Origin: Tridacna crocea
Lineage: Eukaryota; Mollusca; Bivalvia; Cardiida; Cardiidae
Direction of reading: 5' to 3'
Assembly: GCA_943736015.1 (NCBI GenBank)
Contig: OX031065.1
Location: 18,304,427 to 18,368,426 of the forward strand
Length of the DNA: 64,000 nt
This document shows, in pieces, positions 1-64,000 of this stretch; position 1 is the stretch's first letter, and each line of letters opens with the position of its first letter. Both the position numbers and the translations under genes were made by a program. The notes under the pieces were generated by a model. The model had not been told where the DNA came from, made no database searches, and saw nothing but the letters and a program-made list of their open reading frames with translations.

Positions 1-610
1 ACGGTCGTGTCCGACCTGCAGAACTGACCATAATTTGCTCGATATCGCGATTTGTTCGGTAAACGGATTGATTATGGTTATAATCTGTAGCATCTTCGAA
101 GAACGTATTCATTTAGCTATGATTTAGTAAATTTCATGACAAAATTGAATCAAGATTTACTTTGTAACTGGGTCTAAATTCGAACCCGTAATATATGCCC
201 TTCGGTCAAATTAGACCCCTTGTCTTTATTTCTTTACAAGATACAAAAAATCACTGGATTGAGTCCATGTGGTTACACAACAAACAAGGAACCAACTGAA
301 GGAAATTTAAAGCTGAGGAAGTATAGCCGTTTCCACTTTCAAAATACGGAAAAGGAGAAATGAGTCCTATGCAGCAATTTCACTTTTTTACGATCTTTTC
401 CTATTGGTAGGATTTTCTTTTTAAAGATTTAGCCTTAATTCGACCAGATTTTCTCCCATTTTAACTCACAATGGCCTATATATATAAAACATGCATTTTT
501 ATACATTTACCGCAATCAAAACCAGGCTTTCGTATATTTTTTGTGCTAATAAATATATAAAATTTCAATAGATTGATGTAAATTTGTATACTTTTCCTGT
601 AATTTTCGTG
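1..610. other. No gene seen
   Basis: AT-rich sequence without a convincing exon, repeat or RNA gene. Nothing is annotated up to the first TTAA-bounded element. Confidence 0.6.
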
Positions 611-838
611 TTAAGTCATTACCAAACAACAAAATATTGTGCTTGTCCATATCGAAAGTATTTGGAGATGACAAAATAAAAGTGACTGAAAATTTGAAAT
701 TTGTTTTGTGAAGGGTAGAAAACAGTGTGGGAAAAGGAGAAAATGCTGGTTACCAGCATTTTCTCCTTTTCCCACAATGTTTTCTAAAGGTTACTTTCTC
801 AGGGTCGTCAAAAGTAGGGATTGTGTACAATGGGTTAA
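611..838 (-). mobile_element. TTAA palindromic MITE, copy 1
   Basis: TTAA lies at 611-614 and 835-838. I call 'forward' the orientation whose left arm reads CCCWTTACCACACAATCCC and whose right arm ends CAAATGCTTTCAATTTGG...GGTAATGGG before TTAA. This copy is reversed. The centre (about 715-787) is an almost perfect inverted repeat around ATGCTGGTTACCAGCAT. There is no coding capacity, so it must depend on a transposase supplied elsewhere. TTAA ends followed by CCC are typical of piggyBac-type elements. Confidence 0.85.
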
Positions 839-1344
839 CTGACTATTAAAGAAGGGCGCTTTAATTTCATTATAAGCTGAATTTTGGAACTCTATTTACT
901 TATTTCAAATGCAAATTTCTCAGAAACGAGCTCGGTGACGTACTGTAATCTCCTAGAGACACAATGAACTTTGTATGTGCGAAGTTTTCAAAAAAAAAAA
1001 ATCTGTCTGCTAGAAAAATTTCTCATAAACGTCGTTAAATCATCTCAATGACTATCTTGTATTTCGTGGTAGAAATATATGCCAACGTACAAATGCCAGC
1101 TTCGTTCGTATATGATTGAGAGATTTTGCGTTGAAATATTTTAAGGTTTATTGTGATAATTTTCTCCGGAAACTTTTCACTATCTCGATGAGATTTTTAG
1201 GAAACTTTAATTTACCGCGATATTTGTCTAAAATTATCGTGATGGCTATATCGTATCACATGGTAAGAATGTGCCACCATATTTTTCTCATTCGTCATAT
1301 CTCGGGTGGATAATTAATATTGTGATCGCATTGTTCGAGCCTTG
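839..1344. other. No gene seen
   Basis: AT-rich spacer. A short open frame on the plus strand (1116-1313) has no recognisable domain and no splice context. I would not call it a gene. Confidence 0.5.
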
Positions 1345-1573
1345 TTAACCTATTACCACACAATCCCTACTTTTGACGCCCCTGAGAAAGAGGCCTTTTG
1401 AAAACACTGTAGGAAAAGGAGAAAATGCTGGTAACCAGCATTTTCTCCTTTTCCCACAGTGTTTTTTACCCTTCCCAGAACAAATTTCAGTTTTTCAGTC
1501 ACCTTTATTTTGGCGTCTGCAAATGCTTTCAATTTGGACCAGTCTAAAATTTTGTCATGTGGTAAAGAGTTAA
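1345..1573 (+). mobile_element. TTAA palindromic MITE, copy 2
   Basis: Forward copy with TTAA at 1345-1348 and 1570-1573. It has both asymmetric arms and an intact central palindrome in the form GAAAACACTGTRGG. It is 229 bp, the standard length in this window. Confidence 0.88.
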
Positions 1574-1613
1574 GACGAATTTTATAATTTGGCTTGCAAC
1601 ACGCGAAAAGAGG

Positions 1614-1824
1614 CATTCGGGCATTTGCGTAAAGTGCCGTCTTGGATCAGCCTGCGCAGGCTAATCCGAAACGACACTTTACGACTACATTAGATTTTGT
1701 GCTACAGTAGATTTGCGCAAAACAGAAAATTATATAAAAACGGAAATCGTCGTTCCGGATCAGCTTGAGCGGATTGCACAGTCTGATCCGTTACGACACT
1801 TTACGCCAATATCCGAATGTCCCT
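1614..1824. mobile_element. Foldback element, GCGTAAAGTG family
   Basis: An inverted repeat pairs CATTCGGGCATTTGCGTAAA at the left with TTTACGCCAATATCCGAATG at the right. Inner blocks around GGATCAGCCTGCGCAGG and GGATCAGCTTGAGCGG are also self-complementary. There is no coding capacity. The TGCGTAAAGTG motif is one I know as very common in bivalve genomes; this is memory, not a search. Confidence 0.7.
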
Positions 1825-3055
1825 TTTCACATACCGGTATTGCTGCTCATATACATTGATGAGTAGATCTGCTTATCCCCTCATGGGTGATGGCAAATAA
1901 GAGAATTTTATGGAGACATTTAGCACGGACGAAAGTTTATCAAAGAGTTAGAGTGTTAAATACTTTTGATAATTTACATTCTAGTCGTGTGTAGTCCTTT
2001 ACTTTTTAAAATAATTTAGCGAGAGAGAGAGAGGGGAGATTTACTTGTGAGAAATACTTTTTCTGTTCACCACGTACACTTGGTTTATAATACTTATATT
2101 TTACATGTATTTGTATGTACCATTTTGGAAAATGTAGTACATCTCGATACAGTCTGACATTCTGCAACCATAGACATTAATTCAAACTGTACCTGCGAGC
2201 AAAGCTAAGTTATAGAAAATCATAAACATTGCACGAGGCCATCATAGCTGTAGCCTACATACATGCTCAAGTGTATAATTGTTTTGTTCAAAGTACTGCT
2301 TAAAAAAGTCCAGGAATGCTGCATTATGCATTCATCCGTATGTGCAGGAGCTGCCGTGATATAGCCGACAGCGTTGGACACGTGATATGCCAAACAGGCT
2401 AAAGTGTACGTCGGTTCAAATGACGGATAAAGAAGAACAAGTAAATACAAAACAACAATGTATTCGATTTTATAACAAGAAACTATTGATGCGGAACAAC
2501 CATGGCGCCGCAAATCAGTTGTTTCTGAAATAAGGCACATTAAAACATTTAAAAATTGACCGAAGTAAATTTCTATAGAACGCGGTGAGAAATGAATTTA
2601 GAAGTCTTAGACAATCTGTCGATTGCAAGTTAAAACTTATAAGTGAAAGAACCAACAATGATAAGACACAATAATAGCAATTCTTCGGTGACATTTCAGA
2701 TAGTTTCAATTGGAGCTGTGTATAAAAGCAGTTGTGGAGCTATGCACAAAATCTTATTTTGTACATAGCTCCAAGAAGGTATTATTAAAACTAGGTTCTA
2801 AATTACCGAATTGATATATAAAAACAAAGGGGTGTATGAAATGACCGAAGTGGCAACGAAATTGTCAAAGCGAGTACAAAATGGCCAAATAAAGGTAGGT
2901 GCAAAATGGCTTAGGTATGAAATGACCTAATTACGACATGACTGGAAGCGAAGTAAAAAACAGGTATGGCTGCCTCCATACTTTTCAAAACGGCGAATAA
3001 AAATATAGTGCCGTCGCTCATGCGGCGCCACAATAAAGTAATTTCATCGTGTAAA
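1825..3055. other. No gene seen; short microsatellite
   Basis: The stretch includes a short GA run near 2020-2035. An open frame on the minus strand at 2220-2540 (106 codons) was inspected. It has a hydrophobic stretch but no family signature and no splice sites that link it to anything, so it is not called. Confidence 0.45.
2736..2772. repeat. Short hairpin
   Basis: GGAGCTATGCACAAAAT pairs with ATTTTGTACATAGCTCC across a 3-base loop, with a single mismatch. It is isolated and its function is unknown. Confidence 0.7.
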
Positions 3056-3117
3056 CACCATCGGAAATATTTTCACGAGTGTCGCATTCACTCATAAAAA
3101 TATTACCGATGATGTTC
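3056..3117. repeat. Imperfect inverted repeat
   Basis: ACACCATCGGAAATATTTT and its near reverse complement (ending ATATTACCGATGATGT) face each other across about 8 bases. It is probably the remnant of a foldback element. Confidence 0.6.
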
Positions 3118-3993
3118 ATTCAATGAAAAAAATATTCTATTTATGTCATGCTTTTAAAGGTGGGTATTTACATTTTTTCACATTTCACCAAATTTAAAAA
3201 TGTAATATATATCTCTGCAATTTATATGAAAAAAAAAACAATCATCAATAATTACGAATCATTATATTACAAAAAGAAAAAAATGGTGGTCCCTTAAAAG
3301 GCTACGTAGCCTCTTGAGGTATTTTTAGATTTCGCGTCAAAAAAAAAACATGGTGGGAATGTCAAGTGACTGGCATGTGACTAATGACGCTTAAACTCCA
3401 TAACAAACATGTAATTTTTTTCCATAGTGTCTTCTTTGGACGCTTTGTTAGCCGCTTCGTCTGTGTATTGCCGGTATGTAAGTGAGCGAGTAGCTCATGT
3501 AAAAATATACCGTGTATCTCGTCGGTGTCGACTTGGGTCGTAGTCGTAGTAAATCTATAATTTCTCTTGTTGACGGATGGTTTTCGATAACTGGGATTTT
3601 TTAATGAAAAATAAAAGGCCTTGGGAGTAGAAGGATGATTTTTTTTTTTGTATTTTTGTAAAAATGTTCCTCCCAAAATCTGAAGGGCCACCTTTGACCC
3701 TTTCTGTGAGGAGCTTCATCAAAATCCATTACGGGTCTTTTCTTATTCCCCTTTTTACGTACTCCTGCATAGCAATATCAATGCATTATGTATGTTTATT
3801 ATATACCTAGCAGTGAAATCCTGGAATTTCCCAGTGTAATAAATAATGATATCATCACTAGTGACAATATCAACTTTCACTTTCACTTCCTGCCGTAATT
3901 TAGGAACTACTTTTTTTTAGACTACATTTTTTTTATTGACTTTCAAACAAAAAATTAAAAATAATAATTATAATAAGGTATATAATAAATAGA
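3118..3993. other. No gene seen
   Basis: Long A and T runs and no recognised element. An open frame at 3362-3691 (minus) is rich in K and T, has no family resemblance and is not supported. Confidence 0.5.
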
Positions 3994-4146
3994 ATAATCA
4001 ACTGGTTATTTTTGATATGAAAAATATCTCACTCGAATGCGTTGTAAGGCGTTAAAAAAACTCGTGCTCCGCACTCGTTTTTTTCAACGCCTAACAACGC
4101 ATCCTCGTGAGATATTTTTCATATCAAAAGTAACCAGTTGATTATC
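3994..4146. mobile_element. Foldback element with ~70-bp arms
   Basis: Left arm from AATAATCAACTGGTTA, through ATATGAAAAATATCTCAC and GCGTTGTAAGGCGTTAAAA, to ACTCGTGC. The right arm is its close reverse complement, ending TAACCAGTTGATTAT. The loop is only a few bases. Arm similarity is high, so it is either young or conversion-maintained. No coding capacity. Confidence 0.8.
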
Positions 4147-4453
4147 CTCTATGTAGTGTTTTATATATATGTTGAAACCGCGAGAAATGTAAGATAAATT
4201 ACGTCATTTTCCATCTGGTTGTGAGGCACGCGCATTTCACAGAGGTAACTAGTGCACGGGAACAACTGTTTCCGCGCTCAAATGAAGAGTTAGAATATAA
4301 AAAAATTGGTATTTTCACTGGTCGTTACCATGAAATATCGAAAAAAAAGTTCACCGATATATCTCGACAACCTACCGGAAAGCACGAATAATGACGATTT
4401 ATTTTTGCAAACATTGGTCATCATGAAACAATAGGCGTACATGATCTCCTTCT

Positions 4454-4459
4454 TTTATT
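4454..4459 (-). promoter_or_regulatory. Polyadenylation signal for the CUB/LDLa gene
   Basis: TTTATT on the plus strand is AATAAA on the minus strand, about 46 bases after the stop codon of the tail exon at 4505. A second AATAAA lies at 4398-4403. The position fits the 3' end of that gene. Confidence 0.55.
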
Positions 4460-4504
4460 TCATCTGGGAAACAGATAATTCACCGGTTAAACTTTTCATT
4501 CACA

Positions 4505-4981
4505 TCATTGAGTGTGATCTTCGCCCCTTACTTCGTATGCGTCTCTGTTTCGCAATACCTCGCTATATCGAGGTAAATATCGAGAACTGTGACGTCGCGT
4601 TGGTCGGCGTGGACGCCTTGTATGGGGGTTATTCGAATTTTCCATGTCAGAAGCGGCATCATCTGAGTCTTGCCGCTCCATTTCGGCATCACAGTCTGAA
4701 AGATCATTAGCATGATCATTTAAATCACTTGAAATGATAGTTTCGTACGATGGAGGCTCCTCTTCAGATAAATTGTCATCGACGTGATTTCCCGTTGGAA
4801 TTCTGGAAGTGATCTCAGCAAGTAATAGTGTGCTGTAATTCGCAGGTCCTTGAACTCTATGAGAGTTATCAATTAGAGTATACGATACACTCAAACCGCC
4901 TTCAACTGGGTTTGTGGTGAGAGTGGTAGAGTAGACTTCTGGATCAGTGTCTACTCTTGTGCCGGACGTATGTGACCTATC
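4505..4981 (-). CDS. Last exon: cytoplasmic tail with PPxY motif
   Basis: This is the terminal coding exon of the membrane protein whose LDLa/transmembrane exon lies at 5817-6212. The acceptor reads TTTTGTAG then GATAGG. The frame is open for 158 codons to a stop at 4505. The donor of the preceding exon and this acceptor are both phase 0, so the basic juxtamembrane stretch (IRRRKEQ) runs straight into this tail. The exon is hydrophilic. It has a PPSY motif at exon residues 76-79 in the context EEEPPSYETI, an acidic serine/aspartate stretch, an arginine-rich block, and LPRY at residues 136-139. PPxY motifs bind WW domains of Nedd4-type ubiquitin ligases; LDLRAD3 and LDLRAD4/PMEPA1 tails are known examples. 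The minus strand has AATAAA shortly after the stop. The intron (4982-5816) carries a repeat fragment. Exon structure is inferred. Confidence 0.75.
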   Translation of the reverse strand, partial: DRSHTSGTRVDTDPEVYSTTLTTNPVEGGLSVSYTLIDNSHRVQGPANYSTLLLAEITSRIPTGNHVDDNLSEEEPPSYETIISSDLNDHANDLSDCDAEMERQDSDDAASDMENSNNPHTRRPRRPTRRHSSRYLPRYSEVLRNRDAYEVRGEDHTQ

Positions 4982-5282
4982 CTACAAAATACACACGTAC
5001 ATTGAATATTAAAAGGTAAATTGATCAATAAACTATTCGCTAGTCAGATAATAAAGATTAACATTGAATATAAGCCATGTTTTTTGTTAAAAGTTGGGTT
5101 TTTTTTTTTCATCATTTGCTGAAAAGCATCGGAACATGCCGCACACACTGAGTGTGCCAAAACCCATTGCACAACCGATAGTGCTTCAATTGATTGCTAG
5201 ACAAAAGGGACTGTACGGATTCATAATTATAGTAAGTCTTGCCTTGTATGATGCTAGATCAGGGCAAGAGAGTGTTTAATTA

Positions 5283-5620
5283 TTTCAAACCCTGACCAGT
5301 GGTTTTATCAGAGAAGATTTTTAAAGAATTTCCTGGAAAATTCCAATTAGTTGCCATGGCAACCAGAGTTTTTGATGGAATCAAATTCCATGAACAAGAG
5401 GACCTCCCAAGGAACATTCCAGCCAAGTTTGGTCCAAATCGGCCATGCAGTTTAGGAGAAGATGTTTAAAGGAAATGTTGACGCCGCACGACGGAAACAG
5501 CGTCACCCCAATAGCTCCCCTTGAGCACGTTAAGCTCAGGTGAGCTAAAGAGGACGCATGAATTCGTAGCAAAAAAGCTGAAAACGATATCCAAGCCAAG
5601 CGAGGATCGACGAGGTTTTG
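5283..5620 (+). repeat. 3' part of a 'TCAGGTGAGCTAAA' repeat element
   Basis: It lies inside the intron of the LDLa gene and matches the last ~330 bp of the large element at 57160-58868. Shared blocks are TTGCCATGGCAACCAGAG, GAGGACCTCCCAAGGAACA, TTGACG...GCACGACGG, GCTCCCCTTGAGCACGTT and the end CTCAGGTGAGCTAAA. It is a truncated copy lacking the head and the internal tandem units. Confidence 0.8.
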
Positions 5621-5722
5621 CACAAAAACCGCATTACTGACCTTGGATCTACTTTTCCGAATCGGTGCTCAAGACTTCTTCGGACAATAAAAAAAACTTT
5701 TCAAATCAAAATATCCTGGCTT

Positions 5723-5728
5723 TTTATT
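5723..5728 (-). promoter_or_regulatory. Possible intronic polyadenylation signal
   Basis: AATAAA on the minus strand, 80 bases after an in-frame TGA (5808-5810) that is reached if the donor after the LDLa/TM exon is not used. Use of this site would give a short isoform ending in EQVI without the PPxY tail. Inferred only. Confidence 0.35.
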
Positions 5729-5816
5729 GGAAATTTTCATTTAAGTTATTTGGCACTTGATTAATGATTGCAATGATGATAACATTGAAGAAAAGTGTAG
5801 GAAAATATCATATCAC

Positions 5817-6212
5817 CTGTTCTTTTCGCCTTCTTATTTTCTTACAAAAATAAGCCATCGTTTTGCAGAGAACAAGTAGAGCGAGGATCACAGCGGCTAC
5901 GCTGCTGCCGGCAATAATCGCAGCTTCTTGGCCATTTTCATCGTCTTGGCAATCAGAGTAATCTCCGCACGGATTGTAGTTGTTACATTTAAGTTGATTG
6001 TCTATACAGCGTCCGTTGTTGCATCGAAATTCCTTTGGATAACATGAACCTTGAAAATTGACAGCAAAACAAGTTTGGTTGAAGAGAGTGTCAGGAGTAC
6101 AGTACTGTAACAATTCAGTCTCATCAAATTGATGACCAGTGGATCCGATGGACCAGAAAACGAGAATTACTGTAGAAGTTTGAGTTGAACTTCCTTTCGT
6201 TATATTACGCAT
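5817..6212 (-). CDS. LDLa and transmembrane exon of a CUB/LDLa membrane protein
   Basis: Read from the ATG at 6212, which has an in-frame stop 10 bases upstream, this exon gives 132 residues. They show a short hydrophobic stretch (residues 13-22), then one LDL-receptor class A domain with all six cysteines (57, 64, 69, 76, 82, 88) and the motif RCNNGRCID. A membrane helix of about 27 residues (97-123) follows, then a basic stop-transfer run (KKIRRRK). The calcium-site region is GDYSDCQDDE. It ends at a donor, CAG then GTGATA, in phase 0, matching the tail exon at 4505-4981. There is also an acceptor inside the exon (TTCTACAG, exon from 6169, phase 1) that matches the phase-1 donor of the CUB-like exon at 9221-9469. 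The ATG could therefore be either the start of a short 290-residue protein or read-through of an internal exon. The order CUB, LDLa, TM, tail recalls Neto proteins. The product is probably a surface receptor or adaptor; its ligand is unknown. Confidence 0.78.
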
Positions 6213-6553
6213 TATCTTCCGCTAGACTGCATTCTTCAATTACTCATCTATCTAATTTGGGCATCATAGGTACAGAACTGGACTACTTTTCTACACGACA
6301 ACTGCCACTTTAAATTTCAAACTGAAATAAACGTTTACTCAATAAAACGTGCTACCCTGTGCGATTCATTCAGCTATGATCAGCAATTTAGAGAAATCTG
6401 GAGCTAAAATAGGCCTGATTTTTTCCTCAAACGTTTTGATAAAAGCCATTTTCTCCATTGCTACTTGATAGCACGCATTACTAAAATCTCACCAATATCG
6501 GGAAGAGTGATGCATCATATTAGATAGGTCGAATCTTCGAAGAATATGACTTG

Positions 6554-6845
6554 ACCAGCCGGCATAGCTCAGTTGGTAGAGAGTTAGACTCGTGATCATG
6601 ACGGTATGGGTTCGATTCCCACGATTGGCCATCTAAAATTACTAACAGTCTTTCGGACGAGACATTAAATTGAGGTCCCGTGTAACGGTGCTATACATCG
6701 AGCACGTTAAAGAACCAGGCGAAACTTAGGATGGGTTTCGTTCTGTATCTGTATTATCCCCCGTAACAATACTAACAGCCTTAAGGGTGAATCACCCATA
6801 TGGGAAACCGGTGGCGATGATAAATAAACGCAAATTCAATCAATT
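6554..6845 (+). mobile_element. tRNA-derived SINE with target-site duplication
   Basis: The head is tRNA-like: A-box TAGCTCAGTTGG (6564-6575) and B-box GGTTCGATTCC (6609-6619), the internal promoter of RNA polymerase III. It is followed by a central block (CGGACGAGACATTAAA, GAGGTCCCGTGTAACGG, CACGTTAAAGAACC). This recalls the deeply conserved central domain of many invertebrate SINEs (Nin-DC type, from memory). The tail is AT-rich, near AAATTCAATCAATT. AGAATATGACTTGA at 6540-6553 and AGAATATGATTTGA just after the tail form a 14-base target-site duplication with one mismatch. Confidence 0.85.
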
Positions 6846-6859
6846 CAGAATATGATTTG

Positions 6860-7175
6860 AGCAGACAACGTTATATTACGACGTTCTCCTTTGTAGAGAG
6901 TATCTAAGGTTTCCGGCTTATAATTATCCGATAATTGAAACAGGGACTCAGTGCTAAGAAAGTTCATGCAGCGGATTTGTGAGGGAACATGCAGATGGCT
7001 TTAATTCTGCAGCTGTGTAAAGCCATGTGTGAGTACGGCACATTTTATTACAGTAAAGTTTGTCGTATGTTACAATCACTAATACGTAAATTCAGTTATA
7101 GTAAGCAACTGTATCGTAATATATTTTTAGATTCAGAATAATTAATACTTTACATGGTGTGAACTGTGCACATAA
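6860..7175. other. Intronic spacer, nothing recognised
   Basis: No exon, RNA gene or repeat recognised. If the CUB exon joins the LDLa exon, this lies in that intron. Confidence 0.5.
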
Positions 7176-7404
7176 TTAACCCGTTACCACACAATCCCTA
7201 CTTTTGACACCCCTGAGAAAGAAGCCTTTAGAAAACATTGTGAGAAAAGGAGAAAATGCTGGTAACCAGCATTTTCTCCTTTTCCCACAATGTTTTCTAC
7301 CCTTCACAAAACAAATTTCAAATTTTCTGTCACTTTTATTTTGTCGTCTGCAAATGCTCTCAATTTGGACCATTCTAAAATATTGTCGTTTGGTAATGGG
7401 TTAA
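7176..7404 (+). mobile_element. TTAA palindromic MITE, copy 3
   Basis: Complete forward copy, 229 bp, with TTAA at 7176-7179 and 7401-7404. The central palindrome is intact. It is a good reference sequence for the family. Confidence 0.9.
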
Positions 7405-7568
7405 ATGGCTGAGCAATAATTTCCGAATGACCAACTTGAGGGTGTTCTTAGCCCTTAAACCCTTATCCTGCTAAGAAAGTGAAATTAAACTTTCAAGCCG
7501 ATGGATCGATTCCAATTTTGCTATTTCAGGGATTTTTTTTTTTGGCGGAGGAAGATATATCCTTATCA

Positions 7569-7630
7569 GACAGTGTAGACCCAAGATCAGACTTCGCGTT
7601 CTGTGCAGTCTGATCTTGATCCACACTGTC
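7569..7630. repeat. Foldback around AGTCTGATCTTGATC
   Basis: GACAGTGTAGACCCAAGATC pairs with GATCTTGATCCACACTGTC around a short centre. Related foldbacks occur at 45247-45305 and 48667-48722. It looks like a mollusc-type short non-autonomous element (from memory). Confidence 0.7.
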
Positions 7631-7914
7631 CGCAAAAGGTCTTTGAGAGACGTTTAGAAGTTTAAGGGTTATTCAAACTTACCTCTGTGAAATACATTCA
7701 GGGCCATCTTAAAAAGCCGTGCGCCATCTGGCGGGGGTTTCCCTTTAATCCGAATGAACATTCTCCACCAGTGTGTGTAAAAAGTTTCCTTCCACCGACG
7801 GAATGAAGAAAATCGCCTAGGCAGCCCTGTAGAAATTATATAGAGAATAGATGGTTGGTGTCTTGGATGGGTTAAGTTTATCGGGCAAGGCGGAGGAATT
7901 TATCTGGTGAGCCG

Positions 7915-8138
7915 AAAGCGAAACATTCCCTGCATGGTTTTACGGGTCAGGAATAGAAACCTTTTGAAAACATTGTGGGGAAAAGAGAAAATGCTGGTAA
8001 CCAGCATTTTCTCCTTTTCCCAAATTGTTTTCTACCCTATCATATAGAAAAATCATCTTTTTAGCACCTGGTAATTTGTCATCTGCAAAATGCTTTCAAT
8101 TTGGAAAGGTCCAAAATTTGCCGTTTGGGAAAGGGTTA
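7915..8138 (+). mobile_element. TTAA palindromic MITE, copy 4 (TTTACGGGTC subfamily)
   Basis: The left end is eroded (no clear TTAA) and the right end reads GGGAAAGGGTTAC, a decayed TTAA. The arm TTTTACGGGTCAGGAATAGA matches copy 12 at 43972-44185, so both belong to the CCCTTTCCCAAAC subfamily. The central palindrome is retained. Confidence 0.8.
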
Positions 8139-8312
8139 CGGGTTTTAGTTTCACCTATCTGATTTTAGGGCTCTAGTTCGTGTTATGGAAAATACTCATT
8201 TCGGGTGGCAGGTCGAAAAGCAATCGTCATGACTGTTAATTAATTTTTAAAATCTTTTAAATATTTGTGTCGTGTGAACGTATGGAATGGTCTCCTTTAC
8301 AGTATTCAACAA

Positions 8313-8534
8313 TTAACTCATGTCCACACACCAATATTTCAGCGCTGTCCAATTTGAAAGCACTCACAAGAAACAATATCTATTTGACACAAATAATGAG
8401 TTTGTATCAGATAGTCCAGAAAACATCGTGGAAAGAGGAGAAAATGCTGGTTACCAGCATTTTCTCCTTTTCCCACAATGTTTTCAAAAGGCCAACTTCT
8501 CGATAAAATTGGGGTTTGTGTGATAAAGGGTTAA
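8313..8534 (-). mobile_element. TTAA palindromic MITE, copy 5
   Basis: Reversed copy with TTAA at 8313-8316 and 8531-8534. The outer arms are diverged, but the central palindrome (GAAAACATCGTGG... to ...CCCACAATGTTTTC) is well kept. Confidence 0.82.
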
Positions 8535-8540
8535 CCAAGA

Positions 8541-8738
8541 CCTGTATTCCCCAGCCATTCTTGAGAACATTCTTGGTCTTATTCTCAAAGATTTCCTAAA
8601 GTTGTAAGTAACACAACTTCTGATTGGAAAAACCAAATTGTTTAGCTAATCAGAATTTGTGTTACTTTCAAATGTAGAAAATTATAGAGAATAAGACAAA
8701 GAACGTTCTCAAGAATGATTGGCGAATATGAGCCCTGG
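8541..8738. mobile_element. Foldback element, CATTCTTGAGAAC family
   Basis: The left arm runs GTATTCCCCAGCCATTCTTG...GTCTTATTCTC. The right arm is its reverse complement (GAGAATAAGACAAAGAACG...GGCGAATATGAG). An inner pair (AAGTAACACAA / TTGTGTTACTT) extends the stem. It is unrelated to the TTAA family and lies directly next to copy 5. Confidence 0.75.
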
Positions 8739-8883
8739 GGTTTTGAAACATTACTTTTGATTTTTGTAACTGACAGTTTTTAGACCTGTAATGCTAGCCA
8801 CTTCATTCTTAAATGCTTCGTGTCTCCAAGTTTCTACGGTCTCGGAGTAAAGTCCCATATCGAGAACGAAACGGAAGTTTATA

Positions 8884-9108
8884 TTAACCCTTGACCAAAC
8901 AAGCCCAACTTTTAACAACCCCAAAGAAGAAGACTTTTGAAAGTATTGTGAGAAAAGCAGAAATACTAGTAACCAGCATTTCATCTTTCCTCAACATGTT
9001 TTTCTACCTTTCCAAAACAAAGTTTAGTAACAGCTGGGCCAGTTTTGTTTTCTGCATTTGCTTTCAATTTGAAGAAGCCTATAATTTTGTGTCTTCGTAA
9101 AGAGCCAA
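8884..9108 (+). mobile_element. TTAA palindromic MITE, copy 6 (decayed)
   Basis: TTAA at 8884-8887, then CCCTTGACCAAACAAG. The palindrome is mutated (AAAGCAGAAATACTAGTAACC) and the right TTAA is lost (GTAAAGAGCCAA). An old copy. Confidence 0.7.
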
Positions 9109-9220
9109 GAGTGCGACTATTGGTTAGCACGTCCTGTACAATTTGAGCTTCATCAAAACTGTCTACAATAGCAACTGACATCACGCCTAGTGTTTTGAGG
9201 GTTAAACTTAAGATCATTAC

Positions 9221-9469
9221 CAAGGATCGGTTCTCCGCTCTCCCATGACTCGCCTTGTCGAATTTCTACAGTCGTTGCCGAGCTCGGCATGTTGAACGAA
9301 AGGAACATGAAGGCCATGTATTGATCCCTCCAACCTGATATTTCAAACGTACAGTCCATTTTGAAAATTCTATCGCGCATGCGATATTTGTGTTGATAAA
9401 ATATCAGGGCTGATTTCGTTCCATCATCCATCATGGAGACAATATCCCCGCAGTGCTTCCGAATGCTGT
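9221..9469 (-). CDS. CUB-like domain exon
   Basis: This is an 82-residue exon. The acceptor is CATTATCAG with an upstream pyrimidine-rich tract (TTTCTATTTATTTCC), and the donor is CTTG then GTAATG. Both borders are phase 1, the usual phase for shuffled extracellular modules. The encoded peptide has the first half of a CUB pattern: a first cysteine (KHCGDI), about 32 residues, then CTFEISGW, and a hydrophobic alternating strand with SFNMPSSATTVEIRQG. CUB halves are often split between exons. It is phase-compatible with the candidate exon at 11964-12147 upstream and with the LDLa exon (internal acceptor, 6169) downstream. Together these would form a CUB, LDLa, TM, tail receptor on the minus strand. 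Low similarity to canonical CUB domains leaves some doubt on the fold; that it is coding looks likely. Confidence 0.65.
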
Positions 9470-10272
9470 CTGATAATGCGGAAATAAATAGAAAACAACA
9501 TGTTTATCTTACTCTCAATGTACTGTTAAAAAAAATCGAAGCAATAAATTTTTGGCAAAAGTTATGAAATAAATGTGAAAAAAAAAAATGACAAAATGGA
9601 ATTTACATTAATTGGAGAGGTCATCAGACCTCTCAAACAGTGGTGAGTTTTAAAGGCAGACTGCCACAGAATTTGCTGTCTAATTCTATTTCTTCTAGCG
9701 TAATTGTTCTGATACAGTCTGTTTCGCCATGGTTTTGTAAATAAAACGAAAACCCGAAACAGGAAATAGATACGTTGTTTTTTTTTATAAATTACGAATT
9801 TCAGAAACGAATTAATTTAGTAATTTGCCAAGGCTGCAAATAACCTGTCTTATAATTGTAGTTTTTTTAATAAGCAAATATTATTTTCCAAACGAAGATA
9901 AAAAAAGAAGAAGAAGAATTTCGTTAAAAAAGGGAAAGAAGACTGCTAGACAAGAACATGCAACTTGAAAACGCGACAGGTAGGTCAAATTACCGTCATG
10001 TAAAGCACATGAGGTTTCTACGTGGCGGCTTTTTTATTTGTTTGTTTACATGTATATAGGCTAACAAATTATAATGAAATTTAAAGCCAGTAAACTATTT
10101 GAAAACATTGATGCTGACCTCTCCTGGCTTCATTTTTAAAGAAGCCAACTTGTTTAATCTTGTGATGACTTATGCCCTCATCAGGGAGATGCATTAAACC
10201 CCCCCCCCAACCCCACCCAGTCTGTTTTTCTAAGGCCTGCACATTTATATAAGGTAAAGAGGGCTAGGTTTG
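9470..10272. other. Intronic spacer, nothing recognised
   Basis: AT-rich with A/T runs. It includes a 20-base hairpin near 9616-9636 (GAGAGGTC / GACCTCTC) and a poly-C run near 10200. No exon supported. Confidence 0.5.
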
Positions 10273-10514
10273 TTAAAACTTTACCAGACGACAAAATTTT
10301 AGTCTTGCCCAATCTGAAAGCATTTACAGTCGACAATTTCAATGTGGTTCAAATGGTGCCATTTTTCCTTGACAACCTCTAAAAAAAAAAAAAAAAAAAT
10401 GTGGGAAAAGAAGAAAATGCTGGTTACCAGCATTTTCTTCTTTTCCCACAATGTTTTCATAAAATGCTTCTCTCATAAAAGCCGTTAAAAGTCGGCATTG
10501 TGCGGTAGAGGACT
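10273..10514 (-). mobile_element. TTAA palindromic MITE, copy 7
   Basis: Reversed copy starting with TTAA at 10273-10276; the right TTAA is decayed (GGACTAAG). A poly-A run of 19 interrupts the left side. The palindrome carries paired changes in both arms: GGAG has become GAAG on the left and CTTC on the right, so pairing is kept. Confidence 0.8.
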
Positions 10515-10660
10515 AAGAAAGAAAAGCGTTAAAGCGTTTCTGTTACAGAGCCACACCGGAACTCGGGAGCTAATATTCATCATTTAAATAGACATCTAAT
10601 GAGCCGCCCAAAATATAGTAGAATTTAAAATTAGATTTGCTCATCCTTCTCAGAGAGACT

Positions 10661-10664
<4 letters not shown>

Positions 10665-10692
<28 letters not shown>

Positions 10693-10762
10693 GGCTTCGG
10701 GACGTTCGGCGATGCCGAAAGTTGTTTCGGCGATGCCGAAATTGATTTCGGCATCGCCGAAA
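10665..10762. repeat. (GACA)n followed by three TTCGGCRWYGCCGAA dyads
   Basis: A GACA microsatellite (10665-10692) is followed by palindromic motifs at 10705-10719, 10725-10741 and 10746-10762. The same 17-base palindrome recurs at 43056-43072 and 43268-43284, also near a CAGA microsatellite. A close variant (TTTCGGCAACGCCGA) sits in every unit of the satellite at 16.6-22.5 kb. Confidence 0.8.
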
Positions 10763-11330
10763 TGTGTATATACGCTTGACACCCTTTATCAGATTACCAT
10801 TATCTCAGTGTTAACTTGCATAAATTTGACATATTAAGTAATTTTATGAATAAGTAAGCTGCATTTTCATCCGTTCGTCTGTGTCTATCCATCCAGCAGC
10901 GGCTGTCTGACTGTCAGTCTGACCGTCGGTCAACTTTTTATCAGCACGTTTTTGAGTGAATCATTCAATCTTTAGCGTTTTGATGCAGTTTCTATGCATA
11001 GATGTTTGTTTTCAATTTCCATTATTATTCATATGCCTGTTTACCTCTTTACCAGATTTAAAGTCCGACCAGCGTAATAAGCCAATGCTCGGCACGGCCT
11101 TGGTATCGCCGAGCGGCTCCTAGGAAGTCTAGCTAGTCCTGTTCTTATGAATTCCGTGCATAGTACGGATTTTCTGCATTTTTCGCTCCTAGAATGTGCT
11201 TTGGACTGCGAGCAGTCTATTTAGCCATTACCTGTCGTGGCCTTGGTCTCGCCGTATGGCTCCTTTTGCGTTTCGAACAGCCGAACTTGGTCCATTATCT
11301 ATATTCTAATTAAAGGTTCGGTTAGCTTTT
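10763..11330. other. No gene seen
   Basis: Includes a CTGTCTGACTGTCAGTCTG-type simple region near 10905-10930. No exon or known element recognised. Confidence 0.5.
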
Positions 11331-11830
11331 TAACCGGAATTTTGCCAAGTTTGGTATTGCTAATTTTGGCTTCGAACTTAATCTAATTTTCTACACTTAA
11401 ATTTAGAACGAAAGGCAATGTTAGCTTAGTTCGAACTTACGTTTCTTTTTTTCTGTTGTTCCAGTCACATGAGCAAAACCCAAACTAGCCTATTCACCAG
11501 AAATTTGCCAAGATTGGTACTGCATAAATTGGATTCGAACTTAGTCTATTGTTCTACACTTAAAGTGAAAAAAAAAGACAAACTTAACCTATTAGTTTTT
11601 CCCTGGTGTTCAAATTTAAGCAGCCTATACACACCGGACTTTTGCTAAGATTGGTACAGCAGACTTTGGTTCAAACTTAGTCTATTTTTCGACACTTAAA
11701 GAGAGAATAAAAGTCAAGCTGAGCCTATTTACCGATTTTTTTGCCAAGATAGATACTGCGGACTTGGGTTTGAACTTAGTATTTTTTTGTACACTTTATG
11801 GAAGAACAAAAGTCGAGCTTTTATTAGCAA
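11330..11830. repeat. Degenerate tandem repeat
   Basis: About four diverged units share TTGCCAAGATTGGTACTGC, a TTCGAACTTAGTCTATT block and CTACACTTAAAG. Starts near 11344, 11507, 11644 and 11743 are unevenly spaced. An old array. Confidence 0.65.
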
Positions 11831-11963
11831 TCAAAAATTGTATTGACCTCTAAAATGGGAAATACGACCCGGCCGAGCCGTTGCAAGTTTAGCCTTTGCT
11901 CGCTGGCTCGGGTCTTAAGCTAGACACAAGTATTAAACACCAATTTCAAGAAAATAATTTTAC

Positions 11964-12147
11964 CTTCAGGTATATATACATTCCTTGTGGCTTTGGCAAA
12001 TGATCTTTTCTTTCCAATTACCCATTTCCCTTGCATAATTGGCTTAATATCTCTTATTAATCTACATTTTGATACAAAATGTAAACTTTTAACCCAAGAA
12101 TTAAGAGAGTTATCGGTGGTTGAAGGAGGACCGATTGCGTGGAATTT
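11964..12147 (-). CDS. Candidate exon of the CUB/LDLa gene
   Basis: The frame is open across 61 codons between a good acceptor (ACTATTTGCAG) and a good donor (CTGAAG then GTAAAA). It enters in phase 0 and leaves in phase 1, which matches the entry phase of the CUB-like exon at 9221-9469. The peptide begins KFHAIGPPSTTDNSLNSWV and has one cysteine (SKCRL). I do not recognise a domain. Support is splice consensus plus phase only, so it could be chance. The 5' end of the gene was not found; further upstream lie tandem repeats. Confidence 0.4.
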
Positions 12148-12159
12148 CTGCAAATAGTA

Positions 12160-12820
12160 AATTCGAATTCGTGGCCGCTAATTGTTGGGCATTTTTCACA
12201 CTTTACACGACTATCAGTATTCAGATATCAGAAAGCTTTATTCTATTTTCAATGGTGAATATTTAGGTACATTTTGATGTAAAAATGTAATCCTTAACCC
12301 AACAGAGATTATGACTCCAAAGAGTTAGGTTCATGAACAAGTGATGAAGACTCCAAAGAATTTATGTACATGTCAATTTTTTCTACTTTTTCCGTGCTAT
12401 TTTCTATCAATGCTCAGAAATTTTGACAATGTTTCAAACAGGCTTCCTAGGCTACAATCTGGTATTTAAAACATAGAGATCGGTCCAAAACTATGGACAG
12501 GAAATAACGTTAAAGGTTTCTGAAAAACAAGCCTTAAAATCCATCGGACAAGATTGGTACTTCAGAAATTAGACCTGGCAGGAAATAGGGATTAGCAAAG
12601 GAATGCAATCAAATTACGAGGTGCAAAAAAAAACAGGTAATGTCGGCGACTCCGCTGAAGGTGTGACAAATTAACAACATCTGGCAAGTATTGACAAACT
12701 TTAAGCCGGGAGAGGATTGAAAAAATGGACAAATAAGCCATTTTCAATAACAATATTTTATAAATAAAAAAAGTCCAGGGCAATAAATGTCTTGAACCTA
12801 GGCAATTACAATATCATTGA
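12160..12820. other. No gene seen
   Basis: AT-rich spacer between the candidate exon and the tandem array. No supported feature. Confidence 0.5.
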
Positions 12821-15650
12821 AATTGGTAATCTTGTGACATCCGTTTTTTGTTCATTTGCTCCGTTATTTTAAAGTTACCATGTTTCTCTATTTTCTGCTG
12901 ATCTCAATCTTGTCAATTACAAGACTCGATAATATATAGGTTGGAATATTATTTTGGATTAAGAATTCATCTTTTATCCTTTTGTAAGGCTGACGATAAA
13001 TCTGGTTATTCATATTAATGAACTGAGATCAGATTAGAAGAATTATGTCGGGAGGGAGGTTTGATTGCGAATTTAGTCATTGCTCACAATGTAAAGACCG
13101 GATCAAAACAAAAAACATACGAGAACGATGCGATATGGCTTGGCTTTCGTTAACAATGACTTTCATTTTTATATCTAAAAAAAAAATGATTTAGGGGAAT
13201 GAAATCAGTGCGGCAGGTGGAAATAATTCTGCAATAATTTAGGCTAAATGAGCGGCGGTTTTACAAATCTCAGCTGATCCCAATCATCTCAATAACAAGA
13301 CTTGATAAATTATAGCTATATAATTTTAAATAATATTTTGGATTAAGAATTCGTCTTTTCTTCTTTTGTAAATTTGCTGATCAATCCGATTATTCGTATT
13401 CATGGACTGTGATCAGAACAGAATAATTATATCGGAAGGGGCTACGCTCGCCAGTTTGATCATTGCTCACAATGTCAAGACTAGATCAGAATAAAATATA
13501 AACGAAAACGATGCAAAAATGCTTGACTTTCGTTACTAATAAATTTCATTTCAGAATCTCAAAAAATGAAAATGCGGGGTAGAAAATCAGTGTAGCTGGT
13601 GGAAAAAAGTATAAAATTAATTATACTTAATGCAGCGCTCCTTCACATCTAAGGAATACATAGCGAAATGCAAAGGTATTTATTCGCAAAAATCATTGCT
13701 AGAACGTCGGAATAGAGAAGCATTGATTAGACAGGCTGATCATTAATTAACACTGACCCAGACATAAAAAAATGTGTTGTTTGCATCAATTACACGTATC
13801 GATTACATCGATTATCGGGGTAGAAAACACGCTTTCTCTGTGTTTCAAAAGAAGACAAGCGCATTTTCCAAAACGCTATAAATGGAAAAATAGTTGTTTG
13901 ATTCCTTTGAGAATTTCAGGACCGATCGAAATATATGTGCACATGAGGCTTGCGAAAAATGAAATAATGCCGACCTAACACTTGGTCGCAAGCACTATTT
14001 GAAAAAACGTTTAAATCTGAACTGGGCTAAACGTAAAATTAAAGCGTCTTAAGTCCTAACCCATTGCTGTCTATATGTAAAGGACTTTTTTAAGCTTATA
14101 GAATTCCTGTATGCTGATCTCTGCTGATCCTAATCTTCTCAATGGAGAAATTCATTCATTTATATTTATATAGAAAACCGATGTCCATGACAGCGAAATA
14201 CATAAAAAATAATATTAGCAGGTGTAGATTAGATTCCGACTTAAGTTTTTTATGCAGCTGTCACAATGTTTTCTTGTCCATTTTTTTTCTGTAACAGACT
14301 GAGAATAAATTTTTGACAAAAAAAAAAAAAACCGGGTTTTCTTCCATTGTGAGACTAGCCATATAACGGATTATGCAGGTTGATAGACTGAGATCAGAAA
14401 GAGCTTTATAATGTCTGGAAGGGGGTATGCTTGCAAAATTAGTCGTTGCTCGTTGTACAGCTTGGGTTAGAATGAAAAATCATACGAGAACAATGCAAAA
14501 AAGGCTCGGCTTGCGTTACGATAGATTTCATTTCAGAATCTCAAAAAAAGAAAGAATACGGGGTAGAAAATCAGTGTGGCAGGTGGAAAAAAGTATAAAA
14601 TTAATTATACTTAATGCAGAGCTCCTTCACATCTAAGGAACACATAGCGAAATGCAAAGGTATTTATTCGCAAAAATCATTGCTAGAACGTCGGAATAGA
14701 GAAGCATTGATTAGACAGGCTGATCATTAATTAACACTGACCCAGACATAAAAAAATGTGTTGTTTGCATCAATTACACGTATAGATTACATCGATTATC
14801 GGGGTAGAAAACACGCTTTCTCCGTGTTTCAAAAGAAGACAAGCGCATTTTCCAAAACGCTATAAATGGAAAAATAGTTGTTTGATTCCTTTGAGAATTT
14901 CAGGACCGATCGAAATATATGTGCACATGAGGCTTGCGAAAAATGAAATAATGCCGACATAATACTTGGTCGCAAGCACTATTTGAAAAAACGTTTAAAT
15001 CTGAACTGGGCTAAACGTAAAATTAAAGCGTCTTAAGTCCTAACCCATTGCTGTCTGTATGTAAAGGACTTTTTTAAGCTTATAGAATTCCTGTATGCTG
15101 ATCTCTGCTGATCCTAATCTTCTCAATGGAGAAATTCATTCATTTATATTTATATAGAAAACCGATGTCCATGACAGCGAAATACATAAAAATTGATATT
15201 GACAGGTGTAGATTAGATTCCGACTTAAATTTTTAGCAACCGTCACAATGTTTTTGTCTTTTCTGTAGCAGGCTGAAAATATATCTTTGGCCGGGAAAAC
15301 GGGTTTTCTTCCAGTGTGAGACTAGCCATATAACGTATTATGCAGGTTGATAGACTGAGATCAGAAAGAGATTAATAATGTCGGGAAGGGGGTATGCTTG
15401 CAAAATTAGTCATTGCTCGCGATGTACAGCTTGGATCAGAATGAAAATCATACGAGAGCAATGCGAAAAGGTTCGGTTTTCGTTCCTTATAGAGAATCTC
15501 AAAAAATGATATACTAGTAATACGGGGGAGAAAATCAGTGTGGCAGGTGGAAAAAGTATAAAATAAGTTAGACTTAATGCAGCGATACTTTTTATCTTAT
15601 GAATACAGAACGATATGCAAAGGTATTTATACGCAAAAATCATTCCAAGA
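12820..15650. repeat. Tandem array with a nearly identical 984-bp duplication
   Basis: Units begin with CTGCTGATCYYAATCTTCTC (near 12897, 13269, 14114, 15098). They also share a GACTGAGATCAGA...AATGTCGGGA block and an AAAATCAGTGTGGCAGGTGG block. The stretch from about 13560 to 14200 repeats at a constant offset of 984 bp with only a few differences. Flanking units are much more diverged. No coding gene recognised inside. Confidence 0.8.
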
Positions 15651-15707
15651 ACGATAGTGTATGGCAGGTTTTTTTTATTTAATTTGTTGCATTATCAATT
15701 TATCCAC

Positions 15708-15934
15708 TTGGAAATACCAAACAATCCCTGGTTTTTTACGACCCTGAGATTGAAGCCTTTTGAAAACACTGTGGGAAAAGGAGAAAATGCTGGTAACCAG
15801 CATTTTTCTCGTTATCCCACAATGTTTTCTACCCTGCTGGAAAAATTTCTTAATTTGAGTTATGCTTATTTTGTCGTCTGCAAGTGCTTTCAATTTGGAC
15901 CAGTGTAAGATTTTGTTGTTTGGTAAAGGGTTAA
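15708..15934 (+). mobile_element. TTAA palindromic MITE, copy 8
   Basis: Forward copy. The right TTAA is at 15931-15934; the left TTAA is lost (GGAAATACCAAACAATCCC). The arm reads CCTGGTTTTTTACGACCC, intermediate between the two main arm types. The palindrome has one extra T and a small mismatch (TTCTCGTTATCCC). Confidence 0.82.
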
Positions 15935-16142
15935 AAGTTAGGGAAAGAATTAAACCACGTGGCAAATAAACTGCAAAAAGTTTGTTTTTTTCCTCAGTGT
16001 TAATAACTCAGTATCGAGGAAGTCTCTTGGCCATTTTTTTAAAACTTGACTCTTAAATTTATTCAGCACAAAATTACAAATTTTCCTAGTTGATAAAAGC
16101 AATAGCAAACAAATGGATAGAGAAATGCGTGAAAAAATTGAA

Positions 16143-16374
16143 TCATTCCCAAACGACAAATTTTAGACTCTTCAAAACTGAAAGACTTTGCAGACGACAT
16201 TTTTCAGTTTCGGGAAAATGGCTGAAAGTTCTCAAATTGAAAAAAAAAAAAACACACACACAGTGGGAAAAGGAAAAGTGCTTGTTACAAGCAATTTCTC
16301 CCTTTCCACACACTGTTTTCAAACAGCTTGTACTGCAAACACGTAAAAACAGGGCTTGTCTGGGAAAGGGTTGA
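16143..16374 (-). mobile_element. TTAA palindromic MITE, copy 9 (GCTTGTTACAAGC centre)
   Basis: Reversed copy of the TTCCCAAAC subfamily; both TTAA ends have decayed (the right end reads GGGAAAGGGTTGA). The centre is GTGCTTGTTACAAGCAA instead of ATGCTGGTAACCAGCAT. An A run and CACACA interrupt the left arm. Confidence 0.72.
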
Positions 16375-16486
16375 TAGCATTATCAAAAAAATTTCATCTA
16401 TTGATGAATCAGTTTCCCAAAAAGGCCCCAAAGAATGAATATTTTTAGCAAAAAAAAGCTATTTTCTTGTACGTTTGCAGTATATG

Positions 16487-16539
16487 AATGAACGAATGAA
16501 TGAATGAATGAATGAATGAATGAATGAATGAATGAATGT
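16487..16539. repeat. (TGAA)n microsatellite
   Basis: About thirteen repeats of GAATGAAT type. A similar AATG run starts the element inserted in the satellite at 28017. Confidence 0.9.
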
Positions 16540-16796
16540 CCTTCTTTATCATCGCTAATAATGGAAAGGAAGTAATGTCTGACTCTCTGAGAGAGAGAGA
16601 GAGAGAGAGAGAATACAAAAATTAATCAAATTACTGATTATGTCGTAAGCAACAGCAAATTATCGAAAACCGGCATGTTAGTCTGTCTGTTCCGGCAGAA
16701 GACAGAAGGTTTCGGCAACGCCTTGTTTTCTGTCGAGAAGGTCAGGTTCCGGACTGGTTACCTTATATTAACAGCTAAATATCGAAAAAAAAAAAT

Positions 16797-16854
<58 letters not shown>

Positions 16855-17334
16855 TTGATTGAAATACGCCTAATTCTCTGCACGAGGCCAGATCTGTACC
16901 AGTTCATGCAGTTCTGAAAAAAATGCAAAATATCGAAAAAATGAGAGAGAGAGAGAGAGAGAGACAGAAAGAGAGAGAGAGAGAGGACAATTGATTGATA
17001 GTTTTCTATCATGGAGGCCAGATACGGATTTGAAGAATTAACAAAAAATGACTGAAATATTGGTAGATCCGCGAAATCCGGTATGTTAGACTGTCTATCG
17101 GAATATTTAGGGAGTATGTTTCTGTGAGATCCTGACTGGTTATGATATAAAAAACAGCAAATTATCAAACAAAAGAAAGAAAAAAGAGAGATAGGCGGAG
17201 AATAGAAAAAAAAAAAGAAAATGGTTGAAATACTTAAGATCATCACAACCCGGTATGTTAATCTGTCGGCTCTGACAGAAGGTTTCGGCAACGCCTAGTT
17301 TTCTGTCATGAAGGACAGATCTGGACTAAAAGTA

Positions 17335-17563
17335 TTAACCCATTACCACACAATCCCTACTTTTGACACCCCTGAGAAAGACGCCTTTTGAAAACACTGT
17401 GGGAAAAGGAGAAAATGCTGGTAATCAGCATTTTCTCCTTTTCCCACAGTGTTTTCTACCCTTCCCAGAACACATTTCTATTTTTCAGTCACCTTTATTT
17501 AGTTGTCTGCAAATGCTTTCAATTTGGACCAGCCCAAAATTTTCTTGTGTGGTAATGAGTTAA
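17335..17563 (+). mobile_element. TTAA palindromic MITE, copy 10, inserted in satellite
   Basis: Complete forward copy with TTAA at 17335-17338 and 17560-17563. The left flank is CTGGACTAAAAGTATTAA and the right flank is TTAACAAAAAAACTAAAATG. Neighbouring units read CTTAAAATATTAACAAAAGG without an interruption. That is the empty site and shows duplication of TTAA alone. Confidence 0.95.
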
Positions 17564-20500
17564 CAAAAAAACTAAAATGTTGGTAGAACTGCGACATCCA
17601 ATATTGCAATATATTGTAGACTGTCTGCTCCGACAGACGGTTTCGGCAACGCCGAATTTTCTGTCACGGAGGCCAGATACAAACTTAATATTAATAAAAA
17701 AAAACAACCCTGAAATATTCGCAGATCTGCTAATCCGGTAGTATAGACTGTCTGCTCTTACTTAAGATTTCGGCAACGCCTAGTTTTCTGTCATGAAGGA
17801 CAGATCTGGACTTAAAATATTAGCAAAAGGACTAAAATATTGGTAGATCTGCGACACCCGATATTGTAGACTGTCTGCTCCGACAGACGGTTTCGGCAAC
17901 GCCGAATTTTCTGTCACGGAGGCCAGATACAAACTTAATATTAACAAAAGAAAAAACTGAAATATTCGTAGATCTGCGAATCCGGTAGTATAGACTGTCT
18001 GCTCTGACAGAAGATTTCGGCAACGCCTAGTTTTCTGTCATGAAGGACAGATCTGGACTTAAAATATTAACAAAAGGACTAAAGTATTTGTAGATCTGCG
18101 ACATCCGATATTGTAGACTGTCTGCTCCGACAGAAGGTTTCGGCAACGCCGAGTTTTCTGTCACGGAGGCCAGATACGGACTTAATATTAACAACAACAA
18201 AAAAAAAACCACTGAAATATTCGCAGATCTGCTAATCCGGTAGTATAGACTGTCTGCTCTTACTGAAGATTTCGGCAACGCCTAGTTTTCTGTCATGAAG
18301 GACAGATCTGGACTTAAAATATTAACAAAAGGACTAAAATATTGGTAGATCTGCGATATCCAATATAGAAAGTTTCGGCAACGCCGAGTTTTCTGTCACG
18401 GAGGCCAGATACAAACTTAATATTAACAAAAAAAACCTGAAATATTTGTAGATCTGCGAATCCGGTAGTACAAACTGTCTGCTCTGACAGAAGATTTCGG
18501 CAACGCCTAGTTTTCTGTCATGAAGGAGAGATCTGGACTTAAAATATTAACAAAAGGACTAAAATATTAGTAGATCTGCGACATCCGATATTGCAGACTG
18601 TCTGCTCCGACAGAAGGTTTGGGCAACGCCGAGTTTTCTGTCACGGAGGCCAGATACGGACTTAATTTTAACAACAAAAAAAAAAAGACCCAAAAAACCC
18701 TGAAATATTCGTAGATCTGCGAATCCGGTAGTATAGACTGTCTGCTCTGACAGAAGATTTCGGCAACGCCTAGTTTCCTGTCATGAAGGACAGATCTGGA
18801 CTTAAAATATTAACAAAAGGACTAAAATATTGGTAGATCTGCGTCATCCCATATTGTAGACTGTCTGCTCCGACAGACGGTTTCGGCAACGCCGAATTTT
18901 CTGTCACGGAGGCCAGATACAAACTTAATATTAACAAAAAGCTGAAATATTCGTAGATCTGCAAATCCGGTAGTATTGACTGTCTGCTCTGACAGAAGAT
19001 TTCGGCAACGCCTAGTTTTCTGTCATGAAGGACAGATCTGGACTTAAAATATTAACAAAAGGACTAAAATATTGGTAGATCTGCGACATCCGATATTGTA
19101 GACTGTCTGCTCCGACAGAAGGTTTCGGCAACGCCGAGTTTTCTGTAACGGAGGCCAGATACGGACTTAATATTAACAACAACAACAAAAAAAAACAACC
19201 CTAAAATATTCGTAGATCTGCGAATCCGGTAGTATAGACTGTCTGCTCTGACAGAAGATTTCGGCAACGCCTAGTTTTCTGTCATGAAGGAGAGATCTGG
19301 ACTTAAAATATTAACAAAAGGACTAAAATATTGGTAGATCTGCGTCATCCCATATTGTAGACTGTCTGCTCCGACAGACGGTTTCGGCAACGCCGAATTT
19401 TCTGTCACGGAGGCCAGATACAAACTTAATATTAACAAAAAAAAAAAAAAAAAAAACTGAAATATTCGTAGATCTGCGAATCCGGTAGTATAGACTGTCT
19501 GCTCTGACAGAAGATTTCGGCAACGCCTAGTTTTCTGTCATGAAGGACAGATCTGGACTTAAAATATTAACAAAAGGACTAAAGTATTTGTAGATCTGCG
19601 ACATCCGATATTGTAGACTGTCTGCTCCGACAGAAGGTTTCGGCAACGCCGAGTTTTCTGTCATGGAGGCCAGATACGGACTTAATATTTACAAAAAAAC
19701 TGAAATATTCGTAGATCTGCGAATCCGGTAGTATAGACTGTCTGCTCTTACTGAAGATTTCGGCAACGCCTAGTTTTCTGTCATGAAGGACAGATCTGGA
19801 CTTAAAATATTAACAAAAGGACTAAAATATTGGCAGATCTGCGTCATTCCATATTGTAGACTGTCTGCTCCGACAGACGGTTTCGGCAACGCCGAATTTT
19901 CTGTCACGGAGGCCAGATACAAACTTAATATTAACAAAAAAAAAACTGAAATATTCGTAGATCTGCGAATCCGGTAGTATAGACTGTCTGCTCTGACAGA
20001 AGATTTCGGCAACGCCTAGTTTTCTGTCATGAAGGACAGATCTGGACTTAAAATATTAACAAAAGGACTAAAGTATTTGTAGATCTGCGACATCCGATAT
20101 TGTAGACTGTCTGCTCCGACAGAAGGTTTCGGCAACGCCGAGTTTTCTGTCATGGAGGCCAGATACGGACTTAATATTTACAAAAAAACTGAAATATTCG
20201 TAGATCTGCGAATCCGGTAGTATAGACTGTCTGCTCTTACTGAAGATTTCGGCAACGCCTAGTTTTCTGTCATGAAGGACAGATCTGGACTTAAAATATT
20301 AACAAAAGGACTAAAATATTGGCAGATCTGCGTCATTCCATATTGTAGACTGTCTGCTCCGACAGACGGTTTCGGCAACGCCGAATTTTCTGTCACGGAG
20401 GCCAGATACAAACTTAATATTAACAAAAAAAAAACTGAAATATTCGTAGATCTGCGAATCCGGTAGTATAGACTGTCTGCTCTGACAGAAGATTGCGGCA

Positions 20501-22021
20501 ACGCCTAGTTTTCTGTCATGAAGGACAGATCTGGACTTGAAATATTAAGAAAAGGACTAAAGTATTGGTAGATCTGCGACACCCGATATTGTAGACTGTC
20601 TGCTCCGACAGAAGGTTTCGGAAACGCCGAATTTTCTGTCAAGGAGGCCAGATACAAACTTAATATTAACAAAAAAAAAAAAAACTGAAATATTCGTAGA
20701 TCTGCGAATCCGGTAGTATAGACTGTCTGCTCTGACAGAAGATTTCGGCAACGCCTAGTTTTCTGTCATGAAGGAGAGATCTGGACTTAAAATATTAACA
20801 AAAGGACTAAAATATTGGTAGATCTGCGTCATCCCATATTGTAGACTGTCTGCTCCGACAGACGGTTTCGGCAACGCCGAATTTTCTGTCACGGAGGCCA
20901 GATACAAACTTAATATTAACAAAAAAAAAAACTGAAATATTCGTAGATCTGCGAATCCGGTAGTATAGACTGTCTGCTCTGACAGAAGATTTCGGCAACG
21001 CCTAGTTTTCTGTCATGAAGGACAGATCTGGACTTAAAATATTAAGTAAAGAACTAAAATATTGGTAGATCTGCGACATCTGATATTGCAGACTGACCTG
21101 CTCCGACAGAAGGTTTCGGCAACGCCGAATTTTCTGTCACAGAGGCCAGATACGGACTTAATATTAACAAAAAGCTGAAATATTCGTAGATCTGCGAATC
21201 CGGTAGTATAGACTGTCTGCTCTGACAGAAGATTTCGGCAACGCCTAGTTTTCTGTCATGAAGGACAGATCTGGACTTAAAATATTAACAAAAGGACTAA
21301 AATATTGGTAGATCTGCGACATCTGATATTGCAGACTGACCTGCTCCGACAGAAGGTTTCGGCAACGCCGAATTTTCTGTCACAGAGGCCAGATACGGAC
21401 TTAATATTAACAAAAAGCTGAAATATTCGTAGATCTGCGAATCCGGTAGTATTGACTGTCTGCTCTGACAGAAGATTTCGGCAACGCCTAGTTTTCTGTC
21501 ATGAAGGACAGATCTGGACTTAAATTATTAACTAAAGGACAAAAATATTGGTAGATCTGCGACATCCGATATTATAGACTGTTTGCTCCGACAGACGGTT
21601 TCGGCAACGCCGAGTTTTCTGTCAAGGAGGCCAGATACGGACTGATTAAAGTATTGGTAGAACTGCGACATCCGATATTGTAGACTGTCTGCTCCGACAG
21701 AAGGTTTCGGCAAAGCCGAGTTTTCTGTCACGGAGGCCAGATACGGACTTCATATATAAAAAAAAAACTGAAATATTCGTAGATCTGCGAATCCGGTTGT
21801 GTAGACCGTCTGCTCTGACAGAAGATTTCGGCAACGCATAGTTTTCTGTCATGAAGGACAGATCTGGACTTGAAATATTAACAAAAGGACTAAAGTAATG
21901 GTAGATCTGCGACATCCCATATTGCAGACTGTCTGCTCCGACAGAAGGTTTCGGCAACGCCGAGTTTTCTGTCACGGAGGCCAGATCCGGACTGGTTATG
22001 ATAAAAAAACAGCTAAATATC

Positions 22022-22079
<58 letters not shown>

Positions 22080-22261
22080 TTTGTTGAAATACTGGTATGT
22101 TTATCTGTCTGCTCTGATAGAAAGCTTTGGCAACGCCTAGTTTTCGGTCATGGAGGCCAGAAACGGATAAAAAAATTAACAAAAAGAGACTGAAATATTG
22201 GTAGATCTGCAACATCCGGCATGTTAGGCTGGTTGCTACGACAAAAGCTTTCGGCAACGAC

Positions 22262-22385
22262 TAGTTTTCGGCAATGACTATCATCAGTTCTCGGAATTTA
22301 TATTGGCCGAGCATAGGATCGGACCAAGAGCTCCTGTCTTCAAGTCCTGTACGCTACCGACTGAGCTATAGGCCTCGCAGGTTCT
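22262..22385 (-). mobile_element. tRNA-derived SINE fragment
   Basis: On the minus strand an A-box TATAGCTCAGTCGGTAG (22354-22370) and a B-box GGTCCGATCCT (22315-22325) are spaced as in a tRNA. The sequence continues into TATCATCAGTTCTCGG-type SINE body on the plus strand. A decayed relative is at 50306-50412. It sits in the eroded right edge of the 123-bp satellite. It is not a functional tRNA gene because the acceptor stem does not pair cleanly. Confidence 0.7.
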
Positions 22386-22683
22386 GACAGAAAAGTTCAT
22401 GCAACGCCTAATTTTCTGTCGTGGATGCAAGATCCATGGTCTATACATACGATAAAATGATAACACATATTCGCAAAAGTAAGACCGGTATGTTAATCTG
22501 TCTTCTCTAAAATACAAAATACTAATTAGTTGCAACAACCTTCCGCATTTTTAAGAATGTCACGCAATGGCTTGGCATAAAGATGTAATGATAAAATGCA
22601 CGCATTATTTTTAAAATCCATTGTAATCTAGAGCCCTATTGCGCACAGACCGTGCAATTATGCGGAATTTTCAGTTTTGTACA

Positions 22684-25600
22684 GGTCTCAAATGTAAGCT
22701 GATCTTAAAGTTCTATGCATCATTCTGTAGCTGAGAATGTCTATTTGAATCTCCATAAAAGGCTTCATGCCACTACTGAAAACAGTATGGAAAAAGTCGA
22801 AAAACCATTCCGAAAATGGGCCGATTTCTTAAAAGTCGAAAAATTCGACCTCATCAAGAAATCTTTTCAGGGCCCTACAGCACTTAAATGTAAGCCGACC
22901 TTCATGTTCTATGCGTCAATCTGTAGCTGAGAATGTCTATTTGAATCTCTGTAAAAACTGTTCTGCCACTACTATAAACAGTGTGGAAAAAGAAGAAAAA
23001 CCAATTTGAAAATGGGCCGATTTCTCAAAAGTCGAAAAATTCGACCTCATCAAGAAACCTTTTCAGGACCCTACAGCTCTTAAATGTAAGCCGATCTTAA
23101 AGTTTTATGCATCAATCTGTAGCCGAGAATGTCTATTTGAATCTCTGTAAAAACTGTTCTGCCACTACTATTAACAGTGTGGAAAAAGAAGAAAAACCAA
23201 TTTCAAAATGGGCCGATTTCTCAAAAGTAAGAAATTTAGACCTCATCAAGAAACCTTTTCAGGGCCTTAAAGGTCTTAAAGAAACGCCGATCTTGAAGTT
23301 CTATGCATCAATCTGTAGCTGAGAATGTCTTTTTGAATCTTTGTAAAAATTGTTCTGCCACTACTGAAATCAATGTGGAAAAGGTCGAAAGACCATTCCA
23401 AAACTGGGCCGATTTCTGAAAAGTTGAAAAATTCGACCTCATCAAGAAACCTTTTGCGGGACCTACAGCTCTTAAATGTAAGACGATCCTAAAGTTCTAT
23501 GCATCATTTTGTAGCTTAGAATGTCTATTTAAATCTCTGCTTTTTGTCACTACTAAAAAATTTGTGGAAAAAGTGGAAAAACCAATCCCAAAATGAGCCG
23601 ATTTTTAAAAAGTCTAAAAATTTAACCTCATCAAGAAACCTTTTCAGGGCCATACAGCTCTAAAATATAAACCGATCTTAAAATTCTATGCATCAATCTG
23701 TAGCTGAGAATGTCTTTTTAAATCGCTGTTAAAAGGTAGTTCGCCAATCCTGAAATCAATGTGGAAAAAGTCGAAAAACCAATCCCAAATTGGGCCGATT
23801 TTTGAAAAGTCGAAAAATTCGACCTCATCAAGAAATCTTTTCAGGGCCCTACAGCTCTTAAATGTAGGCCGATCTTAAAGTTCTATGCATAAATCTGTAG
23901 CTGAGAATGTCTATTTGAATCTCTGTTAAAAAGTGTTTTGCAACTACTGAAAAATTTGTGGAAAAAGTCGAAAAACCATTCCGAAAATGGACCGATTTCT
24001 GACAATTCGAAAAATTCGACCTAATCTAGAAAACTTTTCAGGGCCCACAGCTCTTAATTATCAGCCGATCTTGAAGTTCTATGCATCATTTAGTAGCTAA
24101 GAATGTCAATTTTAATCTCTGTAAAACGTTTTATGCCACTACTGAAAACAGTGTGGAAAAGGTCGAAAAACCAATCCGAAAATGGGCCGATCTCTCAAAA
24201 GTCGAAAAATTCGACCTTACCCAGAAACCTTTTCAGGGCCCTACAGCTCTTAAATGTAAGCCGATCTCAAAGTTCTATGCATCATTCTGTAGCTGAGAAT
24301 ATTTATATGAATCTCTGTAAAAAGTGTTTTGGCACTACTGAAAACAATGTGGAAAAAGTCGAAAAACCATTTCGAAAATGGGCCGATTTCTGAAAAGTCG
24401 AAAAATACGACCTCACCAAGAAAACTATTCAGGGCCCTACAGCTCTTAAATGTAAGCCGATCTTCATGTTCTATGCATCATTCTGTAGCTGATAATGTGT
24501 ATTTCAGTCGCCGTAAACAGTGTTTTGCCACTACTGAAAACAATGTGGAAACAGTGGAAAAACCATTCCGAAAATGGGCCGATTTCTTGAAAGTCGAAAA
24601 TTCGACATCACCAAAAAACCTTTTCAGGGCCCTACAGCTCTCAAATATAAGCCGATCTTGAAGTTCTATGCATCAATCTGTAGCTGAGAGAGTCTATTTG
24701 AATCTCTGTAAAAGGTGTTTTGTCACTACTGACAACAGTGTGGAAAAAGTCGAAAAACCAATTTGAAAATAGGCCGATTTCTCAAAAGTCGAAAAATTCG
24801 ACCTCCTCAAGAAACGTTTTCAGGGCCCTACAGCTCTTAAATGTAAGCCGATCTTAATGTTCTATGCATCATTCTGTAGCTGAGAATGTGTATTTGAATT
24901 GCTGTAAAAAGTGTTTTGCCACTACTGAAAACAATGTGGAAAAAGTCGAAATACCATTCCGAAAATGGGCCGATTTCTGAAAAGTCGAAAAATACGACCT
25001 CACCTAGAAAACTTTTCAGGGCCCTACAGCTCTTAAATGTAAACCGATCTTAATGTTCTATGCATCAGTCTGTAGCTGAGAATGTATATTTGAATCTCTG
25101 TAAAAAGTGTTTTGCAACTACTGAAAACAATGTTGAAACAGTGGAAAAACCATTCTGAAAATCAGCCGGTTTCTTGAAAGTCGAAAATTCGACATCACCA
25201 AGAAACCTTTTCAGGGCCCTACAGCTCTCAAATATGAGCCGATCTTGAAGTTCTATGCATCAATCTGTAGCTGAGAGAGTCTATTTGAATCTCTGTAAAA
25301 GGTGTTTTGTCACTAATGAAAACAATGTGGAAAAAGTCGAAAAACCATTCCGAAAATGCGCCGATTTCTTAAAAGTCGAAACATTCGACCTCCTCAACAA
25401 GTCTTTTCAGGGCCCTACAGCTCTTAAATGTTAGCCGATCTTAATGTTCTATGCATCATTCTGTAGCTGAGAATGCGTATTTGAATCTCGGTAAAAAGTG
25501 TTTTGCCACTACTGAAAACAATGTGGAAACAGTGGAAAAACCATTCCGAAAATGGGCCGGTTTCTTGAAAGTCGAAAATTCCACATCACCAAGAAACCTT

Positions 25601-28600
25601 TTCAGGGCCCTACAGCTCTCAAATATAAGCCGATCTTGAAGTTCTATGCATCAATCTGTAGCTGAGAATGTCTATTTGAATCTCTGTAAAAGGTGTTTTG
25701 TCACTACTGAAAACAATGTGGAAAAAGTCGAAAAACCAATTTGAAAATAGGCCGATTTCTCAAAAGTCGAAAAATTCGACCTCCTCAAGAAACCTTTTCA
25801 GGGCCCTACAGCTCTTAAATGTAAGCCGATCTTAATGTTCTATGCATCATTCTGTAGCTGAGAATGTGTATTTGAATTGCTGTAAAAAGTGTTTTGCCTC
25901 TACTGAAAACAATGTGGAAAAAGTCGAAAAACCATTCCGAAAATGTGCCGATTTGTGAAATGTCGAAAAATACGACCTCACCAAGAAACCTTTTCAGGGC
26001 CCTACAGCTCTTAAATGTAAGCCGATCTTAATGTTCTATGCATCATTTTGTAGCTGAGAATGTCTATTTGAATCTGTGTAAAAAGTGTTTTGCAACTACT
26101 GAAAACAATGTGGAAACAGTGGAAAAACCATTCTGAAAATCAGCCGGTTTCTTGAAAGTCGAAAATTCCACATCACCAAGAAGCCTTTTCAGGGCCCTAC
26201 AGCTCTCAAATATTAGCCGATCTTGAAGTTCTATGCATCAATCTGTAGCTGAGAGAGTCTATTTGAATCTCTGTAAAAGGTGTTTTGTCACTACTAAAAA
26301 CAGTGTGGAAAAAGTCGAAAAACCAATTTGAAAATAGGCCGATTTCTCAAAAGTCGAAAAATTCGACCTCCTCAAGAAACCTTTTCAGGGCCCTACAGCT
26401 CTTAAATATAAGCCGATCTTAATGTTCTATGCATCATTCTGTAGCTGAGAATGTGTATTTGAATCGCTGTAAAAAGTGTTTTGCCACTACTGAAAACAAT
26501 GTGGAAAAAGTCGAAAAACCATTCCGAAAATGGGCCGATTTGTGAAATGTCGAAAAATACGACCTCACCAAGAAACCTTTTCAGGGCCCTACAGCTCTTA
26601 AATGTAAACCGATCTTAATGTTCTATGCATCATTTGTAGCTGAGAATGTATATTTGAATCTCTGTAAAAAGTGGTTTGCCACTACTGAAAACAATGTGGA
26701 AACAGTCGAAAAACCATTCCAAAAATGGGCCGATTTCTGAAAAGTCGAAAAATACGACCTCACCAAAAAAACTATTCAGGGACCTACAGCTCTTAAATGT
26801 ATGCCGATCTTAATGTTCTATGCATCATTTTGTAGCTGAGAATGTATATTTGAATCTCTGTAAAAAGTGTTTTGCAACTACTGAAAACAATGTGGACAAA
26901 GTCGAAAAACCATTCCGAAAATGGGCCGATTTGTGAAATGTCGAAAAATACGACCTCACCAAGAAACCTTTTCAGGGCCCTACAGCTCTTAAATGTAAAC
27001 CGATCTTAATGTTCTATGCATCATTTGTAGCTGAAAATGTATATTTGAATCGCTGTAAAAAGTGTTTTGCCACTACTGAAAACAATGTGGAAAAAGTCGA
27101 AAAACCATTCCGAAAATGGGCCGATTTCTGAAAAGTCGAAAAATACGACCTCACCAAAAAAACTATTCAGGGCCCTACAGCTCTTAAATGTAAGCCGATC
27201 TTAAAGTTCTATGCATCATTTTGTAGCTGAGAATGTATATTTGAATCTCTGTAAAAAGTGTTTTGCAACTACTGAAAACAATGTGGAAACAGTGGAAAAA
27301 CCGTTCCGAAAATGGGCCGATTTCTTGAAAGTCGAAAATTCCACATCACCAAGAAACCTTTTCAGGGCCCTACAGCTCTCAAATATAAGCCGATCTTGAA
27401 GTTCTATGCATCAATCTGTAGCTGAGAGAGTCTATTTGAATCTCTGTAAAAGGTGTTTTGTCACTACTGAAAACAGTGTGGAAAAAGTCGAAAAACCAAT
27501 TTGAAAATAGGCCGATTTCTCAAAAGTCGAAAAATTCGACCTCCTCAAGAAACGTTTTCAGGGCCCTACAGCTCTTAAATGTAAGCCGATCTTAATGTTC
27601 TATGCATCATTCTGTAGGTGAGAATATGTATTTGAATCGCTGTAAAAAGTGTTTTGCAACTAGTGAAAACAATGTGGAAAAAGTCGAAAAACCATTCCGA
27701 AAATGGGCCGATTTCTTGAAAGTCGAAAATTCCACATCACCAAGAAACCTTTTCAGGGGCCTACAGCTCTCAAATATAAGCCGATCTTGAAGTTCTATGC
27801 ATCAATCTGTAGCTGAGAGAGTCTTCTTGAATCTCTGTAAAAGGCGTTTTGTCACTACTGAAAACAGTGTGGAAAAAGTCGAAAAACCAATTTGAAAATA
27901 GGCCGATTTCTCAAAAGTCGAAAAATACAACCTCACCAAGAAACTTTTCAGGGCCCTACAGCTCTTAAATGTAAGCCGATCTTGAAGTTCTATGCATCAT
28001 TCTGTAGCTGAGAATGAATGAATGAATGAATGTTGTTTTATGGCGCATCGACAACTTTGGTCATTTAGCGCGCATATCTATGTTAAAAGATAATGAATGA
28101 ATGAATGAATGAATGTTGTTTTATGGCGCATCGACAACTTTGGTCATTTAGCGCGCATATCTATGTTAAAAGATAGATAAACGTGGAGTTGTTTAAACTG
28201 AATAAAGTTTGAATGACAATAAAAAAATTGAATTAAGAAAATTTAATACATAAAGGGCATCATCGAGTTACAGGGCAATCCCTATATACTCAAATGTTTT
28301 AAATGATAAGAACTGAATTAAGAAGAATGCATAAAGGGCATTATCGAGTTACAGGGCAATCCCTATATACTCAAAAGTTTTAAATGATAAGATTTAAGAA
28401 TGTGATAAAAAGGTTTAAACTCAATGCTGGTTTGATAAAAAGAAGTTTTTTAAATGAAAAAAATATGTGTCATTTATAATGTGCATAAAATATGATATTG
28501 AGTGGCTGGGTGTCCCTGCCTACTCCAAAGCTTTAGGTTAAAAGGTAAGACTGATAATATTGTTTTTCCTTGGAAATGAGGTTAAAACTGATAAAGATTG

Positions 28601-31600
28601 GGGCCTCCAATGGGATAAGATACTCCCATTAAAGAGTGTAGCTGAGAATGTCTATTTGAATCTCTGTAAAAAGTGCTTTGCAACTACAGAAAACAATGTG
28701 GAAACAGGGGAAAAACCATTCCGAAAATGGGCCGGTTTCTTGAAAGTCGAAAATTCCACATCACCAAGAAACCTTTTCAGGGCCCTACAGCTCTCAAATA
28801 TAAGCCGATCTTGAAGATCTATGCATCAATCTGTAGCTGAGAATGTCTATTTGAATCTCTGTAAAAGGTGTTTTGTCACTACTGAAAACAGTGTGGAAAA
28901 AGTCGAAAAACCAATTTGAAAATAGGCCGATTTCTCAAAAGTCGAAAAATTCGACCTCCTCAAGAAACCTTTTCAGGGCCCTACAGCTCTTAAATGTAAG
29001 CCGATCTTAATGTTCTATGCATCATTCTGTAGCTGAGAATGTGTATTTGAATCGCTGTAAAAAGTGGTTTGCCACTACTGAAAACAATGTGGAAAAAGTC
29101 GAAAAACCATTCCGAAAATGGGCCGATTTGTGAAATGTCGAAAAATACGACCTCACCAAGAAACCTTTTCAGGGCCCTACAGCTCTTAAATGTAAGCCGA
29201 TCTTAATGTTCTATGCATCATTCTGTAGCTGAGAATGTCTTTTTGAATCTGTGTAAAAAGTGTTTTGCAACTACTGAAAACAATGTGGAAAAAGTCGAAA
29301 AACCATTCCGAAAATGTGCCGATTTCTTGAAAGTCGAAAATTCGACATCACCAAGAAACCTTTTCAGGGCCCTACAGCTCTCAAATATGAACCGATCTTG
29401 AAGTTCTATGCATCAATCTGTAGCTGAGAATGTCTATTTGAATCTCTGTAAAAGGTGTTTTGTCACTACTGAAAACAGTGTGGAAAAAGTCGAAAAACCA
29501 ATTTGAAAATAGGCCGATTTCTCAAAAGTCGAAAAATTCGACCTCCTCAAGAAACCTTTTCAGGGCCCTACAGCTCTTAAATGTAAGCCGATCTTAATGT
29601 TCTATGCATCATTCTGTAGCTGAGAATGTGTATTTGAATCGCTGTAAAAAGTGTTTTGCCACTACTGAAAACAATGTGGAAAAAGTCGAAAAAACATTCC
29701 GAAAATGGGCCGATTTGTGAAATGTCGAAAAATACGACCTCACCAAGAAACCTTTTCAGGGCCCTACAGCTCTTAAATGTAAGCCGATCTTGAAGTTCTA
29801 TGCATCATTCTGTAGCTGAGAATGTCTATTTGAATCTCTGTAAAAAGTGCTTTGCAACTACAGAAAACAATGTGGAAACAGGGGAAAAACCATTCCGAAA
29901 ATGGGCCGGTTTCTTGAAAGTCGAAAATTCCACATCACCAAGAAACCTTTTCAGGGCCCTACAGCTCTCAAATATAAGCCGATCTTGAAGATCTATGCAT
30001 CAATCTGTAGCTGAGAATGTCTATTTGAATCTCTGTAAAAGGTGTTTTGTCACTACTGAAAACAGTGTGGAAAAAGTCGAAAAACCAATTTGAAAATAGG
30101 CCGATTTCTCAAAAGTCGAAAAATTCGACCTCCTCAAGAAACCTTTTCAGGGCCCTACAGCTCTTAAATGTAAGCCGATCTTAATGTTCTATGCATCATT
30201 CTGTAGCTGAGAATGTGTATTTGAATCGCTGTAAAAAGTGTTATGCCACTACTGAAAACAATGTGGAAAAAGTCGAAAAACCATTCCGAAAATGGGCCGA
30301 TTTGTGAAATGTCGAAAAATACGACCTCACCAAGAAACCTTTTCAGGGCCCTACAGCTCTTAAATGTAAGCCGATCTTAATGTTCTATGCATCATTCTGT
30401 AGCTGAGAATGTCTATTTGAATCTGTGTAAAAAGTGTTTTGCAACTACTGAAAACAATGTGGAAAAAGTCGAAAAACCATTCCGAAAATGGGCCGATTTC
30501 TTGAAAGTCGAAAATTCGACATCACCAAGAAACCTTTTCAGGGCCCTACAGCTCTCAAATATGAACCGATCTTGAAGTTCTATGCATCAATCTGTAGCTG
30601 AGAATGTCTATTTGAATCTCTGTAAAAGGTGTTTTGTCACTACTGAAAACAGTGTGGAAAAAGTCGAAAAACCAATTTGAAAATAGGCCGATTTCTCAAA
30701 AGTCGAAAAATTCGACCTCCTCAAGAAACCTTTTCAGGGCCCTACAGCTCTTAAATGTAAGCCGATCTTAATGTTCTATGCATCATTCTGTAGCTGAGAA
30801 TGTGTATTTGAATCGCTGTAAAAAGTGTTTTGCCACTACTGAAAACAATGTGGAAAAAGTCGAAAAAACATTCCGAAAATGGGCCGATTTGTGAAATGTC
30901 GAAAAATACGACCTCACCAAGAAACCTTTTCAGGGCCCTACAGCTCTTAAATGTTAGCCGATCTTAATGTTCTATGCATCATTCTGTAGCTGAGAATGTA
31001 TATTTGAATCTCTGTAAAAGGTGTTTTGCAACTACTGAAAACAATGTGGAAACAGTGGAAAAACCGTTCCGAAAATGGGCCGGTTTCTTGAAAGTCGAAA
31101 ATTCGACATCACCAAGAAACCTTTTCAGGGCCCTACAGCTCTCAAATATAAGCCGATCTTGAAGTTCTATGCATCAATCTGTAGCTGAGAGAGTCTTCTT
31201 GAATCTCTGTAAAAGGCGTTTTGTCACTACAGAAAACAGTGTGGAAAAAGTCGAAAAACCAATTTGAAAATAGGCCGATTTCTCAAAAGTCGAAAAATTC
31301 GACCTCCTCAAGAAACCTTTTCAGGGCCCTACAGCTTTTAAATGTAAGCCGATCGTAATGTTCTATGCATCATTCTGTAGCTGAGAATGTGTATTTGAAT
31401 CGCTGTAAAAAGTGTTTTGCCACTACTGAAAACAATGTGGAAAAAGTCGAAAAACCATTCCGAAAATGGGCCGATTTGTGAAATGTCGAAAAATACGACC
31501 TCACCAAGAAACCTTTTCAGGGCCCTACAGCTCTTAAATGTAAGCCGATCTTAATGTTCTATGCATCATTCTGTAGCTGAGAATGTCTATTTGAATCTCT

Positions 31601-34600
31601 GTAAAAAGTGTTTTGCAACTACTGAAAACAATGTGGAAACAGTGGAAAAACCATTCCGAAAATGGGCCGGTTTCTTGAAAGTCGAAAATTCCACATCACC
31701 AAGAAACCTTTTCAGGGCCCTACAGCTCTCAAATATGAGCCGATCTTGAAGTTCTATGCATCAATCTGTAGCTGAGAGAGTCTATTTGAATCTCTGTAAA
31801 AGGTGTTTTGTCACTACTGAAAACAGTGTGGAAGAAGTCGAAAAACCAATTTGAAAATAGGCCGATTTCTCAAAAGTCGAAAAATTCGACCTCCTCAAGA
31901 AACCTTTTCAGGGCCCTACAGCTCTTAAATGTAAGCCGATCTTAATGTTCTATGCATCATTCTGTAGCTGAGAATGTGTATTTGAATCGCTGTAAAAAGT
32001 GTTTTGCCACTATTGAAAACAATGTGGAAAAAGTCGAAAAAACATTCCGAAAATGGGCCGATTTGTGAAATGTCGAAAAATACGACCTCCTCAAGAAACC
32101 TTTTCAGGGCCCTACAGCTCTTAAATGTAAGCCGATCTTAATGTTCTATGCATCATTCTGTAGCTGAGAATGTGTATTTGAATCGCTGTAAAAAGTGTTT
32201 TGCCACTATTGAAAACAATGTGGAAAAAGTCGAAAAAAACATTCCGAAAATGGGCCGATTTGTGAAATGTCGAAAAATACGACCTCCTCAAGAAACCTCC
32301 CTACAGCTCTTAAATGTAAGCCGATCTTAATGTTCTATGCATCATTCTGTAGCTGAGAATGTGTATTTGAATAGCTGTAAAAAGTGTTTTGCCACTATTG
32401 AAAACAATGTGGAAAAAGTCGAAAAAACATTCCGAAAATGGGCCGATTTGTGAAATGTCGAAAAATACGACCTCACCAAGAAACCTTTTCAGGGCCCTAC
32501 AGCTCTTAAATGTAAGCCGATCTTAATGTTCTATGCATCATTCTGTAGCTGAGAATGTATATTTGAATCTCTGTAAAAAGTGTTTTGCAACTACTGAAAA
32601 CAATGTGGAAACAGTGGAAAAACCGTTCCGAAAATGGGGCGGTTTCTTGAAAGTCGAAAATTCCACATCACCAAGAAACCTTTTCAGGGCCCTACAGCTC
32701 TCAAATATAAGCCGATCTTGAAGTTCTATGCATCAATCTGTAGCTGAGAGAGTCTTCTTGAATCTCTGTAAAAGGCGTTTTGTCACTACTGAAAACAGTG
32801 TGGAAAAAGTCGAAAAACTAATTTGAAAATAGGCCGATTTCTCAAAAGTCGAAAAATTCGACCTCCTCAAGAAACCTTTTCAGGGCCCTACAGCTCTTAA
32901 ATGTAAGCCGATCTTAATGTTCTATGCATCATTTCTGTAGCTGAGAATGTGTATTTGAATCGCTGTAAAAAGTGTTTTGCCACTACTGAAAACAATGTGG
33001 AAAAAGTCGAAAAACCATTCCGAAAATGGGCCGATTTGTGAAATGTCGAAAAATACGACCTCACCAAGAAACCTTTTCAGGGCCCTACAGCTCTTAAATG
33101 TAAGCCGATCTTAATGTTCTATGCATCATTCTGTAGCTGAGAATGTCTATTTGAATCTCTGTAAAAAGTGTTTTGCAACTACTGAAAACAATGTGGAAAC
33201 AGTGGAAAAACCATTCCGAAAATGGGCCGGTTTCTTGAAAGTCGAAAATTCCACATCACCAAGAAACCTTTTCAGGGCCCTACAGCTCTCAAATATGAGC
33301 CGATCTTGAAGTTCTATGCATCAATCTGTAGCTGAGAGAGTCTATTTGAATCTCTGTAAAAGGTGTTTTGTCACTACTGAAAACAGTGTGGAAGAAGTCG
33401 AAAAACCAATTTGAAAATAGGCCGATTTCTCAAAAGTCGAAAAATTCGACCTCCTCAAGAAACCTTTTCAGGGCACTACAGCTCTTAAATGTAAGCCGAT
33501 CTTAATGTTCTATGCATCATTCTGTAGCTGAGAATGTGTATTTGAATCGCTGTAAAAAGTGTTTTGCCACTATTGAAAACAATGTGGAAAAAGTCGAAAA
33601 AACATTCCGAAAATGGGCCGATTTGTGAAATTTCGAAAAATACGACCTCCTCAAGAAACCTTTTCAGGGCCCTACAGCTCTTAAATGTAAGCCGATCTTA
33701 ATGTTCTATGCATCATTCTGTAGTTGAGAATTTGTATTTGAATCGCTGTAAAAAGTGTTTTGCCACTATTGAAAACAATGTGGAAAAAGTCGAAAAAACA
33801 TTCCGAAAATGGGCCGATTTGTGAAATGTCGAAAAATACGACCTCACCAAGAAACCTTTTCAGGGCCCTACAGCTCTTAAATGTAAGCCGATCTTAATGT
33901 TCTATGCATCATTCTGTAGCTGAGAATGTATATTTGAATCTCTGTAAAAAGTGTTTTGCAACTACTGAAAACAATGTGGAAACAGTGGAAAAACCGTTCC
34001 GAAAATGGGCCGGTTTCTTGAAAGTCGAAAATTCGACATCACCAAGAAACCTTTTCAGGGCCCTACAGCTCTCAAATATAAGCCGATCTTGAAGTTCTAT
34101 GCATCAATCTGTAGCTGAGAGAGTCTATTTGAATCTCTGTAAAAGGTGTTTTGTCACTACTAAAAACAGTGTGGAAAAAGTCGAAAAACCAATTTGAAAA
34201 TAGGCCGATTTCTCAAAAGTCGAAAAATTCGACCTCCTCAAGAAACCTTTTCAGGGCCCTACAGCTCTTAAATGTAAGCCGATCTTAATGTTCTATGCAT
34301 CATTCTGTAGCTGAGAATGTCTATTTGAATCGCTGTAAAAAGTGTTTTGCCACTACTGAAAACAATGTGGAAAAAGTCGAAAAACCATTCCGAAAATGGG
34401 CCGATTTGTGAAATGTCGAAAAATACGACCTCACCAAGAAACCTTTTCAGGGCCCTACAGCTCTTAAATGTAAGCCGATCTTAATGTTCTATGCATCATT
34501 CTGTAGCTGAGAATGTCTATTTGAATCTGTGTAAAAAGTGTTTTGCAACTACTGAAAACAATGTGGAAAAAGTCGAAAAACCATTCCGAAAATGGGCCGA

Positions 34601-37600
34601 TTTCTTGAAAGTCGAAAATTCCACATCACCAAGAAACCTTTTCAGGGCCCTACAGCTCTCAAATATGAACCGATCTTGAAGTTCTATGCATCAATCTGTA
34701 GCTGAGAATGTCTATTTGAATCTCTGTAAAAGGTGTTTTGTCACTACTGAAAACAGTGTGGAAAAAGTCGAAAAACCAATTTGAAAATAGGCCGATTTCT
34801 CAAAAGTCGAAAAATTCGACCTCCTCAAGAAACCTTTTCAGGGCCCTACAGCTCTTAAATGTAAGCCGATCTTAATGTTCTATGCATCATTCTGTAGCTG
34901 AGAATGTGTATTTGAATCGCTGTAAAAAGTGTTTTGCCACTACTGAAAACAATGTGGAAAAAGTCGAAAAAACATTCCGAAAATGGGCCGATTTGTGAAA
35001 TGTCGAAAAATACAACCTCACCAAGAAACCTTTTCAGGGCCTTACAGCTCTTAAATGTAAGCCGATCTTAATGTTCTATGCATCATTCTGTAGCTGAGAA
35101 TGTATATTTGAATCTCTGTAAAAGGTGTTTTGCAACTACTGAAAACAATGTGGAAACAGTGGAAAAACCGTTCCGAAAATGGGCCGGTTTCTTGAAATTC
35201 GAAAATTCCACATCACCAAGAAACCTTTTCAGGGCCCTACAGCTCTCAAATATAAGCCGATCTTGAAGTTCTATGCATCAATCTGTAGCTGAGAGAGTCT
35301 TCTTGAATCTCTGTAAAAGGCGTTTTGTCACTACAGAAAACAGTGTGGAAACAGTCGAAAAACCAATTTGAAAATAGGCCGATTTCTCAAAAGTCGAAAA
35401 ATTCGACCTCCTCAAGAAACCTTTTCAGGGCCCTACAGCTCTTAAATGTAAGCCGATCTTAATGTTCTATGCATCATTCTGTAGCTGAGAATGTCTATTT
35501 GAATCGCTGTAAAAAGTGTTTTGCCACTACTGAAAACAATGTGGAAAAAGTCGAAAAACCATTCCGAAAATGGGCCGATTTGTGAAATGTCGAAAAATAC
35601 GACCTCACCAAGAAACCTTTTCAGGGCCCTACAGCTCTTAAATGTAAGCCGATCTTGAAGTTCTATGCATCATTCTGTAGCTGAGAATGTCTATTTGAAT
35701 CTCTGTAAAAAGTGCTTTGCAACTACAGAAAACAATGTGGAAACAGGGGAAAAACCATTCCGAAAATGGGCCGGTTTCTTGAAAGTCGAAAATTCCACAT
35801 CACCAAGAAACCTTTTCAGGGCCCTACAGCTCTCAAATATAAGCCGATCTTGAAGATCTATGCATCAATCTGTAGCTGAGAATGTCTATTTGAATCTCTG
35901 TAAAAGGTGTTTTGTCACTACTGAAAACAGTGTGGAAAAAGTCGAAAAACCAATTTGAAAATAGGCCGATTTCTCAAAAGTCGAAAAATTCGACCTCCTC
36001 AAGAAACCTTTTCAGGGCCCTACAGCTCTTAAATGTAAGCCGATCTTAATGTTCTATGCATCATTCTGTAGCTGAGAATGTGTATTTGAATCGCTGTAAA
36101 AAGTGTTTTGCCACTATTGAAAACAATGTGGAAAAAGTCGAAAAAACATTCCGAAAATGGGCCGATTTGTGAAATGTCGAAAAATACGACCTCCTCAAGA
36201 AACCTTTTCAGGGCCCTACAGCTCTTAAATGTAAGCCGATCTTAATGTTCTATGCATCATTCTGTAGCTGAGAATGTGTATTTGAATCGCTGTAAAAAGT
36301 GTTTTGCCACTATTGAAAACAATGTGGAAAAAGTCGAAAAAACATTCCGAAAATGGGCCGATTTGTGAAATGTCGAAAAATACGACCTCACCAAGAAACC
36401 TTTTCAGGGCCCTACAGCTCTTAAATGTAAGCCGATCTTAATGTTCTATGCATCATTCTGTAGCTGAGAATGTATATTTGAATCTCTGTAAAAAGTGTTT
36501 TGCAACTACTGAAAACAATGTGGAAACAGTGGAAAAACCGTTCCGAAAATGGGCCGGTTTCTTGAAAGTCGAAAATTCCACATCACCAAGAAACCTTTTC
36601 AGGGCCCTACAGCTCTCAAATATAAGCCGATCTTGAAGTTCTATGCATCAATCTGTAGCTGAGAGAGTCTTCTTGAATCTCTGTAAAAGGCGTTTTGTCA
36701 CTACTGAAAACAGTGTGGAAAAAGTCGAAAAACTAATTTGAAAATAGGCCGATTTCTCAAAAGTCGAAAAATTCGACCTCCTCAAGAAACCTTTTCAGGG
36801 CCCTACAGCTCTTAAATGTAAGCCGATCTTAATGTTCTATGCATCATTCTGTAGCTGAGAATGTGTATTTGAATCGCTGTAAAAAGTGTTTTGCCACTAC
36901 TGAAAACAATGTGGAAAAAGTCGAAAAACCATTCCGAAAATGGGCCGATTTGTGAAATGTCGAAAAATACGACCTCACCAAGAAACCTTTTCAGGGCCCT
37001 ACAGCTCTTAAATGTAAGCCGATCTTAATGTTCTATGCATCATTCTGTAGCTGAGAATGTCTATTTGAATCTGTGTAAAAAGTGTTTTGCAACTACTGAA
37101 AACAATGTGGAAACAGTGGAAAAACCATTCCGAAAATGGGCCGGTTTCTTGAAAGTCGAAAATTCCACATCACCAAGAAACCTTTTCAGGGCCCTACAGC
37201 TCTCAAATATGAGCCGATCTTGAAGTTCTATGCATCAATCTGTAGCTGAGAGAGTCTATTTGAATCTCTGTAAAAGGTGTTTTGTCACTACTGAAAACAG
37301 TGTGGAAGAAGTCGAAAAACCAATTTGAAAATAGGCCGATTTCTCAAAAGTCGAAAAATTCGACCTCCTCAAGAAACCTTTTCAGGGCCCTACAGCTCTT
37401 AAATGTAAGCCGATCTTAATGTTCTATGCATCATTCTGTAGCTGAGAATGTGTATTTGAATCGCTGTAAAAAGTGTTTTGCCACTATTGAAAACAATGTG
37501 GAAAAAGTCGAAAAAACATTCCGAAAATGGGCCGATTTGTGAAATGTCGAAAAATACGACCTCACCAAGAAACCTTTTCAGGGCCCTACAGCTCTTAAAT

Positions 37601-39737
37601 GTAAGCCGATCTTAATGTTCTATGCATCATTCTGTAGCTGAGAATGTATATTTGAATCTCTGTAAAAAGTGGTTTGCAACTACTGAAAACAATGTGGAAA
37701 CAGTGGAAAAACCGTTCCGAAAATGGGCCGGTTTCTTGAAAGTCGAAAATTCGACTTCGCCAAGAAACCTTTTCAGGGCCCTACAGCTCTCAAATATAAG
37801 CCGATCTTGAAGTTCTATGCATCAATCTGTAGCTGAGAGAGTCTATTTGAATCTCTGTAAAAGGTGTTTTGTCACTACTGAAAACAGTGTGGAAAAAGTC
37901 GAAAAACCAATTTGAAAATAGGCCGATTTCTCAAAAGTCGAAAAATTCGACCTCCTCAAGAAACCTTTTCAGGGCCCTACAGCTCTTAAATGTAAGCCGA
38001 TCTTAATGTTCTATGCATCATTCTGTAGCTGAGAATGTGTATTTGAATCGCTGTAAAAAGTGTTTTGCCACTACTGAAAACAATGTGGAAAAAGTCGAAA
38101 AACCATTCCGAAAATGGGCCGATTTGTGAAATGTCGAAAAATACGACCTCACCAAGAAACCTTTTCAGGGCCCTACAGCTCTTAAATGTAAGCCGATCTT
38201 AATGTTCTATGCATCATTCTGTAGCTGAGAATGTCTATTTGAATCTCTGTAAAAAGTGGTTTGCAACTACTGAAAACAATGTGGAAACAGTGGAAAAACC
38301 ATTCCGAAAATGGGCCGGTTTCTTGAAAGTCGAAAATTCGACATCACCAAGAAACCTTTCCAGGGCCCTACAGCTCTTAAATATGAGCCGATCTTGAAGT
38401 TCTATGCATCAATCTGTAGCTGAGAGAATCTATTTGAATCTCTGTAAAAGGTGTTTTGTCACTACTGAAAACAGTGTGGAAGAAGTCGAAAAACCAATTT
38501 GAAAATAGGCCGATTTCTCAAAAGTCGAAAAATTCGACCTCCTCAAGAAACCTTTTCAGGGCCCTACAGCTCTTAAATGTAAGCCGATCTTAATGTTCTA
38601 TGCATCATTCTGTAGCTGAGAATGTGTATTTGAATCGCTGTAAAAAGTGTTTTGCCACTATTGAAAACAATGTGGAAAAAGTCGAAAAAACATTCCGAAA
38701 ATGGGCCGATTTGTGAAATTTCGAAAAATACGACCTCCTCAAGAAACCTTTTCAGGGCCCTACAGCTCTTAAATGTAAGCCGATCTTAATGTTCTATGCA
38801 TCATTCTGTAGCTGAGAATGTGTATTTGAATCGCTGTAAAAAGTGTTTTGCCACTATTGAAAACAATGTGGAAAAAGTCGAAAAAACATTCCGAAAATGG
38901 GCCGATTTGTGAAATGTCGAAAAATACGACCTCACCAAGAAACCTTTTCAGGGCCCTACAGCTCTTAAATGTAAGCCGATCTTAATGTTCTATGCATCAT
39001 TCTGTAGCTGAGAATGTATATTTGAATCTCTGTAAAAAGTGGTTTGCAACTACTGAAAACAATGTGGAAACAGTGGAAAAACCGTTCCGAAAATGGGCCG
39101 GTTTCTTGAAAGTCGAAAATTCGACATCACCAAGAAACCTTTTCAGGGCCCTACAGCTCTCAAATATGAGCCGATCTTGAAGTTCTATGCATCAATCTGT
39201 AGCTGAGAGAGTCTTCTTGAATCTCTGTAAAAGGCGTTTTGTCACTACTGAAAACAGTGTGGAAAAAGTCGAAAAACCAATTTGAAAATAGGCCGATTTC
39301 TCAAAAGTCGAAAAATTCGACCTCCTCAAGAAACCTTTTCAGGGACCTACAGATCCTAAATGTAAGCCGATCGTAAAGTTCTATGCATCAATCTGTAGCT
39401 GAGAATGTCTATTTGAATCTCTGTAAAATGTGCTTTGCCACTACTGAAAACAATGTGGAAAAAGTCGAAAAACCAATCCGAAAATGGGCAGTTTTCTGAA
39501 TTTTTAAAACAAAATTCGACTCTTCAAGAAACCTTTTCAGGGCCCTACAGCTCTTAAATATAAGCTGATCTTAAAGTTCTATGCATCAATCTGTAGCTGA
39601 GAATATGTTTTTGTATCTCTGTAAAAAATGTTTTGCTTCTACTGAAAAAAGTGTGGAAAAAGTCGAAAAACCAATCCCAAAATGGGCCGATTTCTGAAAA
39701 GTCGAAAAATTCGACCTCATCAAGAAACATTTTCAGG
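22684..39737. repeat. ~196-bp satellite with 587-bp trimeric higher-order repeat
   Basis: About 84 monomers. Each carries TTCTATGCATCAWTCTGTAG, GAAAACARTGTGGAAA, GTCGAAAAATTCGAC (a hairpin), CCTTTTCAGGGCCCTACAG and AAGCCGATCTT. From about 28.6 kb three monomer types alternate. A has GGAAACAGTGGAAAAACC and CTCTCAAATA; B has GAAAACAGTGTGG and CCAATTTGAAAATAGG; C has GAATCGCTG and GATTTGTGAAATGTCG. ABC equals 587 bp (A at 29213, 29800, 30387, 30974, 31561). Variant steps of 783 bp (ABCC) occur at 33121-33904, 35665-36448 and 38209-38992. Edge monomers (22.7-24.5 and 39.35-39.74 kb) are clearly more diverged. The recurrent 62-codon frames are type A monomers read in frame. Confidence 0.95.
28017..28637 (-). 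mobile_element. 621-bp element inserted in satellite, 13-bp target duplication
   Basis: GTAGCTGAGAATG is present at 28004-28016 and again at 28638-28650, where the monomer resumes in phase. The insert begins with an AATG microsatellite on the plus strand, that is a CATT tail on the minus strand. This suggests a retroposed element in minus orientation. Its first ~83 bp (GTTGTTTTATGGCGCATCG..., TTTAGCGCGCATATC) are tandemly duplicated. A second internal pair (TCGAGTTACAGGGCAATCCC) repeats at 80 bp. No reverse transcriptase. Family not recognised. Confidence 0.82.
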
Positions 39738-39824
39738 TTACGACATTCAACTATAGCTCAGTATTTCTTGACTAGATATTTCTGAATTTGAATTCAATGC
39801 TTTATATTGATATTACAATTCCAT

Positions 39825-41950
39825 CAATATCTGTCCAAGTAAGGAAGAAAATCCCAGCGGTACGAATGTGGTCGGGGACGAAAAACGGAAATTACTGATT
39901 TTCGACCTCGAGCAATTTTCAAGGGAAAATAGTGCAATCTATACACGGTAAATTCCCCTATTAATTTTTTATACAATTTATGCCTATAATTCGACCTAAA
40001 AACGAAAGCCTGTCCACCATTATTTACTGATATATTTAAGGAAATTCTGGCCCACCCCAAATAATACGCAAAGCCGGCTATTTCAAATGCGTAGTTGGTC
40101 ATAATTTCCCTAAATTTGAATAGTTTAGCTTGAAATTTGGAATAAATGTGGGGAATTATTAGTCAAAGAATTTGAAGTCACTTTTGTAGCGATTTTGTCA
40201 GTCATAAAGAAGCATTATGGCTTTGCTGGACCCTTATTTTTGTTTTTTTTTTTTTCAACTTACGTCAGGGGATAGATTGGAATATTGGAAGCTTGCTCAG
40301 AATTTCTCTATCAAATATTGCTTTATTTAATTTAGTTGAAATGTACACGAATGCTGCTTTACAACGATGCCAAATTTACATCAATATCTGCCCCAAAAAG
40401 GACGAAAATCCGCCCTGTACGAATGTGTAGTGGGACGAAAACGGAAAATATGGGTTTTCCCCCACCAAAGCAAATTCCAAGGGAAAATTGTGCAATCTCC
40501 ATGCATGGAATCTCCTTTAATTTCATACGATTTTCAAGCCGTATTAAACGCCTGTAATACGACATTAAAATGAATGATTTGCCATCACTATTTACTGAGA
40601 TATTCAAGGAAAATTTAGCCTATACCCCGTTAATGTCCTGGAATCGCGCCGATTTTAATTGCGTATTCGGCCATGATTTCAACAAATTATAATATTTTTG
40701 CTTGAAATTTGGAATACATATTTGGAAATTATAGCCAATAAAATTAAACTCGCTTTTGAACCGAATTTGTCAATAATAAAGGAGCATTATGGGGCTGCTA
40801 GCCCATGTTTTTCAATATTCGTCAAGGGGTAGGCTAGATTATTCAAATATTGTCCAGGATTTCTTGATCAAATATTACTTAATCTGAATGAAATAAAATG
40901 TACATGGTCGCTGCTTTATAATGATACTAAAATTATATCAATATCTTTCCAAATGAGGACAAAAATCCGACCGGTCCGAACGGGTAAGGGTACGAAAAAC
41001 GGGAATTATGGATTATTACCTCCCGTACAAATTTCAAAGGAAAACAGCGCAATTTCTACCGATGTAAATCCCCTGCTTTTTTACTATTTTGTAACCGTAT
41101 TAAATGCCTATAATACGACATAAAAACAAAAGATTTGCCACCATTATTTACTGAGATATTTAAGGATATTCTAGCCTGCACCCCCCCCCCCCAACACCAT
41201 TATTGGGGAAGCCCGGCGAATTCAATAGTATATTCGGCTATAATTTCCCCAAATCCGAAGATTGTTTTTTTCAAATTCGGGAGAGATGTAGGGAATTGTA
41301 ATTCAAAGAATTTGTAACCGCTTTTGTATTGATTCTGCCAATAATAAAGGAACTTTATAGGCATGCTGGCCCTATATTTCATTTTTCGTCACAGGGTAGG
41401 TTACATCATTCAAATATTGCTCAGAATTTCTTGATCAAATATTGCTGAATTAGAATTAAATGCAATGTGCAAAGTCGCCCCTTTATAATGATACCACAAT
41501 TACATCAATATCTGTCCAAATAAGGAAGAAAATCCGACCTGTACGAATGTGTCCGGGGCCGAAAAACGTAAATTACGGATTTCCGATCCTAAGCAAGTTT
41601 TTACGAAAAAAAGTGCAATCCCTACGCATTAAATTCCCCTATTGTTTTTATACTATTTTGTAGCCCTATCCTATGCCTATAATACGACATTAAAACAAAA
41701 GATTTGCCACCATTATTTACTGAGATATTTAAGGAAATTTTAGCCTCCACCTTCCCCCCCCCCCTCCACACACACACACAAATAATCGACGCCCGGCGCA
41801 TTCAATTGTATATTCGGTCATATTGTACCGAAATCCGAAGAATTTCGCTGCAAATATTGCTGAATTTTAATGAAATAATCTGTCCATATAAGGAAGAAAC
41901 CCCTACTTTATCAAATGGGTGGTGAAGGAAAAACGCGAGTAATGGGTTTT
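39825..41950. repeat. ~557-bp tandem array, four to five diverged units
   Basis: The block ATATCTGTCCAAATAAGGA, followed by GAAAATCCGACC and a GGGGACGAAAAACG motif, starts near 39831, 40388, 40945, 41512 and 41880. Spacings are 557, 557, 567 and 368 (the last unit is shortened by a deletion). Each unit also has TTTGCCACCATTATTTACTG and TTAAGGAAATTYTAGCC. It begins where the 196-bp satellite ends. Confidence 0.85.
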
Positions 41951-43441
41951 CGCGTGCCCACCCAACTTTCTACTGTAAATAGCCTAATTTCTCGCCATGA
42001 CATCCCTATTTTTTCCCCTTTTTATACCCAAATTATCAAGCTATTGTATGACGTTTACAAGACAAATTAGTCTCAATTATTTACTGAGCTATTTACTAAA
42101 ACTATAGCATACCGGCCTAGAAAAGTTTTGGACAAATAGGGTTCGGTTACTCCGAGATTCAAACCTAGCATCCCCGGTTCTAGTTGCAATGACCCAGACC
42201 TGGTATTATTGCGTTTGACATTAGTTCCTTTTTCCAACAAAGTTAAAAAAATACTGCCTCTATTGGCAAAGAAAGCTTTAATTAAGAGAAAAATGACCTG
42301 AAAATTGTTAAATTAAGCATGAAGAGTGGGGATGACCAGGAGCATCGACTGCTACTCGCTCAAACCCTGGGAATCTGGCTTTCCGCTTTTCTGTTTTGTG
42401 TAGAGGAATAATTTTCCAACAATGTAATGTATATTATGTTAATTTAGCATGAACGATAATAGAGAAATCGCTATTTTTTATTTCCCACTTTTTCCAAAAT
42501 TCGTTGAAACGGGGCTGTAGCACGCCGAGATTCATACCTAGCACGTCGGATTCTTGTCACAATGCCCCAAACCTGGTATTATTTAGTTTGTTTTTAATTC
42601 CTCTTTACAACAAAGTTAAAAAAAATAAGCATAGATTGTCGATAAGACCAGTATACGAGGAGCTAGGTTTGAATTTTGGAGCTTCCGAGCCTCGTTTTAC
42701 CGAAATTTGATAGCAGAATCTATCCGCCTCTAAAAATTTAGGCACATTCTTTATTTGTTTTTCACATAAAGTATTTGTCACAAAGTCCTTGAAATGTTGA
42801 CGAAATACTAAATCGAAATATTGCAAATTCGCGGACTTTTTAATCAAAATCCATTTGTCTGTCAGTGTCTGCTGTCTGAAACTGTCTGTCATTGAAAAAT
42901 TAAAAATGCAAAGTGGAATAATTTCAAAAGTAGATGATGTTTTCTAATGAAACTTGGTCAGTCTATTAAAGGTTATTAGAGGGTACATACTGGGAAAAAT
43001 TATTGAGAAATATGTATTAGCTTTTTAAAAAACTGATATAAACTTTTTTCCGAAATTTCGGCATCGCCGAAATTTGTCTGCAAATCCAGTGCGTGTCTGT
43101 CAAAATTTCCGATAAATGGAATCTTAGATAATTTCAAAAGTTATGATTTTTTTTTCGTGAAATTTAGACAGGTATGTTATTTTGATACGAATTATTGATT
43201 TACATTGTTTTATCGATTAAAAAGAACCACGTTTGGAAAAAAAAATGGAAATCACTTTGTCGGATTATTTCGGCGATGCCGAAACTGACAGAATATATGC
43301 CCCGAGTAACACGGGTTATGGACAAAAAAAATCAAAATTTAAAAGTGTTAAAATAGCCCAAAACATGTAAAAAAATGCAAAAAACCCGAAAAAAAAGTGT
43401 TAAAAATTCCCGTCCCGAGGTCACCCGGTCTCATCCCGAAG

Positions 43442-43472
<31 letters not shown>

Positions 43473-43744
43473 TTAACTAAATTTAACATACACGTTTTCA
43501 TGGAAACTCCTGTCTGAAATCCTAAGATTACAAAAACAGCTAAATGTGCTAATATTATAGAGCACTCCATATTATTGTCTTTAATATCATTCGCCAGCTG
43601 AAAACTATATGATCATAACAAACTAGTAGTTCATTTACACTAAATTATACAAGTTTATTGATAAATACATGTATGTTTTGAACTGAAATACAATATACCG
43701 GCTAATTCATCGTACCTTGTTTTTTTGACAATGACCCGTTTTTC
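41951..43744. repeat. No gene; degenerate repeats and CGGC dyads
   Basis: A diverged direct repeat (GAGATTCAAACCTAGCA near 42153; GAGATTCATACCTAGCA near 42528) is ~375 bp apart. TTTCGGCATCGCCGAAA is at 43056-43072 and TTTCGGCGATGCCGAAA at 43268-43284. A CAGA microsatellite is at 43442-43471. No exon supported. Confidence 0.65.
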
Positions 43745-43975
43745 CTTAGCTCCTTACCACACAATCTAGACTTTTAACGACTTAGAATGAACAAATTTTC
43801 GAAAACATCATGGGAAAAGGAGAAAATGCTGGTAACCAGCATTTTCTCATTTTTCCACGACATTTTCTACTCATTTGAGGACAGTTTCATCATTTGATCT
43901 ACTTTTGATTTGTCATCTACAAATGCTTTGAATTTGGACTAGGGTATAATTATGTAGTTTGGTAACCCTTTCCCA
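43745..43975 (+). mobile_element. TTAA palindromic MITE, copy 11
   Basis: Forward copy, left end CTCCTTACCACACAATC. It abuts copy 12 directly and appears to share its terminal TAA. The palindrome is mostly kept, with mismatches in the outer arms. Confidence 0.8.
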
Positions 43976-44185
43976 AACAATCCCTGGATTTTACGGGTCA
44001 GGAATAGAAGCCTTTTGAAAACATTGTGGGGAAAGGAGAAAATGCTGGTAACCAGCATTTTCTCCTTTTTCCACAATGTTTTCTACCCTATCATATAGAA
44101 AAACCATCTTTTTAGCAACTTTTGTCATCTGCAAAATGCTTTCAATTTGGTCTGGTCCAAAATTTGCCGTTTGGGAAAGGGTTAA
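43972..44185 (+). mobile_element. TTAA palindromic MITE, copy 12 (TTTACGGGTC subfamily)
   Basis: Forward copy beginning CCCTTTCCCAAACAATCC and ending GGGAAAGGGTTAA (TTAA 44182-44185). It is nearly identical to copy 4. It stands head-to-tail with copy 11. Confidence 0.88.
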
Positions 44186-44967
44186 AGAGTTAAAACCTTT
44201 TCTACCTCCTGAAATAAATTCACAGCAGGCAAATTAAAAGTACATGGCGATGATATTAAACAGATTATCTACAAGAATTTAGCTTTCATATATGGAATGC
44301 TTATGAAAAGATTGCGGCAGAAAGGAGAAATTGCTCGTAAGAAGCAATTTATTGTTTTCATACGCGGTTGTTATAAGAAGACAAATTCGACTATAGGCGG
44401 CTAAGTGTAAATAACCGATTTCTTTGTCAATTATCATTTCCCCTAACCAGATATATCGCTGACGTACTGTCGTGGGTGGACAGTTTCGAAAGAAAACACC
44501 GGGAGATAATGAAGAAAACACGCGTAAGGCTTTTTTTAAAATGAAATTATCATGAAATAATTTAACCGCTCTATTCAGTAGTTTGGTTAAATGTTCATTT
44601 GTGCTGCCTGTCCTTATTAGGCTACATCACATCATTTAGTGGGGTCTTGGGGCGAAAAATACAGAACAATGCACGGTAGAAATCAGAAACTATAAATTGT
44701 GCTTTATCATTATACCCAATAATAGAATTGGATCGCGTGACCTTTCGTTTACTTTACCATTGAGCGTATATATCTGTTTCTTTATCTGTGTGATTTTCTT
44801 ACTTTTCTTTTTCTTTTACTGGTCTCTTTCTCTCTCTCTCTCTTTCTCCTCTCTCTCGCGCGCTCTCTTTTAATTCTGCGGGGAATATGCTAGCCTGTAG
44901 CCTAGTCTCCTCAAGTATGCATAACTGTTCTGGTATCACTAACAGGTGAGGGAATCACGATAATACC
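44186..44967. other. No gene; CT microsatellite
   Basis: A possible very old family remnant sits near 44310-44355 (GGAGAAATTGCTCGTAAGAAG). A CT-rich microsatellite lies at about 44825-44870. No exon supported. Confidence 0.5.
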
Positions 44968-45175
44968 AAACGTCAAATCTTAGACGCTTACAAACTGAGT
45001 TTGCAGACAACAATTTTGATAAAAATGGCAGAAAGTTCTCCGATAGGATAGAAAACATTGTAGAAAAAGACGCAAATGCTTATTACGAACAATGTCACAT
45101 TTTCCCACAATGTTTTCAAAAGAGTTAATCTGTACTGCAGACACGTAGAAACATGGGATAAACATGTCAGTGCCA
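44968..45175 (-). mobile_element. TTAA palindromic MITE, copy 13 (decayed)
   Basis: Reversed copy without clear TTAA ends. It keeps GTTTGCAGACAACAATTTTG, GATAGAAAACATTGTAG and TTTCCCACAATGTTTTCAAA. The centre (ATGCTTATTACGAACAATG) is mutated. Confidence 0.68.
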
Positions 45176-45246
45176 AATATGTAAACCCAAATTATTTTGA
45201 CGTCTGAAATACAATTCACTGAAACTTAGACCTATTCTTATCATTT

Positions 45247-45305
45247 AGTCTGTACGTTATGTGTAGTCTGATCTTGATCTATACCGACCGCAAAAGCCCT
45301 TATTT
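45247..45305. repeat. Half of a foldback, AGTCTGATCTTGATC family
   Basis: TGTGTAGTCTGATCTTGATC then TATACCGACCGCAAAAGCC matches the right half of the foldback at 7569-7630. Confidence 0.6.
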
Positions 45306-45369
45306 TCACATGCGGCTGTAAAAGTATCATTTTCTTCATATTATACCATAAACTTCTCCTTCGGTATTT

Positions 45370-45598
45370 TTAACCCTTTCCCAAACGATAAATTTTTGGA
45401 CTAGACCAAATTGAAAGCATTTGCAGACAACAATTCAACTCTTGCTGAAAAGATGATTTCTGTCTATGCTAGGGTAGAAAACATTGTGGGAAAAGGAGAA
45501 AATGCTGGTTACCAGCATTTTCTTCTTTTCCCACAATGTTTTCAAAAGGCTACTATTCCGAACCCGTAAAAACCAGGGACTGTTTGGGAAAGGGTTAA
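45370..45598 (-). mobile_element. TTAA palindromic MITE, copy 14
   Basis: Complete reversed copy of the CCCTTTCCCAAAC subfamily, TTAA at 45370-45373 and 45595-45598, 229 bp. The palindrome is intact except one GGAG/CTTC mismatch. Confidence 0.9.
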
Positions 45599-45756
45599 AT
45601 CCGTCTATTTCGGGGAAGTAAAGGCCCAATTAACAAGTTTATGTATTGTTTTGAAGTGCGCCCAGCGTAGGCTATTTTCTTCTTTATAAATTCTATACAG
45701 TCATTGCCAAATATGTTTCTTTGTTTTAAAATTTATCCACCGAACGACAAAGTTAA

Positions 45757-46576
45757 ACAAGAGGGCCATGATGGCCCTGCACGCTCCACTGGCCTTTTAA
45801 CCCTTTACTAAACAAATTGAAGTGTTCATGACTCTGAAAAAGAGGGCCTTTGAAAACAATGAACACTGTCATGCAATACAAGTAGGTTAATTCACTGGCG
45901 TGAAAGGTAAAGTTCTGGGGAAAAAAACTGAATGATATAAACCTTACTATGAATTTGTTATTCCACTCATGTGAGCATCACTATTAGCATCAAAATGAAT
46001 CACTCTCTCTGAAAATAGAGTATTTTCTACCAAAAACCTTAATATCTAGCACCAATCATGTATCACTGCAGTTTGATAATCAAGGGAGGTAAATAGCAAC
46101 AAACCTTATCCTTTATAAAAAAGCTATTTCCCTTGATTAGTGTTTAAACTGAAAGGACTATATTTTGAAGCCCATGTTAAACTTGTGATCCCTGGAATGG
46201 AGCCAATTTTGACCCCAGGCCTGTAATATGAAGAAACTTGTTAGAGGTCCATTAGATAAAGCTACATGCCAAATTCAGAAGCCCTGGGCTTTGCGGTTTC
46301 AGAGAAGAAGATTTTTGAACTGAATGTTATTTTTTTTTTTCAGTTTTGTTGCCATGTCAACCAGAGTTTTTGAATGAATAAAATTCTTTCGAGAAATTCT
46401 GAAGAGGACCATTGCAGGATAATTTCTGTGAAGTTTCATCGAATTGGGATGGGTAGTCTCAGAGAAGATGTTTGAAATAAAAGTTAACGCACGAACGGAC
46501 GGACAACCGGACGGACGCAAGACGGACACTGGGCCATGATATAAACCCGCTGGCCTTCGGTCAGTGGAGCTAAAAG
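45757..46576 (+). mobile_element. Repeat element with AACAAGAGGGCC head and CAGTGGAGCTAAA tail
   Basis: The head reads AACAAGAGGGCCATGATGG and then CTCCACTGG. The tail reads GGACGGACGCAAGACGG, ACACTGGGCCATGATA, and CGGTCAGTGGAGCTAAA. The ends are complementary (GCTCCACTG / CAGTGGAGC). The head is shared with the element at 57160, whose ends instead use CTCACCTGA / TCAGGTGAG. No transposase seen. Confidence 0.75.
45797..45862 (+). mobile_element. TTAA MITE left-arm fragment, copy 15
   Basis: TTAA, then CCCTTTACTAAACAAATTG, to GGCCTTTGAAAACAATG. Only the left arm is present; the sequence then diverges. It lies inside the element at 45757. Confidence 0.6.
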
Positions 46577-47453
46577 TTGGCTGGGGGCCAACGACGCCTA
46601 GCCTTAGTAAGCAAGTTTCAGACTTTTGCATTTAAAGCTCGTCGTCTGCGCATGTCATATTCTTCGAAGATTCGAGTATTTATAGAATGCCATCTAGCGG
46701 GAGATAATGATTTAAAGCTGCAACCACTCTCAACATCATGTATAAATACGCGCTAATCGCTGTCTCTGATTTGCTAGAACTACTACTACCATTTCCAATT
46801 GGCTTCAAACGACACACCCCTCAAAACCGCGTTACACTTTACGTATTATTCATCCGTGATGTAAAATAGAATTGAAAGTTGGATGGGTTGCGTCTACATT
46901 AACCAAGAAAACACAACGGAGTTTGTTGGAGAGATGATTTTTAAATGAGAACGCTTAAAATAAGAATAAATTCTCCTGTTAATTTCATCAAATACTAATG
47001 CAGAGCATGACACAACCAACACCCTTATTCACCTTGGGTCGTAGATGTGTGCACACATTTGGATGCTGCTGTAACACAAAACCCTTTACCTTGTCAGTCG
47101 CAAGTATGTGCAAGTATGGCAGTTGTTCATTAGTCAGTGTTTTTTCCTAATGCATGGAAGTACCGGAATGGATCAGAGCGGACCGGATTAGACCAGAATG
47201 AGCTTCAAGATACGTTGTAAACTCCTGTAGCAACACTTTACCTATTTGACAATGGAAGAGGGGAAACCCTGAACATACTCATGTAAGGTAAAATAGGAAC
47301 TTGCAAAAGATAAAGCGGTAATATCTCTGTCATTACAATATATACTTCAAACAAACTGGGTAGCTATCAAAAGAGCAATCAATAGAAAAGGAACAGGTAT
47401 CCATCATTTTTTTCCCAAACATCTACCAATGCCTCTTTTCGACTTCAATTTGT
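46577..47453. other. No gene seen
   Basis: Moderately complex sequence with no exon that I can delimit by frame and splice sites, and no recognised repeat. Confidence 0.45.
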
Positions 47454-47682
47454 TTAACTCTTTACCACACGAGAAAATTTTAGACTGGTCCAAATTGGAA
47501 GCATTTGCAGACGACAAAATAAAGGTGACTGAAAAATTGAAATTTCTTCTGGGAAGGGTAGAAAACACTGTGGGAAAAGGAGAAAATGCTGGTTACCAGC
47601 ATTTTCTCCCTTTCCCACGGTGTTTTCAAAAGGCTTCTTTCTCAGGGGTGTCAAAAGTAGGGATTGTGTGGTAATGGGTTAA
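47454..47682 (-). mobile_element. TTAA palindromic MITE, copy 16
   Basis: Complete reversed 229-bp copy, TTAA at 47454-47457 and 47679-47682. It is very close to copies 2 and 10 and therefore probably among the younger ones. Confidence 0.92.
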
Positions 47683-47943
47683 ATATTTTGATATTTTATA
47701 ATGTCTTTGTCATTACTGTCATTACTGTCATTACTGAAGACATTTAGGCCTACTTTAAGCTTGAATAAGTTGCTAACCATCATACTGTTTACTTTTTCAA
47801 ATCTTTCAGTGACCGAAGTTTCTACATAGATACATGTACATGTATAACGAAAATGAAACAATTTTATTACATACCCGGTACTTCACTAAGCTAATCTGTG
47901 CATTTTTTGTGAGGGACAGTTATGTCATATAGCCTTAATAAAA

Positions 47944-48178
47944 ACTTATCATGTAACCAAACAATTCGAAGTTCTAGCAACCCCAAGAAAGGAAGCTTTG
48001 GAAAACAAGTGGGAAAAGGAGAAAATACTGGTTGCCAACATTTTCCCTTTTTTCCACAACGTTTTCTACCCTTAAGAAAACTATTATTTCTCGTTTATCT
48101 ATGGTTTTACTTTGGATGACACTTGTTTATCAATAGTTTTACTTCGCATGATCTTGCTGTTTTGTAAAGTGTAACAAA
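47944..48178 (+). mobile_element. TTAA palindromic MITE, copy 17 (decayed)
   Basis: The arm has AACCAAACAATTCGAAG, and the palindrome is reduced to GTGGGAAAAGGAGAAAATAC...TTTTTTCCACAACGTTTTC. The right arm is only loosely recognisable to TTTTGTAAAGTGTAA. Confidence 0.65.
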
Positions 48179-48179
48179 G

Positions 48180-48666
48180 ATTGCTAAGGCTAAGAATCAA
48201 ACTTGCATCCATAATTATTGTTAAAAGCCAAATTGTCTATCAGAAATTATGAACTGTTCTGTTACAAAGAATAAATAACTCCTTTTTATTAAAGAAATTT
48301 AATACAATAAATACTTTAAATAATTGCAATAAAGTTCCGAATAAATATAAAATGATAATGATAAAATAAACATTCCATGGCGATGATGCCACTATCTTGT
48401 AAAAGGAGTACCTAGAGAAACTCAAATATAATGTACAACAAATTGAAAAATTGCTTATAATGAGTGATTTCACTATGTCAAAATGTCTGTTTCTGCATTT
48501 ATAAATAAAATGATCACATTGCAAGACAAGCATTTGTACTAATAAAGTATTAACCCTTAGATGGCTAGAGAAATCAAATGGACATTTTTAGTCTAGAAAT
48601 AAAACTTAGACATTTGCAATGTGTCTATACATGTAGTTGCTTATCTACAGAGTTTCAGAAAAGGTG
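48180..48666. other. No gene seen
   Basis: AT-rich. An open frame at 48240-48533 (minus) is low complexity and not supported. Confidence 0.5.
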
Positions 48667-48722
48667 GAGAATCAACATCTGATATCAGACTACATGCTTT
48701 GTGTAGCCTGATCTTGATTCTC
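48667..48722. repeat. Foldback, AGTCTGATCTTGATC family
   Basis: GAGAATCAACATCTGATATC pairs imperfectly with GATCTTGATTCTC; the centre is CAGACTACATGCTTTGTG. Related to 7569-7630. Confidence 0.65.
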
Positions 48723-48766
48723 ATTGGCTACACCAGTTAGAAATGTAAAAGGCACTTTAACTCTTT

Positions 48767-48985
48767 ACCACACAGTCCCCACTTTTAACAACCCTGAAGA
48801 AGAAGCCTTCTGAAAACATTGAGGGAAAAAGAGAAAATGTTGGTAACCAGCATTTTCTCCTTTTCCCACAATGTTTTCTTCCCGGCCCAAAACATATTTC
48901 AGTTTTTCAGTTTCTTTTATTCGGTCGTCTGCAAATGCTTTCAGTTTGGACCAGTCTAAAATTTTGTCATTTAGTAAAGAGTTAC
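48767..48985 (+). mobile_element. TTAA palindromic MITE, copy 18
   Basis: Forward copy, TTAA at 48767-48770, right end GTAAAGAGTTAC (decayed). The palindrome has small mismatches (ATTGAGGG, ATGTTGG). It is followed within a few bases by copy 19 in the opposite orientation. Confidence 0.85.
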
Positions 48986-48987
48986 CG

Positions 48988-49219
48988 GTTTACTCTTCAC
49001 GAAACAACAAAATTTCAGACTGGACGAAATTGAAAGCATTTACAGAAGACAAATAATGTGCAGCTTTAATTATGATTTCCGCATGTCTTTCCTTGGGTAA
49101 AACATTGTTGGAAAAGAAGAAAATGCTGCTTATCACCATTTTCTTCTTTTCCAACAATGTTTCCAAAAGCCTTCTCTTTCAGGGTTGTTGAAACTTGGAA
49201 TTGTATGGTAAAGAGTTGA
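48988..49219 (-). mobile_element. TTAA palindromic MITE, copy 19
   Basis: Reversed copy with decayed ends. Both palindrome arms changed together: GTTGGAAAAGAAG on the left and CTTCTTTTCCAAC on the right, against GTGGGAAAAGGAG in most copies. Confidence 0.82.
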
Positions 49220-49337
49220 GAAAAAAGTATTTGTTTCATGCCTTTTGGTAGATTATTAAGGAACAAAGGTGGAATATGGTTTGACATTTCATGGTTATGA
49301 CTAATGACCTCTGAAAAATACTGATTTCGTATATGAA

Positions 49338-49437
49338 TAAACCCTGTATCAGATGACAAAATGTTAGCCTTGTCCAAATTGAAAGCATTTGCAGACAACA
49401 AAATAAATGTGACTCAAAATTTGAACTTGACTCTTAA
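49338..49437 (-). mobile_element. TTAA MITE half, copy 20
   Basis: Only the arm ACCCTGTATCAGATGACAAAA...TTGTCCAAATTGAAAGC...AAATAAATGTGACTC remains. It ends near ACTCTTAACTC. The palindrome is missing. Confidence 0.65.
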
Positions 49438-49439
49438 CT

Positions 49440-50305
49440 CTTCAATTAGTTTTGTAAGTAAACAGTGCATGCCATTCGAGCAGATGTAATATGATTTAAT
49501 TTACTCTTACATTTCTAGTATGTAATACTGTAATGTGTTGCTATTGAGGTGGTACACAGGAGGAAATTACCAAAAACAAATGAGCTGGATTTTGATGAAA
49601 ATCTGAATGAAAAGCGGTCAGATGTGTGAAATAAATAGAATGTCTTTTTTTTTTTTCCAGTAAAAGATCAAAATTAATTTCAATTGATGAACACTCATCT
49701 GTAATATTTTCATGAGGGCACAGCCACTCTGGCAATTTTATTACTGCTGATGTTCAGTCAATTAAACAAACTTCAATCTTTCACTGAAATAAACAAATAG
49801 TCTCTACACAACAATAAAAATTCATGCAACAGAAGAACAGATGTGTACAACATGAACAATTTCTTACAGGGAACATTACAATAAATAAAAAAAAGATATC
49901 TAACACATGATGTTTAATCCTTTATCAGAAAACGAATGATATAACCACCATGAGGGTGGCTCTGCAGTAGAATTGTTGAAAAAAGGATTATACTCTTATA
50001 ATCTTTTTTATTTTCTGACTGTTCTCCAAAATTTCCTACCCACTCAAAGTGAAAAATCCCATTGCTTGTGGTGCCCATCATTGCTTAATTTTCAAATATT
50101 GCGACCTGTAAAGGATGATTCTAGGACAATTGCCCCCCCCCCCCTTTCTCCCCCTCCCCCAATACCATAAAGGATTAATTTTTCCATACTTTGCAGGAGT
50201 TCCTTTTAATTGTACTTCACACAAAATTCTTCCAAAGCCACTGGCTGCTTTCTTTCATAATCATCATCATGATCATTGGTGGGAAGAAGAAATCCTGCTG
50301 CATTG
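49440..50305. other. No gene seen
   Basis: Includes a poly-T tract near 49640-49652 and a C-rich tract at 50133-50160. An open stretch on the plus strand from about 49547 has no usable splice context. Nothing is called. Confidence 0.45.
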
Positions 50306-50412
50306 ACTATCATCAGCTCTCAGAAGGAAATTTGCCAACATATGAATTGAAACCAACAACCCGCCTTGTGTCAAGTCCTGTAGGCAACCAACTGTGTTAT
50401 CAGGCCTGCCAA
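50306..50412 (-). mobile_element. Decayed tRNA-derived SINE
   Basis: Plus-strand blocks GACTATCATCAGCTCTCAG, GTGTCAAGTCCTGTAGGC and CAACCAACTGTGTTATCAGG parallel the SINE at 22262-22385. The A- and B-boxes are mutated. Confidence 0.6.
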
Positions 50413-50420
50413 GAATAGGG

Positions 50421-50645
50421 TTAACCCATTACCACACAATCCCTACTTTTTACGCCCCTCAGAAAAAAGCCTTTAGAAAACATTGTGGGAAAAGGAGAAA
50501 ATGCTGGTAACCAGCATTTTCTCCTTTTCCCAAAATGTTTTCTACCCTTTACAAAAATTTCAAAATTTCAGTCACTTCTATTTTGTCGTCTGCAAATGCT
50601 TTCAATTTTGACCATCTAAAATATTGTTGTTTGGTAATGGGTTAA
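50421..50645 (+). mobile_element. TTAA palindromic MITE, copy 21
   Basis: Complete forward copy, TTAA at 50421-50424 and 50642-50645. The palindrome has one mismatch (CCCAAAATG). The right arm has a short deletion. Confidence 0.9.
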
Positions 50646-51012
50646 AGAAAAACACCCAAGAAGCAATTGAAGTTAACTACTGCATACACTCTAAGCACAC
50701 ACAAATGAAGAATTGTGCAAAAAAAAACCATCATTTACATGCACAGAGGTACAGTGAAATACATGTACACAAAACAGAGAGTAGCTACTCGCTCACACAA
50801 ACAACAGACCAGAGCTCAGTATGGCATGGACATACCCCAAATCCATGCAATGTATGGTACAAAAACCTACAAACATCCCATACAACTTTTTTTCCACCAT
50901 CAAGCAACCCATAAAACTGTAAAAGCACCCTAAAATAATCCACCAAGTGTTATAGGAACCCAGGAACAACTCGTACAGCTGCTTAGTCATCATTACAACC
51001 TACACAATAGTA
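50646..51012. other. No gene seen
   Basis: A-rich and C/A-rich sequence. The plus-strand open frames here overlap the element at the left and have no domain. Confidence 0.5.
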
Positions 51013-51144
51013 TCTATAAAAAATTCTGTATTAATAGTATTTGTATTTTTAAACAATCTATAAAAAATTCTGTATTAATAGTATTTGTATTTTTAAACAA
51101 TCTATAAAAAATTCTGTATTAATAGTATTTGTATTTTTAAACAG
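51013..51144. repeat. Three 44-bp tandem copies
   Basis: TCTATAAAAAATTCTGTATT begins at 51013, 51057 and 51101. The copies are identical, so the expansion is recent. Confidence 0.92.
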
Positions 51145-51149
51145 TCTAT

Positions 51150-51243
51150 CTCAGTAAGAAACATTTTGTACTTTTCCCACAGTGTTATCAAAGTCCTTGT
51201 TTCTGAGGTTGTTGAAACAGTTGGTTATTTGTCAAATTGTTAC
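51150..51243 (-). mobile_element. TTAA MITE right-half fragment, copy 22
   Basis: TTTTCCCACAGTGTTATCAAA, then GTTGTTGAAACAG and GTCAAATTGTTAC. This is the end part of a reversed copy, directly against copy 23. Confidence 0.55.
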
Positions 51244-51476
51244 CTTTTTACCACACACAAAAATGTTAGATTGATTGAAATTCAAAGCCTCTGATGACAA
51301 ATAGAATGTAGCACAAGTGCTATAATCATTAGTACATCAGGAAGGGTAGAAAATATTGTGGGAAAAGGAGAAAATGTTATTTACTAACATTTTTCTCCTT
51401 TTCCCACAATGTTCACAATAGTTCCCTCTCTCTGGGTGGTTAAAACTCTGTGTGGCAAAGGATTAAAACGTTTTGC
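51239..51476 (-). mobile_element. TTAA palindromic MITE, copy 23
   Basis: Reversed copy with right TTAA at 51473-51476. The centre is ATGTTATTTACTAACAT: both arms of the innermost part changed (GCTGG to GTTAT, CCAGC to CTAAC), so pairing is largely retained. Confidence 0.8.
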
Positions 51477-51601
51477 AAACAGTAATATTAAGTGGTAACA
51501 TTTATGTATCAAACATTAGTTCATGTTGATGATTCATTATAACAAATGTGAGTGGACTTTTTTCCGTATGAAAAGTGGTCATTGTACCTTGTTATAAAAT
51601 T

Positions 51602-51857
51602 GTTTAATTTTTTGAATTATCAACTTAAACTGACCTGCACTACCGTTGATCTGGTTTCATCTAATTGATGTACAGAATTCCCAGATGGTCCCTTTTTGCG
51701 AGATGGATCACGTTTGTTTCAAAACAATCGTTTAATTTTTTGAATTATCAACTTAAACTGACCTGCACTACCGTTGATCTGTTTTCATCTATTTGATGTA
51801 CAGAATTCCCAGATGGTCCCTTTTTGCAAGATGGATCACGTTTGTTTCAAAAGACAG
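51602..51857 (-). repeat. 128-bp tandem duplication with an open frame and splice donor
   Basis: Two copies start at 51602 and 51730. On the minus strand each holds an open frame (NKRDPSRKKGPSGNSVHQ in one copy) ending at CAG then GTCAGT, a good donor in phase 0. A convincing acceptor is missing. The three differences I see in the frame are all amino-acid-changing, so coding use is not supported by constraint. It is either a duplicated exon or a repeat. Confidence 0.5.
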
Positions 51858-51886
51858 ATAATTTCAGGAGCAGTTTTGATTTGGTA

Positions 51887-52098
51887 TTAACTCATTACCA
51901 AAACGACAATATTTTAGACTGGTCCAAATTGAAAGCATTTGCAGATGACAAAATAAAAATGACTGAAAATTTGAAATTTGTTTTGTGAAGGGTAGAAAAC
52001 ATTGTGGGAAAAGGAGAAAAATGCTGGTTACCAGCAATGTTTTCTAAAGACTTCTTTCTCTGGGGTGTCAAATGTAGGGATTGTATGGTAATGGGTTC
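51887..52098 (-). mobile_element. TTAA palindromic MITE, copy 24, one palindrome arm deleted
   Basis: Reversed copy, TTAA at 51887-51890, right end GGGTTCAT. After TGCTGGTTACCAGCA it jumps directly to ATGTTTTCTAAAG, losing the ~18-base TTTTCTCC...CCCAC part of the second arm. Confidence 0.88.
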
Positions 52099-52289
52099 AT
52101 CTGACATAATGTGCTGAGAAAAAGATAACTGAAAAAAAAAAAGATAACACACCATCTAAATTATCATTGGAATAATTAAATCCATTGAAATAAATTATTT
52201 AAATATCATAAGTTAATTTAAAACATGTACATTAATAAAATATGAGATCAAAGATAATGTTTGTTGCATAGTATGGAAAAGAGAAATTG

Positions 52290-52389
52290 TTAACACTTTA
52301 CAACTTTTGAAAAAACATTTAGGGAAAAGGAGAAAAAAGCATGTAACCACTATTTCCACCTTTTCCCAAAATGTCTTCTGCTTTTTTAA
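52290..52389 (+). mobile_element. TTAA MITE fragment, copy 25
   Basis: TTAACACTTTACAACTTTTG, a degenerate palindrome (AGCATGTAACCACTATTTCC), then truncated at the TTAA that starts copy 26. Confidence 0.65.
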
Positions 52390-52617
52390 CCCTTTCCCAA
52401 ACAAGCCCTGGTTTTTACATGTCTGCAGTAATTAATAGTCTTTTGAAAACACTGGGGGAAAAGGAGAAATTGCTCATAACGAGCAATTTCTCCATTCCCC
52501 ACAGTGTTTTCTACCCCTTTTGAGATTTTTCTGCCATTTTCTCCAAATCTAAAATTGTCATCTGCAAACTCTTTCAGTTTTGAATGGTCCAAAATTTATT
52601 GTTTGGGAAAGGGTTAA
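52386..52617 (+). mobile_element. TTAA palindromic MITE, copy 26 (CTCRTAACGAG centre)
   Basis: Complete forward copy of the CCCTTTCCCAAAC subfamily, TTAA at 52386-52389 and 52614-52617. The centre is AAATTGCTCATAACGAGC rather than ATGCTGGTAACCAGCAT. Confidence 0.9.
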
Positions 52618-52704
52618 AAGTCAAATCTCATCAATTGTGCCACATTTCAGCCACGTTTGATTTGTAACTGTTGTCAAGTTTGACAGGTCTAAAACGTCTT
52701 GGAG

Positions 52705-52932
52705 TTAACCCTTTACCAAACAACAAAATTTTGGACTAGTCCAAATTGAAAGCATTTGTTGATGATAAAACAATGCGACTTAAAAACTGAAATTTGATTT
52801 GGTAAGGGTAGAAAACATGGAGGGAAAAAGATAAAATAATGGTTACCAGCATTTTCTCTTTTTCCTACAATGTTTTCAGAAGCTTTCTTTATTAGGGTCG
52901 TTAAAAGTCTGAAATGTTTGGTAAAGAGTTAA
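52705..52932 (-). mobile_element. TTAA palindromic MITE, copy 27
   Basis: Complete reversed copy, TTAA at 52705-52708 and 52929-52932. The palindrome is partly eroded (AAGATAAAATAATGG against CATTTTCTCTTTTTC). Confidence 0.88.
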
Positions 52933-53083
52933 ACCAATTTCAATGATGCATCTACAATATATCAGTTGAATACAATGAATAATTAAATACTGAGTTATAT
53001 AAAAATGTGCCTTAATAATCCAGCATACTCTGAAAAATACTCTGTACAATTTTTATTACAATGCATTACTGCAGTAAAAACAG

Positions 53084-53172
53084 TTACCTGCATTTTCTCC
53101 TTTTCCCTCAAAGTTTTCAAATAATGCCTTCTTTCCAGGGTTGTTAAAACTTGGGATTGCCTGCTAATTTTT
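53084..53172 (-). mobile_element. TTAA MITE right-half fragment, copy 28
   Basis: GTTACCTGCATTTTCTCC, then TTTCCCTCAAAGTTTTC and GGGTTGTTAAAACTTGGG. The left half is missing. Confidence 0.6.
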
Positions 53173-53362
53173 CAGACCACAAATTTTAGAATTGTCCAAA
53201 TTAAAGCAGTGGTCTGAATGATGGGACCTTTGGGAGAAAACATTGTGGGAAAAGGAGACGGTGCTGATTACCACTCACCAGCCTTGTCTCCTTTTGTGAC
53301 AATGTTTTCAGACCTCCTGCCACAAGGTTGATAAAATACAGGATTGTTTGATAAAAGAATAA
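53172..53362 (-). mobile_element. TTAA palindromic MITE, copy 29 (decayed)
   Basis: Reversed copy with ACCACAAATTTTAGAATTGT at the left and GGATTGTTTGATAAAAG at the right. The centre is remodelled: GGAGACGGTGCTG on the left faces CAGCCTTGTCTCC on the right. Confidence 0.7.
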
Positions 53363-53521
53363 TATGGTTATGTACTAAAATAACCATTTTACGCTCACAC
53401 AATCAACAGCTTTGGAAAATACTGAGCCAAGAGCAGCCAAAACAGATAACATCCAACTTCTCACTTTTCAACAATGTTTTCTATATAATTGTCATAGATT
53501 TTTTTAAAAAGTTTTAATAGC

Positions 53522-53731
53522 GTAACCCATCGCCGCACAATCCCTACTTTTGACGCCCCTGAGAAAGAAGCCTTTAGAAAACATTGTGGGAAAAGGAGAA
53601 AATGCTGGTAACCACAATGTTTTCTACCCTTCACAAAACAAATTTCAAATTTTGAGTCACTTTTATTTTGTCGTCTGCAAATGCTTTCAATTTGGACCAG
53701 TCTAAAATATTGTCGTTTGGTAATGGGTTAA
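53522..53731 (+). mobile_element. TTAA palindromic MITE, copy 30, one palindrome arm deleted
   Basis: Forward copy, left end GTAACCCATCGCCGCACAA, right TTAA 53728-53731. The second palindrome arm is reduced: TGCTGGTAACC joins ACAATGTTTTCTACCC. Its right arm contains TTTATT at 53662-53667, that is AATAAA on the minus strand, the nearest such signal after the ASB17-like gene. Confidence 0.9.
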
Positions 53732-53822
53732 CTGTTTAACAATTTCCTGCAGTTAGGTAAGTATATAGTCTATTTGGAAAAAAAAAGTAGATGTCTAATG
53801 TTAAATGGGCAATATTTTTGTT

Positions 53823-54983
53823 TTAGTCATGTTGCAAATCCAGATAGCTCTTCAGTTGATTTGGAAGTGGCAAGAATGATATACATTTTGGTATGCTAAA
53901 CATATTGTAACAGTTTTTGGATTTCAGGGTTGCTCTAACAGCACATTTACATAGCTGTTGTAATGAAGGTAGTCCATTTACTTGACTAGCCTGGAAGTTT
54001 TCTAATATCTGAGGATGTAAATTGTAAGCTTTTTCTTTGGTTATCCCTTCATCTGTTCGGACATCACTGTCTTCATCCTCCTCAACAGATGTGACTATAT
54101 GATTGGACGAAGTCAGTGGAATTCTTTTCACAGATCTCCTGATGTAACTTAAACATTTCAAAACTTTTATTTCTTCTTCTCTTAATTTGATTTTTGTTTC
54201 TTCATTAAAACCTGTATTTTTGAATAAGTACAACCCATTGAGATCATCTATAAGCTGCTCTGTTGGATCTCTAACCCTCTCGTCAAAAATTGGGTCACCT
54301 AATGCAAGAAATGGATCAGCCCCGTATCTCAGTAAAATAAGGATCATCTCTGAATCCCTTTTTTGCACGGCAGCTGACAATGGCGACAGACAAGTGAATG
54401 GCTCAATTTCGTGATTAAGAAAATCAGCGGTTGTGGTAGATCTATCACAGAAACACAAATGTTTCAAGTAAAACTCGAAGGCTTCTTTATTTTGTTCTTT
54501 TGATGAGTTTGCTGGATACAGAATGTTTAAATCTCTACTTGATGCACAATGCGTCACAGTGATTCCTTCCAAAAGGATGCTAAATATAGCCGTCGAATTT
54601 CCAACGCACTCGAACAGTTCTAAAAATAGATTTCCGACGGGATACAGTTTGCTCTCCCCAATATTTTGTACAAAACACAATCTGATAACTTTCAGCAAGG
54701 CCCGATGTAGTTTTGAGGAACACGTTGAGTTATCAAGCAAGTTTCTTTTACGCTGTGATCGATGAATATGTAAAAGGTGATGTATTTTTGAAATTAACTT
54801 TGGCCTGTCCATGAACTCTGACCCCGTTTTTGACAGCTCTGTTCCCCAGGTTTTAGCAGGTCTTCTGTGAAGTACGGGAGAGTATAAATTTCCATATTCA
54901 AACACTGTTATATGCCCGATCACTGAATCAAACCTATTATCCCACTGATCACCGTGAAAGAAATTCTCTTTCATCTCTTCCAT
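53823..54983 (-). CDS. ASB17-like: Ankyrin repeat and SOCS box protein, ASB17-like
   Basis: This is an uninterrupted 386-codon frame starting at an ATG with a good context (TATCCATGG). An in-frame stop lies at 54996-54998, so no longer start is possible without splicing. The C-terminus (about residues 338-383) is a SOCS box: LPSLQQLCKCAVRATL, then FLPLPNQLKSYLDL. In SOCS-box proteins this recruits elongin B/C and a cullin-5 ubiquitin ligase. One ankyrin-type repeat is clear at about 198-225 (LSPLSAAVQKRDSEMILILL followed by RYGADPF). An acidic patch (EEDEDSD) is at about 301-307. The whole layout, with a long N-terminal region, few ankyrin units and this SOCS box ending, is most like vertebrate ASB17; that is comparison from memory. 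It is longer than mammalian ASB17 (about 295 residues). It is intronless here, so a retrogene origin is possible. MITEs lie on both sides. I infer a substrate receptor for ubiquitination; the substrate is unknown. Confidence 0.85.
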   Translation of the reverse strand: MEEMKENFFHGDQWDNRFDSVIGHITVFEYGNLYSPVLHRRPAKTWGTELSKTGSEFMDRPKLISKIHHLLHIHRSQRKRNLLDNSTCSSKLHRALLKVIRLCFVQNIGESKLYPVGNLFLELFECVGNSTAIFSILLEGITVTHCASSRDLNILYPANSSKEQNKEAFEFYLKHLCFCDRSTTTADFLNHEIEPFTCLSPLSAAVQKRDSEMILILLRYGADPFLALGDPIFDERVRDPTEQLIDDLNGLYLFKNTGFNEETKIKLREEEIKVLKCLSYIRRSVKRIPLTSSNHIVTSVEEDEDSDVRTDEGITKEKAYNLHPQILENFQASQVNGLPSLQQLCKCAVRATLKSKNCYNMFSIPKCISFLPLPNQLKSYLDLQHD

Positions 54984-55204
54984 GGATAATTTTTCTCACA
55001 ATGCGCTGGTAAGGAAGTAAAAGCAAATCGATTCGCAAATTCAACGTATAAAATGTATTTTAATGCAGTTCAAGTCTACATTCACTTTTTCATCTCAAAT
55101 AGATGAGAATCGACCTACAGTGTGTCATCAGATCCCAATTTTATCGCTAAAATAGTTCATGTTTTGTCTTGTCTCGTCTGTTTACAGCTGCCACGAAAAA
55201 CGTA

Positions 55205-55212
55205 TGACGTCA
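55205..55212. promoter_or_regulatory. CRE palindrome TGACGTCA upstream of the ASB17-like gene
   Basis: The consensus CREB/CREM site lies 222 bases upstream of the ATG. An 8-base site can occur by chance, but the place is right for a promoter. Mammalian ASB17 is testis-specific and CREM drives many such genes; any link here is inference. Confidence 0.35.
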
Positions 55213-55269
55213 CAGGTCAAAAATTATTGGGTAGGGGAGGTAACTGTCACAATGTCCAGAACGTTTCCT

Positions 55270-55497
55270 TTCTCGACCTTTTCCAATCTAGACTTTCAAC
55301 GACACGGGGGCAATGGCTTTGTGAAGAGAGTTTAGAATAAGAAAAAATTGCCGTCAGTCTGTAATATCACGTTTTCCCCCACAATGTTTCTTCTCTATGA
55401 AAGACATATTTCACGAATTGACTATCATTCAATTTGTCGTCTGCAAATACTTTTTATTTTGGCAAGACTAGAATTTTGTCGTTTGGCAAAGAGTCAA
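55270..55497 (+). mobile_element. TTAA palindromic MITE, copy 31 (decayed)
   Basis: CCAATCTAGACTTTCAACGAC, then CCCCCACAATGTTTCTTC, and a clear right arm (TTTGTCGTCTGCAAATAC...TTTTGTCGTTTGGCAAAGAG). The first palindrome arm is nearly unrecognisable. Confidence 0.7.
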
Positions 55498-55514
55498 CTG
55501 TTTAACTTGTAATG

Positions 55515-55727
55515 TTATTCAAGCGACAATCTCTTTATTTAAAACTTCCTTTCAATTTTTTTGGAAAACATTGTGGGAAGAGAAGGAAATGCCAGCATTT
55601 TCTCTTTTTCCCAAAATGTTTTCTTTCACAAACAAATCCAATAACTTCTGTCTTCTATCTATTTTGTCAACTTCCAATGCTTTCAAATTTGACTAGTATA
55701 AAATTTGGTCGTGGGGTAATGGGCCAA
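55515..55727 (+). mobile_element. TTAA palindromic MITE, copy 32 (decayed)
   Basis: GGAAAACATTGTGGGAAGAG, then TGCCAGCATTTTCTCTTTTTC and a right arm ending GGTCGTGGGGTAATGGG. The innermost palindrome has collapsed to ATGCCAGCAT. Confidence 0.75.
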
Positions 55728-55916
55728 GTTCGTTTCTTGGTCTTTTCTTTTCGTGCTAAATATATAAACCATAGATCTACCCCTGTTTAGTAGACTGAAA
55801 TTACCATTCGCTAATGGTCCTGAAATGGTAACACTGGAATTAAAAGTAAGACTTAGAAATGCTCAGGATATTTAAACTTTGGATTGTGAATTAAGGCTAA
55901 ACAGTAATGAATTTCT

Positions 55917-56140
55917 GTAACCCTTTACCAAAGATGAAAATCTTAGACTGTTCCAAATTAAATGAATTGGCAGGCAATAAACAAAATGTGACTGTAATGG
56001 TTGGATATGCCTGTCCAAGGATTGAAAACATTTAAGAAAAAGGAGAAAATGCTGGTCAGCATCATTTTCTCCTATTCCCAGAGTGTTTTTAATAGCCACC
56101 TCACTCAGTTATAAAACTCTGGATTGTTTGGTAAAAGGTA
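55917..56140 (-). mobile_element. TTAA palindromic MITE, copy 33
   Basis: Reversed copy starting GTAACCCTTTACCAAAGATG and ending TTGTTTGGTAAAAGG. The palindrome centre is ATGCTGGTCAGCATCAT, shortened by a small deletion. Confidence 0.8.
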
Positions 56141-56297
56141 CGACAACAATTCAATTTCAGTATGTACTCTTAACACAAGTAGGAGAAAACGAGATTTTGT
56201 TCCATAATTTATTTCTTTAACATAATAATACCACCATTATGTCACAATGCAAGAGAGAAAAAAAAAATAAGTGGGCTATACTCTAAGAAAAAGGGGT

Positions 56298-56522
56298 TTA
56301 ACCCTTTACTCCATAGATACTCCTTTCTATACATTGCTTATAGGAGCCTTTGGAAAACATTGTGGCAAAAGGTGAAATTGCTCGTCACGAGCAATTTCAC
56401 CTTTTGTTATGATGTTTTCCAAGCTATCAAAAGGTGTCATATACACATAAGAAACGGCTTCATCCTTGCTACTATTTAGGATCAATTAGACCAAAGAAAT
56501 GCCTTATGGGGTAAAGGGTTAA
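56298..56522. mobile_element. TTAA palindromic element, CCCTTTACTCCA subfamily, copy 34
   Basis: TTAA at 56298-56301 and 56519-56522. The ends are CCCTTTACTCCATAGATAC and CTTATGGGGTAAAGGG. The palindrome is GGTGAAATTGCTCGTCACG...CACCTTTTG. The outer arms differ from the main family, but TTTGGAAAACATTGTGG is shared. A second full copy is at 62466-62695 and a fragment at 56946. Confidence 0.9.
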
Positions 56523-56632
56523 ATTACAGCTTTTTTGTAAATTTTCTGTATGTCCAAGGACAATTCTACCCCATGCTTCATTACAGTCAGAGAAAATGAA
56601 TTTCATGGATCAATATTTTTATGCTGACTTAC

Positions 56633-56697
56633 TTGGGATACTGTAGCCTGGCATTCAGGCCCTGCATTTAAGTCATTCCAATAAACAAGGAACACAA
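56633..56697 (-). CDS. Candidate internal exon, family unknown
   Basis: The acceptor is CTTTGCTGTAG preceded by a pyrimidine-rich run, and the donor is the full consensus CAA then GTAAGT. The 65-bp exon would encode a peptide containing VFLVYWNDLNAGPECQ, with entry phase 1 and exit phase 0. The frame stays open further upstream to about 56750, so the acceptor may lie elsewhere. No family recognised. It may belong with the minus-strand exon at 63757-63848, but the phases do not join directly, so an exon would be missing between them. Confidence 0.42.
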
Positions 56698-56945
56698 CTA
56701 CAGCAAAGTCACAGAAATATGTGATGTTACTTGCCCTTCTTGTTATATCACATATTCAGAATATTGAGAACACAGAGTTTTCGCTTTGCAGTTTTACTTG
56801 ATGATTTTGTTTTAATGAAAAGGCTCTATTTAACGGACTGACACCAGTCTCGGGATAATGCGCATTGTGAAGATGTATTATATCCCCTTTTGCCAAAGCA
56901 TGGCCCGAATGTATTTCTAATATGCAAGCTTTCTGTAATGTATTC

Positions 56946-57068
56946 TTAACCCTTTACTCCACAAGGCATTTCTAAGGTGTCTCTAACTGACCCTAAATAA
57001 CAGGAAGGAAGAAGCTCTTTCTTATGTGTACATGTATATGACACCTTTTGATAGCCTGTTTCTGTCAA
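56946..57068 (-). mobile_element. CCCTTTACTCCA subfamily fragment, copy 35
   Basis: TTAA at 56946-56949, then CCCTTTACTCCACAAGGC. The reverse of the right arm of copy 34 follows (CTAACTGACCCTAAATAAC, TATGACACCTTTTGATAGC), and it is then truncated before the palindrome. Confidence 0.75.
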
Positions 57069-57159
57069 AGTGCCAGCGGGGGTATTAAGTCACATTCATT
57101 GACAAAGCATAATTTATCAAATCAGTGATGTAAATTTCATCATGATAAGCATATAAATA

Positions 57160-58868
57160 AACAAGAGGGCCAAGATGGCCCTGGATCGCTCACCTGAATT
57201 TTTGAGATGACCATAGCCTATTTCTTTCTTGAGGTATTGAAACATTGGAACCATATATATAATTTTGCTAAGCAATTTTCAAAAGGTCACCTGTAAAATT
57301 CATTTCGAAATCTGACCATCAGTTTCAAAAAGAAGAATTTTTAAGAATTCTTCATTTCTGTTTAAGAGCAAGTATCCCCCATCCACGAGAGCCATGTTTC
57401 TTGACGGATCAAAATTTACAAACAAGTTTTCAAAAGGGTCGCCCAAGGAACATTTCGGAAATTTTGTTTTAAAATCTGACCAGGGGTTTCAGAGAAAGAG
57501 AATTTTCAAGAATTTCATCATGTCCATATAGTGCAAGTAGCTCCCATTCACAAGAGCAAGGATCACCCAAGGAACATCCCTGTCAAATTATTTTAAAATC
57601 CAACTAGGGGTTTCAGAGAAGAAGAACTTTCAAGAATTTCTTCATTTTCTTATAGTGCAAGTAGCCCCCATTCACCAGAGCCATGTTTCTTGACGGATCA
57701 CAATTTTGTGAACAATTTTTGAAAAGGGTCACCCAAGGATCATCTCTGTGAAATCACTTCAAAATCTGTCCAGCCGTTTCAGAGAAGAAGGATTTTTAAG
57801 AATTTCTTCATTTTCCTATAGAGCAAGTAGCCCCCATTCACCAGAGCCATGTTTCTTGACCAATCAAAATTTCACGAAAACTGTTTGAAAAGGGTCACCC
57901 AAGGAACATCCCTGAGAAATTATTTCAAAATCTGACCATCGGTTTCAGAGAAGAAGAATTTTTAAGAATTTCCTCATTTCCCTATAGTGCAAGTAGCCCC
58001 CATTCACCAGAGCCATTTTTCTTGACCAATCAAAATTTCACGAAAACTGTTTGAAAAGGGTCACCCAAGGAACATCCCTGAGAAATTATTTCAAAATCTG
58101 ACCAGCGGTTTCAGAGAAGAAGATTTTGAAGAATTCCTTCATTTCTGTATAGTACAAGTAGCCCCCATTCACCAGAGCCACATTTTTTGATGGATCAAAA
58201 TTTCGCAAACAGTTTTTGAAAAGGGTCACCCAAGGAACATCTCTGTGAAATTATTTCAAAATCTGTCCAGCCATTTCAGAGAAGAAGAATTTTTAAGAAT
58301 TTCTTCATTTTTGTATAGTGCAAGAAGCCCCCATTCACCAGAGCCACATTTTTTGACGGATCAAAATTTCACGAACAGTTTTTGAAAAGGGTCACCCAAG
58401 GAACATATCTGTGAAATTATTTCAAAATCCGACCAGCGGTTTCAGAGGAGAAGATTTTTAAAGAATTCCTTCATTTCTGTATAGTGCAAGAAGCCCCCAT
58501 TCACCAGAGCCACATTTTTTGACGAATCAAAATTTCACGAACAATTTTTGAAAAGGGTCACCCAAGGAACATATCTGTGAAATTATTTCAAAATCCGACC
58601 AGCGGTTTCAGAGGAGAAGATTTTTAAAGAATTTGCTAAAAAATTCCATTTCGTTGCCATGGCAACCAGAGTTTTTGATGGAATCAAATTCTGTGAACAA
58701 TTTTTAAAGAGGACCTCCCAAGGAACATTCCTGCCAAGTTTGGTCCAAATCCGCTTAGCGGTTTAGGAGGAGTTGATGTTTAAAGAATTGTTGACGACGC
58801 ACGACGGACGACGGACACCGGGTGATCCTAAAAGCTCCCCTTGAGCACGTTGTGCTCAGGTGAGCTAA
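57160..58868 (+). mobile_element. Large repeat element with internal 165-bp tandem units
   Basis: The head is AACAAGAGGGCCAAGATGG with CGCTCACCTGA. The tail is GCACGACGGACGACGGACA, GCTCCCCTTGAGCACGTTG and CTCAGGTGAGCTAAA. The ends are complementary (CTCACCTGA / TCAGGTGAG). Inside are eight units beginning CCCCCATTCACCAGAGCC, at about 57378, 57543, 57667, 57833, 57998, 58162, 58328 and 58493. The period is ~165 bp, with one shortened unit of 124. No open frame for a transposase. It shares its head with the element at 45757 and its tail with the intronic fragment at 5283. Confidence 0.88.
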
Positions 58869-59069
58869 AAAGTTATGAAACTTTTCCAGACACTTATTGA
58901 ACACCCCTCCTATTGTATCTCATCATTCAGTTGATTGTAATTTGAAACAGAATTTAAGATTTCATTACTATGTGATGAGTTCTTTAGTATTCTGCGTTAC
59001 AAAGATACAAAAAAATCAAGAGTGCTGTACATGTAATTGTGATATGGGCCCATCTTGTAAAAGCATTTT

Positions 59070-59398
59070 GACTCTTTACCACACAGCAAAATTTTAGACT
59101 TATCCAAATTGAAAGCATTTGCAGACGACAGTTTCATAGTGGCTCAAATGATGCAATTTTTTTTTTTATAAGGTAGAGAACCTTGTGAGAAAAGGAGAAA
59201 ATGCTGGTTACCAGCATTCTCAATGAAAATTTCAATGTGACTTAAATGGCACATTTTTTCTTGGCGTGGGGGGTTATACAACATGGTGGGAAAAGGAGAA
59301 AATACTGGTTACCAGCATTTTCACCTTTTCCCGCAATGTTTTCGTAACACTATTTTCAAAGGGTGGTTTAAAGTAAGCATTGTGTGGTAAACGGTTAA
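59070..59398 (-). mobile_element. TTAA palindromic MITE, copy 36, composite with two centres
   Basis: Reversed copy, right TTAA 59395-59398. It contains two successive palindrome halves: GGAGAAAATGCTGGTTACC near 59195, then again GGAGAAAATACTGGTTACC near 59295. The region CAATGTGACTTAAATGGC between them repeats arm sequence. It was made by internal duplication or nested insertion. Confidence 0.8.
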
Positions 59399-59525
59399 TG
59401 CATTGTCAATAGAAAAAGCTGCACATACATTTTCTTTATCTTCTTGTATTCACCATTACACTTGTTTTTTTTACAATGATGGCTTCAAAGTTACCTTCAG
59501 TCTATTTGCTTAACCAAGGCGTCTT

Positions 59526-59696
59526 TTAACTCTTTATCAGAAAATCCTGACTTTTGACGACCCAGAGAAAGAAGCCTTTTGAAAACATTGTGGTAAAAGG
59601 AGAAAATGCTAGTTACCAGCATTTTCACCTTTTCCCATAATCTTTTCAAAAGCCCTCAAGGTCGTGAAAAGTCGGGATTGTGTGGTAAAGAGTTAA
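59526..59696. mobile_element. Fully symmetric snap-back copy 37
   Basis: TTAA at 59526-59529 and 59693-59696. Both ends are the same arm: the left reads CTTTATCAG...ATCCTGACTTTTGACGACC and the right reads GGTCGTGAAAAGTCGGGATT then GTGTGGTAAAGAG. The element is therefore one ~171-bp hairpin, without the usual second arm. Confidence 0.88.
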
Positions 59697-59882
59697 TTGT
59701 CATCTGCAAGTGCTTTCAAATTTAATGACTTCAAATTTTTGTCATAACTAGCATTTTCTCCTTTCCTTGGGGATTTTTATACACTTTTAGAGCAAAATTT
59801 CAACATTACAACCACATTTTGTATTCTGCAAATACTTCCACTTTGGAGAACTCCAATTTTTTGTTGTTTAGTAAATAGTTAA
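59697..59882 (+). mobile_element. TTAA MITE right-half fragment, copy 38
   Basis: It contains TAGCATTTTCTCC and AGCAAAATTTCAACATTAC, and ends GTTTAGTAAATAGTTAA, sharing TTAA 59879-59882 with copy 39. The left part is missing or replaced by copy 37. Confidence 0.65.
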
Positions 59883-60156
59883 CCTATTACCAAACAATCT
59901 TGACTTTTAACAACCCTGGTGAAGAAAGGTTTTGAAAACCTCACGGGAAAAGGAGTAAATGCTGATAACCAGCATTTTCTACTTTTCAAACGAGGTTTTC
60001 TTTTGTTTTTCCCATAAGGTTTTCTTTTCCTTTTCCCACAAAGGTTTTCTTTCCTATCATAGACAAATTTCATTATTTCAGTCACATTTAATTTGCCTTC
60101 TGCAAAAGCTTTCAGTTTGGACAAGTCTAAAATTTTGTTGTTTGGTAAAGAGTAAA
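59879..60156 (+). mobile_element. TTAA palindromic MITE, copy 39, with arm triplication
   Basis: Forward copy, left TTAA 59879-59882, right end GGTAAAGAGTAAAG. After the palindrome the segment AGGTTTTCTTTT...TTCCCA is present three times (about 59993-60052), lengthening it to ~278 bp. Confidence 0.82.
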
Positions 60157-60237
60157 GCAAGTGCCTAGGAGGACAGGTTCTTCCATAGTGCAGGCATCTT
60201 TCAAGATACCAGTACATAACTGAGAACATCGCCTGTT

Positions 60238-60378
60238 TAATCTTTCACCAGACAATCCCAAGTTTTGACAAACCTGAGACAGATGGCTTTACAAAACAAC
60301 AATGGAAAAAGATAAAATGCTGATAACCACCTCCTTCAGGGTTGATTAAAGTCAAGATTGGTGTTGTAAAGCATTATC
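60238..60378. mobile_element. Symmetric snap-back copy 40
   Basis: TTAA at 60238-60241. The left arm TCTTTCACCAGACAATCCC with AGTTTTGACAAACCTGAG is mirrored on the right by CTCCTTCAGGGTTGATT, AAAGTCAAGATTGG and TTGTAAAGCATTA. It is a smaller and older version of copy 37. Confidence 0.7.
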
Positions 60379-60592
60379 TTAATACAAGGTAGCAAAATTT
60401 CAGACTAGATAAAATTGTAAATACTTGCAAACAGTAGGTCTCAAATGAAGGGATTAGGCTTTAAAAGGTTTAAAAATATTGCATAAAAAGAAAAAAATGC
60501 TGGCTTTCAGTATTTTCTCCACTTTGAAAGTTTATTTCAAAATCCGTCCTCAGGGGCATTTACACATGGGGTTGTTTGGGAATGGTTTATTG
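60379..60592 (-). mobile_element. TTAA palindromic MITE, copy 41 (decayed)
   Basis: Reversed copy: AGCAAAATTTCAGACTAG at the left and GGTTGTTTGGGAATGG at the right. The palindrome (AAAATGCTGGCTTTCAGTATTTTC, abbreviated here) is weak. Confidence 0.65.
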
Positions 60593-60711
60593 TTCCAAAT
60601 AGAAGGACAGGGCCAAAATAAAGCACTTTTAACAATTTTCTGATTTGAAAATTGCCACAGAAGAAAAGAAGTCAAAAGTTAGAAAAAAGACATTTAGAAT
60701 CCCCAACTTAT

Positions 60712-60936
60712 TTAACCCTTTACTACACAATCCCGACTTTTAAAGACCCTGAAAAAGAAGCCTCTTGAAAACACTGGGAAAAGGAAGAAATGCTGGTAAC
60801 CACCATTTTCTCCTTTTCCTACAATGTTCTCTACCCCATCAAACAAAAATCACATAATCAAGCCACATTGAAATTGTCAGCTGAGAATTCTTTCAATTTG
60901 GATATGTCTAAAATTTTGTCATGTGGTAAAGGATAA
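60712..60936 (+). mobile_element. TTAA palindromic MITE, copy 42
   Basis: Forward copy, TTAA 60712-60715, right end GTGGTAAAGGATAAA. The palindrome has several mismatches (CACTGGGAAAAGGAAG). Confidence 0.82.
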
Positions 60937-61128
60937 ATACATTGGCGAGTATAAAAAATAAATAATTCCCTGCAATATAAACAAATGGATAACCCTCAAA
61001 TCACTCTAATCAAATAACTAACTAAATCCCATCTGGTATAATTAGAGTGGACTTTTGACCCACTATGTGAATTTACTGTACACTAGCAATGCTATTACTG
61101 GTATAGTTATGCCATAATAATTTTGCAT
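60937..61128. other. Spacer, nothing recognised
   Basis: AT-rich spacer between two family copies. No exon or repeat seen. Confidence 0.5.
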
Positions 61129-61353
61129 CTAACTCTTGACCAGACATTAAAATATTAGACTTGTCAAGGTTGAAGGAATTTGCAGATAACAAATGCGTCC
61201 TCAATAATGCAATTTGTCTAAGAAAGGGTAAATAACAATTTGGGGAAGAGAGAAAATGTAGATTACAAGTATTCTATCCTTTTTCTCAAAATGTTTTCAA
61301 AAGCCTTCTTTTTCAGGGTTGTTAAAACACTGTATTTTTTCGTTATGGATTAA
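61129..61353 (-). mobile_element. TTAA palindromic MITE, copy 43 (decayed)
   Basis: Reversed copy, right TTAA 61350-61353. The centre AATGTAGATTACAAGTATT no longer pairs well. Confidence 0.75.
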
Positions 61354-61394
61354 GCCTCACCACTAGAAGAACTGCACTGTTTGTCCTCTACCCC

Positions 61395-61623
61395 TTAACC
61401 CTTTACCAGACAACAAAATTTTAGGATTGTCCAAATGGAGAGCATTTGCAGATGACAAAATAAAAGTAACTGAATATTTGAAACTTGTTTTGTGAAGAGT
61501 AGAAAACATTGTGGGAAAAGGACAAAATGCTGGTTACCAGCATTTTCTCCTTTTCCCACAATGTTTTCTATAGGCTTCTTTTTCAGGGTCATCAAAAGTC
61601 GTCATTGTGTGGGAAAGGGCTAA
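61395..61623 (-). mobile_element. TTAA palindromic MITE, copy 44
   Basis: Reversed 229-bp copy, TTAA 61395-61398, right end GGGAAAGGGCTAA (one base from TTAA). The palindrome is intact apart from one change (GGACAAAATG). Confidence 0.9.
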
Positions 61624-61772
61624 ATTTATCAACTTTTTATCAAATTTATATTATGTCCCCTACACTTATACAAGCATTGTGAATAAAATCCAACATGCCA
61701 CCACATTTTCTTGAGTTTCTTTACACGCTAATTTTATCTTACTATATTCACTATCTCTTTTTTCATATTCTT

Positions 61773-62000
61773 TTAACCTTTTATCACACAATCCATAGTT
61801 TTAATCATCCTAGGAGAGTGGTCTTCTAAAAACATTGTGGGAAAAGGAGAAAATGAAGCTAACCAGCATTTTCTCCTTTTCAAACAATGTTTTCTACCTA
61901 TTCTTGGATAAATAAGATCATTTGAAAATGATCTGAATTGTAGTCAAAAAATTCCTTCCCTATGGACAATTTTAACATTTCACCCTCCAAAGGGTTTACT
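61773..62000 (+). mobile_element. TTAA palindromic MITE, copy 45
   Basis: Forward copy, TTAA 61773-61776, palindrome AATGAAGCTAACCAGCATT. The right arm is heavily diverged, ending near CCTCCAAAGGGTTT. Confidence 0.7.
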
Positions 62001-62185
62001 CGTAATTTCCTGAAACAAATTTGCAATGGATGACTTTGAAAATATTCCTGTATATTGGGGACAATCAACATGTTCTAAGGCTTAGAACATGAATTAAACT
62101 GGTAGTTTTGTGCCAAAAGGAAAAAAAAATCAGCCACTGAAAAAACATCTCTAATTGCCACATCGTTTTCAAGTGCTGGATGCAA

Positions 62186-62306
62186 CTATTGATCAGTAGG
62201 CAGTGTATGTGTAATGACTCTGTTTGAAAGTTTAACTGTTGGGAGACCAAAACTTTGTCTTCCATTTTCACCAAACATCACACCGAAGAAAGCTGGTAGC
62301 GACAAC
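62186..62306 (-). CDS. Candidate terminal exon, family unknown
   Basis: The minus-strand frame is open from about 62362 to a TAG at 62186-62188. It encodes a peptide with RLSLPAFFGVMFGENGRQ and then SFGLPTVKLSNRVITH. Its composition is far more protein-like than the repeat frames. The only AG that gives an entry matching the phase-2 exit of the exon at 63757-63848 is GATGGGAAG (start 62306), which lacks a good pyrimidine tract. It could be the last exon of that gene, or a decayed exon. No family recognised. Confidence 0.35.
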
Positions 62307-62465
62307 CTTCCCATCACAATATGATCACAGATTGTAGATTTGATATGGATTGGTTGTATACATCACAGTTTTAATCTTTTGATGTCTTCTGACCGGAAAT
62401 CAATTCTGTGAAATACAAATTGCATTTCTGGTATTTTCATTTTCCTTCTTCATTCAGAAATAAGT

Positions 62466-62695
62466 TTAACCCTTTACTCCACAGATACTCATTTCTACCC
62501 ATTACTTGTAGGATCCTTTGGAAAACATTTTGGCAAAAGGTGAAATTGCTCGTAACGAGCAATTTCACCTTTTGTCACAATGTTTTCTATGCTATCAAAA
62601 GGTGTCATATACTCATAAGAAACAGCTTCATCCATGCTGTTATTTAGGGTCAATTAGAGATACCATAGAAAATGCCTTATGGGGTAAAGGGTTAA
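62466..62695. mobile_element. TTAA palindromic element, CCCTTTACTCCA subfamily, copy 46
   Basis: TTAA at 62466-62469 and 62692-62695. It is close to copy 34 over its whole length: AAATTGCTCGTAACGAGC centre, CTATCAAAAGGTGTCATATA, and GCCTTATGGGGTAAAGGG at the end. Confidence 0.92.
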
Positions 62696-63367
62696 GAATA
62701 CAGTCTATCAGATTTCTAATCATGGAAATCATTTTTTTTTTCTTCAGAATTAAAGATTAAATTGCCCATCTACATGTATGTCACCAAGCTGATTGGCTAT
62801 ATCCTCATGTAAATCAATCTTGACATACTGTCTTGTAAAGCAACAAAAATTGTTTTTGGGAAACCTTTGGTTTACAGAGGCTACATATTATTTCAAAGTT
62901 CATGTACAGTAAATAGGTTTGTATTTCTTGTTGAAAGAAGTTTCATGCTGTGACAGTATTTCAGCAATTTCATGGCTACCATGTCTAATCTATTATAAAC
63001 ATATTCAAATCTGCCAACCAACTTTTAAGACACTGCAATAACATTAACAAACTGTGGCAACATTCTTAAATCCTGATTTAACATGTTTCAGACTCACTTG
63101 AGCACATAAAAGACCTGACTCTGTTGACAAACTTCAGTCCATTATTTCACCAGGTTGAATTTGGAATGTGGTGTCTGTGCAGGATTTGAACATTCTAAGT
63201 TTATTAATGTTAGTGAAATACAGCTGTATGTCTAAAATACCTCTCTGTTAGCAGATTTGAATATGAGACTCACATTTTCAGTGAATGTGGGCCCAAGATT
63301 TCAACAAAAATCATCAAAAATAACTTGATGGTTACCTGCCCTGTTGCATAGGTTCCTGTTTCGATAC
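62696..63367. other. No gene seen
   Basis: Moderately AT-rich. It would be intron if the exons at 63757 and 62186 belong together. No exon or repeat recognised. Confidence 0.5.
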
Positions 63368-63595
63368 TTAACCCATTACCACACAATCCCTTCTTTTGAC
63401 GAACCTGAGAAAGAAGCCTTTTGGAAACATTGTGGGAAAAGAAGAAAATGCTGGTAACCAGCATTTTCTCCTTTTCCCACAATGTTTTTTTACCTTCACA
63501 AAATAAATTCAAAAGTTCAGTCACTCTTATTTTGTTGCCTGCAATTGCTTTTGATATGGACAAGCCTAAAATGTTGTCATTTGGTAATGAGTTAA
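63368..63595 (+). mobile_element. TTAA palindromic MITE, copy 47
   Basis: Forward copy, TTAA 63368-63371 and 63592-63595. The palindrome has GAAG on the left against CTCC on the right. The arm carries TTTTGACGAACCTGAGAAAG. Confidence 0.9.
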
Positions 63596-63756
63596 CAACT
63601 AGTCCAGATATGAAGCAAATATTTTCAGTTATTACCAAAGATATTTCAAAATGTCAAAGTTTTAGTAGGAGAACAATGAAGCAGATGATGATGCTAGGGC
63701 TACTATAATACCTCAACATTTTCTTCATAAAAGCCAAGCTAAAATTATACATGTAC

Positions 63757-63848
63757 CTTAATGCTAAAACTTGTCGGACTTCAGTTGGAGTTAGCCTCCA
63801 GGTCAGTGGTCCAGAGTTTGGTCCCCAGTAGTCTAGAATTTCATCAAC
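63757..63848 (-). CDS. Candidate internal exon, family unknown
   Basis: A strong acceptor (CTATTTTTTTTTTCTGAAG) and donor (GCATTAAG then GTACAT) bound 92 bp encoding [19 protein letters not shown] and then [12 protein letters not shown]. It enters in phase 0 and leaves in phase 2. The peptide (two tryptophans, a GPNSGP turn, an amphipathic EVRQVLAL helix) looks genuinely coding. I do not recognise the family. The rest of the gene probably lies beyond the window to the right, with downstream exons to the left. Confidence 0.62.
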
Positions 63849-63896
63849 CTTCAGAAAAAAAAAATAGAGAAAAGAAATAACTGTCAACATGGATGA

Positions 63897-64000
63897 CTTA
63901 TCCCTTTACCAGACGACAAAATTTTAGACTCCTCTGCATTTAACTGTTAACCAGACAACAAAATTTTAGCCTTGTCCAAATTGAAAACATTTGCAGACCA
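63897..64000 (-). mobile_element. TTAA MITE copy 48, tandem starts, cut by the window end
   Basis: The arm CCCTTTACCAGACGACAAAA, then TTTTAGACTCCTC, is interrupted at about 63940 by TTTAACTGTTAACCAGAC. That restarts the same arm (CAACAAAATTTTAGCC, TTGTCCAAATTGAAAAC) and runs off the window. It represents a nested or tandem pair. Confidence 0.75.

Follow-up and report, generated by a model that had tools for sequence, protein, structure and literature searches.

A TTAA-bounded MITE family with a conserved central palindrome in the genome of Tridacna crocea

In the usual picture of a MITE, two ends matter and the middle is dispensable. The PALTTAA / PALTTTAAA repeats of C. elegans are palindromic over their whole length, and Alu SINEs are short, non-autonomous elements of about a million copies (∼10% of the genome) that move by RNA and have neither TTAA nor inverted ends. 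In the available part of one study, the same 19-bp palindrome occurs in each of the two piggyBac ends, but not equally far from the tip; two C-terminal domains bind it, and the DNA is bent (PMC11707139). According to another study, MITEs take up a considerable part of bivalve genomes, and they were left there without further classification (PMC10294476); the word palindrome is absent from the main text of that paper, and its available passages hold no family of the kind reported here.

The family described here resembles MITEs of the piggyBac superfamily, with piggyBac/piggyBat ends as the model, in that it duplicates TTAA, has CCC ends, differs between its left and right end, and contains an internal palindrome. 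It differs in having one 67-base palindrome in place of the 19-bp motif per end given in the excerpted piggyBac account, in its abundance (about a million copies by sample), and in that none of 17 transposase loci carries these ends. With the PALTTAA / PALTTTAAA repeats, which are named as palindromic, it shares shortness and TTAA-type targets; here, unlike in those repeats as usually understood, the center alone is palindromic and the arms differ. With Alu the element shares copy number and a short, non-autonomous form, but not mobility or ends. No recognized description of the family was found in the open-licence literature searched, and sequence and peptide strings also gave none.

Layout, abundance, and ends of the element family

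The element is bounded by TTAA and spans ∼229 bp: the 67-base palindrome at its center is preceded by a left end of ∼107 bp and followed by ∼55 bp of right end. We built a profile from nine seed copies and searched it against the window (the whole 64,000-nucleotide stretch analyzed) and against 200 kb sampled outside it. The window gave 47 non-overlapping matches at E < 1e-5 (Table 1), close to the ∼48 copies of the original prediction; with the threshold relaxed to E < 1e-3 there were 50, of which 40 lie in 43.7-64 kb; some adjoining matches resemble fragments of one single copy. The predicted density of one copy per 0.55 kb at 43.7-64 kb was also about right but is not peculiar to the window, since the sample averaged 1.2 profile matches per kb. 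The family made up 20.9% of the 200-kb sample and, if that sample is representative of the 1.05-Gb genome, ∼1.2 million copies are extrapolated. One short TTAA-bounded element family thus seems to occupy about one-fifth of the genome: at that copy number and 15.5 to 26.6% by sample (resampling range), a single DNA-element family is as abundant as Alu-like retroelements are elsewhere. Among the loci examined, 127 full-length matches (co-duplicated and overlapping loci included) had a median length of 227 bp. The characters of a MITE are present, namely small size, inverted ends of ∼13 bp (read from copies), high copy number, and an apparent lack of coding capacity on the list of open reading frames. 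One exact 29-base pattern had no match in viral contigs, nor did single element copies, one against phages and one against plasmids.

That the window holds one family was correct in that the copies are real; the family nevertheless comprises subfamilies (A, B, and C) with different arms. We counted 293 hairpin matches in the loci examined, including overlapping L001-L004 and duplicated loci. Sixteen were short, and the other 277 comprised A (215), C (19), B (10), weak (18), and other (15). Among 12 "other" hairpins listed, D (L014) and G (L001-L004, L043) were distinct and the rest resembled decayed copies. A search with GAAAACATTGTGGG, allowing up to two mismatches, gave 139 window matches, 72 of them inside the 196-bp satellite array at 22,680-39,737. 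This satellite was rejected as a source of copies, its profile score being at most 8.3 bits, mostly over 26 hairpin bases.

The predicted piggyBac-type TTAA target and CCC ends were borne out by empty sites and by motif excess. For the copy at 17335-17563, 37 alignments of the joined flanks span the junction; 32 of the 37, at 32 window places, have a single TTAA, so that the empty array units display the TTAA target-site duplication of the piggyBac superfamily. Both ends carry TTAA in 75 of the 127 full-length matches (left, 98; right, 92). TTAACCCWTTMCC with at most one mismatch was matched 43 times versus 0.34 expected. The left end of type A reads CTC in the majority sequence, and the termini agree with the 5'-CCC...GGG-3' pattern of the superfamily.

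Table 1. Element copies and neighboring features in the window
Feature	Coordinates	Strand	Basis
Full copy, type A	611..837	+	profile match, 216 bits
Full copy, CACTG/CAGTG paired variant	1346..1573	-	profile match
Full copy, type A	7177..7404	-	profile match
Copy, type A	7921..8138	-	profile match
Full copy, type A	8313..8533	+	profile match
Decayed copy	8885..9104	-	profile match
Full copy, ends decayed	10274..10515	+	profile match
Copy	15715..15934	-	profile match
Decayed copy	16142..16372	+	profile match
Full copy within tandem array; array units are empty sites with one TTAA	17335..17563	-	profile match, empty-site alignments
Tandem array with empty sites, outside element	17611..21993	.	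empty-site alignments
196-bp satellite, not element; 72/139 loose motif matches	22680..39737	.	motif matches
Copy	43747..43965	-	profile match
Copy, C-like arms, type A palindrome	43963..44185	-	profile match
Decayed copy	44964..45159	+	profile match
Full copy, C-like arms, type A palindrome	45370..45598	+	profile match
Full copy, best match	47454..47682	+	profile match, 256 bits
Partial copy	47954..48082	-	profile match
Full copy	48758..48984	-	profile match
Full copy, decayed	48991..49217	+	profile match
Partial copy (left arm)	49340..49428	+	profile match
Full copy	50422..50645	-	profile match
Full copy, decayed	51241..51465	+	profile match
Full copy, deletion in 3' hairpin arm	51887..52097	+	profile match
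Partial copy (hairpin)	52304..52381	-	profile match
Full copy, type C palindrome	52387..52617	-	profile match
Full copy	52705..52931	+	profile match
Partial copy	53082..53167	+	profile match
Decayed copy	53169..53357	+	profile match
Full copy, deletion in 5' hairpin arm	53523..53731	-	profile match
Copy, decayed	55281..55496	-	profile match
Partial copy	55560..55724	-	profile match
Copy	55918..56139	+	profile match
Full copy, type B	56299..56522	-	profile match
Partial copy	59069..59221	+	profile match
Partial copy	59228..59398	+	profile match
Copy	59527..59744	-	profile match
Partial copy	59745..59882	-	profile match
Partial copy	59880..60002	-	profile match
Partial copy	60025..60155	-	profile match
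Partial copy	60238..60332	-	profile match
Decayed copy	60384..60588	+	profile match
Full copy	60712..60934	-	profile match
Full copy, decayed	61130..61352	+	profile match
Full copy; hairpin 61502-61568, predicted RNA fold -45.3 kcal/mol	61395..61623	+	profile match, fold
Full copy	61774..61995	-	profile match
Full copy, type B; hairpin 62521-62587	62466..62695	-	profile match
Full copy	63368..63595	-	profile match
Partial copy at window edge	63940..63998	+	profile match

Conservation and paired change in the palindrome

The near-perfect central palindrome, first described as ∼66 bp, proved to be 67 bases, with 33 pairs around one center base, all 33 matched in the majority sequence. Sample and window together (264 kb) contain 169 strong palindromes, 104 with an A-type core, versus 0 in one mononucleotide shuffle. 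The two hairpin arms showed local divergence of 6.3% and 7.3%, and for the outer arms the values were 16.5% and 17.5%. Among independent insertions, the palindrome/arm ratio of private changes was 0.33 to 0.53, starting at 0.53 (105 copies) and moving through 0.51, 0.46, 0.48, and 0.39 to 0.33 (18 copies) as closer neighbors were used. The palindrome is thus better kept than the outer arms, as predicted, and its divergence did not equal or exceed that of the arms among these insertions. Base composition was rejected as the cause, because the effect holds in separate comparisons of A/T sites and of G/C sites. A search by both arms located 124 copies, 121 of which have the hairpin.

Consensus sequences A and B have an identical layout (107/67/55). 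Their inner left arms are identical at 31 of 84 positions and their palindromes at 57 of 67 (85%): the arms are nearly saturated, the palindrome is not, and four of the five differing pairs in it changed on both sides. Among 18 chosen hairpins, the covariation score was 0.199 versus 0.088 shuffled (0/500 reach 0.199) and 0.029 to 0.050 slid; both sides had changed at 9 pairs and 37 cells versus 5.6 and 13.5 shuffled (slides, 0 to 3 cells), although the rows are related, so that the shuffle figures are no probabilities. The number of further pair types was not unusual (19 versus 18.3), and four of the nine covarying pairs depend on the single D hairpin. Compensatory changes across subfamilies, as in a structured hairpin, were found among these 18. 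Genome-wide, the exact 29-base A/A core has 208,145 sites, B-or-C cores 27,927, and one mixed type 14; the near-absence of mixed cores indicates that the hairpin arms travel together, which does not show selection. That the hairpin was preserved by matched changes on both arms, whereas the rest drifted, suggests that multiplication of the element requires it.

Resident copies behave differently from multiplying ones. At 27 non-diagnostic pairs, resident copies showed 66 both-arm changes versus 64.6 expected if independent, and they lose pairing through independent one-sided changes. In co-duplicated insertions (alignments above 98.5% identity left out), divergence is similar in palindrome, arm, and flank as far as the small counts show; the sets are few, and the palindrome lies slightly below the arms in most of them. 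Since the palindrome decays near arm pace in co-duplicates, constraint acts on multiplying copies, not on each resident. Four alignments of 66-70% identity (L040/L023, L019/L023, L023/L017, and L017/L013) were rejected as co-duplications, being MITE beside MITE; in these the palindrome was less diverged than the arms (e.g., 9/63 versus 33/117, 4/66 versus 48/122, and 12/66 versus 43/131). Taken together, the A/B paired differences, covariation, hairpin retention, and resident and co-duplicated copies support the original prediction of a functional role for the palindrome within the element. In this MITE the middle is more constrained than the rest: pairs are kept by matched changes and the distance to both ends is held, while the arms turn over. 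What a MITE needs to out-multiply its parent becomes directly testable.

Search for a transposase partner, rival explanations, and a possible mechanism

The genome contains at least 118 matches to PF13843 (piggyBac-type transposase), of which 17 loci were scanned, within the retrieved stretch, for TTAA with 14-bp inverted ends. Paired TTAA-CCC ends were present at eight (L030, L031, L033, L035, L036, L039, L042, and L044) and a left end only at L038; within the retrieved stretch, L029, L032, L034, L037, L040, L041, and L045 had no convincing ends, and L043 lacked TTAACCC ends. The MITE's own ends, CCC(A/T)TTACCACAC, occurred at none of the 17, and the autonomous piggyBac-like copy with the same ends that had been proposed as a check was not among them. 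This result would fit membership in another TTAA-targeting superfamily, and Kolobok likewise duplicates TTAA in the available part of its description (PMC9587614). Kolobok termini, however, are given there as RR...YY next to TTAA, whereas the element's ends are C(C/T)C...GGG and begin with C; five piggyBac-type TTAA-CCC end types were resolved at transposase genes of the same genome, and we regard a different superfamily as highly improbable. Locus L043 bears on another reading, in which the palindrome is a leftover of MITE formation, with inner inverted repeats joined by interior deletion and kept since the source lineages are young. There, inverted repeats of at least ∼180 bp, each with a same-type hairpin arm in its inner portion, flank a piggyBac-type gene. 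Yet these repeats resemble a different small element, G, present twice in opposite orientations; the G copy of L001 carries CAGTAC ends adjoining TA, not TTAACCC ends, and saturation of the A/B arms but not of the palindrome implies that the latter is not simply young. Such an origin seems very unlikely.

The palindrome could also be kept mainly by mutation, if template switching during replication copied arm onto arm and so maintained pairing without function. Several counts point this way. At pair 28, paired G:C to A:T changes number 198 sites versus ∼62 expected if independent, an excess that possibly reflects another pairing process, small subfamilies, or copies of mixed age. Where a copy has changed by 4-8%, every one of the 8 changes that affect both arms is complementary; in total, 34 of the 66 form a pair, with 26.8 expected. 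Private stem deletions mark the sequence as slippage-prone, and between co-duplicated L011 and L026 one of two differences creates a pair in L011. (Other pairs of units in this co-duplication show two or three differences.) However, one-sided changes at pair 28 number 7,204 against the 198 paired, the both-arm changes at the 27 non-diagnostic pairs match independence, and arm-to-arm correction alone would not halve among-copy divergence relative to the outer arms. On the pair-28 and resident-copy counts, arm repair was not adopted as the whole explanation and is treated as a rival, one that we judge unlikely. A role as RNA (a dsRNA source was one option in the original prediction), with a read-through 33-bp duplex feeding small-RNA, editing, or processing pathways and affecting which copies multiply or are tolerated, would suit the predicted stability of four folded hairpins (-37.6 to -53.4 kcal/mol; z, -10 to -14) and the presence of G:U-compatible one-side changes. 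Four of the five differing A/B pairs, however, differ by transversion swaps for which no wobble intermediate exists, resident copies are not clearly protected, and no Rfam family reached its gathering score within the window; we find this role distinctly unlikely.

We favor the reading that these are non-autonomous, cut-and-paste piggyBac-type MITEs with the palindrome as a cis element for mobility, which is probably correct. A piggyBac-like transposase would presumably mobilize the MITE in trans, and the palindrome would be the cis-acting part needed for mobilization. By analogy with the internal palindrome of piggyBac ends, it may be bound and bent by transposase C-terminal domains: a single palindrome, set at fixed but different distances from the two ends, would act for both of them and would allow ends no more than 229 bp apart to come together in one complex. 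The palindrome could in addition be extruded as a DNA hairpin when the DNA is replicated. Symmetric changes are expected of a dimer-binding site as well as of a hairpin, so that protein-bound palindrome, DNA hairpin, and RNA are not told apart as biochemical roles. More speculatively, and with considerable doubt, the palindrome may be an independent transposable-element module that folds, acts in cis, is selected as a structure, and is common to piggyBac-type elements with nearly unrelated arms and to the TA-flanked, mariner-like G; its 107/67/55 geometry would have enabled one MITE lineage to spread over about one-fifth of a 1-Gb animal genome.

A point against the favored reading is that 67 bases and 33 pairs exceed what a 19-bp piggyBac palindrome needs.

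Abundance and class of the family

Judged from sequence, this family is real: a piggyBac-type MITE of very high abundance whose centre is under structural constraint. A profile built from nine copies gave 47 matches in the window at E<1e-5, and the ends, length, palindrome and density described in the original prediction were all borne out. Across the genome assembly (1,048,827,098 bases, 31 contigs), abundance was sampled in twenty 10-kb stretches at preset round positions on 14 contigs. The family was detected in all 20 stretches, with 1 to 26 matches per stretch (240 in total at E<1e-3), and covered 20.9% of the sampled sequence (15.5-26.6% on resampling). Extrapolation from the resampled stretches gave 0.93-1.59 million matches genome-wide, which include fragments, so the true copy number is somewhat lower. 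At a stricter E<1e-10, coverage was 19.8%, corresponding to 1.11 million matches when scaled up, and reversed sample sequences yielded 0 matches to the profile. Pattern counts provided independent evidence of abundance: GAAAACATTGTGGG occurred 196,209 + 194,004 times genome-wide (6 + 5 for the reversed pattern), and the 29-base core of the hairpin of subfamily A occurred at 208,145 sites (control, 0).

TTAA target duplication was seen at a copy within a tandem array, where the remaining units represent the pre-insertion site: when the flanks of this copy were joined, 32 of 37 junction-spanning alignments to array units had a single TTAA at the junction. Kolobok, another TTAA family that we considered, has RR...YY termini according to PMC9587614. 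The genome encodes many piggyBac-type transposases, and the best of these genes have stop-free open frames of ~460-670 codons. Of 17 such loci, 8 yielded paired TTAA-CCC ends, which were of five types (CCCTATCCTCCAC, CCCATTTATGCCT, CCCTTTATATAC, CCCT(A/T)GTCATGC, and CCCTTTCAGYGC); the MITE's own ends were absent from all five. The autonomous piggyBac-like copy with MITE ends that had been envisaged was not found among the 17 loci, so the label "piggyBac-type MITE" is based on the TTAA target and the sequence of the ends. One piggyBac-type element sits inside a MITE copy (see table). The piggyBac-type gene copies at loci L034 and L037 were 99.5% identical over 3.9 kb, and L045 looked similar; ends were not resolved for these near-identical genes, and MITE copies were co-duplicated with the gene.

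Conservation and covariation of the palindrome

Most copies belong to subfamily A, with left arm, palindrome and right arm of 107, 67 and 55 bp. Subfamily B (TTAACCCTTTACCCCATAAGG ends, consensus of 10) has the same layout, and subfamily C (TTAACCCTTTCCCAAAC ends) has 106/67/55 in a rough consensus of 7, 2 of which lack recognised ends. Between A and B, identity was 31/84 sites in the inner left arms (shuffle p 0.03), 11/30 in the inner right arms (p 0.11), 9/13 and 10/13 in the 13-bp ends, and 57/67 in the palindrome. The two palindromes differ at five pairs plus the centre base, with both sides changed in four of the five: G:C to C:G at pairs 14 and 31, and A:T to T:A at pairs 21 and 26. At the fifth (pair 13), the two bases of the B consensus do not pair. 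Within A, pair 8 is T:A, but C:G in 17 of 105 copies, and the single D hairpin (L014) carries further both-side changes at pairs 6, 17, 18, and 22.

For covariation, we chose 18 well-preserved hairpins covering types A, B, C, and D; two hairpins of a rarer element, G, were excluded because of gapped alignment. Paired cells reached 96.6% versus 89.8% in shuffles, both-side-changed cells 37 versus 13.5, and the covariation score 0.199 versus 0.088, with 0 of 500 shuffles reaching the observed value; since the 18 rows are related, the shuffle comparisons should not be taken as probabilities. When the partner was shifted by 1-3 columns, 0-3 both-side-changed cells remained, and further pair types were not unusual in this set (19 versus 18.3 shuffled). 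In a wider collection (198 hairpins, 175 distinct), intact pairs amounted to 85%, 92% and 85% in A, B, and C. Mixed cores, with an A arm opposite a B or C arm, numbered 14 genome-wide versus 208,145 + 27,927 matched cores, with the A pattern fixing two bases left open in the other two patterns. This rarity shows that hairpin arms travel together; by itself, it does not show selection.

As predicted, the palindrome diverged less than the arms: between independent insertions its divergence was roughly half that of the outer parts (ratio, 0.53 [0.45-0.61]; 105 copies), with private changes in this sparse sample including those that arose in source copies. The ratio was 0.39 (0.24-0.57) for 29 copies with close relatives and 0.33 (0.15-0.52) for the closest 18, and the lower divergence persisted in A/T and G/C sites taken separately. 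If the palindrome decayed slowly in every copy, the same would be expected in copies duplicated with their flanks; in these, no clear palindrome slowing was observed, in few small sets and with tandem arrays that may homogenise (see table). The L011/L026 duplication is a ~1.67-kb tandem unit on two contigs, ~85% alike, containing a MITE copy; one of its two palindrome differences creates a base pair in L011. Among 152 distinct A hairpins (27 non-diagnostic pairs), both arms were changed in 66 cases versus 64.6 expected, and 34 of the 66 pair versus 26.8 expected. At pair 28, we counted 7,204 one-sided G-to-A changes genome-wide and 198 two-sided changes, versus ~62 expected under independence, an excess that could reflect copies of mixed age, a small subfamily, or a degree of template switching. 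We read these data to mean that multiplying elements need the palindrome and that insertions afterwards decay mostly without repair.

A left-arm-only profile recovered 164 complete A-type left arms in the loci analysed (duplicated loci included), five of them at edges. A hairpin match directly followed in 150 of the 159 others, and the hairpin was present in 121 of 124 copies that also had the right arm; two exceptions had a deleted stem arm and one was badly decayed. No hairpin-less subfamily was seen among these 159 copies. Stem deletions were single cases and would fit slippage at a DNA hairpin.

According to PMC11707139, each end of piggyBac carries the same 19-bp palindrome, set nearer to the tip in one end than in the other; two C-terminal domains bind these palindromes and the DNA is bent. 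The ends of piggyBat differ. The MITE palindrome has the same distance asymmetry, its centre lying, as computed from the layout, 140.5 bp from the outer edge of one TTAA and 88.5 bp from that of the other, but is one longer palindrome instead of one per end. By our arithmetic, the 52-bp difference would correspond to about five helical turns, and a bound or folded centre would help to bring together two ends 229 bp apart. Predicted RNA folding of four hairpins gave -37.6 to -53.4 kcal/mol, and the hairpin may have RNA-level roles.

Related hairpins and other features

Element G combines CAGTAC ends with a related hairpin of 65 bases, and TA adjoins the ends in its L001 copy; the TA and CAGT ends, typical of mariner elements, suggest that it is mariner-like. 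Its perfect hairpin core was found at 7 sites and one end motif at 31. At L043, a piggyBac-type gene lies between two inverted G copies, one missing a hairpin arm, resembling a composite transposon. G may have captured the hairpin or may share ancestry with the MITE.

Loose matches to the hairpin start in the window numbered 139, of which 72 fell in a 196-bp satellite and were rejected as MITE copies. The satellite units hold a 26-base stretch similar to one hairpin arm (≤8.3 bits), possibly a relic. The ~144-bp tandem units of L001-L004 contain the hairpin and a partial arm, so that here the MITE has become part of a satellite-like array. The genome seems rich in hairpin repeats: unrelated strong palindromes include CGTAAAGTGTCG..., AAAGTAACACAACTTCTGATTGG..., and TTGTGAGTTATGAGGC..., and several recur.

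Table. Locations of features, with differences per site compared for co-duplicated MITE copies
Feature	Location	Palindrome	Arm	Flank
Co-duplication	L013/L023	6/73	19/159	94/1669
Co-duplication	L011/L026	2/66	4/94	239/2530
Tandem units, first comparison	L001	3/67	7/70	22/295
Tandem units, second comparison	L001	5/67	4/78	32/430
Tandem units, third comparison	L001	6/67	8/79	27/429
Co-duplication	L001/L004	2/66	2/115	19/1400
MITE copy within tandem array	window 17335-17563			
Stem deletions	window 51887-52097, 53523-53731; L019:8703			
piggyBac-type element, CCCTTTATATAC ends	L033:1228-4215			
Gene between inverted G copies	L043:690-3230			
~144-bp tandem units	L001-L004 (contig G000:C1, ~25-42 kb, near C1 start)			
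196-bp satellite, ~87 copies	window 22680-39737			
Unrelated palindromes	window 1655, 2754, 3085, 8636; L016:1735, 3582; L014:791; L019:1952; L027:4681			
Open frame, SOCS box, weak ankyrin match	window 53823-54983 (-)			
Open frame, LDL-receptor class A domain	window 5808-6212 (-)
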